In this document: positions 1 through 64,000 of the stretch, piece by piece
Layout: each line of letters begins with the position of its first letter
Numbering within the stretch: position 1 is the first letter of the stretch
Source of the DNA: Pararhizobium sp. IMCC3301
GTDB taxonomy: Bacteria; Pseudomonadota; Alphaproteobacteria; Rhizobiales; GCA-2746425
Assembly (NCBI RefSeq): GCF_030758315.1
Contig: NZ_CP132336.1
Location: forward strand, 3,253,001-3,317,000
Direction of reading: 5' to 3'
Length of the DNA stretch: 64,000 bases
Made by a program: the position numbers and the translations under genes
Notes under the pieces: model-generated
Told to the model about the DNA's origin: nothing
The model's database searches: none
Seen by the model: only the letters and a program-made list of their open reading frames with translations

Positions 1-516
1 GAGAATATCAAGGGTCAGCGCATCCGCTATGCCGGAGCGATCTGGCAGCAGGTGATCGAAAAGCTGGATGCTGTGCCAATGGCAATTCCGCCTGCACAAT
101 CTGCAGACAGTATGTCCAAAGGTGTTGCTGATGCAGCTTCATTCCCGTTTGAAGCGACCAAGGCATTCGACATGGCTTCTATCGTCAAATACTCGCTTGA
201 GCCGGGTATAGCGTCGGCCACCTTTGCCGTCGTCATGAATGAAAATACCTACAACAGCCTCAGCCCGGAAATGCGCAAGATCATTGACGAGACGACCGGT
301 CCGGACCGCGGTGAAGCCTTCGGCAAGATGTGGGACGAAGGCGAAGCGGAAGCACGCGCCTATATGGAAAGTGGCGGCGTTGAGATTGTGCAGCTGTCTG
401 ATGCCGAACGGGCGAAACTGGAAACTCTGGTTGCTCCCATAGTGGAAAGTTTTACCTCAGCCGTCGATGCTGCGGGTAAACCCGGCAGTGCATTCGTGGA
501 AGCCTACACGAAGTAG
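1..516 (+). CDS. TRAP transporter solute-binding protein, C-terminal part (DctP family)
   Basis: The reading frame is open from the first base of the window and ends with TAG at 514-516, so only the last 171 residues are present. The fragment has the DctP-family C-terminal half: a segment reading GAIWQQVIEKLDAVPMAIPP, then VADAASFPFEATKAF, then a long helical tail with repeated acidic helices (LSPEMRKIIDE, WDEGEAEARAYM). In this family the protein binds a carboxylate in the periplasm and delivers it to the DctQM membrane pair, which follows directly downstream. The substrate cannot be read from this part. The missing N-terminus, including the signal peptide, lies outside the window. Confidence 0.9.
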   Translation, partial: ENIKGQRIRYAGAIWQQVIEKLDAVPMAIPPAQSADSMSKGVADAASFPFEATKAFDMASIVKYSLEPGIASATFAVVMNENTYNSLSPEMRKIIDETTGPDRGEAFGKMWDEGEAEARAYMESGGVEIVQLSDAERAKLETLVAPIVESFTSAVDAAGKPGSAFVEAYTK

Positions 517-603
517 ATCTGTTTGGGCCGGGTATCGCCCTCAGATGCCCGGCCTCCAACATTTTTGGCACCGCGCCGCAAGCAGCCAGCAGGGATTGAA
601 CCG

Positions 604-1119
604 ATGCCGCCCAACAGCCGTTTCAGGCGTCTGTCGCAGTTTATTTTTGAATTGCAACTGAAGCTGTCAATGCTTGCCCTGTTTGCAATGATGCTGATCA
701 TCGTCGCCGACGTGTTCATGCGCTACGCTTTCAACGCACCCATTCGCGGCACCTATGATCTGGTCGGGATTCTGCTGGTCATCATGGTGTTCTTTGGCCT
801 GGCCCGTGTCATTGCGGACCGTGCCGAAATCACCATTGATATTGTCGACGGATGGCTCCCGGCGGCAGCGGTGCGGCTGTTGATGGGTCTTGCGGCTTTT
901 GTCGCACTTGGGGTGCTGGTGTTCTTCTTCTGGTCGATGATAGGACCGATGACCAGCGCCTACAATTATGGTGACCGCTCTCTGGAACTCAATCTTCCCG
1001 TATGGCTGATCTGGGTGCTGTCCCTGATCGGCCTCAGCGGAGCAATCCTTGCCGCAGCTTTGACTGCGTTTTCTCCCGGGACTGCCACACCGGTCGATAA
1101 CAGGGACGCAGCACAATGA
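604..1119 (+). CDS. TRAP transporter small permease (DctQ family)
   Basis: This 171-residue protein has four hydrophobic segments (about residues 20-40, 50-75, 95-120, 135-160), the usual topology of the DctQ small permease that clamps the large DctM subunit. The motif DVFMRYAFNAPIRGTYDL near residues 37-54 is the conserved loop of the family. An in-frame TTG at 523 would add 27 residues with no membrane signal; ATG 604, preceded by an AGGGA-like element, is preferred. The gene overlaps dctM by four bases (ATGA), so translation is probably coupled. Confidence 0.9.
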   Translation: MPPNSRFRRLSQFIFELQLKLSMLALFAMMLIIVADVFMRYAFNAPIRGTYDLVGILLVIMVFFGLARVIADRAEITIDIVDGWLPAAAVRLLMGLAAFVALGVLVFFFWSMIGPMTSAYNYGDRSLELNLPVWLIWVLSLIGLSGAILAAALTAFSPGTATPVDNRDAAQ

Positions 1120-2417
1120 GCATCCCGGTTATGGGTCTGTTGTTCATGTTGCTGCTGTTCGGCCTTTTGCTGCTGCGCCAGCCGGTGTGGCTGGCCCTGG
1201 CGCTGTGCGGCATTGTCGGTAACGTGTTGCTGTCAAATGTCACAGTGGCAAAACTGGTGGCCGGCACCACAATTTTCGACATTGCCTCAAGCTATGGCTT
1301 GTCGGTTGTGCCGCTGTTCATTCTGATGGGCGAAATCGCCTCCAAATCCAGATTGTCGGCGGATCTGTTCAAAGCCGCCCGTGTTGTCCTGTCCGGCATG
1401 CGCGGCGGTCTGGCGGTCGCCACAATTTGTGCATCCGGTGCCTTTGGCGCGATTTGCGGCTCATCCATTGCAACCGCTGCGACAATGACCCGGATTGCCA
1501 TGCCGGAAATGCGCCGCGCCGGTTATGACGAAGGCATTGCAGCCGCATCTGTGGCATCCGGCGGCACTTTGGGAATTCTCATTCCGCCCTCCATTATCCT
1601 TGTGATCTACGGCTCGATTGCCGAAGTCTCAGTGCCCAAACTGTTCGCCGCATCCCTGTTCCCCGGGCTTATTCTGCTTGTCCTTTATGCCATTGTTGCC
1701 CTGGTCGTCGCCGCCCGGTCTCCGGACCGGGTGCCGCTCGATTCCAGCGCGAGCATGGCAGAGCGTTTCAAAGCGCTGCGTCAGCCATGGCAGTTCATCG
1801 TGTTGTTCGCCGCAACGATCGGCGGCATCTATCTGGGCGTCTTCAGCCCCAATGAAGCCGCTGCGGTCGGCGCGTTTGGTGCCATTGTGCTGGGATTTGC
1901 CACAGGAAATCTGACATTTGAGCGCCTCACCGAAGCTGTGCGCGTATCGGTGATCACATCCGCCGTGCTGTTCATGATCATCATTGGTGCCACGATTTTT
2001 GCAAATTTCGTTGTTCAGACCCGCCTGCCGGAACTGCTTCTGGCGAGCGCACGGGATTTTGGCCTTCAACCATGGGCGGTCGTGACCATCATCATTCTGC
2101 TCTATGTGGTCATGGGATGCTTTCTGGAAGGCATCGGCATGATGCTGATCACTGTACCGGTCTTTCTTCCGGTCATCATTGGCTACGGCTATGATCCGAT
2201 CTGGTTCGGTGTTCTTGTTGTCGTTGTCGTCGAGCTGGGTCTGATTACGCCTCCGGTGGGGATGAATCTGTTTATCATTCAAGCGCAGATTCCGGGCACC
2301 AGTATCCGCACACTTTATCGCGGAATACTGCCGTTTTTGATTGCCCCGCTGATCCTGATCGCTATCCTGTTCGCGCTTCCGCAATTGACACTCTGGCTTC
2401 CATCCATCCTCTATTAG
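1116..2417 (+). CDS. TRAP transporter large permease (DctM family)
   Basis: A 433-residue, very hydrophobic protein with about twelve membrane segments, matching the DctM large permease in length. Family marks include GSSIATAATMTRIAMPEM around residues 120-140, the loop GTLGILIPPSI after it, and ELGLITPPVGMNLFI near residue 375. In TRAP systems this subunit carries the transport path and uses the sodium or proton gradient to move the carboxylate handed over by the binding protein. It starts at the ATGA overlap with the DctQ gene and is followed after 10 bases by a dehydrogenase gene, so the operon continues. Confidence 0.93.
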   Translation: MSIPVMGLLFMLLLFGLLLLRQPVWLALALCGIVGNVLLSNVTVAKLVAGTTIFDIASSYGLSVVPLFILMGEIASKSRLSADLFKAARVVLSGMRGGLAVATICASGAFGAICGSSIATAATMTRIAMPEMRRAGYDEGIAAASVASGGTLGILIPPSIILVIYGSIAEVSVPKLFAASLFPGLILLVLYAIVALVVAARSPDRVPLDSSASMAERFKALRQPWQFIVLFAATIGGIYLGVFSPNEAAAVGAFGAIVLGFATGNLTFERLTEAVRVSVITSAVLFMIIIGATIFANFVVQTRLPELLLASARDFGLQPWAVVTIIILLYVVMGCFLEGIGMMLITVPVFLPVIIGYGYDPIWFGVLVVVVVELGLITPPVGMNLFIIQAQIPGTSIRTLYRGILPFLIAPLILIAILFALPQLTLWLPSILY

Positions 2418-2427
2418 CGAAACCGCC

Positions 2428-3375
2428 ATGCCCTCAAGAACTGTTCTGATATATGATCGAAACGCCGACTGGTACGCTGAACAGCTTGCTAAGCTTTGCC
2501 CCGGTTACCGGTTTGTCACAGCGACCAGCGCGGACGACGCCATGAAGCTGGCAGGTGAGGCGGAGATTCTCATGGCACTTGCGCCGGCGATCAAGCGCGA
2601 TTTGATCGCCGCCATGCCGAAGCTGCAATGGGTTCAGGCCCTGACAACGGGCGTTGATAATCTTGTCGCCATGGCAGAGCTGTCGCCCAAGGTGACACTG
2701 ACGAATTGCAGCGGATTTCATGGACCGCAAATGTCGGAACTGGCGCTGTTGCTGATGCTCTCGCTGGCGCGCAATTTTCCGGCAATGCTGGACAACCAGC
2801 AGGCCGCAAAATGGGAAAGATGGCCGCAGCCCCTGCTGACCGGGAAAACCGCCTGCCTTGTCGGCCTGGGCAGCATTGCCGAAACGCTGGCAAAACGCTG
2901 TGTCGCGCTGGATATGCGCCTTACCGGCGTTTCCAATGGCCGCTCCCGACTCGACGGATTTGACCATATCTACAAACGCGACGAGATCGGCAGCGCCGCG
3001 CGTGATGCGGATTTTCTTGTTATCATCGTACCTTATTCCAGTGAAACCCATCACATCATCAATGCCGAAACGCTTGATGTCATGAAGCGGTCCGCCTTCC
3101 TGATCAATATTTCACGCGGCGGTTGTGTCGACGAGCGCGCTTTGCTGTCGGCCCTCGACAGCGGAAAGCTTGCCGGTGCCGGCATGGATGTCTTCGAGAC
3201 CGAACCTTTGCCCGCCCAAAGCCCGCTCTGGCACCATCCGAAGATCATCGTGACACCACACATCGGCGGCATGGCGGATATTTATCATCAGCAGGCTCTG
3301 CCGATTGTCGCCGAAAATTTCAGCCGCTATGGACGTGACGGCGCTGATGGTCTGGCCGGAAAATTTGACCGTTAA
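2428..3375 (+). CDS. D-2-hydroxyacid dehydrogenase, NAD(P)-dependent
   Basis: A 315-residue protein of the D-isomer-specific 2-hydroxyacid dehydrogenase family. The catalytic triad is visible: Arg in INISRGG, Glu in VFETEPLP and His in VTPHIGG. The dinucleotide-binding turn reads GLGSIAE, a slightly relaxed GxGxxG. Members interconvert 2-hydroxyacids and 2-oxoacids in the cytoplasm. It lies 10 bases after the TRAP permease, which fits use on a substrate imported by that transporter. The exact substrate is unknown. Confidence 0.88.
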   Translation: MPSRTVLIYDRNADWYAEQLAKLCPGYRFVTATSADDAMKLAGEAEILMALAPAIKRDLIAAMPKLQWVQALTTGVDNLVAMAELSPKVTLTNCSGFHGPQMSELALLLMLSLARNFPAMLDNQQAAKWERWPQPLLTGKTACLVGLGSIAETLAKRCVALDMRLTGVSNGRSRLDGFDHIYKRDEIGSAARDADFLVIIVPYSSETHHIINAETLDVMKRSAFLINISRGGCVDERALLSALDSGKLAGAGMDVFETEPLPAQSPLWHHPKIIVTPHIGGMADIYHQQALPIVAENFSRYGRDGADGLAGKFDR

Positions 3376-3410
3376 CTTGCTCCAGAAGGCAAAACCACGA
3401 GGATAATACC

Positions 3411-4589
3411 GTGAAACTGCGCTCTCCGATTACCGATGCAGAACTGCAGCGCCGCTGGACTGAAGTTGCCACGGCCATGAAGGATCAGGATATTGATGCA
3501 TTGGTGATGCAGAACACCAGCGACTGGGTGGGCGGCTATGTCCGCTGGTTCAGCGATATACCCGCTTGCAATGGCTATCCCAGAACCCTGGTTTTTTACC
3601 GCGATCAACCCATGACAATCATCGAGATGGGCGCGTTTGACGTGGTGCGGGACCTGGCCGGCAAGGACGAGATACACCGCGGTGTCGGGCGCATGGTTCA
3701 CACCCCGTCCTTCACCTCCATCGGTTACACCAACACCTATGATGCCGCGCTTCTGGTAGCTGAATTGCAACGCACCAAACCGGCAAAGGTCGGATGGCTG
3801 ACACCCGGTGCGCTACCGTTCAGCCTGATTGATTGTGTGCAGAACATGCTGGACCGGCCGGAACTGGTCGATGCCACCGATCTGGTTGACACGATCAAGG
3901 CGATCAAGAGCCCTGAAGAGATTGAACTCATTCACCGCACGGCGCAGTTGCAGGACCGGGTGTTCGCGGAAGTGTGCGATTTTCTGCGTCCCGGCGTAAC
4001 AGATATTGATGTCGCCAATCACGCCCAGGCTGCCGCGCACCGGCTCGGCAGCGATCAGGGGATTTTCCTTGGAACCTCTGCGCCGCTTGGCCGCTCCTCG
4101 CGTTTTGCAGGCCGCGCATTCCAGGGGCGCACCATTGAGACGGGCGATCATTTTTCCCTGCTGATCGAGGTCAACGGACCCGGCGGCGTCTATCTGGAAA
4201 TTGCACGGACCATGGTTCTTGGCACGGCCAGTGATCATCTGTTGCAGGCCTTTGACCATGTCCGCAAGGCCCAGGATCACACTTTGTCGCTGATGCGGCC
4301 CGGAGCAGATCCTGCCAGCGTGGCAGCAGCTCACGATGCCTGGATGCGGGATCACGATCTGCCGCCTGAAACCCGGCTTTACGCGCATGGCCAGGGTGTC
4401 GACATGGTCGAGCGCCCGATGATCCGCAAGGATGAAACCATGCCGCTGGCCAGGGATATGTGTTTTGCGGTTCATCCGGGTTTTGACGATGGCCAGGTGT
4501 TTGCGGTGATCTGCGACAATTACATGATTGAGGCGGACGGTCCGGGTGCCTGCCTGCACAACACCGACAAGAAGATTTTTCAACTCTGA
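3411..4589 (+). CDS. M24-family creatinase/prolidase-like protein
   Basis: A 392-residue two-domain protein: a creatinase N-terminal-like domain (about 1-150) and an M24 pita-bread domain (about 160-390, starting at IKSPEEIELIHRT). The start is GTG at 3411 with AGGA eight bases upstream. The domain keeps HGQGVDMVERP and FAVHPGF, but the positions where aminopeptidases carry their two metal-binding aspartates read EVNGPGGVYLEIART, so the metal centre looks incomplete. It may act more like creatinase, a non-metal hydrolase, than like a peptidase. It is placed in the operon between the dehydrogenase and the amidohydrolase. The function is inferred only at family level. Confidence 0.8.
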   Translation: MKLRSPITDAELQRRWTEVATAMKDQDIDALVMQNTSDWVGGYVRWFSDIPACNGYPRTLVFYRDQPMTIIEMGAFDVVRDLAGKDEIHRGVGRMVHTPSFTSIGYTNTYDAALLVAELQRTKPAKVGWLTPGALPFSLIDCVQNMLDRPELVDATDLVDTIKAIKSPEEIELIHRTAQLQDRVFAEVCDFLRPGVTDIDVANHAQAAAHRLGSDQGIFLGTSAPLGRSSRFAGRAFQGRTIETGDHFSLLIEVNGPGGVYLEIARTMVLGTASDHLLQAFDHVRKAQDHTLSLMRPGADPASVAAAHDAWMRDHDLPPETRLYAHGQGVDMVERPMIRKDETMPLARDMCFAVHPGFDDGQVFAVICDNYMIEADGPGACLHNTDKKIFQL

Positions 4590-4625
4590 TCATCAGAATA
4601 CGCACTGCACTGAAGGGCCAAGAAT

Positions 4626-5600
4626 ATGAACAATGCAAACGGACACAGGAAAATAGCCATTGAAGAGCATTTCATGGCACCGGATTTTGTCGATTACTGG
4701 TCAAAGACCGCGATTAATATCAGTCCGGCAATGTTCGGCAAAGCCCGTGACGCGCTGCAGGATTTCGGTGAGGCGCGCCTCGCCAATATGGACCGCAACA
4801 ACATTGAAAAGGCGGTGCTGTCTTTGGCCGGACCCGGCGTGCAGGCGGAACCGCAAACGGTCACTGCGGTGCGCATGGCGCGGCGCTGCAATGAATTTCT
4901 CGCAGAGCAAATCAGCAAGCGGCCGGAGCGCTATGCAGGTTTCGCCCATCTTGCCATGCAGGACCCGGCGGAAGCTGCATCGGAACTTGAGCGCTGTGTC
5001 ACCGAGCTGGGTTTCTGTGGCGCGATGATCAACGGCCAGACCAATGGTGCCTATCTCGATGATGACCGGTTTTCTGTGTTCTGGGAGCGCGCCTCGGATC
5101 TGCAGGTGCCGGTCTATATCCATCCCAATAATCCGCCGGACGTACCTTACATGTATCACAACCACCCGGAATTGTTCGGCCCGGTCTGGTCATGGACGGT
5201 TGAAACCGGAAATCACGCCTTGCGGCTGCTGTTCAGCGGTGTCTTCGACCGCTATCCCGACGCCAGGCTGGTGCTCGGCCATATGGGCGAGACGCTGCCC
5301 TATCAGTTATGGCGTTTTGACAGCCGCTGGGAAATCAGCAATCGCGGCGACATGACACTGGAGATGAAACCGTCGGATTATTTCCGGCGCAATATATATG
5401 CCACCACTGCAGGGGTGTGTTCCGATCAACCGCTGCGCTGCGCCATCGATGCCATGGGCGCGGACCGTGTGATGTTCTCCGTGGATTATCCGTTTGAAAA
5501 AGCAGATGACGCAGGATCGTGGATCGAGAACGCGCCCCTGTCTGACGAGGAGCGCGATCTGGTGTGTTACCGCAATGCCAAGACCCTGCTGCGGCTATGA
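4626..5600 (+). CDS. Amidohydrolase 2 family protein (gamma-resorcylate/ACMSD-like decarboxylase type)
   Basis: A 324-residue metal-dependent TIM-barrel protein. The N-terminal metal motif reads IAIEEHF, the form found in gamma-resorcylate and 2,3-dihydroxybenzoate decarboxylases rather than the HxH of ordinary amidohydrolases. Other family marks are VYIHPNNPP near residue 160, LVLGHMGETLPYQLWRFD near 215, and VMFSVDYPFE near 285. Such enzymes remove carboxyl groups from aromatic or muconate-like acids. It closes the TRAP-associated operon and ends only three bases from the convergent pirin gene. The specific reaction is not proven. Confidence 0.85.
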   Translation: MNNANGHRKIAIEEHFMAPDFVDYWSKTAINISPAMFGKARDALQDFGEARLANMDRNNIEKAVLSLAGPGVQAEPQTVTAVRMARRCNEFLAEQISKRPERYAGFAHLAMQDPAEAASELERCVTELGFCGAMINGQTNGAYLDDDRFSVFWERASDLQVPVYIHPNNPPDVPYMYHNHPELFGPVWSWTVETGNHALRLLFSGVFDRYPDARLVLGHMGETLPYQLWRFDSRWEISNRGDMTLEMKPSDYFRRNIYATTAGVCSDQPLRCAIDAMGADRVMFSVDYPFEKADDAGSWIENAPLSDEERDLVCYRNAKTLLRL

Positions 5601-5603
5601 GCC

Positions 5604-6515
5604 TTATGCCGTTTTTCGGATAAAGGTGCCGGCGTTCAACTCATTGACCGCCTGCATCAGTTCCTGCCGTGTATTCATGACGATGGGGCCGTGCCAGGCC
5701 ACCGGTTCCTGAATTGGAGTGCCTGACACCAGCAGAAAGCGAATGCCCTCGTCACCGGCCTGAACAGTAATTTCATCACCGCTGCCAAACAGCACCAAAG
5801 AGCGGTTGCCTGTCTGGTCCCGGATCAGCAGCTCTTCGCCATTGGCTTCCTTTTCAGTGAGAACGCCAAACGGTTTGGACGCATCGCGAAATGTGCCGGA
5901 ACCTTCAAAAATATAGGCGAAGGCTTTCTGCCGTGTGCTCACCGGCAGGGTGCGTTTGCGGCCAGCCGGCACGAACACATCAAGATAGCGCGGTTCGGCA
6001 GCAATGCCATCAACCGGGCCTTTGCGGTCCCACAATTCTCCGCAGATGATTTTCACCTCGGTGCCATCATCCTCCTGCAGCAGCGGGATTTCGCTGGCCT
6101 CGACATCCTGATAACGCGGATCGGTCATTTTCAGCTTGCGCGGCAGATTTGCCCACAGCTGAAAGCCGTGCATCTTGCCCTTGGCGTCGCCTTCCGGCAT
6201 TTCCTGATGCAGAATACCGCTGCCGGCCGTCATCCACTGCACATCGCCGGCCTGAAGCGAGCCCTTATTGCCCAGGCTGTCGGCATGTTCAACACTGCCC
6301 GATAGAATATAGGTGATGGTTTCGATACCGCGATGCGGATGCCAGGGAAATCCGCGCATGTAATCCTGCGGCTTGTCATTGCGGAAATCATCCAGCAGCA
6401 GAAACGGATCCGCCATCTCCGGGTCGCCAAATCCGAAGGCGCGATGCAGCTTGACACCGGCACCCTCCATGGTTGGCTGGGCCTGAATAATCTGATTGAC
6501 CGGGCGAATGGACAT
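5604..6515 (-). CDS. Pirin family protein
   Basis: A 303-residue bicupin of the pirin family, running convergent to the amidohydrolase. The N-terminal cupin carries HRAFGFGD, FPWHPHRGIETITYI, and GDVQWMTAGSGILHQEM, which supply the metal-binding histidines. The C-terminal domain begins about residue 150. ATG 6515 is chosen because AGGAG lies eight bases upstream; an in-frame codon at 6566 lacks such a site. Pirins are iron-binding proteins that act as redox-sensing cofactors or as quercetinases; which applies here is not known. Confidence 0.9.
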   Translation of the reverse strand: MSIRPVNQIIQAQPTMEGAGVKLHRAFGFGDPEMADPFLLLDDFRNDKPQDYMRGFPWHPHRGIETITYILSGSVEHADSLGNKGSLQAGDVQWMTAGSGILHQEMPEGDAKGKMHGFQLWANLPRKLKMTDPRYQDVEASEIPLLQEDDGTEVKIICGELWDRKGPVDGIAAEPRYLDVFVPAGRKRTLPVSTRQKAFAYIFEGSGTFRDASKPFGVLTEKEANGEELLIRDQTGNRSLVLFGSGDEITVQAGDEGIRFLLVSGTPIQEPVAWHGPIVMNTRQELMQAVNELNAGTFIRKTA

Positions 6516-6891
6516 GACAATGCTCCTGAATTGTTCACAACACATATAATGCCACGCAACCCGCATGCCATGTGTTGAACAGTGTGTTTATATTTTAACC
6601 GCTGCCAGTTCCCCGCCATTTCCCTGCCAGATCGACACTGGAACATTCAGGGGAAATATGAACCGATTGAGGACGGATTAATTGGCATTCACAACGGGAA
6701 AGCCCTATATTCTGTAAAATGTGTAAGTGATGCTATTTCGGCACGGTATATGGTGACCTTTGCCTGCCGATCTGGTAACAACCTCCCAAATAGCGCTGAA
6801 TTGTGGCCTGATGGCCTGTTTGGCGTGTCGAAAATCAGTCTGACCGGCCAACCCGATTCAGATTTAAGAATTGTTTTAGATAAGGAATCCT
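6516..6891. other. Intergenic region: pirin and infA upstream sequences
   Basis: About 375 bases between the divergent pirin and infA genes. A weak reading frame at 6582-6899 has no family resemblance and overlaps infA, so I do not call it. The right half (about 6700-6890) is relatively AT-rich and ends in AAGGAATCCT just before infA, consistent with the infA leader and ribosome site. No clear hairpin or operator was seen. Confidence 0.5.
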
Positions 6892-7110
6892 ATGGCTAAG
6901 GAAGAAGTCCTTGAGTTTCCCGGTGTGGTCACCGAGTTACTGCCCAACGCGATGTTTCGCGTGAAATTGGAAAATGACCACGAAATAATCGCCCATACGG
7001 CTGGCCGCATGCGCAAGAACCGCATTCGTGTGCTCGCAGGCGACAAGATTCTGGTGGAAATGACGCCTTACGACCTGACCAAAGGGCGCATCACCTACCG
7101 CTTTAAGTAA
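6892..7110 (+). CDS. infA: Translation initiation factor IF-1
   Basis: A 72-residue protein of exactly the normal IF-1 length, with the S1/OB-fold pattern: [20 protein letters not shown], then [21 protein letters not shown], and ending in the family's YRFK-type tail. IF-1 binds the A site of the 30S subunit during initiation. AAGGA lies upstream of the ATG. It opens the housekeeping run infA, maf, nnr, yacG, tRNA-Phe, an order close to that of many alphaproteobacteria. Confidence 0.98.
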
Positions 7111-7154
7111 ACAGACGACGTCCTTGGCGTCAGTGCCCGCGGGTAATCAGTAAA

Positions 7155-7838
7155 ATGGCCGCCAAACCCACCCCGAAATTGGTTCTTGCCTCTTCGTCGC
7201 CGCGCCGGCTTGCGCTGTTGCAGCAGGTCGGCCTGCAGCCGGACCGCCTGCAGCCGGTTGATCTGGATGAAACTCCGCGTCGCCGCGAAAGCCCGCGTGC
7301 CCTGGCCGGTCGGCTTGCCTGTGCCAAGGCGCAGGTCGCCCGCGATACGCTGGTGGCCCATGCCAGATCGATGGATGCCAGGAAGGGCGAACACGCGGAT
7401 ATGGCACCGAAAACCGACCGCTACGATGACGCCTTTGTGCTCGGCGCGGATACGGTGGTGGCGATCGGACAGCGCATCCTGCCGAAAACCGAAACCGTCA
7501 ATGAAGCCGTTGAGGCTCTGGAGCGTCTGTCAGGCCGGGCGCACAGAGTGTATACCGGCGTCGCCTTCATCACCCCGCGCGGCGGTATGCGCAAACGGCT
7601 GGTTGAAACCAAGGTGCGTTTCAAAAAACTCTCGCGCATGGAAATCGATGCCTATCTGGCGTCCGAGGAATGGCGCGGGAAAGCCGGCGGTTATGCCATT
7701 CAGGGTCTGGCCGCTGCCTTTGTCACCAGCCTGCAGGGCTCTTATACCGGTGTGGTCGGCCTGCCGCTGTTTGAGACCGTTTCGCTGCTGCAGGGCGAAG
7801 GCTTCCCGGTGGTTCTCAACTGGCTGAACCACGAATAG
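7155..7838 (+). CDS. maf: Maf-family nucleotide pyrophosphatase
   Basis: A 227-residue Maf protein. It carries the signature [12 protein letters not shown] at the N-terminus, the DETPRR motif, [11 protein letters not shown] in the middle and [13 protein letters not shown] near residue 175. Maf enzymes hydrolyse non-canonical or excess nucleoside triphosphates and have been linked to division arrest. The protein is slightly longer than many because of an insert around residues 75-90 ([16 protein letters not shown]). It lies 44 bases after infA on the same strand. Confidence 0.93.
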
Positions 7839-7891
7839 CAGGCCGGGGATAGTCCGGCTGGCATAACAGAGCAAGTCCGGAACCGGCAGAT

Positions 7892-9613
7892 ATGGCCTGT
7901 GCAGACATCACCTTTGTCAGATTTGACCAGCAGCGGCTGAAGCTTCTGAGCGCAGCTCAAATGCGCCGCACCGAGCAGGCCGCGATTGCGTCAGGCCGGG
8001 TCACAGGTCGCTCGATGATGCAAACCGCCGGGCGCGGTGTGGTAGAGGCACTGTTTCGGGCCGAACCGCATCTGGCAGCGCGCGGCCATCGAGCTGTGGT
8101 GCTGTGCGGACCGGGCAATAATGGCGGCGACGGTTTTGTCATTGCGCGTCATCTGCACAGCCTTGGCTGGCGGGTTGAAGTATTTTTCACCGGCGATCTC
8201 GACAGGCTTCCCGCCGACGCTGCCGAATATGCGGCGCAATGGCGGGAAACCGGCCAGGTAACACCTCTGCCGGACCTCACCGCCGCCATTCTGGCAAACG
8301 CCGATGTGGTGTTTGACGCGCTGTTCGGTACCGGTCTTGTGCGTCCTCTCAGCACCGGCCTGCTTGCCACACTCGACATGGTCGCGCGCGAAGCGCGCAC
8401 CATAGTCGCGGTCGATATGCCTTCCGGGGTGAGCGCCGATACAGGCCGCATGCTCAAGCCGGAACCCTTGGATACAACCAGGCAAAACGCCGCCGCCCAG
8501 CAGGGCAGGGTCTGGCCGCAGGCGAGCCATGTGGTGACGTTTCAGCGCTTGAAGCCGGGCCATGTGTTTTTCTCAGAGCAGGCCGCGACAGGTGCATCAT
8601 CCCAACAGCCGATCCCGGTTCTGGCGGTGGTTGATCTGGGTATAGCGGAGTTCGAACCGCCCGACCGGCTTTCGCCCGCCAGTACCAGTGCTGTGGAGAC
8701 AATCCATGCCGGTGGTTATCCGCTGCGCCTCGGCAAGCCCAATCTGGCGCATAAATATCAGCACGGTCACGCCCTGATACTGGCCGGCGGCAGCGGCCAT
8801 GGCGGAGCCGGCCGGCTGGCGGCACGGGCGGCGCTGCGGGTCGGGGCAGGGGCCGTCACCCTGGGCTGCCCGCCGGACGCATTGGTTGAAAACGCGGCGC
8901 AACTGAACGCCATCATGCTGACCCCGGTTGCAGATGCCGCGGCTCTGCAAAGCCTGCTTACTGATGGCCGCAAAAACGCCCTGTGCCTTGGCCCCGGATT
9001 GGGTGTCGGAATGGCGGTGGGGCAACGCACCCGCTCACTGGTGCTGGCGGCACTGGCCAGCGGACAGCCGCTTGTGCTTGATGCAGATGCTCTTATCAGC
9101 TTCGCAGATGATCGTGCAGCCTTGTTTGCCAGACTGCACCAGCGCGTGGTGCTGACCCCCCATGGCGGCGAATTCGCCCGGCTGTTCCCTGACATTGCAG
9201 AAAAACTTGACGCCACAGCACCTGACCAGCTTGGCGGCGCCGGATTGTCAAAAATTGATGCGGCCCGTGAGGCCGCCGCAAGGGCGGGGTGCTGCGTCCT
9301 GCTGAAGGGGTCTGTTACCGTCATCGCTGCAGCCGATGGCCGGGTGGAATTGTCCATCGCGCTTGGCCAACGGCAGGTCCCCTGGCTCGCAACTGCCGGT
9401 GCCGGCGATGTTCTGGCGGGCTTTATCACCGGCCTGCTGGCGCGCGACTTTGAGCCTTTTGAAGCGGCAGCCGCTGCTGCCTGGCTGCATGTCGAATGTG
9501 CTGTCGCGTTCGGCCCCGGCCTTATTGCCGAAGACCTGCCAGACATGCTACCCCGCGTTTTGAGCCGGTATCAAGCCGAGCTGCAATCAGGTGATGGATG
9601 CAATGAGCGATAG
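7892..9613 (+). CDS. nnr: Bifunctional NAD(P)HX epimerase/dehydratase
   Basis: A 573-residue fusion that repairs hydrated NAD(P)H. The N-terminal epimerase domain (about 15-250) shows VLCGPGNNGGDGFVIARHL, DALFGTG and VDMPSGVSADTG. The C-terminal ribokinase-like ADP-dependent dehydratase domain (about 280-560) shows ILAGGSGHGGAGRLAARAA, LCLGPGLGVG, VLTPHGGEFARLF and the catalytic ATAGAGDVLAG. The domain order is the usual bacterial one. Its first residues are uncertain; a start a few codons later is possible. Its 3' end overlaps the yacG start. Confidence 0.93.
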   Translation: MACADITFVRFDQQRLKLLSAAQMRRTEQAAIASGRVTGRSMMQTAGRGVVEALFRAEPHLAARGHRAVVLCGPGNNGGDGFVIARHLHSLGWRVEVFFTGDLDRLPADAAEYAAQWRETGQVTPLPDLTAAILANADVVFDALFGTGLVRPLSTGLLATLDMVAREARTIVAVDMPSGVSADTGRMLKPEPLDTTRQNAAAQQGRVWPQASHVVTFQRLKPGHVFFSEQAATGASSQQPIPVLAVVDLGIAEFEPPDRLSPASTSAVETIHAGGYPLRLGKPNLAHKYQHGHALILAGGSGHGGAGRLAARAALRVGAGAVTLGCPPDALVENAAQLNAIMLTPVADAAALQSLLTDGRKNALCLGPGLGVGMAVGQRTRSLVLAALASGQPLVLDADALISFADDRAALFARLHQRVVLTPHGGEFARLFPDIAEKLDATAPDQLGGAGLSKIDAAREAAARAGCCVLLKGSVTVIAAADGRVELSIALGQRQVPWLATAGAGDVLAGFITGLLARDFEPFEAAAAAAWLHVECAVAFGPGLIAEDLPDMLPRVLSRYQAELQSGDGCNER

Positions 9614-9800
9614 CAAGATAACCCCCTTGAGAAAACCGGTGCCTTGCCCGATCTGCAAGAAGCTGTCGCACCGCGAGAGCTATCCGTTTTGTTCCACCCG
9701 CTGCGCCAATGTCGATCTGGGGCGCTGGTTCGACGGCAAATACGCCGTTCCCGTGGTTGAGGAAGACCCCTCCAGCGACGAATTCGACACCGAAAACTGA
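9603..9800 (+). CDS. yacG: DNA gyrase inhibitor YacG (zinc-binding)
   Basis: A 65-residue protein with the four-cysteine zinc site CPICKK ... FCSTRCANVDLGRWF followed by DGKYAVPV, the YacG family signature, and an acidic tail. YacG binds GyrB and inhibits gyrase in E. coli. Start codons at 9591 (GTG), 9594 and 9603 are possible; ATG 9603 is preferred because its first residues match family length. It overlaps nnr by 11 bases and precedes tRNA-Phe. Confidence 0.93.
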   Translation: MSDSKITPLRKPVPCPICKKLSHRESYPFCSTRCANVDLGRWFDGKYAVPVVEEDPSSDEFDTEN

Positions 9801-9965
9801 CGCCCGATTCGGCTCTGCAGCGCCGTCCGGTTTTTTCCCGGAAGAACCGGGAATCGTCACTGGACAGGTGTTTGCGACTTGCCTATAACCCGTCAGCAAC
9901 AAGATCGGCCCTTGCCTCGGGGCGGCTGCCGCAAAGCGCAGATGTGCTGGCAGAAGATCGCGAAT

Positions 9966-10040
9966 GCCCGGGTAGCTCAGGGGTAGAGCAGCGGATTGAA
10001 AATCCGCGTGTCGGTGGTTCAAATCCGCCCCCGGGCACCA
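9966..10040 (+). tRNA. tRNA-Phe (GAA)
   Basis: A 75-base cloverleaf: acceptor GCCCGGG pairs with CCCGGGC, D arm GCTC/GAGC, anticodon stem GCGGA/TCCGC with loop TTGAAAA giving anticodon GAA, T arm GGTGG/CCGCC with TTCAAAT loop, discriminator A and an encoded CCA. The recombinase gene starts less than 100 bases downstream, so the 3' half of this tRNA is the likely attachment site of the island. Confidence 0.97.
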
Positions 10041-10130
10041 TTCATTTATTTTTTCCTGTTTTTTCAGTGTATTAGGTGGCGATTTTGTCCCACCGGCTGC
10101 CACCATTTCGAAAAGTGGGACACTTTTGTC

Positions 10131-11177
10131 CTACTTCTGTTCCGCCGTCATACGTTTCAAGGCACTTTCCGCTCGGATCTTCTGACTGGCGGCGCGGGTG
10201 TATCTGGTGACTTCCTTCGAAGTTCTGTGCCCGGTGATCGCCATAATCTCGAATTCGGTACAGCCTATTTCAGCGAGACGTGCGGCAGCCGCCTTGCGGA
10301 GTCCGTGAACGGAACACTGTGGAAGCCCCGCATCATTGCACCATTTGCGGAATCGATTCCCAAAACCATTGGACGTGAAGGGCCGATTAAAGGCCGTTAC
10401 CATGAACGTTAAATCGCCCGTAGGGGTGGCGTCGATGATCCGCTGAAGAACAGGCACAATCGGAATTTCCAGGCGGACGGGATTATGGTTACGGTTCTTG
10501 TGTTGGGTGAATACCAACCACCCGTCGCGGACGTGTTGTTTCCCGAACTGAACAATGTCCGAACGCCGCTGCCCCGTGTAGAGGGCCAAGGCCAAAGCCA
10601 GCCGCGCCATGCTACCCACAGGGTGCGTGTCTTCGAACTGTTTGATCTCGCCCAAGGACCAGGAATGGAAGCCTTCAGACCCGCTATTGAGGTATTCAAT
10701 TTCGGTCGCGGGATTACGGTCGTGCAGATCGTATCGGACAGCGAATTTGTAGAGTTGCCGAAGCGCCTTGACCATGCTGTTTGCAGCTTCCGGGCGGTCC
10801 ATTTTTTCGTCGCGGCGCGCCCGAATGTGCTTTGGCTGGAGCAATGCGAAGGGTTTGTCGCCGTCGTTCTCGTGCTGGCAGAACCGCTCGAGGATACCCC
10901 TGCGAACCTTCTGTGTTCGGGGGTCCAATTCTCGAAACATTGCAGATTTATAGTATTCAGCGCAGAGCGCACGCACCGATCCGGGGACTACTTGCCCCAC
11001 CTTCGACTCTGCTTTGGTCTTCGATTTGCCCGCGAAGGCCGCCTTGTAGGCGGCCAGAAATTCGGGAGAGCCGACAGGTGACGGTAGTCGAATTTTGCGC
11101 CCATTCCGTCTGAAATAAAGGCGCACGTTGCCGTGTCGGTCTATATCTTCGACGACGTATTTCAATTTGATCTTCAT
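10131..11177 (-). CDS. Tyrosine-type site-specific recombinase/integrase
   Basis: A 348-residue integrase. The catalytic domain has the first arginine in YTGQRRSDI, then HGLRKAAAARLAE (His and second Arg), MAITGHRT (His/Trp box) and the tyrosine nucleophile in KEVTRYTRAA. The N-terminal core-binding part (about 60-165) contains SMVKALRQLYKFAV. ATG 11177 follows GGGGA; in-frame starts further up (11192, 11207) are also possible. It points toward the tRNA and presumably catalyses insertion at the tRNA-Phe 3' end. Confidence 0.95.
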   Translation of the reverse strand: MKIKLKYVVEDIDRHGNVRLYFRRNGRKIRLPSPVGSPEFLAAYKAAFAGKSKTKAESKVGQVVPGSVRALCAEYYKSAMFRELDPRTQKVRRGILERFCQHENDGDKPFALLQPKHIRARRDEKMDRPEAANSMVKALRQLYKFAVRYDLHDRNPATEIEYLNSGSEGFHSWSLGEIKQFEDTHPVGSMARLALALALYTGQRRSDIVQFGKQHVRDGWLVFTQHKNRNHNPVRLEIPIVPVLQRIIDATPTGDLTFMVTAFNRPFTSNGFGNRFRKWCNDAGLPQCSVHGLRKAAAARLAEIGCTEFEIMAITGHRTSKEVTRYTRAASQKIRAESALKRMTAEQK

Positions 11178-11194
11178 AAAATCCCCGGACATAT

Positions 11195-11443
11195 CTAAGT
11201 GTCCCAAGGATTATTGTCTATATTGCCGTCGCTGGGCAAGGCTTCGAAGTATTGGTCCAAAGCCCGAACGTCCCAGACTTTGCGTCCGTCAATCCGTTTT
11301 GGTTTTGGCATTCGCCCATCTGAAACCATTTCGTCGAACTTGGTTGCACCGACCCCGACATAGCCTGCCGCCAGGACACGCGACAGCCCCCTCCGCGTAG
11401 GCGGCGACACCAGCGCGCGATCAGTTTGGCGAGACTCAAGCAT
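11195..11443 (-). CDS. AlpA-like HTH DNA-binding protein (putative excisionase/regulator)
   Basis: An 82-residue protein whose central part reads GVGATKFDEMVSDGRMPKPK followed by RKVWDVRALDQYFEALP, the pattern of AlpA/excisionase winged-helix proteins found next to tyrosine recombinases. It lies immediately upstream of the integrase and starts at a four-base ATGA overlap with the gene before it, so the three genes form one operon. By analogy it may direct excision or regulate the integrase. The role is inferred. Confidence 0.72.
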   Translation of the reverse strand: MLESRQTDRALVSPPTRRGLSRVLAAGYVGVGATKFDEMVSDGRMPKPKRIDGRKVWDVRALDQYFEALPSDGNIDNNPWDT

Positions 11444-12027
11444 CAGCCGGGAAGCCCCACTAATTCGATGAGCGGCGCGAAGAGGGCGTAGAGGTCGACA
11501 CTCGCCCGTGTTCTAACACGTCTGCGCCCAAGGATTTCGTCAGAGGTTGCTAAAACCGATGGCGGCTCCTTGGACGCGTCAAAGACGAATTCGGCTGCCA
11601 ACCCTCCTCCAGTATGGAAGCCAGGGCGCTTCAGTTCGATCTGAAGGCTCCAATTCTCTCCAAGGGCGACCCCATGGATAGCATCGAGTAGGCCGCCCTT
11701 CGATGCCCAGGCTCCGTCACGTTTCATGGATGGTGCAACGTTCAGACCGTGGGGATATCGCCGCTCTGCGGCCTCCACGATGGGTTCAAAAGCCCTGAGG
11801 TCCATCGCGATTCCGGCGAGTTCGGTGTAGATCGAGGCGCGAAAGATCTCGATTTTCGGGAAGGCCAGAGTCTTCCTGTCGTCGACCACAATACCTTCGC
11901 CAAGCAATCCGCGTTTCGCCATGTAACGGAACCGGTTTAAAATCGAATCTTGATCCTTTGGACTGAGCCCGCTAGCCCGGCAGTAGGCGTCGTGCATCTG
12001 ACTTGCAGTGTAGAGTTCGCTCATCAT
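11443..12027 (-). CDS. Hypothetical protein of the integrase operon
   Basis: A 194-residue soluble protein that I do not recognise. The first 60 residues (SELYTASQMHDAYCRASGLS then NRFRYMAKRGLLGEG) look helical and could hold an HTH fold. The middle has a clear mixed alpha/beta pattern, and the tail is SVDLYALFAPLIELVGLP. Its stop overlaps the AlpA-like gene start, and an inverted repeat that looks like an operator lies 34-71 bases upstream, so it may be an autoregulated island control gene. Either of two adjacent Met codons could be the start. Confidence 0.55.
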   Translation of the reverse strand: MMSELYTASQMHDAYCRASGLSPKDQDSILNRFRYMAKRGLLGEGIVVDDRKTLAFPKIEIFRASIYTELAGIAMDLRAFEPIVEAAERRYPHGLNVAPSMKRDGAWASKGGLLDAIHGVALGENWSLQIELKRPGFHTGGGLAAEFVFDASKEPPSVLATSDEILGRRRVRTRASVDLYALFAPLIELVGLPG

Positions 12028-12060
12028 CTAGGTCTCCCGCTGGAGCACATATAGCATACT

Positions 12061-12098
12061 CTAGCGATATCGCCAGATAAAATTCGCGATATCGCTAG
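12061..12098. promoter_or_regulatory. Inverted repeat upstream of the integrase operon (putative operator)
   Basis: Two 13-base arms, CTAGCGATATCGC at 12061-12073 and its perfect complement at 12086-12098, are separated by 12 bases. Each arm also contains the self-palindrome CGATATCG. The site lies just upstream of the operon that includes the integrase, as expected for binding by a dimeric island regulator. Confidence 0.5.
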
Positions 12099-12242
12099 AC
12101 GTTTGGCAGGATCGTCAGATATGGTTCTGATTATGCTTCGGTTTCTGAATGGTCTCTTCGAGCCGGAAAGCGCGCGCAGTTCATTCAGAATGCCCCGGAC
12201 AGCGTCGCCGCGTTCAGGCAAAGCACACAAAGAGGGGCGTAA

Positions 12243-12556
12243 TTGCAGGGACCAGAGGAACTCGCGCGAGAGAAGATCGACCAGCGGCTGACGGCGGCTG
12301 GTTGGGTCTTGCAGGATCGCGACAGCTTTGACCGCAATGCGGCAGTGGGCGTTGCCGTTCGCGAATTCCCACTACCTGCCGGTTTTTGCGATTACCTTCT
12401 GTTCGTCGGGGGCAAAGCCGCTGGAGTCATCCAAGCCAAGAAAACCGGCATGACCCTAAGTGGAGTCGCTGACCAGCGGAGAAATATGTGCTCCGGCCAC
12501 CGGAACATCTGGCGCGCCGGGACGAGTTTTTGATCCGCATATCCCAGATGGCTTGA
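12243..12556 (+). pseudogene. hsdR: Remnant of type I restriction enzyme R subunit (HsdR N-terminus)
   Basis: The reading frame from TTG 12243 gives EELAREKIDQRLTAAGW, then CDYLLFVGGKAAGVIQAKK, the start of the HsdR nuclease domain with its (E/Q)xK signature. Near 12475 the frame breaks: the sequence reads CAGCGGAG where an extra G would continue as AEKYVLRPPEHLARRDEFLI in the next frame. That second frame ends at TGA 12554-12556. Only about 100 of some 800-1000 residues remain, and no helicase, hsdM or hsdS gene is present, so restriction is lost. A transposase gene begins 50 bases later. Confidence 0.8.
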
Positions 12557-12606
12557 CATAAAGGGACTGATGGATTCTGGTTTGTTGAGGCAAATCAATC
12601 TATTAG

Positions 12607-13869
12607 GTGGCCGCGATGTTGGTTATTCGAGGCAATGCAACGGGTGAATCAGTTTCTAAGCCTTTGAGGTTCAATTTTGACCGGCGATTGAAGCTCCAGT
12701 TCCACGGCGCGAAGCTTAGCTCGGATAGCGGCTTGTTGCTGTTGCGGGAACTGGACGATGCTCTGGGACTGAGCCAGATGACGTCATGGGAACTGCGTGA
12801 TAACCGTACTGGCAAGAACTCTCGTTACCAACTACTCGCGATGTTCCGCCAATCGGTGTTTGGCCGTATTGCAGGTTATGAAGATGTCAATGATGCCACC
12901 CGGCTGGCCCGCGATCCGGTGATGCGGCTGATCACCGGGCAACGGGACTTTGACCGCCATGGAGCTTCAGAGAGCCAGATGGGGCGGTTCGAGACGGGAA
13001 CGCTTGTCAGCAAGAAGAACCTGATGGCTTTGACTGATCTCGGCGGCAGGTGGATTGACCGGGTTCAGCGGTTGCGCAAATCGCCCAATCTGATCCTGGA
13101 CATTGATAGTTCGGTAAGCCCGGTACACGGCGAGCAGGAAGCTTCGGCTTATAACGGCCATTTTGGTTGTAGCTGTTATCATCCGCTGTTCGTGTTCAAC
13201 CAGCACGGCGATCTGGAACGCTGCTCCCTGCGTCCTGGCAAAGTTCACAGTGCGGACAACTGGCGAGCGGTGCTTGATCCCATTATCGGGCGCTATCGTT
13301 GGACTGGCTTATGGCGCAAATACCTGCGTGGCGATGCCGCTTTCGCCATCCCTGAGTTGTTCGACTATCTGGAAGCCAATGAGTTTGGTTATGCCATCCC
13401 TCTGAGAGCCAACAAGGTTCTGGAGCGCCGTATCGCTCATCTTCTCAAGCGTCGCCCGGGTCGCCCGTCAACCTCCGTGGAACGCCATTATGCCAACTTC
13501 ACCTATCAGGCTAAGAGCTGGAGTAAGCCACGCCGGGTCGTGGCCAAGGTAGAGTGGCACCCCGGAGAGTTGTTTCCCCGAGTGGGCTTTTTGGTCACGA
13601 CGCTGACCGTTCCTGATGAACGGGTGTTCGAGTTCTACAACCGGCGCGGCACGGCAGAGCAGTACATCAAGGAAGGCAAATACGCGCTCAAATGGACACG
13701 GCTTTCCTGCAAGAGCTTCAAAGCCAACGAGGCTCGGCTTCAGCTTCATGCACTGGCCTGCAATCTGGCGAACTTCCTGCGCACATTAGTTCCCCGAGTA
13801 ACGGCATATCTACAGCTTCTCCATATGCTCGTCACGCTGCTGGCAGGCGGTCCCGGGCCTGGAGGTTGA
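12607..13869 (+). pseudogene. IS1380-family transposase, C-terminus truncated
   Basis: Residues 1 to about 395 match IS1380 DDE transposases: FDRRLKLQFHGAKLSSDSGL at the start, LILDIDSSVSPVHGEQ (first Asp), LRGDAAFAIPEL (second Asp), and YNRRGTAEQYIKEGK (Glu). After NLANFLRTL (about 13788) the sequence leaves the family and the frame runs to an unrelated stop at 13869. The last 40 or so residues are missing and I see no matching terminal repeat downstream, so the element is probably dead. Confidence 0.8.
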
Positions 13870-13889
13870 GTTCCTGCGGAACCCGAACA

Positions 13890-13903
13890 CTGATCTGGAT
13901 CAG
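13890..13903. promoter_or_regulatory. Fnr/Crp-geometry palindrome CTGAT-CTGG-ATCAG
   Basis: A perfect palindrome with 5-base half sites and a 4-base spacer, 161 bases upstream of the split alcohol dehydrogenase start. It differs from the Fnr consensus TTGAT-N4-ATCAA only at the outermost base of each arm. Related sites occur at 34148, 37968, 38100, 47715, 48956 and 58958. This copy overlaps a possible decayed coding tail, so it could be coincidental. Confidence 0.4.
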
Positions 13904-13999
13904 TTCAGGCCTCCCGACCCGATGTTATTCTATTTGTTGTAGTGCGCTTCTCAAATGCACGTGAGTCCCGACAGGCACATCAGCTGGCGGCACGCAATC

Positions 14000-14048
14000 T
14001 GTGCCTGTCGAAGTGAAGTCGTGCACAATCGAAGCTTCGACAGGCACA
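14000..14048. repeat. Inverted repeat TGTGCCTGTCGAAG with an extra half copy
   Basis: Arms at 14000-14013 and 14035-14048 are perfect complements over 14 bases, and a third copy of CGACAGGCACA sits at 13969-13979. It lies 16 bases before the alcohol dehydrogenase start. It could be an operator or an mRNA hairpin. Confidence 0.5.
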
Positions 14049-14105
14049 ACAAGGACACCGATCATGAAAGCACTAGTTTACAAAGCTGTAGGAAAAAAAG
14101 CCTTA

Positions 14106-15040
14106 GAGGCCAACCGAAAATTATGTTGAGTGATTTCAGCAAGTTGTGATTCTCTGTTGTTTGCAAAGACAATGGAGGATCGGATGGCTTGGACTGAAAT
14201 CACTCGGAAGCAATATGACCGCAGATACTTGCGCTATGCAAGCGATTGTACGGACGAGGAATGGGCGTTGATCGTGCCGTTCATGCCTGCGCCGAGCAAG
14301 GTCGGTCGACCGCGCAAATGGCCGATGCGCGAGATATGGAACGCGATCCAGTATATAGCGGCGTCGGGCTGCCAGTGGGCGATGCTGCCAAAAGACTTCC
14401 CGCCCTTCACAACGGTCCAGCACTATTTCTACCGATTACGCGACAGCGGCCTGCTCGACATCATCAACGAAACGCTGGTCATGTCCGCGCGCCTTTTGGC
14501 CGGCCGCGCGGCAGAGCCGACAGCGGGTGTGATCGACAGCCAAAGCGTGAAAACCACGGAAAGCGGCGGCCCGCGCGGCTTTGATGCGGGCAAGAAGATC
14601 ACAGGCCGCAAGCGTCACATCCTCACTGATACACAAGGCAATATGCTGGGCGCGATCACGCACACCGCCGATATACAGGACAGGGATGGCGCACCGGACG
14701 CCATCGCATACACGAAAGAGAGCTTCCCCAGCCTTGCCCATCTGTTTGCAGATGGCGGTTATGCTGGGCAAAAGCTGAAAACTGTTCTTCAAAACATGGA
14801 TGGGCCGACCATCGAGATCGTCAAACGCCCCGATGGTGCAAAAGGATTTGTTGTTATTGCAAGGCGCTGGGTTGTCGAGCGCACATTTGCCTGGCTTGGA
14901 AGATGTCGTCGCTTGGCAAAAGACTGGGAGGCAACCGTAGCATCTTCCGAAGCGTGGCTGCTCATCGCATCCATCCGGCGCACCACCCGCCTTATCGCAA
15001 GGACTTGAAATCAATGCGTATTAATTTTGAGTCGGGCTCT
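14106..15040 (+). mobile_element. IS5-family insertion sequence (IS427-like), 935 bp
   Basis: The ends are imperfect inverted repeats: GAGGCCAACCGAAAATTA at the left and, as reverse complement of the right end, GAGCCCGACTCAAAATTA. The element is flanked by a 3-base direct duplication TTA (14103-14105 and 15041-15043), which fits the TNA target rule of the IS427 subgroup. It carries one full-length transposase gene and interrupts the alcohol dehydrogenase after codon 14. Confidence 0.9.
14184..15008 (+). CDS. IS5-family transposase
   Basis: A 274-residue transposase in a single frame. The DDE residues are visible in GVIDSQSVKTTE, LFADGGYAGQK and RRWVVERTFAWLGRCRRL, the last being the family's Y/W-E signature. 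The N-terminal DUF4096-like region reads SDCTDEEWALIVPFMPAP. ATG 14184 is chosen over an upstream in-frame codon because GGAGG lies seven bases before it. The gene appears intact, so the element could still be active. Confidence 0.93.
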   Translation: MAWTEITRKQYDRRYLRYASDCTDEEWALIVPFMPAPSKVGRPRKWPMREIWNAIQYIAASGCQWAMLPKDFPPFTTVQHYFYRLRDSGLLDIINETLVMSARLLAGRAAEPTAGVIDSQSVKTTESGGPRGFDAGKKITGRKRHILTDTQGNMLGAITHTADIQDRDGAPDAIAYTKESFPSLAHLFADGGYAGQKLKTVLQNMDGPTIEIVKRPDGAKGFVVIARRWVVERTFAWLGRCRRLAKDWEATVASSEAWLLIASIRRTTRLIART

Positions 15041-16084
15041 TAGAGGATCGCCCGAAGCCCCAGATATCCGATCCTACCGATGCCATCGTGCGCATGTCGA
15101 AAACCACGATTTGCGGCACCGATCTGCACATCATCAAGGGTGACGTACCAACCTGTAAACCGGGCCGGATCCTGGGGCACGAAGGGGTAGGCATCATCGA
15201 CAAGGTCGGGCCCGCCGTGACCGCCTTCAAGGCTGGAGATCATGTCCTGATTTCCTGCGTGAGCGCGTGCGGCACATGCGTTTATTGCCGCAAGCAGATG
15301 TATTCGCACTGCACGACAGGCGGCTGGATTCTGGGAAACAAGATCAACGGAACCCAGGCCGAATTTGTGCGCGCACCCCATGCCGACATGAGCCTCTATC
15401 ACCTCCCGAAAGGCACGGATGAAGAGGCACTGGTGATGCTCAGCGACATCCTTCCAACAGGGTTTGAATGCGGGGTTCTAAACGGTCAGGTCGCACCCGG
15501 CAGCACCGTGGCGATCGTTGGGGCGGGGCCAATCGGGTTGGCGGCGCTCCTGACCGCACAATTCTATTCACCTTCCGACATCATCATGATCGATCTGGAC
15601 GACAACCGGTTGAAGACCGGAACGAAATTCGGCGCGACGGCGACGATCAACAGCTCTGATGGCAAGGCGCTGGACGCCGTGATGAAGTTGACCGAAAACC
15701 GCGGCGTCGATACCGTAATCGAGGCCGTCGGCATTCCTGCCACCTTCGAGTTATGTCAGCAACTCGTGGCCCCGGGTGGGACTATCGCCAACATCGGCGT
15801 GCACGGCAAGAAGGTCGATCTGCATCTGGAAAAACTGTGGGACCGCAACATCGCAATCACCACGAGGCTGGTCGATACGGTCACGATCCCGATGCTTTTC
15901 AAGACTGTGGCGTCAAAGAAGATAGATCCGACGCAGTTGATCACCCACTACTTCACGCTCGACCAGATCGTCGAAGCATATGACACCTTCGGCGATGCCG
16001 CCAAGACCAAGGCGCTCAAGGTCATCATCTCAGTTTAGCCCGCTGCGCGCGAATTCCGCCCTGTCAACAAATAAAAGCCACGCC

Positions 16085-16762
16085 ATGACCTATCAAAGCC
16101 TCAATCCCGCCACCGGTAAACTGATCGAGACCTTCAAGGAAATGACCGATTCCGAGTTGGAGACCAGACTGGCGGCGGCGGGGTGTTTTGCGGTCTGGCG
16201 GCACAAGACCCATGCCGAGCGGGTGGCCATCGTCGCGAAGGTCGCGGCGCTCATGCTGGAGCACAAGGAAAGTCTGGCGTGCACCATGTCCCTCGAAATG
16301 GGCAAGCGCATTGCCGATGCGCGCGGCGAAGTGGCGTTCAGCGCGGCGATCCTGAACTATTATGCCACCAACGCCGAACGGTTTCTGGCCTCGGTTGCAT
16401 TGCACCCTTCCAAGGGCGAAGCGCATATGGAAAGCAGCCCGATCGTTGTGATTTTCGCGGTCGAACCGTGGAACTTTCCCCACTACCAGCTTGCCCGCGT
16501 TGCCGGTCCGCATCTGATGGCGGGCAATGTGTTGATGGTGAAACATGCGGGCAACGTGCCGCAATGCGCGATTGCATTTAAGGCGCTGTGGGCCGAGGCC
16601 GGGGCTCTGGTGGGCCTGTATACCAACCTGTTGATTTCCTACGATCAAGCCAATGCGATCATTGACGATCCCCGCGTCAGGGGGGTGGCGCTGACCGGAT
16701 CCGCTGCGGCCGGGCGCAAGATTGCGGCACGCGCAGGGCAGAATCTCAAGCCGTCTTCGCTG
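16085..16762 (+). pseudogene. Aldehyde dehydrogenase N-terminal fragment (succinate-semialdehyde DH type)
   Basis: The first 226 residues match NAD(P)-dependent aldehyde dehydrogenases: MTYQSLNPATGKLIETF, VIFAVEPWNFPHYQLARV, VLMVKHAGNVPQCA, and VALTGSAAAGRKIAARAGQN. Homology stops at about 16762, before the catalytic Glu (ELGG) and Cys would appear, so the fragment cannot be an active dehydrogenase. The frame then runs on into an SPW/VKOR-like membrane protein, giving one open frame of 604 codons to 17899. It follows the alcohol dehydrogenase, the usual partner gene. Confidence 0.85.
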
Positions 16763-16798
16763 GTTCCGGTGGCCGCGCAGACTTCGAGCAAGCTCGCG

Positions 16799-18013
16799 AT
16801 GAGGACCGAGATGCCCGGCATGTCGCATGGTACGGCGTCGAGCGACACGGAGGGTATGGGCGACGCACATCGCGCGATGCTCTGGCCGCACTATGTGGCG
16901 ATGATGCTGGGCTTCTGGATGATCACGGCCCCGTTCACGCTGGGCTATCTAAGCGATTTTGTGCCGGATGCCAACCAGTTGTGGGTGATGGCCAACAGGG
17001 GGCTTTCGCCCTTCGCGTACCGCAACATGCTGATGACCATAAGTGATGTCGGCAGCGGCGTGCTGGTCGTGATATTTGGCTATCTGTCGGCCAATGCGCG
17101 GTGGAATTATCCTTGGGCACAATGGGCCAATGCGGTGGTCGGCGGTTGGCTGCTGTTTGCGCCGCTGGTGATCTGGACTCCGCTGCCCGAGGCCTATGTC
17201 AACAGCACCCTGATCGGCGGCACCGTGATCGCGCTGGCAATCCTGATCCCAATGATGCCTGGCATGAGCATGGCGGGCATGATGGACAAGCCCGACATTC
17301 CACCCGAATGGGGCTACAACCCATCAAGCTGGTTGCAGCGGGTGCCGATTGCGACGCTGGCACTGCTGGGCTTCCTGATCGTGCTGCTGGGCATCGTTAG
17401 CATCTATTTTGTCATCGTCCAACCGATCCTGATCGGCACTTGGTGCATGCTGTGTCTTTTCACGGCACTGGCGATGGCGCTGATGATCCCCTATTCGCTA
17501 GACGAATTCGTGGCAATGGGGCAGTTTCTGACTGCCTCGCACCGCGCGGGCAAACCGTTCTGGCGCACCTTTTGGACCGGTGGCGCGATGGAGGAGGGCA
17601 GTGACGATCACGCCCGCGGCTTGCTGGCCCCCAAGGCGCAGATGTTTGCGCAATCGGGGCAGGGCGTCACTTTTCCGCCCGCGCTGCTGGCCATCTGCGC
17701 CATCGGCATCTGGCTGACCTTCACCCGGCTGACCTTTGGCAGCACGGGCGCGATGACCAACAGCGACCATCTGACCGGGTTGCTGTTGGTGACTTTCTCG
17801 ATCATCGCCTTTGCCGAAGTGGCGTGCATGGTGTGGTTCCTGAGCGTGCCTGCCGGGCTGTGGCTGATCGTGGCGCCGTGGGTGCTGGACGGGGCCTGAT
17901 CGCCAGCGGCGCAATGGGGCAGCGTCATTGCCGGCCTGCTGATCGTCGGCCTTTCCATCCCGCGTGGGTCGATCCGCAATTCTTATGGAGGCTATAATGT
18001 CGTCGTGGTTTGA
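16799..18013 (+). pseudogene. SPW-repeat / VKOR-like membrane protein, decayed copy
   Basis: From about MRTEMPGMSHG (16799) the frame matches the intact protein at 29976-31481: HRAMLWPHYVAMMLGFW, WLLFAPLVIWTP, MMPGMSMAGMM and the IGTWCMLCL CxxC loop. Compared with the intact copy, about 75 residues are missing in frame near 17385, between WLQR...LLGFLI and GIVSIYF. An in-frame TGA at 17897-17899 cuts off the tail; past it, SIPRGSIRNSYGGYN matches the intact C-terminus up to 18013. The N-terminus is joined in frame to an aldehyde dehydrogenase fragment. It is probably not functional, although a truncated product could be made. Confidence 0.8.
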
Positions 18014-18091
18014 AACATGCGTCCATGTGGCGCGACATTCGTTCGTGAGCATCGGCGCTGGTTCTGCCACCTTTTGCGCTACAGAGTTTTC

Positions 18092-18667
18092 ATGATGTTT
18101 GCAACATCGCGCCATCGAATGCCCACTATCACCCCGCAAGATCGTGACACCATCGTCGCCCGGCAGCTAGTCGAACGACGGCAGGAATTCTTCCGCTTCT
18201 TCCGCTGTCGTCTCGCACGCCCGGAGGATGCCGAGGATGCGTTGCAGGATTTCTGCATCAAGGCGATCCGAGCAGCGAACGCCTTGGAAGACAGCGTGAA
18301 GGTCGATGCCTGGCTCGGTCGGATCCAGCGCAACACGCTGACTGACTATTATCGCCGCCGTGCCACACGCCAGAATGTGGAGGCAGCGTTCGCGCGCGAA
18401 CCCTGCTGCGAGGCCGCCCTGGACCCTGAGTCCGAGCATGTCGCGTACGGTTACGTCCACAATCTTTTGCCGCTGCTTAGACCGGACTACGCCGAGATCA
18501 TCCGCCGCGTCGACCTTGAACAGACCCCGCGTCAACGCGTAGCGGCAGAATTGGGCCTTACCACCAACAACGTGGGCGTACGCCTGCACCGGGCCCGCCG
18601 TGCGCTAAGGATCGAGATTGAGCACCGCTATCAGGGGTTCTGCGACGGCGAATTCTGGATTTCCTAG
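18092..18667 (+). CDS. ECF-type RNA polymerase sigma factor
   Basis: About 191 residues from ATG 18092; other starts at 18017 and 18119 are possible and no strong ribosome site decides between them. Region 2 is seen in EFFRFFRCRLARPEDAEDAL and AWLGRIQRNTLTDYYRRR, and region 4 in QTPRQRVAAELGLTTNNVGV followed by RLHRARRALR. Related factors often end in a cysteine-rich tail; here the protein ends abruptly in CDGEFWIS, so the C-terminus may be truncated. It may control adjacent island genes; no anti-sigma gene is beside it. Confidence 0.82.
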   Translation: MMFATSRHRMPTITPQDRDTIVARQLVERRQEFFRFFRCRLARPEDAEDALQDFCIKAIRAANALEDSVKVDAWLGRIQRNTLTDYYRRRATRQNVEAAFAREPCCEAALDPESEHVAYGYVHNLLPLLRPDYAEIIRRVDLEQTPRQRVAAELGLTTNNVGVRLHRARRALRIEIEHRYQGFCDGEFWIS

Positions 18668-18798
18668 CTTTGCAAGATCCGGGTGCGGGTGGTGCTGCCC
18701 GAGGGCGGGCGGGTGATGCAGAAAACCTTTGAATATCGGCACCAGTGACACCCAGAAGGGCGCACTGACTGGCGGATGAATGAAAGAATGGATACGAC

Positions 18799-20193
18799 AT
18801 GACCAAACGAACAACATATCTCGCCGTCTCTGTGGCACTTTTTGCCGGACTTCTGGTGCTTGGCTGGGCTACGCACGGAACCGGGATTGTCAAAGATGAT
18901 CCTGAACGCAACATCGTCATTCCCGAGGAATTGACATCCGAGCTTCAGGTCAAGGCGGCCTTTGACGGCGAACGGATCTATTTCCGCTACCGCTGGCCGG
19001 TGGACCGGCCGAGCCTGTTCAACGACGTGCTGGTCTATCAGGACGGTAAGTGGGAAAAGCGTGGCGGCGAGGCATTGGGGCCGAACCCGGAATTCCTGAC
19101 CGAGGACCGGGTTGCGATGATGATCGATGACGGCTCGGTACCTTTGTTCAGCCGCTATGGCGGTTACATCACCATTGGTGAAGGGTTGACCACCTTCACC
19201 GGCGTGCCGGAAACCGATGAAGAACGCACTAAATATCTGCCCTCGACGCGAACCGACTCCGATGATTTTGACTCGATCAAACCGGAGAGCGAACTGGAGA
19301 GATTGCGCGCAGCGGGTCAGTTCATCGATCTGTGGCAATGGCGCTCGAGCCGGTCGAACCCGATCGGCCTGGGCGATGATGGGTTCGTTGCCGAAGAGCG
19401 CGGCGGCGATGCGGGTACAGGCCCCTATACCACCAACTGGGACGAGATGACCAACCAGCCGAGATATATGTTCAACCCTGAGGTCGCCGACAGCCCGGCG
19501 TTGTCGGTCGACGCGGTGATCGCGGGAGATGTCGGGTTCAACGATACTTATTACCTGAGTGCCGAAACCGCAGTGCCCTTCGATCCGGATTACGCCTGGA
19601 AAAACGGCGACGCGATTCCGCGCCGCTATCTGCGCGAGGCGACCGGATCGCGCGGTGACGTCGTGATGCCGCAGACGGCGCGCTGGCGCAACGGCTTCTG
19701 GGATGTGACGCTGGTGCGCGACATGGATACCGGTAATCCGCTGGACGACAAGATCTTCCGCGATGGTGGCAGCTACGATCTGGCCTTCGCGGTATTCCGC
19801 AACGCTTCGACGATGCGCTGGCACTATGTTTCGCTGCCGGTCTCGCTGGGCCTCGAACAACCGGCGCAAATGGTGGCTGAACGGTTCGAGCCCGGCACCG
19901 CGCCCGACTGGAGCGGCCCCTGGACGGAAATACCGATGTTCTATCCCGGTCAGGTCACGTGGGACCGTCTGACCGACGCACGCCAGCATCCGGGTGCAGA
20001 CCGTATCGCGGCGCGCGTGCCGGTGGCCTACCGCCACAGCGAAGAACAGCTTGCCCTCTACGGTGTTCAGCTCGAATTCGCCCAGGAAATCAAGCGTCAA
20101 TGGATCTGGACGCTCATCGCGAGCCTCGGCCTGATCGTCGGGCTTGGCATCAACATCAACCTTCTGATGCGCCGCCGGGAGGAATCGAAATGA
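18799..20193 (+). CDS. Ethylbenzene-dehydrogenase-related haem-domain protein, membrane anchored
   Basis: A 464-residue protein with an N-terminal membrane or signal segment (VSVALFAGLLVLGWA), a large beta-rich exported domain of the ethylbenzene dehydrogenase gamma-subunit type (FDGERIYFRYRW, FIDLWQWRSSRSNP, RDGGSYDLAFAVF), and a C-terminal membrane helix (WIWTLIASLGLIVGLGI). In the known enzyme this fold binds haem b and passes electrons. The gene overlaps the next one by four bases, so they form an operon with a quinone-type methyltransferase. A periplasmic electron carrier is likely, but its partner enzyme is unknown. Confidence 0.78.
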   Translation: MTKRTTYLAVSVALFAGLLVLGWATHGTGIVKDDPERNIVIPEELTSELQVKAAFDGERIYFRYRWPVDRPSLFNDVLVYQDGKWEKRGGEALGPNPEFLTEDRVAMMIDDGSVPLFSRYGGYITIGEGLTTFTGVPETDEERTKYLPSTRTDSDDFDSIKPESELERLRAAGQFIDLWQWRSSRSNPIGLGDDGFVAEERGGDAGTGPYTTNWDEMTNQPRYMFNPEVADSPALSVDAVIAGDVGFNDTYYLSAETAVPFDPDYAWKNGDAIPRRYLREATGSRGDVVMPQTARWRNGFWDVTLVRDMDTGNPLDDKIFRDGGSYDLAFAVFRNASTMRWHYVSLPVSLGLEQPAQMVAERFEPGTAPDWSGPWTEIPMFYPGQVTWDRLTDARQHPGADRIAARVPVAYRHSEEQLALYGVQLEFAQEIKRQWIWTLIASLGLIVGLGININLLMRRREESK

Positions 20194-20945
20194 ACCGTCC
20201 GGCCGATACGCAAAACCCATCCACGAATGCCAGAAAGGAAGCCGACATGAAACGCCCCGGATTGATGCGACGAGGCCGCCGGATCGGCCTCGCGACTGCG
20301 GCCCTGATGCTTGCGGCGACCGGTGCTGCGTTGGCGCACAGCGAAGGTGGAGGGGTCGCCGTGGCCGTCGAAGGCACGCCCGCGTTTTCGCTCAGCCCGG
20401 TTTATCACATTCTTGTCGCACACTTTCCGGTCGGGCTATGGATGACCGCCTATCTGTTCATCCTGATTCGCAGCTTCTCGGACTCTGAATTCGCCGTTCG
20501 GCTGCAAAAGGCGATCTGGCCTGTGGCTGCGCTTGGCACGCTCGCCGGATTTGTGACCTATTCACTGGGCCTTACGATCTATCCGTGGTCGGCGATCACA
20601 GAATCGCCGCTGGGGCGCAACCACATCATGCTGGCGACATGGACCCTGTCCTACTGGACCGTGATGAGCGTTCTTGGCTATCGTTTCCGCCGCAATCTGT
20701 TTGATGGCGGGCAACGCTGGGTGACCTTCACGCTGGCCACAATCGGCGCGTTGGTGATCACGATCACCGGCACTTTGGGCGGATCGCTGACCGGCACGCC
20801 TTCGCTGGTGACCAAGAGCCTCAGCTATATTGGCTGGAACGTCTATATGACTTTCTATCTGCCCACCTGGATGCTGCTGGTTTACGGGCTGGGCGCGGTG
20901 TTGCTGATCGCAATCGGCATTGTCGGATGGCGGCGGCATGCATGA
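20190..20945 (+). CDS. Multi-span membrane protein (DUF2231/cytochrome b-like)
   Basis: A 251-residue protein beginning at the ATGA overlap with the haem-domain gene. After a short N-terminus comes a signal-like segment (GLATAALMLAATGAALAHS), then about five membrane segments with histidines at helix ends (YHILVAHFPVGLWM, GRNHIMLATWTLSYW). These His-containing helices could hold haem b, as in DUF2231-type proteins. Its place between a haem-domain protein and a quinone-type methyltransferase suggests a membrane electron-transfer module. An internal Met about residue 20 might be the true start. Confidence 0.65.
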   Translation: MNRPADTQNPSTNARKEADMKRPGLMRRGRRIGLATAALMLAATGAALAHSEGGGVAVAVEGTPAFSLSPVYHILVAHFPVGLWMTAYLFILIRSFSDSEFAVRLQKAIWPVAALGTLAGFVTYSLGLTIYPWSAITESPLGRNHIMLATWTLSYWTVMSVLGYRFRRNLFDGGQRWVTFTLATIGALVITITGTLGGSLTGTPSLVTKSLSYIGWNVYMTFYLPTWMLLVYGLGAVLLIAIGIVGWRRHA

Positions 20946-21687
20946 TGTAAAATTGCCGGGCGCTCCTGACGGAGAGCAAGCGCTTGAGTTGCCGGACCAT
21001 CTGGTCCGGTATTACTGGTGGGCCTATCTGAGGCCCGCCAGCATCCGCATCTTCGACCGGGACGTGATAGTTTCGGCGATCCTCTGGGGCCAGTACCGGC
21101 GTTTGTGCGACCTGGCCCTTGAGGGCATTCTGCCCGGCAGCCGCGTTCTCCAGATGGCCTGTGTCTATGGTGATCTGTCGTCGCGGCTGGCGCAGCGGCT
21201 GGGCTGCAAAGGCCGGCTCGACATTGTCGATATCGCGCCCATTCAGGTGCACCACGCCCGCACCAAACTGGCGGCGGCACCCTGGGCAAGATCCTTTGTG
21301 GGAGACGCGGCGGAACCGGGACCGGATCGCTACGATAGTGTGCTTTCTTTCTTTCTGCTGCATGAGTTGCCTGATGCCCACAAACATCGGGTCGTTGACG
21401 CCGCCCTTGCGCAGTTGCGGCCAGGCGGGAGGGCAATCTTTATCGACTATGCGCGGCCCGCTCCACTGCATCCGCTCAAACCGGTCATGGCTGGTGTATT
21501 TGCGCTGCTGGAACCGTTTGCCAGAACGATGTGGCATACCGGCATCAGATCACTCGCCACGCAGAGCGAACATTATGAGTCGTCTAATCGCGACCGGTTT
21601 TGCAGAAAAGGCTTGCAAAACCGGTCGCGATTAGACGACGCCATCAATAAAGCTCCATTGATACGTTCCTTTTTTGATTCGGCGTGA
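20938..21687 (+). CDS. RquA-like SAM-dependent methyltransferase, C-terminus altered
   Basis: About 249 residues, overlapping the previous gene by eight bases. The N-terminal region YYWWAYLRPASIRIFDRDVI then ILWGQYRRL, and the SAM-binding part VLQMACVYGDLSSRLAQRLG, DIVDIAPIQ and SFFLLHELPD, closely resemble RquA, the enzyme that converts ubiquinone to rhodoquinone for low-oxygen respiration. Homology holds to FARTMWHTGIRSLA; the expected last 25 or so residues are replaced by translation through a perfect 26-base palindrome and an unrelated tail. The protein may be damaged. Assignment to rhodoquinone synthesis is inferred from resemblance. Confidence 0.68.
   Translation: MHDVKLPGAPDGEQALELPDHLVRYYWWAYLRPASIRIFDRDVIVSAILWGQYRRLCDLALEGILPGSRVLQMACVYGDLSSRLAQRLGCKGRLDIVDIAPIQVHHARTKLAAAPWARSFVGDAAEPGPDRYDSVLSFFLLHELPDAHKHRVVDAALAQLRPGGRAIFIDYARPAPLHPLKPVMAGVFALLEPFARTMWHTGIRSLATQSEHYESSNRDRFCRKGLQNRSRLDDAINKAPLIRSFFDSA
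21579..21639. repeat. Perfect 26-bp inverted repeat with 9-base loop
   Basis: The left arm at 21579-21604 begins GTCGTCTAATCGCGACCGG and its perfect complement lies at 21614-21639. The unit is 61 bases and sits inside the 3' end of the RquA-like gene. It looks like two facing ends of an element whose middle has been lost, or a strong hairpin that could end transcription. I saw no second copy in the window. Confidence 0.85.
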
Positions 21688-21722
21688 GGTGGAGCGACCT
21701 AATTAATTTTGAAGATCAATAT

Positions 21723-22544
21723 TTACAAGGTAACTTGAATAATGATCACCACACCGATACCAAAGACAAACGCCAAAATGGATAGCAGGGTCATCCAGGC
21801 AACCTGGCTGCGTGACACTGAAGCCTCGTCCGCATGCTCCTCGTCCGGCGCGGTGGCCACGGGCTGATGCGTGCCATGGGATGGATCGTCTACATCGCGC
21901 GCGACCGACGGATCACGCACGGTCAGCATCCCATGTTTCAATCCTCTTGTAACGAGCCACCAATTGATCGGATAGGCCACGACGAAGCCGACCAGCAACG
22001 CCATGCTCATGACGAACCAGAATTGCGGTGTGAGCGGGTTGAGTTCTCCGCCAAGTGCGGCACGGCCCGGCGATGTGATCGGCAACATTCCGGCCATGAG
22101 AAAGTTCATTGAAAGGAATTCCGGCAAGAACGTGGATGCGAGTGCCTTCGAGTAGGATCCTCCTTCCATGTTACGCATGAAAAGAGCTTGGAAAATTGTC
22201 CAGCCGAAGCCGAACCCGAGCGCATATTCGAGCGCAATATCGGCCGGACGCGACAGGGTCAGATAAGCGGCTATTGCTGCGCCAACAAGAATGCCGAGTC
22301 CATCGCCGGCCACGCAGTGCATGGTAGAGCCGAGCACCTGACGCCACCGCTCGGTGACATAGCGCTCATGCAGTCCCGACAGTGGTTCCCGACATCCCAA
22401 GACGTAGAGGAATGCGCCGATCGGGCCGGTATAGGCAGTCAGAAGGATAAAGCCCCACTTCAGGACCGAGGATGCCGGCGTGGATCGTATGTCTATCGCG
22501 ACGAATGCCACAGACAACGCCGTCAACAGAAACCAAAGTAGCAT
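21723..22544 (-). CDS. DUF4396 membrane protein
   Basis: A 273-residue membrane protein with about seven hydrophobic segments. Family marks are GSTMHCVAGDGLGILVGAAI near residue 75, FGFGWTIFQALFMRNMEGGS near 115, and MALLVGFVVAYPINWWLV near 185, followed by the acidic soluble loop VDDPSHGTHQP and a last helix. Function is not known; relatives are common in metal and stress islands. Its first codons lie 9 bases from an IS630 element, so its own promoter has been displaced. Two fragments of a second copy lie at 48645-49258. Confidence 0.8.
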   Translation of the reverse strand: MLLWFLLTALSVAFVAIDIRSTPASSVLKWGFILLTAYTGPIGAFLYVLGCREPLSGLHERYVTERWRQVLGSTMHCVAGDGLGILVGAAIAAYLTLSRPADIALEYALGFGFGWTIFQALFMRNMEGGSYSKALASTFLPEFLSMNFLMAGMLPITSPGRAALGGELNPLTPQFWFVMSMALLVGFVVAYPINWWLVTRGLKHGMLTVRDPSVARDVDDPSHGTHQPVATAPDEEHADEASVSRSQVAWMTLLSILAFVFGIGVVIIIQVTL

Positions 22545-22555
22545 GACTCCGTCTA

Positions 22556-23607
22556 GAGCGTCGGGCGATTAATCTGCAACGCACCCTGTTGATTTGAAGT
22601 AGTTCCAGCATTCTTTTGGAGTGAACAGGCTGCAGACTTTCCCGACGGCTTTCCACAGATCATCATAAGTTCGGGCGTTTGCCTTTCTCAGGAGAGTTTT
22701 GAGCTTTGAGAAGGCTATCTCGATCGGGTTCAGATCGGGCGAGTAGCGCGGCAGGAACAGCACCCATGCGCCGCGCGCCTTGATTGTCTGGGCTGCGCGC
22801 GGGCTCTTGTGAACGTTGAGATTGTCCCAGATCACCACATCGCCCGGCCGCAGTGTTGGTGCGAGCTGGGTTGCCACATAGGTGTCAAAAGCCACGCCAT
22901 TGATTGCGCCTTCGATCACCCAGGGCGCGACCAGTTCGCCGCAGCGCAATCCGGCGATGAAGGTCTGTGTGTTCCATTTGCCGAAGGGAGTGCCTGCAAG
23001 CAGCCTTTCGCCCTTTGGGCTGCGTCCCCTGAGTGGCGTCATGTTGGTCTTCACGCTGGTCTCGTCGATGAAGACGAGCCGCCCCGGAGCCGCGCGCATG
23101 GCTGGCAGGCGGTGCTCATGCCACGCATCGCGCTCAGCCTTGACGTCAGCGCGTTCTTTCTCCGATGCCAGCAGTGTTTTTTTTATAGCTGAAGCCAGCC
23201 CGGCACAGCAGTTTCGACAGATTCGAAGGGTCTGCGCTCACACCGTGTTCCGACAAGAGCCAAGCCGCCAGATCGGGCATGGTGATGTCTGGTTGCCCGA
23301 CCACCCTGGCGATGATGATCTCGCGGAAAGGACCAAGCTTGCCGCTGCCCGCGGGGCGGCCCATTGCATCCGGCTCCACCGAGCCGGTCTCTTCGAGCCG
23401 CTTTTGCAGCCGCACCGCTGTCGCAGCCGAGATCGCAAACTGTTCGGCCGCCGCGCGCCGCGATTTGCCGCGTAAAATCGCATCCGTCACGCGACGGCGC
23501 AGGTCAAGGGAAAGTGCTCGGGTCATGGAATCGTCTCCTTAACCCAACGAATCACGTTTCAATCGAAAAGGGAATCCCTATTGATTCTCCCATTGCGCCC
23601 GACGCTC
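22556..23607 (-). mobile_element. IS630-family insertion sequence, 1052 bp
   Basis: The element has GAGCGTCGGGCG terminal inverted repeats at both ends and is flanked by the TA dinucleotide (22554-22555 and 23608-23609), the target used by IS630 elements. It carries the two-frame transposase. It separates the DUF4396 gene from its leader, which can still be recognised at about 23610-23665 by resemblance to the leader of the second DUF4396 copy at 48860-48969. Confidence 0.9.
22569..23526 (-). CDS. IS630-family transposase made from two frames
   Basis: The first frame (23526 to 23146) encodes the HTH part, starting MTRALSLDLRRRVTDAILRG with RRAAAEQFAISAATAVRLQK. The second frame (to 22569) encodes the DDE part: RLVFIDETSVKTNM, DVVIWDNLNVHKS, and LFLPRYSPDLNPIEIAFSKLK. 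The frames meet at a run of eight A (coding strand, near 23177-23184) after AGFSY; skipping one A continues as KKTLLASEKERADV into the second frame. This is the kind of slippery site used for programmed frameshifting in many IS630 elements, so the element may be functional. Confidence 0.87.
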
Positions 23608-23676
23608 TAGCATAGCGTTTCTCGGCTTCTCAAAATCTCTGGGACAATTTGTTTGCCGAATGATGCACTGCCTGCC

Positions 23677-24258
23677 TCAGATGCCCCAGACGTCGACACG
23701 GTTGTCTGCAACTACGACGTTCAAATGCACCGGGTTTAGCCCCGGCACTTGCGCAAGCGCACCCAGGACGATGTCACGCTTTTCGTCTTCGGCTGCCTCC
23801 GAGCGGATGTGCACGATCGGTTGCGCCGCGAGTGCTTGCAACAGGTTGGCACGACTTACAATGCCGACGAGCTTTCCGTCTTCGACGACCGGAACCCGTT
23901 TTATGTGTTTCTTTTCAAGCAGTCTGGCGATCTCGCCAACCGGCGTATCCGGTGTCAAGGTCGTCACTTGCGTGGTGATGATATCCTTGAGGTGCCGCCC
24001 CCGCTCTTGAACAAAGCCCCTGGCACCCGTCTCGGCATCGGAGAAAAGAGACAACCACCAGGATCGGGTACTGTCCTTTGCACCCTCGACGCGGCGCATC
24101 AATTCGCCTTCACTCACGATACCGATGATACCGCCGTTTTGGTCGAGGAATGGAATGGCGCTGATCTGGTGTTGCGACATCAGTTCAGCGGCCTTATTGA
24201 CGGCTCAAACTGGCCTTCCCGTTATGACGGTTTTGGTCATAATATCTGATGCGTTCAT
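23677..24258 (-). pseudogene. CBS-pair/BON domain protein with early stop and truncated end
   Basis: From ATG 24258 the frame reads MNASDIMTKTVITGRPV, then an in-frame TGA at 24207-24205, and then continues as AVNKAAELMSQHQISAIPF. It holds two CBS domains (GIVSEGELMRRVEG; IKRVPVVEDGKLVGIVSRAN) and the start of a BON domain (VPGLNPVHLNVVVADNRVDV). It ends at WGI, where the intact relatives at 27110 and 53439 continue for about 40 residues. A shorter protein could start at Met 24180. CBS pairs sense adenine nucleotides; BON domains bind membranes. It is probably inactive. Confidence 0.8.
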
Positions 24259-24789
24259 ATCTGGTTCACCTTTCGCGCGCGGCTTCTCAGCCGCCGAATT
24301 TCAAATTTCGTATCGGCGTCCACTGATCTGATGACGTGCCGCGCAGTAAAACATTACAGGCAGAAGCCCTTTCAGGGGTGCTGAGCACTGCCGACATCAA
24401 ATGAATATCCACGATGTATTGCTCTCCAGAGGGTACATTGTTCCCGCCGCTTTAGCCTGAGGATACGCGTCTTCAGACACTGGCACGTTGATGCATATCA
24501 GTGGGCCCGTCGTTGGAAGCTTCATGGTCGACGACGGTGCCGAGCTGCTATCGGAAAAGATGTCGCTGGACGCCAACACCGATCAGCATCAGAGCGTGAA
24601 ACGCGCTGTATGGAATGCAAAGTTCTGGCCATGCCTGCCGATTTCCGATGGTGATCAGCTGCCGCATTTCGCGCAATGGTGGCCGCGCTGGCCGCGCCGC
24701 GATGCTCCAGATCACGGAGAGACCGGGAACCAGTGCCTAGGTCGTTCATCGCTTCTGCGCTTTCACGAAGGGATCGGCAGCCTTGTTAG
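24259..24789. other. Intergenic stretch with unrecognised remnants
   Basis: About 530 bases between the CBS pseudogene and the EamA gene. Short frames on both strands show no motif I can name. The plus-strand frame from 24488 begins with a weak resemblance to phospholipase D internal sequence (HISGPVVGSFM), too little to call. There is no palindrome of the island type here. Confidence 0.4.
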
Positions 24790-25707
24790 TCATAGTTTAG
24801 CCTCGGCGGACTGCAACGCGTCAACTGTCGCCCGAGTGTCTGCCGCGCCGCGACGATTTGCCAGCGCGATGCCAACCAGGGTCAGGCCGATACCCGCGAC
24901 CTCGAACCAGCCCAGACGCTCGCCGAAGAACGCCGCGCCCATCGCCAGTCCGAAAATCGGCACCAGAAAGCTGAAGGCATTGGCGCGGCTCAACTCGGTC
25001 GTGGCGAGGATCGTGCCCCAGAGCCAATAGACCAGCGCCGATCCGAACAGGCTGAGCGCAGCCAGGACCAACAGAAAATTCGCCGACCACGCGACGCTTG
25101 CCGGATCCTCGAAGGCATAGGCCCCGGCCAGGAGCGGCACACCGCCGATCAGCAGCTGCGCGCCCATCGCCATGATCGGGTCGGCCTTGCCGGCGATGGA
25201 CCTGATCAGAACGTTGCTGATCGTGATGCCCAGTGCTGCCATGAGGATATAGGTGACGCCGAGCGCAAAATTTCCTGACTGCGCGGTGACAAGCCGGGGC
25301 AACGCGATCAGGACTATGCCACCGAAGCCCAGACCCATGCCGATCCAGCCGATGCGCCCGAGTCTTTCGTTCAGAACCAGCCCTGCGAGGATTGCCGCCA
25401 GCAGCGGCTGGGTGTTGGCGAGGACCGTCGCGATACCGGGCAGCACGAACTCGGAGCCCATGAACATGCCAAGATAGCCAAGACTGGTGGCCCCGAGGCC
25501 GACACCGACCAGGGTGATCCACACCCGGGCTCCGTGCGGCCAGGGGCGGCGCAGGGCCAGCCCTAGACCGACCAGAGCGGCGCCCGCCAGAAACGCGCGC
25601 AGCGCTGCGAATGTGAGATGCGGCGCATAGAGCGAGCCCGCCGTGATCAGCGGAAAGCAGATTGCCCAGAGGAACATCACCAGGACGATCTTGCTGGTGG
25701 CGATCAT
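24790..25707 (-). CDS. EamA/DMT-superfamily transporter
   Basis: A 305-residue protein with ten hydrophobic segments arranged as two five-helix repeats, the EamA (drug/metabolite transporter) pattern. Marks include LRAFLAGAALVGLGLAL, IATVLANTQPLLAAILAGLV with LNERLG in repeat one, and AFSFLVPIFGLAMGAAFFGERL in repeat two. It starts at a four-base overlap with the cyclopropane synthase gene. The substrate is unknown. Confidence 0.9.
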   Translation of the reverse strand: MIATSKIVLVMFLWAICFPLITAGSLYAPHLTFAALRAFLAGAALVGLGLALRRPWPHGARVWITLVGVGLGATSLGYLGMFMGSEFVLPGIATVLANTQPLLAAILAGLVLNERLGRIGWIGMGLGFGGIVLIALPRLVTAQSGNFALGVTYILMAALGITISNVLIRSIAGKADPIMAMGAQLLIGGVPLLAGAYAFEDPASVAWSANFLLVLAALSLFGSALVYWLWGTILATTELSRANAFSFLVPIFGLAMGAAFFGERLGWFEVAGIGLTLVGIALANRRGAADTRATVDALQSAEAKL

Positions 25708-27059
25708 TCGGCGGCGACGCTGTAGGCCGGTTTCTTCGCCTGTCTGGCGGATTTGCGGCGGGCGTTTGCGGGCTCTTTTTCTGACTGCGGTCTTTCCAGC
25801 GCGGTTTCGGCCGTGGCAAGGTAATCGCGGGTCAGCGGCACGGCGTCAGCGCGGTGGGCGAGTAGCAGTTGAAACACCACTAGACCGTTGTGGCGGAACC
25901 CGGCCTCGCAGGCGGCAAGGTAGAATTCCCACATCCGGCAGAACCGTTCGTCGTAAATCGCCGCCACCTGATCACGGCGCGCCATGAAGCGCTTACGCCA
26001 CGCCTTCAGCGTCTCGGCATAGTGCAGCCGCAGCACCTCGATGTCGCATATCACCAGCCCGCTCTTCTCGATCGCCGGGGCGATCTCGGAGAGCGAGGGG
26101 ATGTAGCCGCCGGGAAAGATGTACTTGCGAATCCATGGATGCGGAGCGGAAGGTTGGCCGACGCTGCCAATGGTGTGGATCATCGCCACGCCATCCTCCT
26201 TCAGCAGCGCCGCGACCTTGGCGAAGTATTCGTCGTAATGTCCGGCCCCTACGTGTTCGAACATTCCGACCGAGACGATTCTGTCATAACGGCCCGCTTC
26301 CTCGCGGTAGTCGCGCAAGACGAAACGTGCACGCGCCGAGAGGCCCTCGCGGGCCGCCCTTGCCGCAGCAAATTTCTGCTGCTCGATCGACAGCGTGACC
26401 CCCGTGACATCGACATCGGCCTTGCGCGCAAGAGACAACCCCAACCCGCCCCAGCCTGAGCCGATGTCGAGCAGCTTCTGCCCCGGTGCCAGACGCAGTT
26501 TGGCCGCGATATGGTGCATCTTGCGCGCCTGCGCGTCTTCCAGGCTGTCCTCGGGCGTCGCATAATAGGCGCAGGAATATTGCCGATCTGGGTCGAGGAA
26601 CAGCTCATAAAGATCGTCGCTGAGGTCATAGTGATGCGCGACGTTCTTCTGCGCCTTGCCGATCGGGTTGTGCATCAGAAGCGGCCGCACCAGCCGCCGC
26701 AGCCTTTGCTGCACCCGGCGCAGGCCATAGTCTGGCGCGGTGGCGGTATTGGACAAGCAAAGATCGAGAAAGCCGTAGATATCGCCGTGCTCAACAGTCA
26801 GGGTGCCGCTCATCCATGCCTCGCCAATGGCCAGATCGGGATTGAACGCAATGCGGCGAAGCGTTCGCCAGTCGCGGATCGTGATCGCGATTTCGGGCGC
26901 GCCCTGGCCGAAACGCCGGATGGCACCGTCAGGCAAGCGCAGGGTCAGCGTGCCACGGAGGATGAGCGACCCAAGCCCGCCTTTAAACAGCCATCGCGAC
27001 AGGCGCGGACGGCGCAGACGCGACGTCGGAGCAGAGTCGATATTGAAATATTCGGTCAT
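25704..27059 (-). CDS. cfa: Cyclopropane-fatty-acyl-phospholipid synthase
   Basis: A 451-residue SAM-dependent enzyme. The N-terminal domain (1-130) includes LRGTLTLRLPDGAIRRFGQG, the catalytic part carries HYDLSDDLYELFLDPDRQYS, the SAM loop LLDIGSGWGGLGLSLA, and the late motif IRKYIFPGGYIPSLSEI with FLAACEAGFRHNGLVVFQ close to the end. It adds a methylene bridge to unsaturated membrane lipids, a known adaptation to stress and stationary phase. A lysine- and arginine-rich tail of about 40 residues extends beyond the core. It follows the CBS gene on the same strand. Confidence 0.94.
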   Translation of the reverse strand: MTEYFNIDSAPTSRLRRPRLSRWLFKGGLGSLILRGTLTLRLPDGAIRRFGQGAPEIAITIRDWRTLRRIAFNPDLAIGEAWMSGTLTVEHGDIYGFLDLCLSNTATAPDYGLRRVQQRLRRLVRPLLMHNPIGKAQKNVAHHYDLSDDLYELFLDPDRQYSCAYYATPEDSLEDAQARKMHHIAAKLRLAPGQKLLDIGSGWGGLGLSLARKADVDVTGVTLSIEQQKFAAARAAREGLSARARFVLRDYREEAGRYDRIVSVGMFEHVGAGHYDEYFAKVAALLKEDGVAMIHTIGSVGQPSAPHPWIRKYIFPGGYIPSLSEIAPAIEKSGLVICDIEVLRLHYAETLKAWRKRFMARRDQVAAIYDERFCRMWEFYLAACEAGFRHNGLVVFQLLLAHRADAVPLTRDYLATAETALERPQSEKEPANARRKSARQAKKPAYSVAAE

Positions 27060-27109
27060 GATTTTATCCAGTTAAAAATATCAGATACCCAGGCCTCCGG
27101 GTCGATTCA

Positions 27110-27808
27110 TCAAAAGCCATAGCCGTAGCTCCAGGCGGGGATCCGCCCCAGATGCAGCTCGGCCTTGCCCGCGCGCACAACGGATTCGACGGCCAGGCGC
27201 ACTGCGTTCTCTTCGAAATCGCTGTCCACGGTGCCCCAGACGCTGGCCTTGCCGTCGTGCACAATCACATTGATCAGCGACACCTGGATGCCCGGCACCT
27301 CGGCCAGTTCAAGCAGGATGCGTTCGCGCAGCACCCCGTCCTCGACACGATTTTCCGGCTCGGGTGGCGGTGCCGAGGCCAGCGCCTGCAGCAGATTCGC
27401 GCGACTGACAATCCCCACCAGCTTGCTGTCGCGCAGTACCGGCACGCGCTTGATGTGCTTTGTTTCAAGAAGGCGCGCCACTTCGCCCACCCGCGTATCC
27501 TCGGTAACGGAAATGACGTCGGGGGTCATCACGTCCGCTGCGGTGCGTCCGTGGATCTTGATGTAATCGGCGGTACTGCCGCGCGGGTCCGCGAACAGCT
27601 CCAGCCACCAGGACCGCCGCGGTTTGTCCGGATCGGCGACCCGGCGCATCAGATCGCCCTCGCTGACCAGCCCTAGCACGGCACCTGCATCGTCCACCAC
27701 CGGGACCGCGCTGACATGGCGCGCAAGCAGCAGTTTCGCGATCTCTTCGACCGGAGTCATGCCGATCACCGTGGCCACGTCCGGTGTCATCACGTCCTTG
27801 ACTTGCAT
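27110..27808 (-). CDS. CBS-pair plus BON domain protein
   Basis: A 232-residue protein, the intact member of three related genes in the window. CBS1 spans about 1-60 (VKDVMTPDVATVIGMTPVEE ... VSAVPVVDDAGAVLGLVSEG), a linker DLMRRVADPDKPRRSWWLEL follows, CBS2 lies at about 95-150 (IKRVPVLRDSKLVGIVSRAN) and a BON domain at 165-225, ending IPAWSYGYGF. ATG 27808 is preferred to an upstream frame because the family starts there. It lies 16 bases after the FAD oxidoreductase gene and 50 bases before cfa. A nucleotide-sensing regulatory role is likely. Confidence 0.88.
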   Translation of the reverse strand: MQVKDVMTPDVATVIGMTPVEEIAKLLLARHVSAVPVVDDAGAVLGLVSEGDLMRRVADPDKPRRSWWLELFADPRGSTADYIKIHGRTAADVMTPDVISVTEDTRVGEVARLLETKHIKRVPVLRDSKLVGIVSRANLLQALASAPPPEPENRVEDGVLRERILLELAEVPGIQVSLINVIVHDGKASVWGTVDSDFEENAVRLAVESVVRAGKAELHLGRIPAWSYGYGF

Positions 27809-27824
27809 CGTTCTTCTCCTGTTT

Positions 27825-28997
27825 TCAGATATTTGCCGTCGCGCTCGCTGTCGCCGCGTGATCTCCGTGCTGACACCATACGCAGGCGCAATCGCTATGA
27901 TCACAACTTGGATCAGCCAGCGACGCGCGATACCGGCGTAGGGCGACCGGAAGCAGCAGGCGTTTCAGCGCTGACGGCCCGTAAGTGCGCTTCAGAAGCC
28001 CGCCGACATCGCCCCGCGCCAGCCGCCCGACTGCCAGTTTCATACCCGGCTCTCCGGCCAGGTTGAAGATCAGCCGGTTGACCACACCGGCCTTCAGCCA
28101 CGGGCCAAGCTCGGCCTGCCAGCAGGCGGTGTAATCGCCGCTGTCGAGAATGCTTTGCGCCGCCAGTACGCCCGAGCGGATCGCATGGCGGATCCCGAAC
28201 CCGGCCAGCGCATCCTGAAATCCGGCATGTTCGCCGATCACCGGATGGGCGCCCTGCATCGCGGTGATGGGCAGGCGCATGTTGCCATAGCCGCCGAAGG
28301 GGCGCGGATTGCGCATCTCGAGCCCGGCATGGGCGCGAAAGAACGCCACCGCGGCGGCCACGTGTTTGGCCTGATCGCGAAAGCCGGTGAACATGCAGCT
28401 TGCCACCGTGCCCCGCCCGCCCTGCACCAGAAGGTAAGCATAACCGTCCGGCGCGACGGCATGGCCTAACGCCAGCCAGGCGCCGTCATCCATGTCGGTC
28501 GCGAAGAGATGCCCCGCGGCGATGATCCCGGCCTGCCGCGGCCCGGCGGCCAGAACCCCGGCGCCGTCGAAGTCACACACCCGGTCGCTGAACCGCACCT
28601 TGGCACCCGCCGCCTGTGCCTGTGCCAGCAACGCACGGTCGAGCGTGCCCTCGGCCGCACCGCGCCGCAACAGATAGAACAGCGGGCGTTTGCCCCGCAC
28701 CTGATACGGGCGGCCGGTGGGGTCGAAAACCGTCCCGGAGACGAAGGCGTGCCGCTCGAAATCCGCCGCGATTCCGGCGCCGACCAACTCGTCCAGAACG
28801 TCCGCGTCGCGGCTCCAGTTCTCTAATCCTTGAAAATCGCCGTTAAAGCGGTGACCGACATCCGGCTTCCACTCGCGCACCGTCACGCGCCGCCCGGCCC
28901 GCGCCAGAATGATCGCGCAGGCCAACCCCGAAGGGCCGGCACCGACGATCGTGATGTCATTCTGCGCGAGCATCGAATTTGCCTTGTCTGGGGTCAT
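27825..28997 (-). CDS. FAD-dependent oxidoreductase (geranylgeranyl-reductase-like)
   Basis: A 390-residue flavoprotein with the N-terminal FAD motif ITIVGAGPSGLACAIILARA and the later GFGIRHAIRSGVLAAQSIL flavin loop. The C-terminus has a Cys/His-rich tail (DPSCDHSDCACVWCQHGDH) that may bind a metal. The same gene order, FAD oxidoreductase then CBS then cfa, recurs as remnants at 53195-54350, so this is a conserved module. The substrate is unknown. A later Met at 28973 is an alternative start. Confidence 0.82.
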   Translation of the reverse strand: MTPDKANSMLAQNDITIVGAGPSGLACAIILARAGRRVTVREWKPDVGHRFNGDFQGLENWSRDADVLDELVGAGIAADFERHAFVSGTVFDPTGRPYQVRGKRPLFYLLRRGAAEGTLDRALLAQAQAAGAKVRFSDRVCDFDGAGVLAAGPRQAGIIAAGHLFATDMDDGAWLALGHAVAPDGYAYLLVQGGRGTVASCMFTGFRDQAKHVAAAVAFFRAHAGLEMRNPRPFGGYGNMRLPITAMQGAHPVIGEHAGFQDALAGFGIRHAIRSGVLAAQSILDSGDYTACWQAELGPWLKAGVVNRLIFNLAGEPGMKLAVGRLARGDVGGLLKRTYGPSALKRLLLPVALRRYRASLADPSCDHSDCACVWCQHGDHAATASATANI

Positions 28998-29043
28998 TTA
29001 AGATTAAAACCGGGTAAGATTAAAAAAGGGCGTCGTGACCTGC

Positions 29044-29325
29044 TCAACTACCGTGCTTATGCTTGGTTGGTGGCTCAGTCGGCTGGTCAGTCTCGGGGTC
29101 AGTCGATGCGGTGTCTGTTCCATGGCTATGGGGGGCGGATGACACGTCGCCGGGGATCGCGCCGCTATTGTTATCGCTCCCCTTTTCGCGTGGCTTTGCG
29201 CCATGCTTGTGACCGGATTTGTCACCGGACCCATGACCGCCATGACCGCCGTGTCCGAACAGATGAAACGCGATAAAGCCACCGCCGATGATGATCCAGA
29301 TCCAGTTGCTACTAAGCCATTCCAT
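29044..29325 (-). CDS. Small His/Gly-rich membrane-anchored protein (DUF2933-like)
   Basis: A 93-residue protein with one N-terminal membrane helix (WLSSNWIWIIIGGGFIAFHLF) directly followed by GHGGHGGHGSGDKSGHKHG and a polar His-containing tail. The helix plus His/Gly patch is shared with the proteins at 38475 and 52925. The histidines could bind copper or another metal at the membrane surface; this is inference. It lies between the cytochrome c and the FAD oxidoreductase genes. Confidence 0.68.
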   Translation of the reverse strand: MEWLSSNWIWIIIGGGFIAFHLFGHGGHGGHGSGDKSGHKHGAKPREKGSDNNSGAIPGDVSSAPHSHGTDTASTDPETDQPTEPPTKHKHGS

Positions 29326-29386
29326 TTCAGTCTCCTTTTAAGGGCAAGCAACCGGTCCCGGCTGCGCCGATTTCTGCGTCATTGCT

Positions 29387-29950
29387 TTATTGGCCCGTCG
29401 GTGTCGGGCTAGTCCGGGCACCCATCGCGATAAGGTCGTCTTCCGTCAGGTCCTCCGACGTCATCAGGAAGGCGACGATATCCCACATCTCGGCATCTGT
29501 GTTGACCGCCTGCCAGGCAGGCATCCCGGTAAAGCGCAGCCCGTTCTTGACCACCCAGAATGTCTCGGCAGCGGTCATGTCGACCAGATCGTCGAGCGGC
29601 GGCGCAGGCGGGTTCAGGCCGGTCGACATGATGCCGACTTCATAGCCGGGGACGGAATGGCACATTGAGCATTCGGTCTGGAACAGCCGGAAGCCGTTGT
29701 CGATCTGCGCCGGGCCGGTCGGCTCGGGTGCCACTATGCCCTTCGCGTTTGAGACGATCGAGGCTTCTCGCGTCGTCACCAGCAGCCATTCCAGCGCTTT
29801 CGCATCCTTGACCTGCGCCGAGACGTTGAAAAAGCCGAAATAGAGGATCGCGCCGGCGACGATCAGCCCCAGCACCGCCAGACCTGCCGTATAGATCACC
29901 ACTGCTGCCCAGATATGCCTGCGGCTGTTGGCCCAAAATCCTGTCGTCAT
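29387..29950 (-). CDS. Membrane-anchored c-type cytochrome
   Basis: A 187-residue protein with an N-terminal membrane anchor (AAVVIYTAGLAVLGLIVAGA) and a periplasmic cytochrome c domain with one haem site, CSMCH, about residue 95. The distal methionine is probably in FTGMPAW or in LMTSEDL. It lies 25 bases after the SPW/VKOR gene on the same strand. It probably carries electrons to or from other island oxidoreductases. Confidence 0.9.
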   Translation of the reverse strand: MTTGFWANSRRHIWAAVVIYTAGLAVLGLIVAGAILYFGFFNVSAQVKDAKALEWLLVTTREASIVSNAKGIVAPEPTGPAQIDNGFRLFQTECSMCHSVPGYEVGIMSTGLNPPAPPLDDLVDMTAAETFWVVKNGLRFTGMPAWQAVNTDAEMWDIVAFLMTSEDLTEDDLIAMGARTSPTPTGQ

Positions 29951-29975
29951 CGTATATCTCCTTGGTTGAATTGCA

Positions 29976-31481
29976 TTACATCGGCCAGTAAACGAACCGG
30001 TCCCACCCGGCGTAGGAATTGGCGATCCGCCCGCGCGGGATGCTCAGTGCGATCAGCAGTGCGCCGCCCGCCATGCCGGCCCAGTCAGCGACAGCTGACG
30101 CATTGCCGGTCAACAGCCAGGGGGCCGCGATCAGCCACAGGCCAAAGCCTGCGTTGATGAACCGCAGCGGCCGCGCGACCTCGGCAAAGGCGATGATCGA
30201 GAAGGTCACGACCAGCGCACCGATCAGATGGTCGCTGTTGGCCATCTGACCCGAGGTGCCAAGGCTGAGCCGGGTGAACATGAACCACAGGCCGACCGCG
30301 ACACTGGCCAGCAGCGCCCAGGGCAGCGTCACGCCCCGCGCGGCCTGTGCAAACCTGTCGCCGATCGGTGCGCCGGGTCCGGTGGCGGGATCGGCCATGC
30401 CGCCGTCCATCGCGTCACCGGTCCAGAACGTGCGCCAGAACGGTTTGCCCTTGCGGCGGGCATCGATAAGGAACTGGCCCATCGCGACGAATTCATTCAG
30501 CGAAAAGGGGATCATGATCACCATCGCCAGACCGGCGATCAGGCAGATCGTACACCATGTGCCAATCACGATCGGCTGGATGATGATGAAATAGATGCTA
30601 ACCGCACCCAGCGGCAGGATCAGCACGGCGAGCGCCAGCACCATCCACGGCATCGTGCGCCAACGCGTCTTGCCGCCCATGAAGGTCATCACCAGTTCCA
30701 GAATGTAGACCACCGCCCCCAGTGCGCCATCGGCAATCGGCCAGGCCTTCGAGGCGTCCGAGGTGATGATGGTCTGGGTGCCAACGCCGAAAAACGGATC
30801 CCAGGCGCTGTCAATATGACCCAACTGGTAGGCCCCCATGTAGCGCGCGATGAAAAACCCGATCAACGCCAGAACCGCGATAGGATAGCGTTGCAGCCAG
30901 GTTGACGGCGTGTAGGACCAGCCCGGCGGCACGTCCGGCCCGCCCATCATGCCCGCCATGCTCATCCCCGGCATCATCGGGATCAGCACCGCCAGCGCGA
31001 TCACCATGCCGCCGACCAGCGTGTTGTTGGCATAGGCCGACGCCAGTGGTGTCCAGAATATCAGCGGTGCGAACAGCAGCCAGCCGCCGGCAAAGGCGTT
31101 GGCCCATTGCGCCCACGGATAGCGCCGGTCCGCATTTGCGGCCAACAAGCTGAACAGGATCACCAACAGGCCGGTGCCGACATCGGAATAGGTCATCCAC
31201 AGGTTGCGGGTCTCGAACGGTGAAAGCCCGCGGTCGGTCATCACGCGCAATTGGCTGGCATTTGGGATGAACTCGCTGAGATACCCCAGCGTGAACGGAC
31301 TGGCAACCAGCCAGACCCCCAGCATCAGGCTCAGGTAATGCGGCCAGAGCAGGGCCCTGTGGGCATCGACCATCATATCGCCCGAGCCGCCGGTTGCCGT
31401 CATTCCGGCCATGCCCGCGTGTCCTTGCCCAGAACCGTGCTGCGCGCCCGTTTTGGCGGGCTTGGCTGTGGTCATTTTCAT
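29976..31481 (-). CDS. SPW-repeat and vitamin K epoxide reductase-like membrane protein
   Basis: A 501-residue polytopic protein. Both halves contain SPW-type repeats (HRALLWPHYLSLMLGVWLVA ... LLFAPLIFWTP; GLWLIAAPWLLTG). Between them sits a VKOR-like four-helix part with the redox motif GTWCTICL. VKOR domains move electrons between quinone and thiols. The start ATG 31481 overlaps the epimerase stop (ATGA). A decayed copy lies at 16799-18013. The combination suggests thiol/disulfide chemistry linked to the quinone pool, but this is not shown. Confidence 0.8.
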   Translation of the reverse strand: MKMTTAKPAKTGAQHGSGQGHAGMAGMTATGGSGDMMVDAHRALLWPHYLSLMLGVWLVASPFTLGYLSEFIPNASQLRVMTDRGLSPFETRNLWMTYSDVGTGLLVILFSLLAANADRRYPWAQWANAFAGGWLLFAPLIFWTPLASAYANNTLVGGMVIALAVLIPMMPGMSMAGMMGGPDVPPGWSYTPSTWLQRYPIAVLALIGFFIARYMGAYQLGHIDSAWDPFFGVGTQTIITSDASKAWPIADGALGAVVYILELVMTFMGGKTRWRTMPWMVLALAVLILPLGAVSIYFIIIQPIVIGTWCTICLIAGLAMVIMIPFSLNEFVAMGQFLIDARRKGKPFWRTFWTGDAMDGGMADPATGPGAPIGDRFAQAARGVTLPWALLASVAVGLWFMFTRLSLGTSGQMANSDHLIGALVVTFSIIAFAEVARPLRFINAGFGLWLIAAPWLLTGNASAVADWAGMAGGALLIALSIPRGRIANSYAGWDRFVYWPM

Positions 31482-32761
31482 GTCGTGGGCTCCAGCGTCA
31501 TGCCGCAACGCGGGCAGTTTCCGGGTGACGATTGCCGGATGTCCGGGTGCATCGGGCAGGTATAGACGAGGCCTTTCTCAGTGGCACTGGTGCCCGCCGG
31601 TCGGGCCAGCGCGTGGTCACCCGAATGATCATGCCCTGCGTGGGCATCCGCCGTCACCAATTCCGGCGTCTTTGCGCCGTCAACGTCGTGAACCGCGGGC
31701 ATCGATCTGGGCAGTTCCAGCCCGTGTTCGCGGTACCATGCAGCAGGATCGGCGTGCAGCGCCGCGACCATTTTCGGCATGGTCGCGCGCAACCCGCGTT
31801 TGGGGGCCCAGCCCAGCAGACTTTGCGCATGGCCGATGTCGATGACATAGTCGTCCTCGGCCCGGTCAATCATCCACGGCTTTATGAAGGGGGCCGGGCC
31901 GGGCAACAGCCCTTCGGCCCAGGCACCGACTTTGGCGATCAGACTGGGAACGCTGTAGGTTTCCCAACTTGTGCCGTGGATCAGCTTTATAAAGCCCTTT
32001 TGCAATTCGTCGTAGCTCAGCGCCTCGGCCTCGCCCACCAGCACGGTCGATATCGGCGGCAGCTTTGTGCGCTGCTCGACAACCTCCTCGAAGATATCGA
32101 CCAGATCCTCCATGTGCAGGAATGACTGCCGGTGTGAGGTTTCGCCGGAATAAAGGTGGCTCGCCAGTTGCCGCTCAAAGATCCGCTGGATCTGGTTGGC
32201 CAGCGGCGGCGAGTGGCAGACATCGTCGTAAACCCCGGCCAGCCGCAGGATCGCGACCGGAATCTTACCATGGTCGGCGCGGATCAGCGCTTCGGTGCGC
32301 ACTTTTGATGCGGGATAGGCCCAGGTCGCGCCAAGCGGTGATGCCTCGGTCAGAACCGCGCCCGGTTCGTTCGGGGCATGCACCAGCATGGTGCTGGAAA
32401 AGATGAATTGTTCAACCTCGAAGCCGTCCTGGAGACCTTTTAGCAGGCGCTCGGTTCCCTTGACGGTGATGTCTTCGTATTTCGGGTTCGGCTCGCCCAG
32501 AAAGTCGTAATAGGCGGCAAGGTGGATCACCGCCGCGATCTTTGATCCGTGATGCGCCTTCAGCATCTTGAACCCTTCCGCCACGCTCTCGTCCGAGCCG
32601 ATATCGACGGCGATGCGAACGCAGTCGGGTGGGGGCGGGGCCGCAGCCTTGAGGTCAAAACCGATCACCTGACCGTATTTTCCGGTCAGGCGGCGCATGA
32701 TCGCGCTGCCGATCCGTCCATTCGATCCGGTGACGAGGATGAGGCCTGATGTGTCGTTCAT
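31478..32761 (-). CDS. NAD-dependent epimerase/dehydratase fused to a heavy-metal-binding domain
   Basis: A 427-residue protein. Residues 1-340 are an extended short-chain dehydrogenase: ILVTGSNGRIGSAIMRRL is the NAD motif, VIHLAAYYDF and YPASKVRTEAL give the catalytic YxxxK. After a His-rich linker (DAHAGHDHSGDH) the last 30 residues, YTCPMHPDIRQ then PGNCPRCGMTLEP, form the heavy-metal-binding domain usually found at the N-terminus of copper ATPases and CusB-type proteins. This pairing is unusual. It lies in an operon upstream of SPW/VKOR. The substrate is unknown. Confidence 0.85.
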   Translation of the reverse strand: MNDTSGLILVTGSNGRIGSAIMRRLTGKYGQVIGFDLKAAAPPPPDCVRIAVDIGSDESVAEGFKMLKAHHGSKIAAVIHLAAYYDFLGEPNPKYEDITVKGTERLLKGLQDGFEVEQFIFSSTMLVHAPNEPGAVLTEASPLGATWAYPASKVRTEALIRADHGKIPVAILRLAGVYDDVCHSPPLANQIQRIFERQLASHLYSGETSHRQSFLHMEDLVDIFEEVVEQRTKLPPISTVLVGEAEALSYDELQKGFIKLIHGTSWETYSVPSLIAKVGAWAEGLLPGPAPFIKPWMIDRAEDDYVIDIGHAQSLLGWAPKRGLRATMPKMVAALHADPAAWYREHGLELPRSMPAVHDVDGAKTPELVTADAHAGHDHSGDHALARPAGTSATEKGLVYTCPMHPDIRQSSPGNCPRCGMTLEPTT

Positions 32762-32900
32762 GATTTAAACTCCTGAATTGAATCGCGATGATTTGACCAG
32801 TGCCGGACTGCTGGTGGGCGGCCCTGTCACAGTGCTGTTTGCGGGTTCGGGTGAGGATGCCGGGATACCCCCCCCGGCCGTGTTTCATATCAACCAGCCA

Positions 32901-33941
32901 TCAGGCCGGGCTGATGATCACTTTCAGCGCCTTGGTCTTGGCGGCATTGCCGAATGTCTCATAAGCCTTTTCGCCTTCGGCCAGCGTAAAGCGGTGCGAG
33001 ATCAAAAGCGCGGGATCGATGGTTTTTGCCGCCGCCGTCTTGAACAGCATCGGGATCGTCGCGGTATCGACCAGCCGCGTGGTGATCGCGATGTTGCGGT
33101 CCCACAGTTTTTCCAGATGCAGGTCGACCGGCTTGCCGTGCACGCCGATGTTGGCGATGGTGCCGCCCGCCGCGACGATCTGCTGGCACAGCTCGAACGT
33201 GGCCGGGATGCCAACCGCCTCGATTGCGGTATCGACGCCGGCTTTGTCGGTCAGTTTCATCACCGCTTCGGCCGCCTTGCCATCCGCGCTGTTCACGACA
33301 TCCGTCGCGCCGAACTTTTTCGCGATCTCCAGCCGGTTGTCGTCGATGTCGATCATGATGATCTTGCCCGGCGAATAGAACTGCGCGGTCAGCAGGGCGG
33401 CAAGACCCACAGGCCCCGCCCCGACGATGGCCACCGTCGATCCCGGTGCCACCTTGCCGTTCAGCACGCCGCATTCGAACCCGGTGGGCAGGATGTCGCT
33501 CAGCATCACCAGCGCCTCTTCGTCGGCGCCTTTCGGGATATGATAAAGGCTCATGTCGGCAAAGGGCGTGCGCACGAATTCGGCCTGGGTGCCGTCGATG
33601 GCATTGCCAAGGATCCAGCCGCCGTGGACGCAATGCGAATACATCTGCTTGCGGCAAAAGGCGCAGGTGCCGCAGGCGCTGACGCAGGATATCAGCACAT
33701 GATCGCCCTTCTTGAATGACGTTACCGCAGCACCGACGCTGTCGATCACACCGACGCCCTCGTGCCCAAGGATGCGGCCCGGTGTGGCCGTGGGCACGTC
33801 GCCCTTGAGGATGTGCAGATCGGTGCCGCAGATCGTGGTATGGACGACGCGCACGATGGCATCGCCGGGGGCGGTGATCTCGGGCTTGGGGCGGTCCTCG
33901 AGGGCAATCTTGCCAGACTTGGAATAAACGAGCGCTTTCAT
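32901..33941 (-). CDS. Zinc-dependent alcohol dehydrogenase
   Basis: A 346-residue medium-chain dehydrogenase, the intact version of the split gene at 14064. Catalytic zinc ligands appear in TICGTDLHILKGD and GRILGHEGVGVIDSVG, the structural zinc site in CGTCAFCRKQMYSHC, and the Rossmann turn in VAIVGAGPVGLAALL. It oxidises or reduces a short-chain alcohol/aldehyde with NAD(P). ATG 33941 follows GGAG; the open frame extends upstream but lacks family sequence. A regulatory palindrome lies about 207 bases upstream. Confidence 0.93.
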   Translation of the reverse strand: MKALVYSKSGKIALEDRPKPEITAPGDAIVRVVHTTICGTDLHILKGDVPTATPGRILGHEGVGVIDSVGAAVTSFKKGDHVLISCVSACGTCAFCRKQMYSHCVHGGWILGNAIDGTQAEFVRTPFADMSLYHIPKGADEEALVMLSDILPTGFECGVLNGKVAPGSTVAIVGAGPVGLAALLTAQFYSPGKIIMIDIDDNRLEIAKKFGATDVVNSADGKAAEAVMKLTDKAGVDTAIEAVGIPATFELCQQIVAAGGTIANIGVHGKPVDLHLEKLWDRNIAITTRLVDTATIPMLFKTAAAKTIDPALLISHRFTLAEGEKAYETFGNAAKTKALKVIISPA

Positions 33942-34090
33942 CGGAATCTCCTCATTTGTTGGATGTTGCTTTACTAAGGACGCAAAGCTCGGCAATGCGT
34001 TCCAGTGCAGTAGCGGATCGGCAGATCGGTCAAGCTCAGGCTTCATGCTGTCTTGGCCCGGAAAACCGACGTATCGCAGTATCGCGGCGG

Positions 34091-34161
34091 TTCAGATTTT
34101 CGGAATCATTTCTGTCATTGTAATACCCACCATTCTTCCCCTCAGAACTAACACAGATCAG
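34091..34161 (-). promoter_or_regulatory. Upstream control region of the alcohol dehydrogenase, shared with the copB leader
   Basis: On the minus strand, CTGAT-CTGT-GTTAG (34161-34148) is followed after 38 bases by ATGATTCCGAAAATCTGAA (34109-34091). The same two blocks with the same 38-base gap occur at 58958-59028 before the copper ATPase gene. The first block has Fnr/Crp geometry. A TATTAC/TACAAT-like -10 region lies between them. Conservation of both blocks and spacing argues for a shared promoter. Confidence 0.6.
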
Positions 34162-34621
34162 CCTTTTTGCATTACGGGCCTTTGGGGGCTGCGCCGTGAC
34201 ACGAGGAACCCTGTGCAATGGGCGCAGGGTTTTCCAGTCACGGGCGCAGTCGTTCAGGCGGACTTACCACCGCCTGAGACATTAGCGTCAGATCGAAGTA
34301 CCTTGGCTTGCCCACCGCAAAATCAATGCGATCACATCCCATGGATTGGTCTGCCAACACTGCCCCGGTGTTGAGGGCCTGACCACCTCGAGGACCGATG
34401 GTCAGGAAGTTTAGACCTGCGCGACCAGCGTGTCGCAAGACCATGATGGTTGTCAGTTTAAAGCACTTTTCGAAATACCTGAGGCACCGCATATCACTTA
34501 ACGCGTTGAAATCTTGATTTCAGGCAGCGTTAGGTGATTCAGGGTTTTTCGAAAGTGCTATAATTGGAAGCGAAGATGCAGGAGTATCCGCGTTCATCAG
34601 ATGGGGATGCCCAGGCTCGTT
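34162..34621. other. Intergenic region without a recognisable gene
   Basis: About 460 bases. A minus-strand frame at 34238-34492 encodes no family I recognise. A weak hairpin AACCCTG/CAGGGTT lies at 34207-34231. The part near 34500-34560 is AT-rich. I see no tRNA, insertion sequence end or strong palindrome. Confidence 0.4.
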
Positions 34622-35617
34622 TCAGTTGTTGCCTTGGCTCGCGATGAGTTTCTCCCAATAGGTATCGACACTCAAGCTGTTCTGGCCGGGGGCCGTAAAG
34701 TCGTTGGAGTTTACCTGCGGAGCGCCGTCCATGACGCCCTTGGTGGCGTCGAGGACAAGAAGGGTCGCGTTCGGGGCAACCTTGAAGGCATCCCACGGCA
34801 CCGCGACGTATTGTTCGCCCAGTCCAAAAAGCCACCCGCCCCGGGCAATCAACAGATAGGCGATCTCGCCGGTCTGCGGGCTTGTCACGAGGTCGTCGAT
34901 ACTGCCGAGAGCCTCATTCTGTAGATTACGTACGTCGGTGCCGAGCAATTGGTCGGATCGGAACGGTGTTGTCGTGCTTGCAACCGGTTGGGCCGCAGCG
35001 ATCTGTCGTTCCTGCCAGCCCGGAACGTCTGCCATTTCCATACCAGCTGTTTCCATTTCGGCCACGTATTGTTCATAGTGATCGCGGGTCGCGGCGAGCA
35101 GGTCTTCGCATGGCTGGAGTTGATCGTGCCGGGCGAGAATATCAGCGGCCGTGAGGAGCATCCGAATTTCGTAGCCGGGCCGGGCGTTGAAGTAGCCGCC
35201 GCCGGTCTCCGCCGGAGAGTCGCCGACGCCATACTCATAGCCGTATCCGCTCAACGGGTAGCCATATCCGTAGCCATATCCGCCGAGTCCGGGATCTCCT
35301 GTCCCGTAATAACCACCCAGCCAGTAGCCGCCCTTCTGCATCTGATCATGAAAGGCGCGCAGATCGGTTAGACATTGGTTGGCGGCAGGGTCACTTGGGG
35401 ACTGAGCGGCGACCGGTGGAACAGCAAAAACAACAAAAAAACACGCTGCCAAAGTGCTCGACCAAGCTGTTCGTTTAACGGATTTTGGTCTCCTCGTCAC
35501 AACGTGATCCGAAGTCCAAGTCGGGTTGGCCAACTTGGCTGCAAGTTGGGCGTCGGTCAGCTCTTCGAACTTCTTGAGCAGCTTACCGCTGGCGGGATTG
35601 AAGCTTTGGTAGGTCAT
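34622..35617 (-). CDS. PRC-barrel periplasmic protein fused to an aldehyde dehydrogenase N-terminus
   Basis: The 331-codon frame starts with about 30 residues of aldehyde dehydrogenase (MTYQSFNPASGKLLKKFEEL TDAQ), then joins in frame to a secreted protein. From GTG 35500 it has its own signal peptide (RTAWSSTLAACFFVVFAVPP then VAAQ), a Gly/Tyr-rich stretch (GGYWLGGYYGTGDPGLGGYG), a helical region, and a PRC-barrel (GTDVRNLQNEALGSIDDLV ... GEIAYLLIARGG). The functional start may be GTG 35500, since the fused front would hide the signal peptide. It is paralogous to 47788-48591. Confidence 0.78.
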   Translation of the reverse strand: MTYQSFNPASGKLLKKFEELTDAQLAAKLANPTWTSDHVVTRRPKSVKRTAWSSTLAACFFVVFAVPPVAAQSPSDPAANQCLTDLRAFHDQMQKGGYWLGGYYGTGDPGLGGYGYGYGYPLSGYGYEYGVGDSPAETGGGYFNARPGYEIRMLLTAADILARHDQLQPCEDLLAATRDHYEQYVAEMETAGMEMADVPGWQERQIAAAQPVASTTTPFRSDQLLGTDVRNLQNEALGSIDDLVTSPQTGEIAYLLIARGGWLFGLGEQYVAVPWDAFKVAPNATLLVLDATKGVMDGAPQVNSNDFTAPGQNSLSVDTYWEKLIASQGNN

Positions 35618-35994
35618 TGTCGTCTCCTCGATGTCATCTTGCGGCGATGGATCTCACCTGTGCTGAGCCAGCTTCGACATTTGCATGGATTGCGGGTGCC
35701 CACTTGAACTAAGCCTCGAGCTTTCGCACGGAAGGCATCGGTCGTGTTTCCCGAGCACAGAAGCCATGGGGTCAGTCTCGTGATTGGCTGAGCCGATTAT
35801 GCACCATGATGGGTGAGCCCATACTGATGTACATCTATGTCGTTGGTAAAAACCGCGACGACCCACCTGGTATCATTGAGAAAGCCTGGCCTGGATTGCA
35901 GCATCGAAAACGCCATTTGTTGCGAGTTGCAGGCATTGTGCGGAACGCGTGCCATCCTTCGTCACTGCGGCTCGAACGCGACGCGTTGAACGGC
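35618..35994. other. Intergenic region between cupin and PRC chimera genes
   Basis: About 375 bases upstream of the PRC chimera and downstream of the cupin gene, both on the minus strand. It presumably contains the promoter for the chimera, but no palindrome of the island type or clear -35/-10 pair was found. A plus-strand frame here (35806-36339) is the antisense shadow of the cupin gene. Confidence 0.4.
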
Positions 35995-36414
35995 TTAAAT
36001 CCAGACCACATCCGCAGCCGGCTCGGTGGCCTGTGCTTCAAACTTCTCGTCGGACGCCGGCGCCTCAGCCTTCGACTTCTGGACCAATTGATCGCGGTGA
36101 TGTGGGGGCCCATAGATCGTGTAGATCCTGAGCGGATCATGGCCTGTGCAAAAGAGATTGTGATATGCGCCGGCGGGCACGACGGCGCAGTCGCCCGGCT
36201 TGACCTTGTGGGTCACACCGTCGATGATAAATCGCCCCTTGCCCTGTTCGATGTGAAAGAACTGGTCGGCCTCGGCATGAATCTCGCCGTCAAGCTCTTC
36301 CCCCGGAGCAACCGACATAAGAACCAGTTGCAGCTTTGACCCCGAATAGAGAACGCGCCGGAAGTCGGTGTTCGCATTCGTCAGTTCTACGATGTTCGCG
36401 ACATATCCGATCAT
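35995..36414 (-). CDS. Cupin-domain protein
   Basis: A 139-residue single-domain cupin. Motif 1 reads GEIHAEADQFFHIEQGKGRF and motif 2 reads PGDCAVVPAGAYHNLF, giving the usual metal-binding His/Glu set. The C-terminal 25 residues (KAEAPASDEKFEAQATEPAA) are acidic and probably disordered. The enzymatic or sensory role is not known. It lies just outside the left inverted repeat. Confidence 0.87.
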   Translation of the reverse strand: MIGYVANIVELTNANTDFRRVLYSGSKLQLVLMSVAPGEELDGEIHAEADQFFHIEQGKGRFIIDGVTHKVKPGDCAVVPAGAYHNLFCTGHDPLRIYTIYGPPHHRDQLVQKSKAEAPASDEKFEAQATEPAADVVWI

Positions 36415-36491
36415 GGGTGTCCTCCGATACCTGCATTATCTGGATTGGCAATTGCGTCCTGTCTGTCTACAAAACGTCGTCTGCGCACGGA

Positions 36492-36977
36492 TCAGGGTGT
36501 CTGTATGCCCGGTCGCGTCAAGGGCGCAGACATTGCGCCCGACGTGTCACTGCCGGAAGCGCCAGCGTCGGGTCGAGGTGCCATCATCTGCGCGAGCAGC
36601 AGGATCAGCATGACCACGACCCACAGGATAACCTGGGAGCGCTGTTCCGGTGCCATGGACCCGGCCGCATTGCGGACGGTGGTCTGGATGGTGCTTGCCT
36701 GCGGAAGCAGCGCTATCAGCCGTGTCGCGATACCGTGATGGTTGGCGGCCGCGGATGGTACATCCGCGAGCGCCAGGATCATCTCATCCAGCCGATCGGC
36801 CGCGTCTGCCTGTGGCAGATCGGCAAGCGCTTCGGCCTCCTGCCAGGGGTCTACGCCAAATCGCGCCAGCGCAGACAACACGCTGACCAGCGTGCCATTA
36901 CGATCCTCGCCCACAGACGCGAACAGGAAGGCGTTGAACCGCGGGCTCAGCCCACCCAACTTTGCGGATGTGTTCAC
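36492..36977 (-). CDS. Small protein with C-terminal membrane helix (left copy)
   Basis: A 161-residue protein started by GTG 36977, one base beyond the stop of the PRC-barrel gene, so translation is likely coupled. It is mainly helical (RFNAFLFASVGEDRNGTLVS then VLSALARFGVDPWQEAEALA) with one membrane helix near the end (VILWVVVMLILLLAQMM) and a Ser/Ala/Pro tail. I do not recognise a family. Its pairing with the PRC gene in both repeats suggests they work together, perhaps at the membrane. Confidence 0.7.
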   Translation of the reverse strand: MNTSAKLGGLSPRFNAFLFASVGEDRNGTLVSVLSALARFGVDPWQEAEALADLPQADAADRLDEMILALADVPSAAANHHGIATRLIALLPQASTIQTTVRNAAGSMAPEQRSQVILWVVVMLILLLAQMMAPRPDAGASGSDTSGAMSAPLTRPGIQTP

Positions 36978-36978
36978 T

Positions 36979-37785
36979 TTATACGGCTTTCTGCGACTTT
37001 TCCGTGGGGTCGGGATCCGGTTCGGGTCGGGGCTTGGCATAATGCCCGGCCATCCGTTCCTCGTGGGCACGGTCAATCGGATTGGCCGGATCGTAAGGCG
37101 GGCTGTCCTTGACCTTTTGCCGGTCAACGTCGAGGCAGATCAGTTGCTCGGTCCAGCGAATATCCTGCGCCGAGCGGGGCGAGATCAGCACTTTCTGCCC
37201 CATCCACCAGTTGCTTGTATCCACGATCAGGAAATGGATGCTCCAGTCCGTGTCCTCCAGGACGAGGTCGGACAGATGTCCGATCTCTCCGTCGGTGGCG
37301 TGGATGTGATAGCCTGCGACTTCCTCGGCGCTTCGCAGATGCGGCTCGTCCAGATCGTGCTTGTGCCGGTCGATCTCGTCGGTGTAGCGATCCCTTCCGG
37401 GATATCCGCTCATCGGCAGGGCGCCGCCAAACAAGCCATAGCCGCCAAGATAGTAGCCCGATCCCCAATACGGGCTCCACCCATAATAGTCATAGGTCGA
37501 AGTCTCAAACTGCCGCGACACGGGCCGGTGGCTGTCCAACTCGGGGCTGGCCTCAACCTCTGCCTTGGTCAGGCGCACGGGAAAGGTCTTGCGGTTGGGC
37601 TCGGCATGTCCCAGGGCCGAAGGTGGCAACAGCACCTGGCGGCCTGCCAGCCAATTCCCGGTATCGACGAGGAGCCAGCGGATCATCCAGCTGGTGTCAT
37701 CAAAGAGGACATCGCTGAGCGAGCCGATGGTGCCGTCGCTGGCCGCGATGTCATGCCCCCGGATCGACGACAGGTTGAGCAGCAT
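36979..37785 (-). CDS. Double PRC-barrel protein (left copy)
   Basis: A 268-residue protein with two PRC-barrel domains: first MLLNLSSIRGHDIAASDGTI ... WMIRWLLVDTGNWLAG, second HLRSAEEVAGYHIHATDGEI ... WSIHFLIVDTSNWWMG. The linker is very rich in Tyr/Gly/Trp (TYDYYGWSPYWGSGYYLGGY). No signal peptide is seen, so it is probably cytoplasmic or attached to the membrane by its partner. PRC barrels bind proteins or RNA and tune photosystems and ribosome maturation; the role here is unknown. An identical copy lies at 57606-58412. Confidence 0.88.
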   Translation of the reverse strand: MLLNLSSIRGHDIAASDGTIGSLSDVLFDDTSWMIRWLLVDTGNWLAGRQVLLPPSALGHAEPNRKTFPVRLTKAEVEASPELDSHRPVSRQFETSTYDYYGWSPYWGSGYYLGGYGLFGGALPMSGYPGRDRYTDEIDRHKHDLDEPHLRSAEEVAGYHIHATDGEIGHLSDLVLEDTDWSIHFLIVDTSNWWMGQKVLISPRSAQDIRWTEQLICLDVDRQKVKDSPPYDPANPIDRAHEERMAGHYAKPRPEPDPDPTEKSQKAV

Positions 37786-37967
37786 ATCAAATCTCCTTTT
37801 GGTTGGTCCGCCTTGAAAGGCGGGCGGGACGCGATAGCCGCGTCCGGTTCAGGCATGAAGGCCCGTCGCCGGACTGGCGGCTTTGGCTTCGGGCTTGTTG
37901 GGCCCAAACGGGCGGGCGCGCAAATGCACCGATGGTCTCATCATGCGCCATCGCGGTTTGTTACGGG

Positions 37968-37981
37968 CTGATCTGTGTAAG
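37968..37981. promoter_or_regulatory. Palindrome CTGAT-CTGT-GTAAG upstream of the PRC gene (left copy)
   Basis: A site with the 5-4-5 layout seen elsewhere in the island, 183 bases upstream of the PRC-barrel start. It is conserved at 57410-57423 in the right copy. One half is imperfect. Confidence 0.4.
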
Positions 37982-38099
37982 TCAGGTCCGCATATTTCGT
38001 GGCAATCGCTGCGGCCAGATGGCCGACGGTCGACAGGCGCAGTTTCAAGCGGGCCATCGGACGAGCTTGTGAACGTTTAATGTGTCCGTTCTGTTGCCG

Positions 38100-38113
38100 C
38101 TAACCTGGGTTAG
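38100..38113. promoter_or_regulatory. Perfect palindrome CTAAC-CTGG-GTTAG, promoter module (left copy)
   Basis: The palindrome is followed on the plus strand by a module also found, ungapped over about 70 bases, on the minus strand upstream of the DUF4396 fragment (48969-48886): CAGGAT, TTCG..GAACATT.GG and CAGTAT.CCCGAG occur at the same distances. It points toward the DUF2933/arc gene row at 38475. The right copy is at 57278-57291, pointing toward the GAPDH gene. Confidence 0.6.
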
Positions 38114-38474
38114 TGCAGGCGCGCAGGATCTCCGGCAGGGTGAAGTGTGTTCGCCGAACATTAGGTCAATACAGTATTCCCGAGTGCCACAGATACGCGA
38201 ATGCCGGTTTCGACCCGGAAGGGCAATGTCAGACTAAACTGGTCTGTTAGGCTGACGGAAACTCGGTTGTTCTTGTCGGCGGCGCTTTGAAAGGCTTTTC
38301 CCCTTAGAGAACAGACTTTTGCATCCTTCTTTCACAGAAGAAAGCGGCTAAGGAGGGTTCGCATTGATTCTTCTGATGGTGTGGACGGCTCCGCCCGACG
38401 GGCATCGCAACTGAGAACACCGAGGACGCAAAGGAGCGTGAAATTCCAAAGAAATTTCACCAAGGAGAATGCTT

Positions 38475-38732
38475 ATGCGCGACAGAAATTTGCGAGGCGA
38501 TGCAGCGGACTCAGATCCCGAAAAGCCAGAAAACTCGAGCTTCTGGAAATCACGCTTCGGGGTCAGCCTGATCATTTCGTTGGCAATCGCAGCCCTGCTT
38601 CTGGGGTTCGAGCACAGCGTTCACATCTTTGCCGGTAACGGTTTTCTGGTCCTGCTGCTGCTGGGCTGCGGTGTGATGCATCTGTTCATGCATGGCGGTC
38701 ACGGCGCACATGGCGGCGGCGACAATTCATGA
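38475..38732 (+). CDS. DUF2933 membrane protein
   Basis: An 85-residue protein with two membrane helices (FGVSLIISLAIAALLLGFEH and GFLVLLLLGCGVMHLFMHGG) and a C-terminal HGGHGAHGGG patch, the DUF2933 pattern common beside copper-resistance and stress genes. ATG 38475 is preferred to ATG 38469 because AAGGAG then sits seven bases upstream. Its stop overlaps the methyltransferase start (ATGA). It is the first gene of the row that includes arcDABC. Confidence 0.85.
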   Translation: MRDRNLRGDAADSDPEKPENSSFWKSRFGVSLIISLAIAALLLGFEHSVHIFAGNGFLVLLLLGCGVMHLFMHGGHGAHGGGDNS

Positions 38733-39379
38733 CGGATGTACCCGCCTATGGCCTTTGGTTCTTCGCCTTACCGAACGCGGCTATCTTCGTCATGTTCGCC
38801 TATAGCTTCTTCAAGCCACAGACCTCACGTGACTGGCGTAGCTTTGGGGCTTTCAGCGCGTTTCTTGTGGCGCTGTTCTCGGAAATGAATGGCTTTCCGC
38901 TGACCATCTATCTGTTGTCGGGCTGGTTGCAGACCCGTTTTCCGGGCGTCGACTGGTTTTCGCACGATGCCGACCACCTGCCGGAAATGATGTTTGGCTG
39001 GCAGGCCAACCCGCATTTCGGCCCGTTTCACATCCTCAGCTTCGTGCTGATCGGGTTCGGGTTCTGGATGATCTCAGCCGCCTGGCGGGTGCTCTACCAA
39101 GCCCAACTCAGCGGCACTTTGGCGACAGGCGGTCCGTATGCGCAGGTCCGTCACCCGCAATATTTGGGCTTCATTCTGGTATTGACCGGCTTTCTGGTTC
39201 AGTGGCCGACGCTGCTGACCCTGGCGATGTATCCGGTGCTGATCTGGATGTATGTGCGGCTGGCCCGCGCCGAGAAACGCGAAACCCGGGCAAATTTCGG
39301 TGCGCAGTTCGACACCTATGCGGCCCGCGTTCCGGCCTTCGTTCCAGCGCTGACACAAACATATGATGCAACTCAATGA
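38729..39379 (+). CDS. Isoprenylcysteine carboxyl methyltransferase-like membrane protein
   Basis: A 216-residue protein with about five membrane segments and the C-terminal SAM-binding pattern of the ICMT/PEMT family: GGPYAQVRHPQYLGFILVLT followed by QWPTLLTLAMYPVLIWMY. It overlaps the DUF2933 gene by four bases. A related gene lies at 54761-55441. Such proteins methylate lipids or small molecules; the substrate in bacteria is usually unknown. Confidence 0.85.
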   Translation: MTDVPAYGLWFFALPNAAIFVMFAYSFFKPQTSRDWRSFGAFSAFLVALFSEMNGFPLTIYLLSGWLQTRFPGVDWFSHDADHLPEMMFGWQANPHFGPFHILSFVLIGFGFWMISAAWRVLYQAQLSGTLATGGPYAQVRHPQYLGFILVLTGFLVQWPTLLTLAMYPVLIWMYVRLARAEKRETRANFGAQFDTYAARVPAFVPALTQTYDATQ

Positions 39380-39398
39380 CAAAAAAGGAAGTGAGACA

Positions 39399-40847
39399 AT
39401 GACCGACCAGAAAATCAACCCGGACCCCGACGCCGACACCGATGGCGTGGCGTCATGGTTTCCGACTGCTTACACGATCCTGTTCGCGTTGATCGTCATC
39501 GTCGCCGCGCTGACCTGGATCATTCCGGCGGGACAGTATGATCGCGCGACAAACGAACAGGTGGGCCGCGAGGTTGCGGTGCCAGGTACTTATCAGACGG
39601 TCGAACCCAATCCTCAGGGGTTGATCGACGTGCTGCTGGCGCCTACGGCCGGCTTTTACGATCCCGACAGCAATGCTGCAAACGCGATCGACGTGGCGCT
39701 GTTCGTCCTTTTCCTGGGCGGATTCCTCGGCGTGGTGAATGCCACCGGCGCCATCGATACCGGCATTCGGGCCGCGATGCGAAAGCTGAAGGGTCGGGAA
39801 ATTTGGATGATCCCGATCCTGATGTCGCTTTTCGCGCTTGGCGGAACGACTTACGGAATGGCCGAAGAGACGCTGGCATTTTATGCGATCCTCGTGCCGG
39901 TGATGATCGTCGCGGGCTATGATGCCGTCACGGCTGTAGCAATCATCCTGATCGGTGCGGGCATTGGGGTAATGGGATCCACCATTAATCCCTTTGCCAC
40001 GATCATCGCGGCCAATGCCTCGGGGATACCGTTCACCGACGGGCTGATCCTGCGGCTGTTGATCCTGTTGGGCGGACTGGCGATCTCGATCGGCTATGTC
40101 ATGCGCTATGCGACGAAGGTGCGAAAAGACCCGAGCCGGTCTGTGGTCGCAAGACAGCGGGAAGCGCATCGCAAGGCTTTCATCAAAGAAGATGCGATTG
40201 CCGACTCGACGCTTTCCGGCATGCAAAGCATCGTTCTGATCGTGTTCGGCGCGACCTTTGCCGCGATGATCTGGGGCGTGTCCAGCCAAGGCTGGTGGAT
40301 GGCGCAGATGGGTGCGCTGTTCCTTGGTGCGGCCATCGTGATCGGCCTGATCGCCCGCCTGGGCGAAAAGGGATTGACAGGTGCCTTCGTGGACGGCGCG
40401 CGCGATCTTCTGGGTGTCGCGCTGGTGATCGGCCTTGCCCGCGGCATCGTCGTGATCATGGAGCAGGGGCTGATCGCCGACACGATCCTGAACGCTGCCG
40501 CAAACACGCTTGGCGGCTTGCCCGAACTGGGCTTCATCAACACCATGTTCGCCATCGAGGTCGGGATGAGCTTTTTCGTGCCGTCCTCCTCCGGCCTTGC
40601 AGTACTGTCGATGCCTATTCTGGCGCCGCTCGCCGATTTTGCGGGAGTCGGGCGTGACCTTGTCGTGACAGCCTATCAATCGGCAAACGGTCTTGTGAAT
40701 CTGGTCAACCCGACCTTCGCGGTGGTCATCGGCGGCCTCGCCATCGGGCGCGTCCCGTTCGAGCGCTGGATCGTGTTCATCTGGCCGCTGCTTCTCATCC
40801 TTACCCTTTTCATCATGGCGGCGCTCAGCCTTGCCACATTGTTTTGA
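39399..40847 (+). CDS. arcD: YfcC/ArcD-type membrane transporter of the arginine deiminase operon
   Basis: A 482-residue polytopic carrier of the YfcC / C4-dicarboxylate anaerobic carrier family. Marks are WIIPAGQYDRAT near residue 45, GGTTYGMAEETLAFYAILVP near 160, MGSTINPFATIIAANASG near 205 and SFFVPSSSGLAVLSMPILAP near 400. It sits directly before arcA with 12 bases between, so it probably exchanges arginine for ornithine, which is inferred from position. ATG 39399 follows GGAAG; an earlier in-frame ATG at 39363 overlaps the previous gene. Confidence 0.85.
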   Translation: MTDQKINPDPDADTDGVASWFPTAYTILFALIVIVAALTWIIPAGQYDRATNEQVGREVAVPGTYQTVEPNPQGLIDVLLAPTAGFYDPDSNAANAIDVALFVLFLGGFLGVVNATGAIDTGIRAAMRKLKGREIWMIPILMSLFALGGTTYGMAEETLAFYAILVPVMIVAGYDAVTAVAIILIGAGIGVMGSTINPFATIIAANASGIPFTDGLILRLLILLGGLAISIGYVMRYATKVRKDPSRSVVARQREAHRKAFIKEDAIADSTLSGMQSIVLIVFGATFAAMIWGVSSQGWWMAQMGALFLGAAIVIGLIARLGEKGLTGAFVDGARDLLGVALVIGLARGIVVIMEQGLIADTILNAAANTLGGLPELGFINTMFAIEVGMSFFVPSSSGLAVLSMPILAPLADFAGVGRDLVVTAYQSANGLVNLVNPTFAVVIGGLAIGRVPFERWIVFIWPLLLILTLFIMAALSLATLF

Positions 40848-40859
40848 TCGGAGACAATC

Positions 40860-42089
40860 ATGATTGAACATAAACTTGGCGTGCATTCGGAAACCGGCAC
40901 GCTTCGGCAAGTGATCGTATCGCCGCCTGGCCTCGCACATCGTCGTCTGACGCCGGACAATCGCGAAGACCTGCTGTTCGACGATGTGTTCTGGGTCAAG
41001 CAAGCGATTCAGGACCATGGCGTCTTCGCGGACATTATGCGCGGCGAAGATGTCGAAGTGCTGGACGCCATGGTGCTTCTGGCCGAAACGCTGGAAAATT
41101 CCGACGCGCGTGCCTGGGTGCTCGACCACCGCATCACCCGCAATGATGTGGGCGTCGGAATGCGGGGCGACCTGCGGGCCTGGATGGAGGAATTGCTGGG
41201 TGCCGATCTGGCGCGGTTCCTCGTCGGCGGGATCACGGTGAACGATCTTCCCTTCACCCCGTCCGGCATGTTCGGAAGCTACCTTGGCCTGCACGGTTTC
41301 GTGCTGCCGCCGCTGCCGAATTTCATTTTCACACGGGACAATTCCGCCTGGGTTTATGGCGGCGTTACACTGAACCCAATGCATTTTGCAGCGCGGCGGC
41401 CCGAAACGCTGTTGCTGGCGGCTGTCTATCGCTTTCATCCGACATTTGCGGGTAAGGTAAGGGTCTGGTTCGGTGATCCGGCGCAGGAGTTTGGCGCAGC
41501 AACGCTGGAGGGGGGCGACATAATGCCTATCGGGCATGGTGTGGTCATGGTGGGCATGGGTGAACGATCAACCCCGCAGGCGGTCGGACAATTGGCCGAG
41601 GCCTTGTTCGAGGGGGGCGATGTTCACCGCGTCATCGCCTGCCAGATGCCAAGCTCGCGCGCAGCGATGCACCTAGACACGGTGTTTACGCACTGCGGCG
41701 GCGATGTCGTGACCACCTTCAAGGAGGTGGCTGATGCAATTACCAGTTACGACCTGCGTCCCGGTTCGGGAAGCACACCGCTCGATATTCGCCGCGATGC
41801 GCGGCACCTGTTCGAGATCACTGCCGAAATTCTGGGTTACAAGAAGCTGCACTTGGTTCCCACCGGCGGGTCCGACGCAGCAGAGCAATCGCGCGAGCAA
41901 TGGAACGACGGCAACAACGTGCTGGCGCTGCGCCCCGGCGTCGTCATCGGCTACGACCGCAATGACGATACGAATGCTGCGCTGAAAGCCGCCGGAATCG
42001 AAGTGCTGGCCATCCCCGGTGCCGAACTCGGTCGTGGCCGTGGTGGCAGCCACTGCCTGAGCTGCCCGACCATCCGGGACGCAATCTGA
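40860..42089 (+). CDS. arcA: Arginine deiminase
   Basis: A 409-residue enzyme converting arginine to citrulline and ammonia. Active-site motifs are present: [18 protein letters not shown] (Asp), [14 protein letters not shown] (Glu), [15 protein letters not shown] (His, Asp) and the C-terminal [13 protein letters not shown] with the nucleophile cysteine. Length is that of the family. Together with arcB and arcC it makes a full ATP-yielding pathway. Confidence 0.97.
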
Positions 42090-42102
42090 AAAAGGAAAAC
42101 AC

Positions 42103-43104
42103 ATGTCTTACAATCTGCGAAACCGCCACTTCCTGACATTGCGCGACTTCAGCCCGCAGGAAATCGACTTTCTGCTAAAACTATCTGCCGATCTAAAGGC
42201 GGCGAAATACGGTGGCTACGAAGTGCCGCGCCTGATCGGCAAGGAGATCGCGCTGATCTTCGAAAAGGACAGCACCCGCACCCGTGTCGGCTTCGAGGTG
42301 GCGGCCCATGATCAGGGCGCACATGTCACCTATCTCGGCCCGTCCGGATCTCATCTTGGCAAGAAAGAAACCGTCAAGGATACCGCGCGCGTACTGGGTC
42401 GGGTCTATGATGCGATCGAATATCGCGGCTTTGGACAACCCATAATCGAGACGCTGGCAAAATATGCGGGAGTGCCGATCTACAACGGATTGACGGACGA
42501 ATTTCACCCGACGCAGATCCTCGCCGATTTCCTGACCATGTCAGAGCATTCCGATAAACCCCTGCGCCAGATTTCTTATGCATTCCTAGGAGATGCGGGA
42601 AACAACATGGGCGACAGCCTGTTGATCGGCGGAGCCAAGATGGGCATGGACGTGCGTCTGTGTGCACCCAAGGCCTGCTGGCCGGATCAGGCTATACAGG
42701 ACGAAGCGCAGTTTATCGCCAAAGAGACTGGCGCACAGATCACGATCACCGACGATGTGATGGAGGCCGTGAAGGACGCCGATTTCATTTACACCGACGT
42801 CTGGCTTTCGATGGGCGAGTCGAAGGACAAGTGGGAGGAACGTATCCGGCAGTTGCTCCCTTATCAGGTCAATGCCGAAGTGATGGCGCAAACCGGCAAT
42901 TCACAAACGAAATTTATGCATTGCCTGCCCGCTTTCCACAATGCCGACACCGAGGTCGGTGCAGAGATCGCCAAGCTCTTCGACATCACCGCAATGGAAG
43001 TGACCGAAGAGGTGTTCGAAAGCCCGGCCTCCATCGTGTTCGATCAGGCGGAGAACCGTTTGCACACCATCAAGGCGGTGCTTGTCGCCACGCTGGGGGG
43101 TTAG
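42103..43104 (+). CDS. arcB: Ornithine carbamoyltransferase, catabolic
   Basis: A 333-residue enzyme with the carbamoyl-phosphate motif [14 protein letters not shown], the [13 protein letters not shown] loop, and the ornithine-site MHCLPAFHN. The arrangement behind arcA indicates the catabolic form that splits citrulline into ornithine and carbamoyl phosphate. It starts 13 bases after arcA and ends two bases before arcC. Confidence 0.96.
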
Positions 43105-43106
43105 GA

Positions 43107-44018
43107 ATGCTGGTGGTCGCAGCCCTCGGGGGTAATGCGCTGTTGCAACGTGGACAGCCCATGACGGTCCGCAACCAGCGTGACAACGCGCAGATCGCCG
43201 CGAGGGCTCTCGCCGTCATACTGCGGGCAGGGCACCGGTTGGTGATCACGCATGGCAACGGGCCACAGGTCGGGCTTCTGGCGCTACAGAACCCGACCGA
43301 GGATGGCTATCCGCTGGATGTTCTGGGGGCTGAAACGGCGGGAATGATCGGCTATTTGATCGAACAGGAGCTAGAAAACGCTCTGGAACACGACCGCCCC
43401 GTCGCCACGCTGCTGACGCAGGTCGTGGTGGACCGCAATGATCCGGCATTCGGCACCCCGACCAAATTCGTGGGACCGGGCTACGATCGCCCGCAGGCGC
43501 AAGCCATGGCCGACGCAAACGGCTGGAAAATCGCTCTGGATGGCGCGAAATGGCGCCGCGTGGTGGCCTCGCCTGCGCCGCGCGAGATTCCCGATACTCG
43601 CGTTATTCAGTTGTTGCTCGATGCTGGTGTCGTGGTCATCTGCACCGGCGGCGGCGGCATTCCGGTGATCCGGCAGGGTGATGGCAGTCTGACCGGGATC
43701 GAAGCAGTGGTGGACAAGGACGCATCAAGCGCCCTGCTGGCCCGGTCACTGGGTGCGGATGTGCTGTTGCTGTTGACCGACGTCGATGGTGTCTACCGGG
43801 ATTTCGGATCGGACAACGCCGTGAGACAATCATGGCTGTCACCGCAAGACGCATTGCAATTCGACGCGCCTGCAGGATCGATGGCCCCAAAACTATTGGC
43901 CGCGGCAGCATTTGCCGAAACAGGTGGATTGGCAGGTATCGGGCGATTGCAGGACGCGACCGAGATCATGAACAAAACTGCCGGCACCCGGATTTCTGAA
44001 CACACTCCGGGTAGGTGA
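43107..44018 (+). CDS. arcC: Carbamate kinase
   Basis: A 303-residue kinase that transfers phosphate from carbamoyl phosphate to ADP, giving one ATP per arginine. It shows VVAALGGNALLQRGQPM at the N-terminus, LVITHGNGPQVGLLALQ, VVICTGGGGIPVI and KDASSALLARSLGADVLLLL. ATG 43107 with AGGA before it is the clear start; the frame is open further upstream only as a shadow of arcB. Confidence 0.96.
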   Translation: MLVVAALGGNALLQRGQPMTVRNQRDNAQIAARALAVILRAGHRLVITHGNGPQVGLLALQNPTEDGYPLDVLGAETAGMIGYLIEQELENALEHDRPVATLLTQVVVDRNDPAFGTPTKFVGPGYDRPQAQAMADANGWKIALDGAKWRRVVASPAPREIPDTRVIQLLLDAGVVVICTGGGGIPVIRQGDGSLTGIEAVVDKDASSALLARSLGADVLLLLTDVDGVYRDFGSDNAVRQSWLSPQDALQFDAPAGSMAPKLLAAAAFAETGGLAGIGRLQDATEIMNKTAGTRISEHTPGR

Positions 44019-44155
44019 GAAATGTCAATTTCGGAGAAGCAGAGAAGCGAGATGGAAACTCATGGATATATAGCGGTGCCGTCGGCGCGCCACAGGCGAC
44101 CGCCGCACTCTTGTCTCTAGACGCGAGGGCGAAGCAAGCTGGTGCTAGGCAAACA

Positions 44156-44174
44156 GCACGGGACATTCCCGTGC
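44156..44174 (+). terminator. Possible hairpin terminator after arcC
   Basis: GCACGGG-ACATT-CCCGTGC forms a perfect 7-bp stem with a 5-base loop, followed by GCATTTATTA. The T-rich tail is weak. It lies 138 bases past arcC and between convergent genes, a sensible place for a terminator. Confidence 0.45.
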
Positions 44175-44252
44175 GCATTTATTACGCAGGATAATGTAGA
44201 TCAGATGCAGCGTGTCAAGCCCCGCCAGCAGTCAGAAAAACAAAGCATAGGC

Positions 44253-44822
44253 TTACCGCAGAAACAGGATGTCGACGAAAACCACGACTACGATCGTCAG
44301 CGCGAACCAGCGCATGTGTAGATAGGTCGTGATCAGCGACGGCACGATGATCAAGAGCAAGAAGATCACATAGGTCATATCGCGTGGCATCAGATAATCC
44401 AGGATCTTCGTGCCCTCGTAGACTAGTGAATCTTGATTGACAGTGACTTGGACCCACTCCGGATTGGTCAGATGCCGCACATAAAGTGCAAGCCCGAAGG
44501 CAAGTCCCGCCAACGTCATCGCCAGTATGTAGGGCCGTCGGCGGCTGCCGCTCGGCTCCAGCACATAGCTGGAAAGCGGAACCCAGAACGGCCACATGAA
44601 CCAGGTGAAAAAGATGAATACCAACGCGCCCAGCAGTGTCGTACCGGGGTCGCCGGTATTGATGCCCCACCAGACGTTGCCTTCCATGAACTGTTGCAGG
44701 GCTCGCAAATAGCTGGCTCGTTCCCGACCAAGGAGGCGGCCACGGAGCTGATCTATCTGGCTATCCGCGTCTTCGAGAAAGGCGGTAGAAATGTCCGCGA
44801 ATAGTTTATCGCCCGCAATCAA
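44253..44822 (-). CDS. DUF6629-like membrane protein with an altered N-terminus
   Basis: From about residue 40 the protein matches DUF6629-type membrane proteins: LQQFMEGNVWWGINTG, FFTWFMWPFWVPLSSYVLEP followed by SGSRRR, and later helices. The first 40 residues (GDKLFADISTAFLEDADSQI DQLRGR) are a hydrophilic helical segment instead of the family's usual CFS-containing membrane start. The frame is open further upstream without an ATG, and the start used is TTG. I suspect a deletion joined two genes. Confidence 0.6.
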   Translation of the reverse strand: MIAGDKLFADISTAFLEDADSQIDQLRGRLLGRERASYLRALQQFMEGNVWWGINTGDPGTTLLGALVFIFFTWFMWPFWVPLSSYVLEPSGSRRRPYILAMTLAGLAFGLALYVRHLTNPEWVQVTVNQDSLVYEGTKILDYLMPRDMTYVIFLLLIIVPSLITTYLHMRWFALTIVVVVFVDILFLR

Positions 44823-45112
44823 TTTGCTATCATGTTCGACGAGCGCTTCAAGGCGTGACCGTATCTGAAACCCGCATGGGCCGGGCCAGATACATAGAGT
44901 TCATGACACTCCGGCTGTCACCGACTCTGCAGACGGACGGATCGAACCCCCACAACAGGCAGAGGCTTGCGCAAAGCTCGAATCTCGTGCCTGAGAACTC
45001 GACTACAGCCTTGCCGAACTCACCGGCGTCGAAGGCAGAGCCGCGCATATTCCGGCCTTATCCGAGCCATCGGTGCAGGTGCCGTTGAAAATGCGCAGGT
45101 GAGAGTGCTTCT

Positions 45113-46660
45113 TCACAGCAAGCCCTGAATCGGCAATTGGCCTACAATCCATGATAACGCCCGTCTGTGCCATCCTGCCTCTGGCTCGACAGTCATATTT
45201 TGTGGCAGGCCGGCGCGCGCCACGTCCCAGTGCAAAGCATGTCCTTTAAGCGCGACACGGTAAGCCTGATCCGGCGCGCAAAGGCTGTCGCACAAGGCTG
45301 TCAGTTCTTCCAACAATGCCGACTCCTCGAACACAAGCCCAAGTTCAGTGTTAGTAAACGCCGAGCGCAGATCGAAGTTCAGCGAGCCGACAATCGCCTG
45401 CCGCCCGTCCATCAGGAATACCTTGGAATGCAGCGCGTCGCGTTTGCGACCGGGCAACGCGGGTTTCGCATATTCGTGGATGTGGCCCCCTGCGGCCAGC
45501 AACGGGCCTCGATAATGGCGATAGGCACCATAGACCAGTATCAGATCGGTCGATGAGAGGGCGTTGGTCAGCAGCGATACCCGGACGCCCCGCGCTATAA
45601 GCCGGGTCAACCCCGCGATGCCAACCTCGCCCGGCACGAAATAGGGCGTCATCAGCCGCACTTCTGTTTTTGCGGCGGCCAGAATGCCGGCAACGGCAGT
45701 CGACATCCAGGGCGCAGAATGTTGGCCATAGACCTTTTCTGGCGGGTCGGCCAGAAGCTGCACTTTGGATGTCCAGCGCAGGCGTTCAGTCAGGAAGATG
45801 TCGACTGCCCGCCCCTGCATCGTCTGCTCCAGAAACCGGCGTGACGGAGCAGACCCGACGTGCCGCGCCAGACGTTTGCAAAACCCAGGTTTGTTGACCT
45901 TGAAGCCGGGCCAGATGGCGGCAATCGGTAAAGACAGGCCAAGGTTCCAAAAACTGTCGAATACGGTTGAAACCTCGGTCACCTTGCCACCCACCAGCAT
46001 GATGTCGGCATCAATGTACATACGGTTGCCCTCGTCTGCACCAAAATAGGTGTTGCCAATATTGCGACCGCCGATGATCGCCAGCCGCCCATCCGCGATC
46101 CAGAGCTTGCCATGCATGCGCCGGTTGAACCGGGTCAGCCCCAATATCATCTCCAGCATCCGGCGTAACCCATGACCGTGGTGCCGCGTCGGATTGAACA
46201 GGCGCACCTCGATCATCTTGTGCTGGCTGAGGGCCAGAAATGCCGGATCGAACCCTTGCACGTTCACATCATCCAGCAACAGGCGGATGCGCACGCCCCG
46301 GTCTGCGGCAGCGACCAGCGCATCAATCAGCAGCCAACCCGCCATATCGGTGCTCCAGATGTAATACATCAGATCCAGACTGCGCCCCGCCTTCGCGGCC
46401 GACAGCGCACGCGCGGCAAAAGCATCGGCGTTGTCAAGCAGCAGCATCAGGCCACTTTGCCCGGAATGCCGTGTTTCCAGCGGTGCCAACTGCGCATCAA
46501 GCGGTGTTTGCAGCCCCGCGACGGGTAGCGCGGTTGACACAGGCCCCCGCACCTTTTGCAGAAAGCGGCGGTAGGAACGATACGCCAGCCAGGAGGCAAA
46601 GGCGAGCAGCACCGCTATCCCAGCGACCCACAACACGAGAAGGATGCTGTGGTGGATCAT
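45113..46660 (-). CDS. Phospholipase D family protein (cardiolipin synthase-like)
   Basis: A 515-residue membrane-anchored enzyme: N-terminal helix (ILLVLWVAGIAVLLAFASWL), then two HKD motifs, RMHGKLWIADGRLAIIGGRN near residue 185 and ALHSKVFLMDGRQAIVGSLN near 405. These make one PLD active site. It likely forms cardiolipin or hydrolyses phospholipid. It overlaps by four bases with the endonuclease/exonuclease/phosphatase gene upstream, a pairing frequent in proteobacteria. Confidence 0.93.
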   Translation of the reverse strand: MIHHSILLVLWVAGIAVLLAFASWLAYRSYRRFLQKVRGPVSTALPVAGLQTPLDAQLAPLETRHSGQSGLMLLLDNADAFAARALSAAKAGRSLDLMYYIWSTDMAGWLLIDALVAAADRGVRIRLLLDDVNVQGFDPAFLALSQHKMIEVRLFNPTRHHGHGLRRMLEMILGLTRFNRRMHGKLWIADGRLAIIGGRNIGNTYFGADEGNRMYIDADIMLVGGKVTEVSTVFDSFWNLGLSLPIAAIWPGFKVNKPGFCKRLARHVGSAPSRRFLEQTMQGRAVDIFLTERLRWTSKVQLLADPPEKVYGQHSAPWMSTAVAGILAAAKTEVRLMTPYFVPGEVGIAGLTRLIARGVRVSLLTNALSSTDLILVYGAYRHYRGPLLAAGGHIHEYAKPALPGRKRDALHSKVFLMDGRQAIVGSLNFDLRSAFTNTELGLVFEESALLEELTALCDSLCAPDQAYRVALKGHALHWDVARAGLPQNMTVEPEAGWHRRALSWIVGQLPIQGLL

Positions 46661-47448
46661 GTCAGCTTTGCCATGGGAAAGCCGCCAAGCCGCAGTCTTG
46701 CCTTGATCGGCAAATGGTCCGACGCACGGCGCGACAGCGGGCTGTCATGCGCCGTTACTTCTAGCAGTTCGCCATGCGGCGACAGCATCATCCGGTCCAG
46801 CGCCAATATCGGATAGCGGCCCGGAAAACTGAGCCGGGCTTCGGCAATCTGGAAATGCTGGCTCAGGGTTTGCAGCGCCGCCCCGCCGCCCCGCCATTCA
46901 TTCAGATCGCCCAGCAGAAGGGTCGGTCGGCCCTCAAGCTGACTGATCTTGTCGATCAGCGCGCTGGCTTGTGCGGCACGCGAGACGGGCAACAGCCCCA
47001 GATGTGCATTCACGATGCGCAAAGGCTGCCCTGCAATCACCAGATCGGTCACGAGCGCCCCGCGCGGCTCGAGCCCCGGCAGGACAAGCTGCTGCACCTC
47101 TTGCACCAGCGCATTGCGGACCAGCAGCAGGTTGCCGTGCCAGCCATGTGCATCGCCCACACCGTCCAGCGGCACTACAGTCAGGCCCAGATCGCGGCGA
47201 ATGCTGTCCAGATCCAGCAACCCTGTGCGCGTGCCAAACCGAGTGTCTGCCTCTTGCAAGGCCAGAATATCGGGCCGGATTTCGGCGATCACTTCCGCGG
47301 TCCGCGCCAGATATCGCCGCCGGTCGGTGCCGATGCCCTTGTGGATATTGTAGGAGGCCACAGATAGATCGGCGGCTGGGTCATCTGCGGGGCCTGTCGT
47401 TACGGTTTGCGGCGGATCGTTGCCGGGTGCAGTGCCCGATATGGGCAC
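46657..47448 (-). CDS. Endonuclease/exonuclease/phosphatase family protein
   Basis: A 263-residue protein with the EEP fold: SVASYNIHKGIG (Asn), ILALQEADTRFG (Glu), RIVNAHLGLLP (His), LLLGDLNEWRGG (Asp/Asn), and the final SDHLPIKARLRL (Asp-His). It has no clear signal peptide. It precedes the phospholipase D gene with an overlap, suggesting joint action, perhaps on phospholipid head groups or nucleic acid. Starts downstream of 47448 are possible. Confidence 0.9.
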   Translation of the reverse strand: MPISGTAPGNDPPQTVTTGPADDPAADLSVASYNIHKGIGTDRRRYLARTAEVIAEIRPDILALQEADTRFGTRTGLLDLDSIRRDLGLTVVPLDGVGDAHGWHGNLLLVRNALVQEVQQLVLPGLEPRGALVTDLVIAGQPLRIVNAHLGLLPVSRAAQASALIDKISQLEGRPTLLLGDLNEWRGGGAALQTLSQHFQIAEARLSFPGRYPILALDRMMLSPHGELLEVTAHDSPLSRRASDHLPIKARLRLGGFPMAKLT

Positions 47449-47551
47449 GCCGGGTGCACATTTATACCATGTGGTGGCAAACCGCTCTGCTGTCTGATCG
47501 TTCGCACGCGCAAAGCCTTGTACGCGGGTCGTCAGGCCACCTCCAACAGCG

Positions 47552-47656
47552 TCATTTACGCAGGTATTTGACCAATGCGGCGATGGCCAGCACCGCCAGC
47601 ACCACCATGACCCACATCCAAAGCCCGCCGTAACCCATGCTGTATCCCGTCATCAT
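47552..47656 (-). CDS. 34-residue single-helix membrane protein
   Basis: A very short gene read from ATG 47656 to TGA 47552. It begins MMTGYSMGYGGLWMW, has one membrane helix (VMVVLAVLAIAALV) and ends KYLRK. AAAGGA lies seven bases before the start. A near-consensus Fnr-type site is centred 65 bases upstream. The clean start, helix with positive end, and regulatory site support a real small protein; its function is unknown. Confidence 0.6.
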   Translation of the reverse strand: MMTGYSMGYGGLWMWVMVVLAVLAIAALVKYLRK

Positions 47657-47714
47657 CTTCGGTCCTTTCATAGTCATTCACCAATGAGAAAGACCTGTGC
47701 CCTGTCTTTTGTCG

Positions 47715-47728
47715 TTGATCCAGATCAG
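47715..47728. promoter_or_regulatory. Near-consensus Fnr site TTGAT-CCAG-ATCAG
   Basis: Nine of ten positions match the Fnr/FnrL consensus TTGAT-N4-ATCAA. It lies 59 bases before the 34-residue protein on the minus strand, a distance that allows activation from about -41. It is one of the seven related palindromes in the island. Confidence 0.6.
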
Positions 47729-47787
47729 CCAACGGGGCTGGACAGCGCAACGGTTGCTGTAAGCAAGGTCGCCAGCCTGCGACCGAC

Positions 47788-48591
47788 CTAAGACTTGCCG
47801 ATGACACCGGCCCAGTACTGATCGAGGCTGTTGCGCCACGTGTCGCCGGAGCTTTCTCCGAAGTTCCGCCGCTCTACTTTGGGCGCTGCAGCGAAGGATT
47901 CAGGCGACGCGTCGAGCACGTAGATCTCGTGGTCGTCGGTGGCACGCAGATCGGTCCAGCGTACGGCGACCAGCTCCTCGCCCATTCCCAGAAACCCACC
48001 GCGGGAGACCAGGACGTAGGCGATCGTCTTCAATTTGGGGTCGAGCACGACGTCCGTGATTTCCCCCAGCGTCGCATCATCGGGAGTGCGCAGATCCGCG
48101 CCGATGACCACATCCGCGCGCATCAGCCGGTCCATCTCGGTCACCGGCAGAGCCTTCGCCAGATGGGCGCGCCGCCACTCCGTCCGCGTCTCGGGGTCGT
48201 CGGCTTCAATGCCGACCAGCTCGTCATGCTCCTCGTAGATTTGCTGCATGGAAGCGAGCACCATCTGGCAGGCGTCCTCGTTTCCTCCGAATGCATAGAC
48301 GTCTGCTGCGTCGCGCAGCGCCTGCATCCGCTGGCGTGTTGTACCAACCAGGCCGAAGCCCGTGCCATAGCCGCCGGATCCTATTCCGTAGCCACCTGGC
48401 GCCAGCACCCCGAAGCCGATGCGCGCCAGCTCGCCCTCAAACGCCCGGAGGTCGCTTTGGCACTGCTGCGCCGCCTGCCCCTCGGAAGCCGTCGTGTCCG
48501 GAAGCGATTCCACGTCCGCCGCGCGAACGGCGAAGGGGCCGCTCGCGACTGCAAGGATGACCGCCGAAGTGAGTGATATTAATAGCCGCAT
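47788..48591 (-). CDS. Exported PRC-barrel protein
   Basis: A 267-residue protein with a signal peptide (MRLLISLTSAVILAVASGPF AVRAA), a Gly-rich stretch (PGGYGIGSGGYGTGFG), a helical middle and a PRC-barrel (GADLRTPDDATLGEITDVVL, TIAYVLVSRGGFLGMGEELV). It is a paralogue of the PRC part of the chimera at 34622-35617; both share QCxxDLRAF after the signal peptide. A periplasmic or envelope structural role is likely but unproven. Confidence 0.85.
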   Translation of the reverse strand: MRLLISLTSAVILAVASGPFAVRAADVESLPDTTASEGQAAQQCQSDLRAFEGELARIGFGVLAPGGYGIGSGGYGTGFGLVGTTRQRMQALRDAADVYAFGGNEDACQMVLASMQQIYEEHDELVGIEADDPETRTEWRRAHLAKALPVTEMDRLMRADVVIGADLRTPDDATLGEITDVVLDPKLKTIAYVLVSRGGFLGMGEELVAVRWTDLRATDDHEIYVLDASPESFAAAPKVERRNFGESSGDTWRNSLDQYWAGVIGKS

Positions 48592-48644
48592 GAGAATATC
48601 CTTTCCTCAAATGTTGTCCAACGGGCAATCCGGTCGATCTCCCG

Positions 48645-48845
48645 TCACTCCGCTGAAACCGGCGCATCGAAGGCACCGCAGGAGGCCTGAAGGATTGGCG
48701 CCGTGTCGCCACCCTCTATGACAGATGGCCGAAGATCTTTCTGCCAGCTATCGCTCTCGAAGCAACTGTCATGTTCTGGCTCTAAATCAATTAGTCTGGA
48801 GCCTACGACGAAGGCCATAGCCGTCAGCAGAAACCAAAGTAGCAT
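48645..48845 (-). pseudogene. DUF4396 N-terminal fragment
   Basis: Starting at ATG 48845 the protein reads MLLWFLLTAMAFVVGSRLID, matching the first 20 residues of the intact DUF4396 gene at 22544, then leaves the family for an unrelated polar tail ending at 48645. The leader (48846-48969) is still like the other copy's leader and carries the island palindrome. Only the front of the gene survives. Confidence 0.7.
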
Positions 48846-48955
48846 GATCCCGTCTATCATCGTGTTCTCTGGCTTTCTCTGATTCTCGGGGATACTGCGT
48901 TTGCCGAATGTTCACCGAATAAGCTGTACCCTAACGCTAATCCTGACCGCCCGCG

Positions 48956-48969
48956 CTAACGCAGGTTAG
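48956..48969. promoter_or_regulatory. Palindrome CTAAC-GCAG-GTTAG upstream of the DUF4396 fragment
   Basis: On the minus strand this palindrome begins a leader that aligns without gaps, for about 70 bases, to the module at 38100-38183 in the left large repeat. It shows that the module has moved or been duplicated with its gene. Confidence 0.55.
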
Positions 48970-48975
48970 TGATGC

Positions 48976-49258
48976 ATGAGTATGGCGCTGCTGGCTGGTT
49001 TTGTCGTAGCCTATCCGATTAATTGGTGGCTCGTCACAAGAGGACTGAAACACGGGTTGCTGACCGTACGTGACCAACCGCCCGCGCGCGAAGTCGATGA
49101 TCCATCGCATGGCACGCATCAGCCCGTCGACGTCTCCCCGAACGAAGAGCCTGCGGACCAGGTTACGGCATCACGCGGGGAGATTGTTTGGATGACCGTG
49201 TTCTCGATTGCAGTGTTCGCCCTCGGAGGGCACGCGGTGGCGATTATTCACGGCAACA
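48976..49258 (+). pseudogene. DUF4396 C-terminal fragment
   Basis: The plus-strand frame MSMALLAGFVVAYPINWWLV then TRGLKHGLLTVRD, with the loop EVDDPSHGTHQP and a last helix, matches the final third of the DUF4396 protein. It lies back to back with the N-terminal fragment at 48645-48845, in opposite orientation, so an inversion as well as a deletion took place. Past about 49258 the frame runs antisense through a DUF1269 remnant. Confidence 0.75.
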
Positions 49259-49496
49259 TGTGTCGTCGAGTACAGGTTGGCAAAGGCTCGCGCCTGCTTG
49301 TGGGTCTTGTCGAAGGCGTCGCGCAACGCGGCTTCCTTCGACGTGTCGAGGTTTGTGCGGATGATCCGGCCGCCCTTTTCGCCCAGACGTTTGATCACCT
49401 GGTCCGAGGCGTACTCGCGCACCATCATGAACAGTGCGGCCTTTCAGCGTCGGCCTCGACTTCGGTGTCATAGCCGAACACGGTGAGTTCTGACAT
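49250..49496 (-). pseudogene. DUF1269-like protein remnant
   Basis: From ATG 49496 the frame gives MSELTVFGYDTEVEA, a DUF1269-type start, and stops after a few more codons. One base shift near 49441 continues as ALFMMVREYASDQVIKRLGE with KGGRIIRTNLDTSKEAALRD, the usual end of that family. The membrane-containing middle is missing. This is a deletion remnant plus a frameshift. Confidence 0.6.
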
Positions 49497-49670
49497 TCAT
49501 GTTGTTCCGTTGACTTCATGCGTTTATTTATCTTGCTGCCCGGTCGTCTTCAGGAAGTCGGCAGGTGGCTGTAAATGACCCGCGACCCAGAGAGCCGCCC
49601 GTTCTTCGGCCGGAGCCAAAGGCGAGACTGCGCGGCGCGGGGTCGAATGCGCCTTTATGGGCCGACCGGA

Positions 49671-50453
49671 TCACTCCATGAACCAGCCGTGGCTGACGAT
49701 GATCGACTGACCGGTCAGCGCGTTGGTGGGGAAGGCCGCGAACAAATGCGCGATCTCGGCGACGTCCTCGACAGTGGTGAACTCCTTGTCCACCGTGCCG
49801 CCCAGCATGATCCGGTTGACGACCTCCTCTTCCGAGATGCCCAGCTCCCTCGCCTGTTCGGGGATCTGCTTTTCGACCAGTGGCGTTTTCACGAATCCCG
49901 GGCAGATGACGTTGGCCCGCACGCCGTGCGCCGCGCCCTCCTTGGCGATCACGCGGGCCAGGCCCAGCAGCCCGTGCTTGGCCGTGACATAGGCCGCCTT
50001 TAGCGGCGAGGCTTCCTTGGAATGCACCGAGCCCATCAAAATGACCGTGCCGGACCCGGCCTTGTACATGTATGGCAAGCAGGCCTTGGTGGTCAGAAAC
50101 GCCCCGTTAAGATGTATCGACAGCAGTTTCTTCCAGTCATCATACGGGAAATCCTGCAATTCGTGCACGATCTGGATGCCGGCATTGGACACCAGAACAT
50201 CGACGCCGCCCCATGTATCGACGACCGCTTGCACCCCGCCGTTGACCGCCGCCTCATCGGTGACGTTCATCGCAACGCCGATCGCTTCTCCCGGACCCAT
50301 CCGGGTCAGGTCTGCGGCGGTTTTCTCGGCGGACTCCAGCGCCAGATCGGCGATCGCGACTTTTGCGCCCGATTGCACGTAGCGTTTGGCGATCTCGGCT
50401 CCGATGCCACGGGCAGCACCAGTGACGATACAGATTTTTCCATTCAGATTCAT
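49671..50453 (-). CDS. bdhA: 3-hydroxybutyrate dehydrogenase
   Basis: A 260-residue short-chain dehydrogenase. NAD motif [16 protein letters not shown], structural [10 protein letters not shown], catalytic Ser in ILMGSVHS and YVTAKHG with Tyr/Lys, and the D-3-hydroxybutyrate dehydrogenase-type [20 protein letters not shown] segment near residue 205. It interconverts 3-hydroxybutyrate and acetoacetate. It is downstream of acetoacetate decarboxylase and patatin on the same strand, a set tied to polyhydroxybutyrate and ketone-body use. Confidence 0.9.
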
Positions 50454-50507
50454 GACAGGTTCCTTCCCGGTTTTCGATTGGATTCAAGACGCACTTTTGC
50501 GCCAGGT

Positions 50508-51254
50508 TTACTTGAAATGTGGCAGGTAGTCGTGCACCACCTTGCCCAGCCCCAGCGTGAGATCGGCCAGAATATGACTGGCCGACAGCACCTCGAGCAC
50601 CGGCAGATTCGCCACCGGCGCCAAGGCATGGCCATGCAGTTCCAGCGCCGCTGGTCCGCTCCATGCGCCCTTTACCGTCACGTCCTCCAGGTAATATTCG
50701 ACCAGTTCGCAAATGCGCGGCGTACAGTCGACATGCGGGATGATCTTCAGCAGATAGCTGGGTGCCAGCAGACTTTGCCGCACCTGCTGGAAATCCAGTT
50801 CGCGATGCTTGTAGCCCATCGTGCCGCTGGCGACCTGGATCGAGCCGACATTGAGCGTGCCGACCAGCGTGTCCTTCTCGACGTGCAAGCAGGGCTCGGC
50901 CAGTTTCTTGGGGAATCCCCAAATCTCGCGCCCGCCGGAAATCGGGCTATCGTCGTTCAGATACATCGCATGGACATAGCCGCCCTTGCGGCCTTCGAAA
51001 CTGACCGGGATCACTTGGCCGCTCTCGGTGTAATCGCCAAAACCGGTGGAATCCGGCATCCGGATGAATTCGTATTTCACCACTGGTCCGGTCACTTCCA
51101 GCGGCTCCGGAACCACCGCCCGCAGGGCATCCATATCCGTGCGATAGGTGATGACCATGTATTCGCGGTTGGCGAATTTATACGGCCCCGGCGGATAGGA
51201 CGGATTGGTCAGCGGCATTGCGAAGGCGGTATCGCGGATCTGTTGCAGGTTCAT
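50508..51254 (-). CDS. adc: Acetoacetate decarboxylase
   Basis: A 248-residue decarboxylase with the Schiff-base lysine motif [15 protein letters not shown] near residue 115 and the family's [16 protein letters not shown] and [20 protein letters not shown]. It turns acetoacetate to acetone and CO2, consuming a proton. It lies 54 bases before the 3-hydroxybutyrate dehydrogenase gene. Confidence 0.94.
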
Positions 51255-51266
51255 GTGGTGTCTCCG

Positions 51267-52382
51267 TCAGGTTGGCTGTTTTGCCCGCGATTTTGTCAGA
51301 TCGAATACCCGGACATGGACGGTGTCCTTGTGGCGCGCTTTCCAGTCCGGGTGGTTGAGCGTGGTGATCACATCCCGTTCGCCGTCCCGCCAGTGGTCAA
51401 GCACCGAGGCCCGTGAGAACTCGTAGTCTTTGGACTGCTTTTCGTGTCTGGTCTGCCGGTAGATCAGATGCGCGATGGTGATGTCGGGATCTCGGTCATT
51501 CGACAGCAGCGCACGCGCGTCGGGATCGTTGCGCAATTCGGGCGGCAGTTTGCCATACAACCGTCTGTCCGCATCGCGTCTCACATGCATGTAGCACAGC
51601 AAATCGGTGTTCAGCCGGGTCCGGCTGGAAAAGCGGATTTCCTTGGTGCGCGCCTCGATGTCCCAGATCGAAGTCGGCATCTTGCCGCGTGCGTTGAACA
51701 AATCGACCTGAAAGATGCACAGGTCTGCGTCGGACCGTTCGTCATAAACATATTGCAGCGGCGTGTTCGACACCAACCCGCCGTCCCAGTAGAACGCGCC
51801 GTCGATCTCGACGGCGGGAAACCCCGGCGGCAGAGCGCCGCTGGCCATGATATGATCGGGCGTGATCGTCTGTTTTGCGCTGTCGAACCACGTCATGTTG
51901 CCGGTCTCGACATTGACCGCACCGACGCAAAGGCGGACTGCACCGGCGTTGAGATAGTCGAAATCCGCAAGCTCCAGCAGGGTTTCGCGTAACGGCGAGG
52001 TGTCATAGAAACTGTTGGCACCGATACTTCCGGCAGGCATCATCGCAGCCGGCGGAAAGCGTGGTGAAAAGAATCCCGGCACACCCTGCGCCATCGTCGC
52101 GGCGGCGCTCAGTTCGTTGTAGAACCCGCGCGGCATCAGGCCGGCGAGGAAAGGCATTGCGGCGCTTCCGGACGATACCAGATCCCAGAATGCCCGCAGC
52201 CTTTCGACGCGGCGCTCGGGTGGATTGCCAGCGATCAGCGCTGCGTTGAACGCTCCGATGGAAACCCCTGCGACCCATTCCGTCCGCCGCCCGCTGGCAA
52301 ATAGCGCCTCGTAGGCGCCGGCCTGGTAGGCACCTAGCGCGCCACCGCCCTGCAACACCAGTACGTTTTGTTCGGTTCCCAT
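51267..52382 (-). CDS. Patatin-like phospholipase
   Basis: A 371-residue lipid hydrolase with the oxyanion loop LVLQGGGALGAYQAGAYEAL, nucleophile VAGVSIGAFNAALIAG and the Asp dyad AFYWDGGLVSNTPLQY. A C-terminal DUF3734-like part follows (KEIRFSSRTRLNTDLLCYMH). ATG 52382 fits the family; an ATG at 52400 adds six residues. It heads the operon with adc and bdhA and has been found with PHB metabolism genes elsewhere, where some patatins act as PHB or lipid hydrolases. Confidence 0.9.
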   Translation of the reverse strand: MGTEQNVLVLQGGGALGAYQAGAYEALFASGRRTEWVAGVSIGAFNAALIAGNPPERRVERLRAFWDLVSSGSAAMPFLAGLMPRGFYNELSAAATMAQGVPGFFSPRFPPAAMMPAGSIGANSFYDTSPLRETLLELADFDYLNAGAVRLCVGAVNVETGNMTWFDSAKQTITPDHIMASGALPPGFPAVEIDGAFYWDGGLVSNTPLQYVYDERSDADLCIFQVDLFNARGKMPTSIWDIEARTKEIRFSSRTRLNTDLLCYMHVRRDADRRLYGKLPPELRNDPDARALLSNDRDPDITIAHLIYRQTRHEKQSKDYEFSRASVLDHWRDGERDVITTLNHPDWKARHKDTVHVRVFDLTKSRAKQPT

Positions 52383-52560
52383 GGGAATAATGCACTCCAC
52401 GCGATTATTGTGATTACATCTTCAAGCTATTGAGCGGCAGGCAACATTCAAGTGAAACGCCAATTAAGCGGCCAATTCTTACTGCGGGTCCTGCATTGTC
52501 GATCCAAATACAGATATTTTAACAATGGTACTTTGCACACTGAACTACAAGGTCGCCGCA

Positions 52561-52764
52561 ATGACCAACACGACGTCTCCACCAGATATGCCGGATGTGC
52601 CAGATATGCCTGACTTTCACAACCCTGAGGTCGTGACTGCGCTGGTCCGCAACCGCAATCCTTATCTGGCTCGCCGTTTGCATGAATTGTCCGAAGTATG
52701 GTTGCAACGATTACGCCTGCCATTCGGACAAAATGCACATTTGACCAGGATTGGTGCGAACTGA
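52561..52764 (+). CDS. Small hypothetical protein (low support)
   Basis: A possible 67-residue protein with the repeated DMPDVPDMPDF segment and FHNPEVVTALVRNRNPYLAR. I recognise no family. The start could be at 52525. It may be a remnant, since the last 25 residues change in character. Confidence 0.3.
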   Translation: MTNTTSPPDMPDVPDMPDFHNPEVVTALVRNRNPYLARRLHELSEVWLQRLRLPFGQNAHLTRIGAN

Positions 52765-52924
52765 GATCCTCCGATAATCGGTGATCCGGGCGATCGCAGG
52801 TGATCGCGCCAGATCCTGCGCTACAGTAATGTTCTCGGATGAACAGCGTCTCCAATATATTCGCCTCAGGTAAGCATCTTGATCGGTGTGCCCGCGCGGA
52901 GCGATATTTGTCAGAGAGTGCGCG

Positions 52925-53146
52925 ATGCAATGGATTGTTGACAACTGGTTTCTGGTCCTGCTGATCGGAGGATTTATCGTGATGCATCTGTTTCATGGTC
53001 ACGGCGGCGGTCACGGAAATGGATCGCGCCATCGCGAGCCCGAAGACCAACGCGACCAGGATCTACACGAAGATCAGAGGCGCTCCAACACCGATGAGAC
53101 TGCGGCCGATCCGAACGCTGACCCACCGCGTGACGAGCAGCGCTGA
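52925..53146 (+). CDS. Small His/Gly-rich membrane-anchored protein (DUF2933-like)
   Basis: A 73-residue protein: one helix (WIVDNWFLVLLIGGFIVMHL F) then GHGGGHGNGSRHRE and a very charged, Asp/Arg-rich tail. It resembles the protein at 29044-29325 in both layout and context, since each is beside an FAD oxidoreductase-CBS-cfa module. It may bind metal at the membrane. Confidence 0.68.
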   Translation: MQWIVDNWFLVLLIGGFIVMHLFHGHGGGHGNGSRHREPEDQRDQDLHEDQRRSNTDETAADPNADPPRDEQR

Positions 53147-53194
53147 GGGGCGGCGGGATGCTCAGGTACAGCAAGGACGTAGACGACAGAAGCA

Positions 53195-53348
53195 TAGCAT
53201 GAACCTCGACGTGCGCCGACTGGTGAAACGGGATGCCGGGGAACTGGGCCTACCGGCTTTCGCTGCCCAGGCACCTGTTGCTTCCGTTCGCTCGGCGCCG
53301 GTATCGCGCGCCGTTGGCCGATCCAAGCTGCAGCCATGCCGACTGTGA
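53195..53348 (+). pseudogene. FAD oxidoreductase C-terminal remnant
   Basis: Two short frames match the end of the FAD oxidoreductase at 27825: MNLDVRRLVKRDAGELG, then after one frameshift LPRHLLLPFARRRYRAPLAD with PSCSHADCE. The order remnant, CBS, cfa-fragment is the same as the module at 25704-28997, so this is a second, decayed copy on the other strand. Confidence 0.75.
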
Positions 53349-53438
53349 ATGAGTCTGGTGCACGCACGACGAGCACGAAAGCACGGTCGCCGTTGCTCCG
53401 TGATCCAAGAGCGAAAACTGAGACGAAAGGAAATTGCC

Positions 53439-54134
53439 ATGTTGGTCAAAGACGTCATGACGAAAAAGGTCGTCACCGTGACACCCGAAACCCGGATTGA
53501 GGAAATTGTCCGCCTGTTTCTCAAACACCATATCAGCGGCGTACCCGTAGTGGATGAGGCGGGTGCCGTCGCAGGACTGGTCAGCGAGGGTGATCTGATG
53601 CGCCGGGTCGCCGATGCGCCGCGCCGGTCCTGGTGGCTTGAACTTTTCGCTGGTGACGGGACCAGCGCAGCCGACTATGTGAAAGCCCACGGTCGGCAGG
53701 CCCGTGATGTGATGACGCGCGAAATGATCACCCTGCCAGAGGACACGCCGGTCGGCCGTGCGGCGGCGGTGCTTGAAAAACACCGGATGAAGCGGATTCC
53801 GGTTCTGCGCGACGGCAAGCTTGTCGGGATCGTCAGCCGGAGCAACCTGTTGCAGGGCCTGTCGGTGGCTTCTGCCATTCCCGAGCCCAGCGCCGATGAG
53901 CGCGTGATACCGGCCCGCATCCTTGAGGCTTTGGCTGACGTGCCGGGAATTCAGGTGTCTTTGGTCAATGTGGTGGTCAACGACGGCGTCGCCAGCATTT
54001 ACGGCATGGTCGAAACGATTTCGAGGCCAACGCCATCCGCTTGGCCGCCGAAGAGGCCGTGGGCGAAGGTAAGGTCGAAATCCAGTTGGGCCGCCTTCCG
54101 GCGTGGGGCTACGGCTATGGCATTTGACGCTTAA
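53439..54134 (+). CDS. CBS-pair/BON protein with late frameshift
   Basis: A 231-codon frame from ATG 53439 (GAAAGGAA upstream). CBS1 has VKDVMTKKVVTVTPETR and ISGVPVVDEAGAVAGLVSEG, CBS2 has MKRIPVLRDGKLVGIVSRSN, and the BON domain starts VPGIQVSLVNVVVNDGVASI. After GMVE (about 54013) the frame changes: the other frame continues DFEANAIRLAAEEAVGEGKV then EIQLGRLPAWGYGYGI, ending at 54127, exactly as in the relative at 27110. One missing base there spoils the last 40 residues, or it is a sequencing error. Confidence 0.8.
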   Translation: MLVKDVMTKKVVTVTPETRIEEIVRLFLKHHISGVPVVDEAGAVAGLVSEGDLMRRVADAPRRSWWLELFAGDGTSAADYVKAHGRQARDVMTREMITLPEDTPVGRAAAVLEKHRMKRIPVLRDGKLVGIVSRSNLLQGLSVASAIPEPSADERVIPARILEALADVPGIQVSLVNVVVNDGVASIYGMVETISRPTPSAWPPKRPWAKVRSKSSWAAFRRGATAMAFDA

Positions 54135-54186
54135 AACTACTGTGTTCCGCCGAAATATGCTGGTTTTTAAAAAGTGAGATTATGTA

Positions 54187-54780
54187 ATGACGATGACTTC
54201 ACAAAGCCCGTCAGTGTCCCGGCCGCTCGGGCGCCGCACCTGGTTTTCCGAAGCGGTGCTAAAAACCGCTTTGGCGCGGATCATCCGGAACGGAACGATG
54301 ACCCTGCGGCTGCCCGATGGCCGTAGTCTGAGCTTTGGCAGCGGCTCTGGACCCGAACATATCGTCGTCGCCGCGGACAATGCCGTGCTCTACGCCGCGG
54401 ACGCGGATCCGGGCAACGTGCTGGAACTGTCGCTGAACGACGGCTCTGTTTTGCGCAGCTTTGTCATTGGCGGCGAGTTGCACGGGCTGGACCTGTCAGA
54501 CAATCGCACGACCTCATTTATTGCCGGTCGTGGCAAAGTCAAGATCGCGGCGTTTGCACTCTCAACCGGAACCATCGCGTTCGCACGCCTGTCACCGGAA
54601 CCCTACCGTCTGACCAACGTGCCCGGGACCGGTACATTCTTTGTCTCGTCCCGGGCGGAACCAAAGGTCTGGATTGTGGATGAGATAACACTGGCTGCCG
54701 TGAAAGAATTTCCGGTCGAAGGTGAAACGCACCAGATGACAACAATCGACCGGGATACAGATGGATCAACCCATGAATGA
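54187..54780 (+). CDS. Chimera: cyclopropane synthase N-terminus joined to a beta-propeller-like protein
   Basis: Residues 20-58 (FSEAVLKTALARIIRNGTMT then LRLPDGRSLSFGSG) match the start of the cfa product at 27059. After about residue 60 the protein changes to beta-propeller-like repeats (LYAADADPGNVLELSLNDGS, AAFALSTGTIAFARL, VWIVDEITLAAVKEFPVEG). The catalytic part of the synthase is absent. The frame is open throughout, so a 197-residue hybrid could be made. It overlaps the next gene by 20 bases. Confidence 0.65.
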   Translation: MTMTSQSPSVSRPLGRRTWFSEAVLKTALARIIRNGTMTLRLPDGRSLSFGSGSGPEHIVVAADNAVLYAADADPGNVLELSLNDGSVLRSFVIGGELHGLDLSDNRTTSFIAGRGKVKIAAFALSTGTIAFARLSPEPYRLTNVPGTGTFFVSSRAEPKVWIVDEITLAAVKEFPVEGETHQMTTIDRDTDGSTHE

Positions 54781-55441
54781 ATCGTTTAATCACGCTGGAG
54801 CCTGGGGTATCACACTGATCGTTGCCGTCTTGGTGTCTTGGTTCTTCTATCGTTATTTCGCGCCGAAGAACTGGCGGGAATGGGTCGGCGCTGGGGTGGT
54901 TGAGGCTTTTATCATCGCGCTTTATGCAGAAATGTACGGCTTTCCGCTCACCATCTATCTGTTGGTGCGTTTTTTCGGCCTGGACAGCGAATATGTTAGC
55001 GCCAGCCTGTGGTCTTCCTTGGTAGGGCTCGGCGAAACCGGCATGATGATCTCAATGTTGCTTGGCTATGCGCTCGCTTTCATCGGTGTAGGACTTTTTG
55101 CTCAGGGCTGGCGTCAAGTCCACAAGGCACGAGGTGAAGACCGTCTGGAGACAGATGGCTTGTATGCGTATGTGCGACATCCGCAGTACACAGGGCTGTT
55201 TATTGCTCTGTTCGGAGAAGGAGTGGTGCATTGGCCAACGCTTTTCTCGGTCGGCCTTTTTCCAGTGATCGTATTTGTCTACACATGGCTGGCTCGGCGT
55301 GAGGAACAGCAGGTTCTCAAGCAGTTCGGCGAGGCATACCGCGCCTATCAGCGGCAGGTGCCAATGTTCATCCCTCGTTGGGGCCGCTGGCGTAAACTCG
55401 CTGCCGCTTCGCGAGACAGCAGTGATGATGAGGCAGCGTGA
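54761..55441 (+). CDS. Isoprenylcysteine carboxyl methyltransferase-like membrane protein
   Basis: A 226-residue protein with about five membrane segments and the family's C-terminal motif LYAYVRHPQYTGLFIALFGE then GVVHWPTLFSVGLFP. It shares EMYGFPLTIYLL with the related protein at 38729, so the two are paralogues. ATG 54773 is an alternative start. It is followed by about 200 bases without a gene. Confidence 0.85.
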   Translation: MDQPMNESFNHAGAWGITLIVAVLVSWFFYRYFAPKNWREWVGAGVVEAFIIALYAEMYGFPLTIYLLVRFFGLDSEYVSASLWSSLVGLGETGMMISMLLGYALAFIGVGLFAQGWRQVHKARGEDRLETDGLYAYVRHPQYTGLFIALFGEGVVHWPTLFSVGLFPVIVFVYTWLARREEQQVLKQFGEAYRAYQRQVPMFIPRWGRWRKLAAASRDSSDDEAA

Positions 55442-55639
55442 AGCATTTTCTCATGCAGCACGCTCATTGCTCGGACGGGTAGACAACTGTCCGCTGGTTT
55501 ATGAGTGCGCCGTGCAATATCGAAAGAAGAGTTCGAACATGGTCGACCCGGATACAGCCACACATTCCTTACGCATCGGCCCGTTGGGCAACAGTTTGTC
55601 GTTGCTACTGTTTACTAGTTATCTATTGTACGGGCGCTA

Positions 55640-55957
55640 TCAGATTTCGGGGGCCCAGGCAAGAAACGCAGCCTTGTAAGTTGCAAGCCGGGCCGTCGCT
55701 TCGACAGTTGCGACCACACCCTGCATTTCGTTCACCTCGCTGGCCGAAATGCACACCGGCAAGTTGGCGAACAGGTGGGTCTTGGGGCGGATGAACGTCT
55801 CGCAAAACTCCGGGTCACCGGCCTCGTGCTCCAGCGCCTCGCAGAGCGACCGACCGTCGAGCGTGACGCAGAAACAGTTCTGGTTCAGCCGTTCCGAGAG
55901 GGTCTGAACTGAACCCGAGGATGGGAGGTTTGAGTTGCTCATCGAGTGCATAGCCAT
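55640..55957 (-). pseudogene. N-terminal fragment, possibly of a circularly permuted ATP-grasp protein
   Basis: A 105-codon frame with LNQNCFCVTLDGRSLCEALE, THLFANLPVCISASEVNEMQ and ATYKAAFLAWAPEI, ending abruptly at TGA 55640. It resembles, from memory, the first 100 residues of a long ATP-grasp-like family whose body carries the ligase motifs, all absent here. The family call is tentative; that it is a truncated piece is more certain. Confidence 0.45.
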
Positions 55958-56015
55958 GTCTGCACCCTGACCGGACGTGCTTCAAGTCCGAGGTGGGCGT
56001 CGAATAATCTGACGA

Positions 56016-57071
56016 TCATCGTTGCCCCAGCAATTCGGTCAGCAGGCCGATACCGAGCGCTGCATCAGTTTTGGCGATCGATTCTTCGGCGTTGCTGATC
56101 GTTCCAGTTAGTGCCCGGATCGCGTCGATCGTCTCGGGAATGACGATCGCCTGATTGTCGACCATGTAAACGTAGAATAACTCGTCCCCTTCGACTTTCA
56201 GCATGTCCGACCACAGCGCCACCTCGTAAAGATTGTCATGCGGCCGACCGAGGTCGGCCATGAGTTCCTTGACTACGTTGAGAGCAGTCAATCCGGCATC
56301 CATGCGGATCAAGGCGATCCGGGACGATGCGGCAAAGGCGTCGAGCACTTCTTCCCTGGAGGCCGGCCGGGTCAACTGCACCGACCAGTAGTGCAAATGC
56401 GCCAGGGTCTCCGCCACCTTGACCGCCATCGTGATGACATCAAAGTCGGGGTCGACGCTCTGCGCATCCGGCCCTTGATGACTGGGAATCTCGGGCTCGG
56501 GGACCAGCGTGTTCATGATCCCGCCGAGGTGACTTTCCCACGGGTCCGTCGCCCGGCGCAGCAACGTCCCGCGCGCGCGGCGTAGCAGGCCCGCATGCTT
56601 CAGCGCAGTAAGGGTTCTGACGATCGAGGTTGTGTTGCAGGAGACGACGCGCGTACTTTCCCGGTTCAACGCGCTCGAATAGCTGGCCTCGGCGACGAAG
56701 GAGTGTCCGGTCACCTCGTGCTTCTCGCCACCATGGACAATGAACTTGATGCCACGTTGTCGATAGATGTCGACGTTGACCGCCGCGATCCGCTTTGGCG
56801 TGCAATCAACCACCAGATCACTCGCCTCGAGCAGATCATCGAGGCTCCCCGCGATATCGAGACCGGCGTTCCGCATCGCCTCTGAATGGTCCTCGGTGGC
56901 CGCGAAAAGGCGGAAGCCCTTCTGCATCGCCATGCGCGGGCGCCAGTCGACACTGATGTCTGCTACCCCGGCGAGTTCCATGTCGTCCTGCCGGGCCACG
57001 GCGTCGGCGACACGCTTTCCGATCACGCCGTAGCCGTTGACGGCGACCCGGATCTTTTTCGCTGAGTTCAT
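56016..57071 (-). CDS. Type II (archaeal-type) glyceraldehyde-3-phosphate dehydrogenase
   Basis: A 351-residue enzyme with the type II start IRVAVNGYGVIGKRVADAVA, the catalytic cysteine in VVSCNTTSIVRTL, and HLGGIMNTLVPEPEIPSHQG DA near 190. Type II enzymes are typical of archaea and rare in bacteria, where GapA-type enzymes do glycolysis. ATG 57071 has AAGGAG six bases upstream. Its promoter lies in the right large repeat. With phosphoketolase nearby, it may run the lower part of a phosphoketolase route. Confidence 0.9.
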   Translation of the reverse strand: MNSAKKIRVAVNGYGVIGKRVADAVARQDDMELAGVADISVDWRPRMAMQKGFRLFAATEDHSEAMRNAGLDIAGSLDDLLEASDLVVDCTPKRIAAVNVDIYRQRGIKFIVHGGEKHEVTGHSFVAEASYSSALNRESTRVVSCNTTSIVRTLTALKHAGLLRRARGTLLRRATDPWESHLGGIMNTLVPEPEIPSHQGPDAQSVDPDFDVITMAVKVAETLAHLHYWSVQLTRPASREEVLDAFAASSRIALIRMDAGLTALNVVKELMADLGRPHDNLYEVALWSDMLKVEGDELFYVYMVDNQAIVIPETIDAIRALTGTISNAEESIAKTDAALGIGLLTELLGQR

Positions 57072-57277
57072 CTGCTTCTCCTTGCGCCGGAAGCACACCG
57101 CTGTAGCGCCGCCGACAAGAACAACCGAGTCACCGTCAGCCTAACAGACCAGTTTAGTCTGACATTGCCCTTCCGGGTCGAAACCGGCATTCGCGTATCT
57201 GTGGCACTCGGGAATACTGTATTGACCTAATGTTCGGCGAACACACTTCACCCTGCCGGAGATCCTGCGCGCCTGCA

Positions 57278-57291
57278 CTAACCCAGGTTAG
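57278..57291. promoter_or_regulatory. Perfect palindrome CTAAC-CCAG-GTTAG, promoter module (right copy)
   Basis: Mirror of 38100-38113. Here the module points along the minus strand to the GAPDH gene, whose start is 207 bases away. Confidence 0.6.
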
Positions 57292-57409
57292 CGGCAACAG
57301 AACGGACACATTAAACGTTCACAAGCTCGTCCGATGGCCCGCTTGAAACTGCGCCTGTCGACCGTCGGCCATCTGGCCGCAGCGATTGCCACGAAATATG
57401 CGGACCTGA

Positions 57410-57423
57410 CTTACACAGATCAG
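57410..57423. promoter_or_regulatory. Palindrome CTTAC-ACAG-ATCAG upstream of the PRC gene (right copy)
   Basis: Mirror of 37968-37981, 183 bases upstream of the PRC-barrel start at 57606. Confidence 0.4.
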
Positions 57424-57605
57424 CCCGTAACAAACCGCGATGGCGCATGATGAGACCATCGGTGCATTTGCGCGCCCGCCCGTTTGGGCCCAACAAGCCC
57501 GAAGCCAAAGCCGCCAGTCCGGCGACGGGCCTTCATGCCTGAACCGGACGCGGCTATCGCGTCCCGCCCGCCTTTCAAGGCGGACCAACCAAAAGGAGAT
57601 TTGAT

Positions 57606-58412
57606 ATGCTGCTCAACCTGTCGTCGATCCGGGGGCATGACATCGCGGCCAGCGACGGCACCATCGGCTCGCTCAGCGATGTCCTCTTTGATGACACCAG
57701 CTGGATGATCCGCTGGCTCCTCGTCGATACCGGGAATTGGCTGGCAGGCCGCCAGGTGCTGTTGCCACCTTCGGCCCTGGGACATGCCGAGCCCAACCGC
57801 AAGACCTTTCCCGTGCGCCTGACCAAGGCAGAGGTTGAGGCCAGCCCCGAGTTGGACAGCCACCGGCCCGTGTCGCGGCAGTTTGAGACTTCGACCTATG
57901 ACTATTATGGGTGGAGCCCGTATTGGGGATCGGGCTACTATCTTGGCGGCTATGGCTTGTTTGGCGGCGCCCTGCCGATGAGCGGATATCCCGGAAGGGA
58001 TCGCTACACCGACGAGATCGACCGGCACAAGCACGATCTGGACGAGCCGCATCTGCGAAGCGCCGAGGAAGTCGCAGGCTATCACATCCACGCCACCGAC
58101 GGAGAGATCGGACATCTGTCCGACCTCGTCCTGGAGGACACGGACTGGAGCATCCATTTCCTGATCGTGGATACAAGCAACTGGTGGATGGGGCAGAAAG
58201 TGCTGATCTCGCCCCGCTCGGCGCAGGATATTCGCTGGACCGAGCAACTGATCTGCCTCGACGTTGACCGGCAAAAGGTCAAGGACAGCCCGCCTTACGA
58301 TCCGGCCAATCCGATTGACCGTGCCCACGAGGAACGGATGGCCGGGCATTATGCCAAGCCCCGACCCGAACCGGATCCCGACCCCACGGAAAAGTCGCAG
58401 AAAGCCGTATAA
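57606..58412 (+). CDS. Double PRC-barrel protein (right copy)
   Basis: Identical in sequence to the product of 36979-37785: two PRC-barrel domains and a Tyr/Gly/Trp-rich linker, 268 residues. AAGGAG lies six bases before the ATG. It is followed at once by the small membrane-protein gene. Identity of the two copies points to recent duplication or ongoing gene conversion. Confidence 0.88.
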   Translation: MLLNLSSIRGHDIAASDGTIGSLSDVLFDDTSWMIRWLLVDTGNWLAGRQVLLPPSALGHAEPNRKTFPVRLTKAEVEASPELDSHRPVSRQFETSTYDYYGWSPYWGSGYYLGGYGLFGGALPMSGYPGRDRYTDEIDRHKHDLDEPHLRSAEEVAGYHIHATDGEIGHLSDLVLEDTDWSIHFLIVDTSNWWMGQKVLISPRSAQDIRWTEQLICLDVDRQKVKDSPPYDPANPIDRAHEERMAGHYAKPRPEPDPDPTEKSQKAV

Positions 58413-58413
58413 A

Positions 58414-58899
58414 GTGAACACATCCGCAAAGTTGGGTGGGCTGAGCCCGCGGTTCAACGCCTTCCTGTTCGCGTCTGTGGGCGAGGATCGTAATGGCACG
58501 CTGGTCAGCGTGTTGTCTGCGCTGGCGCGATTTGGCGTAGACCCCTGGCAGGAGGCCGAAGCGCTTGCCGATCTGCCACAGGCAGACGCGGCCGATCGGC
58601 TGGATGAGATGATCCTGGCGCTCGCGGATGTACCATCCGCGGCCGCCAACCATCACGGTATCGCGACACGGCTGATAGCGCTGCTTCCGCAGGCAAGCAC
58701 CATCCAGACCACCGTCCGCAATGCGGCCGGGTCCATGGCACCGGAACAGCGCTCCCAGGTTATCCTGTGGGTCGTGGTCATGCTGATCCTGCTGCTCGCG
58801 CAGATGATGGCACCTCGACCCGACGCTGGCGCTTCCGGCAGTGACACGTCGGGCGCAATGTCTGCGCCCTTGACGCGACCGGGCATACAGACACCCTGA
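58414..58899 (+). CDS. Small protein with C-terminal membrane helix (right copy)
   Basis: Identical to the product of 36492-36977, 161 residues from GTG 58414, one base after the PRC stop. Helical body, one membrane helix near residues 120-140, and a Ser/Ala/Pro-rich end. No family recognised. Confidence 0.7.
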   Translation: MNTSAKLGGLSPRFNAFLFASVGEDRNGTLVSVLSALARFGVDPWQEAEALADLPQADAADRLDEMILALADVPSAAANHHGIATRLIALLPQASTIQTTVRNAAGSMAPEQRSQVILWVVVMLILLLAQMMAPRPDAGASGSDTSGAMSAPLTRPGIQTP

Positions 58900-58957
58900 T
58901 CCGTGCGCAGACCCGGATGCGCCCATCGCCCCGGTGATGGTGCCGTCAGTCAACAGG

Positions 58958-59028
58958 CTGATTTGGGTTAGGACGGGGGGGCGAAACCTCAGGTACCATC
59001 GTCATAGAGATGATTCCGAAAATCTGAA
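58958..59028 (+). promoter_or_regulatory. Upstream control region of the copper ATPase gene
   Basis: CTGAT-TTGG-GTTAG (58958-58971), a 38-base gap, then ATGATTCCGAAAATCTGAA (59010-59028). Both blocks and their spacing match those upstream of the alcohol dehydrogenase (34161-34091). The gene starts at 59085. Confidence 0.6.
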
Positions 59029-59084
59029 TTGACCGAAGTTGAGAGACCTGACGCCGCAATTGGCGCCCGCGAAAGGAAGACACG

Positions 59085-61514
59085 ATGAAAACGAGCGTGA
59101 TTAAAGTTGGCGACATGTTGTCGGTATGGAGCCTCGATGAAGTGGAAAGTCGGATTGGCGAGGTGCCCGGCGTTGAAAGCGTTACGGTGAATTTCGCAGC
59201 GGAAAGCGCCACGGTCCGCTATGACGAAACCCGCGTTGCGGTTACCGAAATCAAATCAACTGTGCACGAGCTTGGCCTGCAATCCGCCAAGCCCGCTGAG
59301 AATGTGCCCGTTGCCGAAGATGCGCCCACCGGGAATCATAAAGGCCACATAGACGTGAGTGAACCGGATGCAACAGTCCTATCCACCGAGCCGAAATCAA
59401 AGGCCGATGTCCCTGCCGCCACGCACGACGCACATGCAGGGCATGACCGACACGACGACACGGTGTCGGATGCATCGAAGCCTTCAGCTGACAAGCAACC
59501 CAACAAGCCGAAACAACCATCCGGCCATGCGGGCCACGAAAGCCATGACAAGCACCAGGGCCACTCTCCCGCGATGTTCCGGGACCGCTTCTGGCTATCA
59601 CTGGCTGTCACTGTTCCGGTTGTCATCTGGTCTGCCCACATCCAGGACTTGCTTGGCTACCAAGCCCCGGCGTTCCCCGGATCGGACTGGATGCCGGCTG
59701 TGCTCTCCACGGTGGTCTTCGTCTACGGTGGTCTGGTTTTCTTGCAGGGCGCGTGGCGGGAACTGACAGACCGGCTGCCGGGGATGATGACCCTGATCTC
59801 GCTCGCCATCACGGTTGCCTTCGTGTTCTCATGGGTCGTTCAGCTTGGGTTGATTGACTCGAGTGCTTTGTGGTGGGAGCTGGCAACGCTGGTCACGATC
59901 ATGCTGTTGGGCCACTGGATCGAGATGCGGTCCATCAACCAGGCCCAAGGCGCCCTGAAGGAGCTGGCAAAGCTTTTGCCGGACACCGCAACGCGGATCA
60001 CCGATGCGGGCGAGGAAAAGGTCGACATCAGCGCCTTGCAGAACGGTGACCTGCTGCTGGTGCGCCCGGGTGAGAGCGTTCCCGCGGATGGCGTGGTGCG
60101 CAAGGGGACAAGCGACATTGACGAGGCGATGATCACCGGCGAATCGAGACCCGTGAAAAAAGGGGAAGGCGACGAAGTGATCGCCGCTACGATCAACGGA
60201 GAGGGGTCCCTGCGCATCGAGGTCACCGGAACGGGCGACAAGACCAAGTTGTCCGGCATCATGCGACTGGTGGCCGATGCTCAGACGTCCAAATCCAGAG
60301 CGCAGCATCTGGCCGACCGCGCAGCCCGGCTTCTGACCGTTACAGCGATCGTTGCTGCCGTCGTAACTTTCGCGACGTGGCAACTGGCAGGGGCAGCGAT
60401 AGACTTTTCCGTGGTGCGGATGGTGACGGTTCTGGTGATCGCCTGCCCGCACGCTCTAGGGCTGGCGGTGCCGCTGGTGGTGGCCATCTCCACGACACTG
60501 GGGGCCCGCAACGGCCTTCTGGTCCGGGATCGCCGCGGGCTCGAGGAGGCCCGCAATCTCGACACGGTGGTTTTTGACAAGACTGGAACATTGACGCTGG
60601 GCGAGTTCCGGATCGTCGCCAGTTCGGTCGCGGATGGCTTGGACGAGGACGAGGCCCTTCGCATCGCGTCCGGTATTGAAGCTGAGTCCCAGCATCCGAT
60701 TGCACGGGGGATCGTGAAGACTGCGGAAGACAAAGGTATCGCGGTCCCATCGGCCGACGGATTCCGCGCGATCACCGGCAAGGGCGTTGCAGCCACGATC
60801 GATGGTGTCGAGTATCACATGGGCGGACCCGCGCTGCTCAAGTCAGAAAACGTCGATGTTCCACCGGCGCTTCAGGCGGCATCCGAAGCCGCGGCCGGCA
60901 ATGGACAGGCGGCGATCTATCTCGTCCAGGCCGGCAAGGCCTTGGCCGTCTATGCCGTGGCGGATGCGATCCGCGAGGAAAGCCGCGAAGCCATCGCGGC
61001 GCTGCATGAACGGGGCATCGAGGTCGCGATGCTGACAGGCGACGCGCAGGCGGTGGCCGATGCAGTCGCCAAGGAACTTGGCATCGATACCGTATTTGCG
61101 GAAGTGCTGCCCGACGACAAGGCGTCGAAGGTCCGCGAGTTGCAAGCACAGGGCAAAAAAGTGGCAATGATCGGAGACGGGGTCAATGACGCACCCGCCC
61201 TTGCCACCGCAGATATCGGGATTGCGATCGGCGCAGGGGCAGACGTGGCCGTCGAGGCTGGGCATATCGTGCTGGTGCGTTCGGATCCCCGCGACATCCC
61301 CCGCATTATCACGCTGAGCCGGGTCACATACCGCAAGATGAAGCAGAATCTGTGGCTGGCAGCCGGCTACAACATCTTCGCCATTCCGCTTGCCGCCGGT
61401 GTACTTGCGCCATGGGGTGTCCTGCTCACGCCGGCCGTGGGCGCGATACTGATGTCGGCAAGCACCGTCGTGGTAGCGATCAACGCGCAACTGTTGAAGC
61501 GGGTCAAATTATGA
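59085..61514 (+). CDS. copB: P1B-type copper-translocating ATPase (CopB-like, CPH type)
   Basis: An 809-residue pump. The N-terminal 70 residues look like a heavy-metal domain but lack the CxxC (KVGDMLSVWSLDEVESRIGE). A His-rich stretch follows (THDAHAGHDRHDD; GHAGHESHDKHQGHSP). The core has TGES, the membrane metal site ACPHALGLAVPLV, phosphorylation site FDKTGTLTLG, ESQHPIARG and GDGVNDAPA. The CPH motif and His-rich front mark the P1B-3 (CopB) group, which exports copper (Cu2+ or Cu+). It overlaps the next gene by four bases. Confidence 0.95.
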   Translation: MKTSVIKVGDMLSVWSLDEVESRIGEVPGVESVTVNFAAESATVRYDETRVAVTEIKSTVHELGLQSAKPAENVPVAEDAPTGNHKGHIDVSEPDATVLSTEPKSKADVPAATHDAHAGHDRHDDTVSDASKPSADKQPNKPKQPSGHAGHESHDKHQGHSPAMFRDRFWLSLAVTVPVVIWSAHIQDLLGYQAPAFPGSDWMPAVLSTVVFVYGGLVFLQGAWRELTDRLPGMMTLISLAITVAFVFSWVVQLGLIDSSALWWELATLVTIMLLGHWIEMRSINQAQGALKELAKLLPDTATRITDAGEEKVDISALQNGDLLLVRPGESVPADGVVRKGTSDIDEAMITGESRPVKKGEGDEVIAATINGEGSLRIEVTGTGDKTKLSGIMRLVADAQTSKSRAQHLADRAARLLTVTAIVAAVVTFATWQLAGAAIDFSVVRMVTVLVIACPHALGLAVPLVVAISTTLGARNGLLVRDRRGLEEARNLDTVVFDKTGTLTLGEFRIVASSVADGLDEDEALRIASGIEAESQHPIARGIVKTAEDKGIAVPSADGFRAITGKGVAATIDGVEYHMGGPALLKSENVDVPPALQAASEAAAGNGQAAIYLVQAGKALAVYAVADAIREESREAIAALHERGIEVAMLTGDAQAVADAVAKELGIDTVFAEVLPDDKASKVRELQAQGKKVAMIGDGVNDAPALATADIGIAIGAGADVAVEAGHIVLVRSDPRDIPRIITLSRVTYRKMKQNLWLAAGYNIFAIPLAAGVLAPWGVLLTPAVGAILMSASTVVVAINAQLLKRVKL

Positions 61515-61759
61515 ACGCTTTAGCGGGCAACGCACCCGCAATCCTCACGCGCATTTGCGAAGGCCTCGGCTTTCTCGGCGTACAACTTGATGAAAACCGG
61601 AACGCAGTCGGCGAGCCACTCATTTCCGCCGATCAGGGCCATGTCCAGGTGCGCGTCATTCAGACAGACGAAGATGTGATCATCGCAAGAGCCGTTTTCC
61701 GAATGCTCGCCGATACCCAAACCAGCCCGGCGCGCCCACTTCGAGGAGTAGCCCCATGA
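61511..61759 (+). CDS. Small hypothetical protein between copB and phosphoketolase
   Basis: An 82-residue soluble protein started at the ATGA overlap with copB and overlapping the phosphoketolase start in the same manner. It reads [20 protein letters not shown], then [21 protein letters not shown] do not recognise a family. The double overlap makes translation as part of one operon very likely. Confidence 0.65.
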
Positions 61760-63720
61760 ACAAGCCGCTGTCGTCGGACCTCATCCAAAAGATGGACGTC
61801 TATTGGCGTGCAGCCAACTATCTCTCGGTTGGTCAGATCTATCTGTACGATAACCCTTTGCTCGAAATTCCCTTGAGTCTTGAGCATGTGAAGCCGCGAC
61901 TGCTCGGCCACGGGGGTACAACTCCGGGGTTGAACTTCATCTATGTCCATTTGAATCGCATTATCAACAAACATGACCTGAACATGCTGTATGTCACCGG
62001 CCCGGGGCACGGTGGCCCGGGCCTGGTGGCCAACACCTATCTCGAGGGTAGCTACAGCGAGCTCTATCCGGACATCTCTCTGGACGAACCTGGGATGAAA
62101 AAGCTGTTCAAGCAGTTTTCCTTTCCCGGAGGCATTCCAAGTCACGTCGCGGCGGAGACACCGGGCTCCATCAATGAAGGCGGTGAACTCGGCTATTGCC
62201 TGTCGCATGCCTACGGCGCAGCCTTCGACAATCCCGACCTTCTGGTCGCTTGCGTCGTGGGAGATGGCGAGGCGGAAACTGCTCCACTCGCCACCAGCTG
62301 GCACTCGAACGAGTTTCTCAATCCGGTGCATGACGGCGCGGTCCTGCCGATCCTGCATCTGAACGGCTACAAGATTGCGGGCCCCACCGTGCTTTCCCGC
62401 ATTCCCCGTGACGAGCTCGAATCGCTGTTCCGCGGCTACGGCTACACGCCGCACTTCGTCGAGGGCGACGACCCGATGGAGATGCATCAACTCATGGCCG
62501 CGACGCTCGACACCGTGATCGCAAACATCCGGGACATCCAACAGGACGCCCGCGCCAATGGATTCAAGCTGCGTCCGCTCTGGCCCATGATCATCCTGCG
62601 CTCGCCAAAGGGCTGGACCGACCCGAAGGAGGTCGACGGCAAACAGACCGAGGGCACATATCGCTCGCACCAGGTGCCGATGGGCGACATGAGCCACCCA
62701 GGGCACGTGAAGATTCTGGAAGAGTGGCTGGCGAGTTATCGCCCGCAGGAACTGTTCGACGAGACCGGCAGGCTCCAACCCGAACTCGCTGAACTGGCCC
62801 CGCGCGGCCCGCGACGGATGGGCGCCAATCCGCACGCCAACGGCGGCCTGCTGCTGCGCGACTTGCACCTACCGGACTTCCGCGATTACGCGGTCAAGAT
62901 ACCAAAACCTGGCAGCGCGAGCGCCGAAGCAACGCGCATCCAGGGCCAGATGATCCGCGACGTGGTGAAACTCAACCCCGAAACTTTCCGTGTTTTTAGT
63001 CCGGACGAAACGGCGTCGAACCGCTGGGGTGCCGTGTTTGAGGTGACGAACCGTTGCTCGACCGCGGAAATCGTTCCGGGCGACGACCACGTCGCGCCGG
63101 ACGGCCGGGTGATGGAGGTCCTGAGCGAGCACCAGTGCGAAGGATGGCTCGAAGGATATCTGCTCACGGGCAGGCATGGCTTCTTCTCATGCTACGAAGC
63201 CTTCATCCACATCATCGATTCGATGTTCAACCAGCATGCCAAATGGCTCGACGTGGCAAACCACATTCCATGGCGACGGCCAATTGCTTCGCTGAACTAC
63301 CTGCTCTCGTCACACGTGTGGCGGCAGGATCACAACGGTTTCAGCCATCAGGATCCGGGCTTCATTGACCATGTCATGAGCAAGAAGGCAGAGGTCATCC
63401 GCGTCTATCTGCCGCCCGACGCCAATACCCTGCTCTCCGTTACCGATCATTGCCCGGACGGAGAAACGCTGCAAGCAGTGAGTGCGTGCGCGGAGCGTGT
63501 GATTGACCGGATACGGGTGCTCGGCGGCAACGTGCTCGTCTTCGCACATCGCGACATCCTGCGCGTCCTCTCAGTCCGTTGGCTCGGCCTTCCCGCGGCA
63601 GACGCCCGGCATCTATATCTTGACACCGCCGCACTCAGCATTCTTGGGTATCATCACGACTCGGTCGAGCCGGTCATTCGTCTGTGGAACGAAACGCAAC
63701 CGTCAGACAATCAGTTCTGA
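61756..63720 (+). CDS. Phosphoketolase lacking its C-terminal domain, joined to a histidine phosphatase tail
   Basis: Residues 1 to about 566 match xylulose-5-phosphate/fructose-6-phosphate phosphoketolase: [20 protein letters not shown], the thiamine-diphosphate motif [20 protein letters not shown], and [20 protein letters not shown]. At about 63453 (LLSVTDHC) the protein switches in frame to the end of a histidine phosphatase ([53 protein letters not shown]). Intact phosphoketolase has about 790 residues, so some 225 are missing, and the phosphatase lacks its N-terminal RHG motif. Activity is doubtful. Confidence 0.88.
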
Positions 63721-63734
63721 AAAAGGAAAGTACT

Positions 63735-64000
63735 ATGCAAATCGGAATGATCGGTCTTGGAAGGATGGGGGCAAACATGGTGCGGCGACTTCTTAAGGAA
63801 GATCACAAGTGTGTGGTTTTCGACAAGTCGTCCGAAACGGTGGGGCTGCTGACACAGGAAGGGGCTATCGGGGCTGCTTCGCTATCAGATTTCGTGGAAA
63901 AGCTGCAGATACCGAGGCAATCTGGATGATGGTTCCGGCTGCGTTGGTGGAGCAACTTATCTCGGACATTCTGCCACAGCTTGACCCCAGTGACATCCTC
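63735..64000 (+). pseudogene. gnd: 6-phosphogluconate dehydrogenase, N-terminal part, frameshifted and cut by window edge
   Basis: ATG 63735 follows AAAGGAAAG. The frame reads MQIGMIGLGRMGANMVRRLL, the NADP motif, and SDFVEKLQIPR, then stops at TGA 63930. Adding one G at 63914-63917 would continue as AIWMMVPAALVEQLISDILP to the window end, the normal gnd sequence. It could be a real mutation or a base-calling error in a short G run. gnd commonly sits with phosphoketolase and a histidine phosphatase. Confidence 0.8.

Follow-up and report, generated by a model that had tools for sequence, protein, structure and literature searches.

Near-identical inverted copies of a two-gene operon enclose arc and type II GAPDH genes in a tRNA-Phe island of Pararhizobium sp. 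IMCC3301

The window analysed here, a stretch of 64,000 nucleotides from Pararhizobium sp. IMCC3301, holds two inverted blocks on either side of a segment with metabolic genes, and a sequence-only reading had proposed that this segment could flip. The locus thereby raises the questions of whether the repeats form a switch and how two such copies came to lie near each other. Alignment of the left block with the reverse complement of the right one covered 1808 bp with 2 mismatches, and both blocks lie exactly where that reading had placed them. The mismatches are adjacent (38259-38260, AA vs TG), 26 bp from the inner end. Past the ends of the repeats, 63/200 paired positions agree on the outer side and 48/200 on the inner side, both at chance level. 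The repeat occupies exactly two places in its own genome, with no third copy in a search of 4,583,537 bases (1 contig). A match of such length cannot arise by chance, and its size, identity and orientation are those of recombination-prone long inverted repeats (at least several hundred bp, near identical, inverted).

Each repeat is a two-gene operon, encoding a PRC-barrel protein and a 161-aa protein, together with about 500 bp upstream (Table 1). Its ends lie 13 bp past the second gene and, on the other side, about 500 bp ahead of the first. The presence of two genes per copy had been recognized before; the second is shorter than its open reading frame, with 161 instead of 211 aa. Its start is most likely the GTG at 36977, since this codon aligns with the ATG of the Cypionkella homologue, which is closely preceded by a stop. 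The 161-aa protein has relatives in 62 of the 394 genomes searched in the Cypionkella family, with 34-45% identity in most of the listed matches, and none was found among viral contigs. In a class-wide sample of 385 genomes, 7 gave a match to the PRC-barrel protein at E <= 1e-40; in an order-wide sample of 397, 64 did so at E <= 0.001, many of these matches being weak. Both counts include the genome studied here. Within two other genomes, which hold 5 and 3 PRC copies, these are mutually 38-74% alike. An insertion sequence or composite transposon was rejected: the repeat genes matched no transposase or recombinase family, the ends are unlike by eye and no terminal inverted repeats were seen. 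A known RNA repeat was also dismissed, as no Rfam match reached the gathering score in 34000-62000.

Table 1. Features of the repeats, the enclosed segment and the surrounding island (positions in the window)
Feature	Position	Strand	Evidence or remark
tRNA-Phe, left end of island	9966..10040	+	
Tyrosine integrase of island	10131..11207	-	Pfam Phage_integrase 3.3e-17
Transposase	12607-13869		
Cupin gene, left outer neighbour	35995..36414	-	
Left repeat copy: PRC-barrel gene, 161-aa gene and about 500 bp upstream	36479..38286	-	alignment, own-genome search
161-aa protein, left copy	36492..36977	-	no Pfam or NCBIfam family
PRC-barrel protein, 268 aa, left copy	36979..37785	-	Pfam PRC 2.8e-9
Crp/Fnr-like palindrome, left repeat	38100..38113	+	weaker second site at 37968
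Enclosed segment, 18,818 bp	38287..57104	.	alignment of repeats
DUF2933, methyltransferase, YfcC-type carrier, arcA, arcB, arcC; inward from left copy	38469..44018	+	
Type II GAPDH gene, inward from right copy	56016..57071	-	ATG at 57071; alternative GTG at 57098
Right repeat copy, inverted, 2 mismatches	57105..58912	+	alignment, own-genome search
Crp/Fnr-like palindrome, right repeat	57278..57291	-	weaker second site at 57410
PRC-barrel protein, right copy	57606..58412	+	alignment of copies
161-aa protein, right copy	58414..58899	+	mirror of left copy
Right-copy outer flank	58956..59031	+	72% over 76 bp like the interval between 161-aa gene and ADH in one Cypionkella copy
Copper-type P-ATPase, right outer neighbour	59085..61514	+	

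The sequence-only reading had also placed two promoters in each copy. Neither could be confirmed as a sigma-70 consensus site, none being found in 36300-38600; the duplication takes in the entire upstream region, which has an exact palindrome and a weaker one that we name Crp/Fnr-type after their likeness to Fnr-like boxes. The palindrome, CTRAYNNNNRTYAG, has 6 exact sites in the island vs 0.41 expected, a count to be read knowing that the motif was picked once three sites were known and that two of the six are the repeat copies. It has 4 sites in the Cypionkella contig vs 0.42 expected, none in the left host flank vs 0.19 expected and 1 in the right host flank vs 0.62 expected. The ADH gene (site at 34148) and the copper ATPase gene (58958) are preceded by it as well. 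Among PRC loci of relatives, just 1 of 23 has the palindrome within 400 bp upstream, one of these loci offering 239 bp only. With one mismatch allowed, the motif also matches inside the YfcC gene at 39510. The classical Fnr-box pattern, again with one mismatch, gave 12 sites vs 5.24 expected, a figure that says little and refers to the whole window, host part included. A gene of the Crp/Fnr family is also present in the island, at 66927-67655 in coordinates continued past the window; it has 62% identity to a family member that neighbours a Cypionkella copy.

The sequence-only account of the enclosed segment was confirmed, with an arc operon, lipid-type genes and a type II GAPDH gene. The arc operon and GAPDH read inward and the repeat operons outward, so that both inner units have the same repeat upstream. 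Between the left copy and the start of the first arc operon gene lie 182 bp. The GAPDH promoter is most likely supplied by the repeat, since the gap between the ATG and the right copy is 33 bp. No recombinase or transposase family was detected in 23 enclosed candidate genes by a Pfam or NCBIfam scan.

The repeats and the block between them sit inside an acquired island of about 65 kb, which runs from tRNA-Phe to a 19-bp copy of the tRNA 3' end (10024-10042) recurring at position 75009, outside the window. One known class of integrative genomic islands targets tRNA genes, and this one is ordinary of its kind: it has the tRNA-Phe gene, a neighbouring tyrosine integrase and the direct 19-bp repeat of the tRNA end. 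Its integrase is about 25 kb from the repeats. G+C content, in 4-kb steps, is 56-64% in the island and 54-57% in the left host flank. The left flank is kept beside tRNA-Phe in 4/4 congeners, and the right flank (75010-84000) is unmatched in the 20 kb examined there; the tRNA end therefore looks like a site of varied insertions. Parts of the island cargo resemble modules on alphaproteobacterial plasmids.

The repeat and the enclosed genes were compared with their relatives elsewhere. None of 40 other genomes searched, including the 4 congeners, has the repeat DNA, which was thus seen in its own genome only (1/41). In the three Roseovarius plasmids read (3/3), a metal P-ATPase gene stands immediately before the arc operon, a place taken here by the repeat; DUF2933 and the methyltransferase lie between the metal P-ATPase gene and YfcC in 2/3. 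PRC relatives with an alignment of 180 aa or more were gathered from 58 loci, several of them overlapping and many only 2.5-4 kb long; arc genes were present in 1, a phospholipase D relative in 1 and GAPDH in 0 (E <= 1e-5). The locus with arc genes is on a Roseicitreum plasmid, where a PRC gene (55% identical) is followed about 4 kb further by an arc operon on the same strand, without the Roseovarius order; this layout differs from the present one and has no bearing on a flip. Relatives of the PRC protein (38%) and of GAPDH (75%) are encoded some 8 kb from each other on a Methylophaga plasmid.

Near-identical inverted repeats of 1.8 kb are ample substrate for homologous recombination, which also produces inversions between rRNA operons and between IS copies. 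RecA-mediated inversion of the 18.8-kb block between the repeats is plausible. As to the proposal that the segment flips, the anatomy and the recombination substrate stood; the opposite orientation, however, was not seen, the unit being missing from all four congeners. Comparison with related genomes, suggested as a way of finding that orientation, brought none to light, and no genome examined has the whole block beside the repeat operon. GC skew was uninformative as to a recent flip. An inversion had further been expected to exchange inside and outside neighbours, a consequence that is weaker than implied, since each gene would keep an identical upstream sequence. This follows from the repeats being identical and each serving an inward and an outward unit. 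An on/off switch is unlikely because a flip would leave the sequence in front of the arc operon and of GAPDH unaltered, and it would probably change little for the genes. Invertons combine short inverted repeats with a site-specific recombinase. The present locus resembles them in that inverted repeats bound invertible DNA, but its repeats are far longer (1808 bp), the control region lies inside them, and none of the 23 enclosed candidate genes scanned belongs to a recombinase family.

We considered the possibility that the segment inverts actively and that its orientation alters gene expression, as in phase variation. Repeats and geometry permit inversion, and hsdMS of S. aureus (PMC6778178) provides a precedent, in which repeated genes recombine to give a reversible inversion with a phenotype. 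Homologous recombination between repetitive elements is credited for inversions in PMC9584773, and transposable elements are named as their main drivers in PMC12863080. The repeat-mediated inversions (hsdMS, PMC6778178; PMC9584773) share with the present locus kilobase near-identical repeats around a segment; here, in contrast, the repeat is a metabolic or stress operon inside an island, and no inversion was seen. Phase variation is very unlikely, given that both orientations would be equivalent for the neighbour genes, that the enclosed genes scanned matched no recombinase family and that an opposite orientation was not seen. Still more improbable is an assembly artefact, in which only one copy would be real or the segment wrongly oriented; the single contig, the unique and different flanks on all four sides and the two base differences between the copies all argue against it. 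A broad literature search returned nothing that we recognized as this repeat, which may still be described.

The near identity of the copies had been attributed to recent duplication or ongoing exchange. We hold a recent inverted segmental duplication, rather than a dedicated switch, to be probable. A rather unlikely alternative is that two old paralogous operons, one per place, were lately made alike by gene conversion. Cypionkella psychrotolerans does have two copies of the unit on one contig, 19.3 kb apart, which lie in direct orientation, are mutually 74% alike and are 76% and 78% like the unit of the window. An ADH gene comes after one of them and a PRC331 gene after the other. In the window, the left copy is followed by the cupin gene and then PRC331, and ADH and PRC331 genes both lie left of it; its outer context recalls one Cypionkella copy (PRC331). 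That of the right copy recalls in part the other (ADH-type), through the 76-bp flank listed in Table 1, which holds an exact 19-bp element common to the upstream region of the window's ADH at 34091. The neighbourhood in Cypionkella is itself mosaic, with a copper ATPase of no more than 43% identity. The outer contexts of the two copies in the window thus favour two old copies. The ADH-like element, however, may be a control region reused within the island, residual diverged homology was not found outside the repeat ends, and about 255 bp of the inner arm, unmatched in Cypionkella, is nevertheless duplicated and identical save for the two differences. A new duplication is favoured by this lack of diverged homology beyond the ends and by the copying of the inner arm. 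The two differences lie 26-28 bp from one end, a position expected by chance in 3.1% of cases if they stem from one event; this figure is post hoc, and the position would slightly favour homogenisation by conversion. From one genome, recent duplication and ongoing exchange cannot be told apart.

On balance, we read the locus as an ordinary inverted duplication, either recent or made uniform of late, through which a single control region lies ahead of two metabolic units. The arrangement on the Roseovarius plasmids, the palindrome counts and the Crp/Fnr-family gene of the island are in keeping with this reading. Repair or recombination would have produced a second operon copy, in inverted orientation, some 19 kb away from the first. 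RecA crossing over could then invert the 18.8-kb segment at a low rate, as for any kilobase inverted repeat, and such an inversion would be nearly neutral because each repeat is a complete unit, with an outward operon and an inward regulatory arm. The lasting effect would be an upstream region with Crp/Fnr-like boxes common to the arc operon and GAPDH.

These observations suggest that long inverted repeats do not necessarily act as switches: where each repeat holds a whole inward and outward unit, a flip is expected to be silent. A bolder view, which we put forward tentatively and consider unlikely, is that the inverted duplication served as a promoter capture, whereby an inverted copy arose of a bidirectional operon under Crp/Fnr control, one regulatory arm came to drive both the arc operon and type II GAPDH, and the symmetric layout keeps their co-regulation through inversion. 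If true, this would be a simple route for islands to put separate modules under one regulator.

The Crp/Fnr-type palindrome CTRAYNNNNRTYAG occurs at 6 sites in the tRNA-Phe integrative island against 0.41 expected, the motif having been chosen after three of the sites had been seen. An exact 19-bp element, ATGATTCCGAAAATCTGAA, is present at 34091, upstream of the ADH gene, and at 59010, upstream of the copper ATPase gene, and in both places the palindrome lies about 40 bp away from it. In Cypionkella psychrotolerans, a copy of the 19-bp element with three mismatches precedes ADH. Of the two copies of the PRC-barrel/161-aa operon in this species, one has a frame-shifted homologue of the 161-aa gene (L004 10659-11290), which is open in the other copy.

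Features of the island (window numbering, extended beyond the window end where indicated)
Feature	Position	Remark
Crp/Fnr-type palindrome	13890, 34148, 38100, 48956, 57278, 58958	island-wide
Crp/Fnr-family gene	66927-67655	extended coordinates; in island, just past window edge
Paralogous pair	15043-17887 and 30111-33899	inverted
Paralogous pair	27110-27719 and 53528-54127	inverted
Paralogous pair	21777-22011 and 48975-49209	inverted

The three older paralogous pairs of the island share 69-80% identity and are all inverted, as is the main repeat, a number too small to test.

A congener carries a separate arc operon (G001:C1:2239554-2240765), whose arcA is 72% identical to that of the window; in the 40 kb of this locus, the other window genes tested were not found, except for a distant SDR homologue. 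The phospholipase D and endonuclease/phosphatase genes (45113-47448) encode proteins 89% and 84% identical to those of a Hoeflea plasmid pair, a likeness that points to module exchange.
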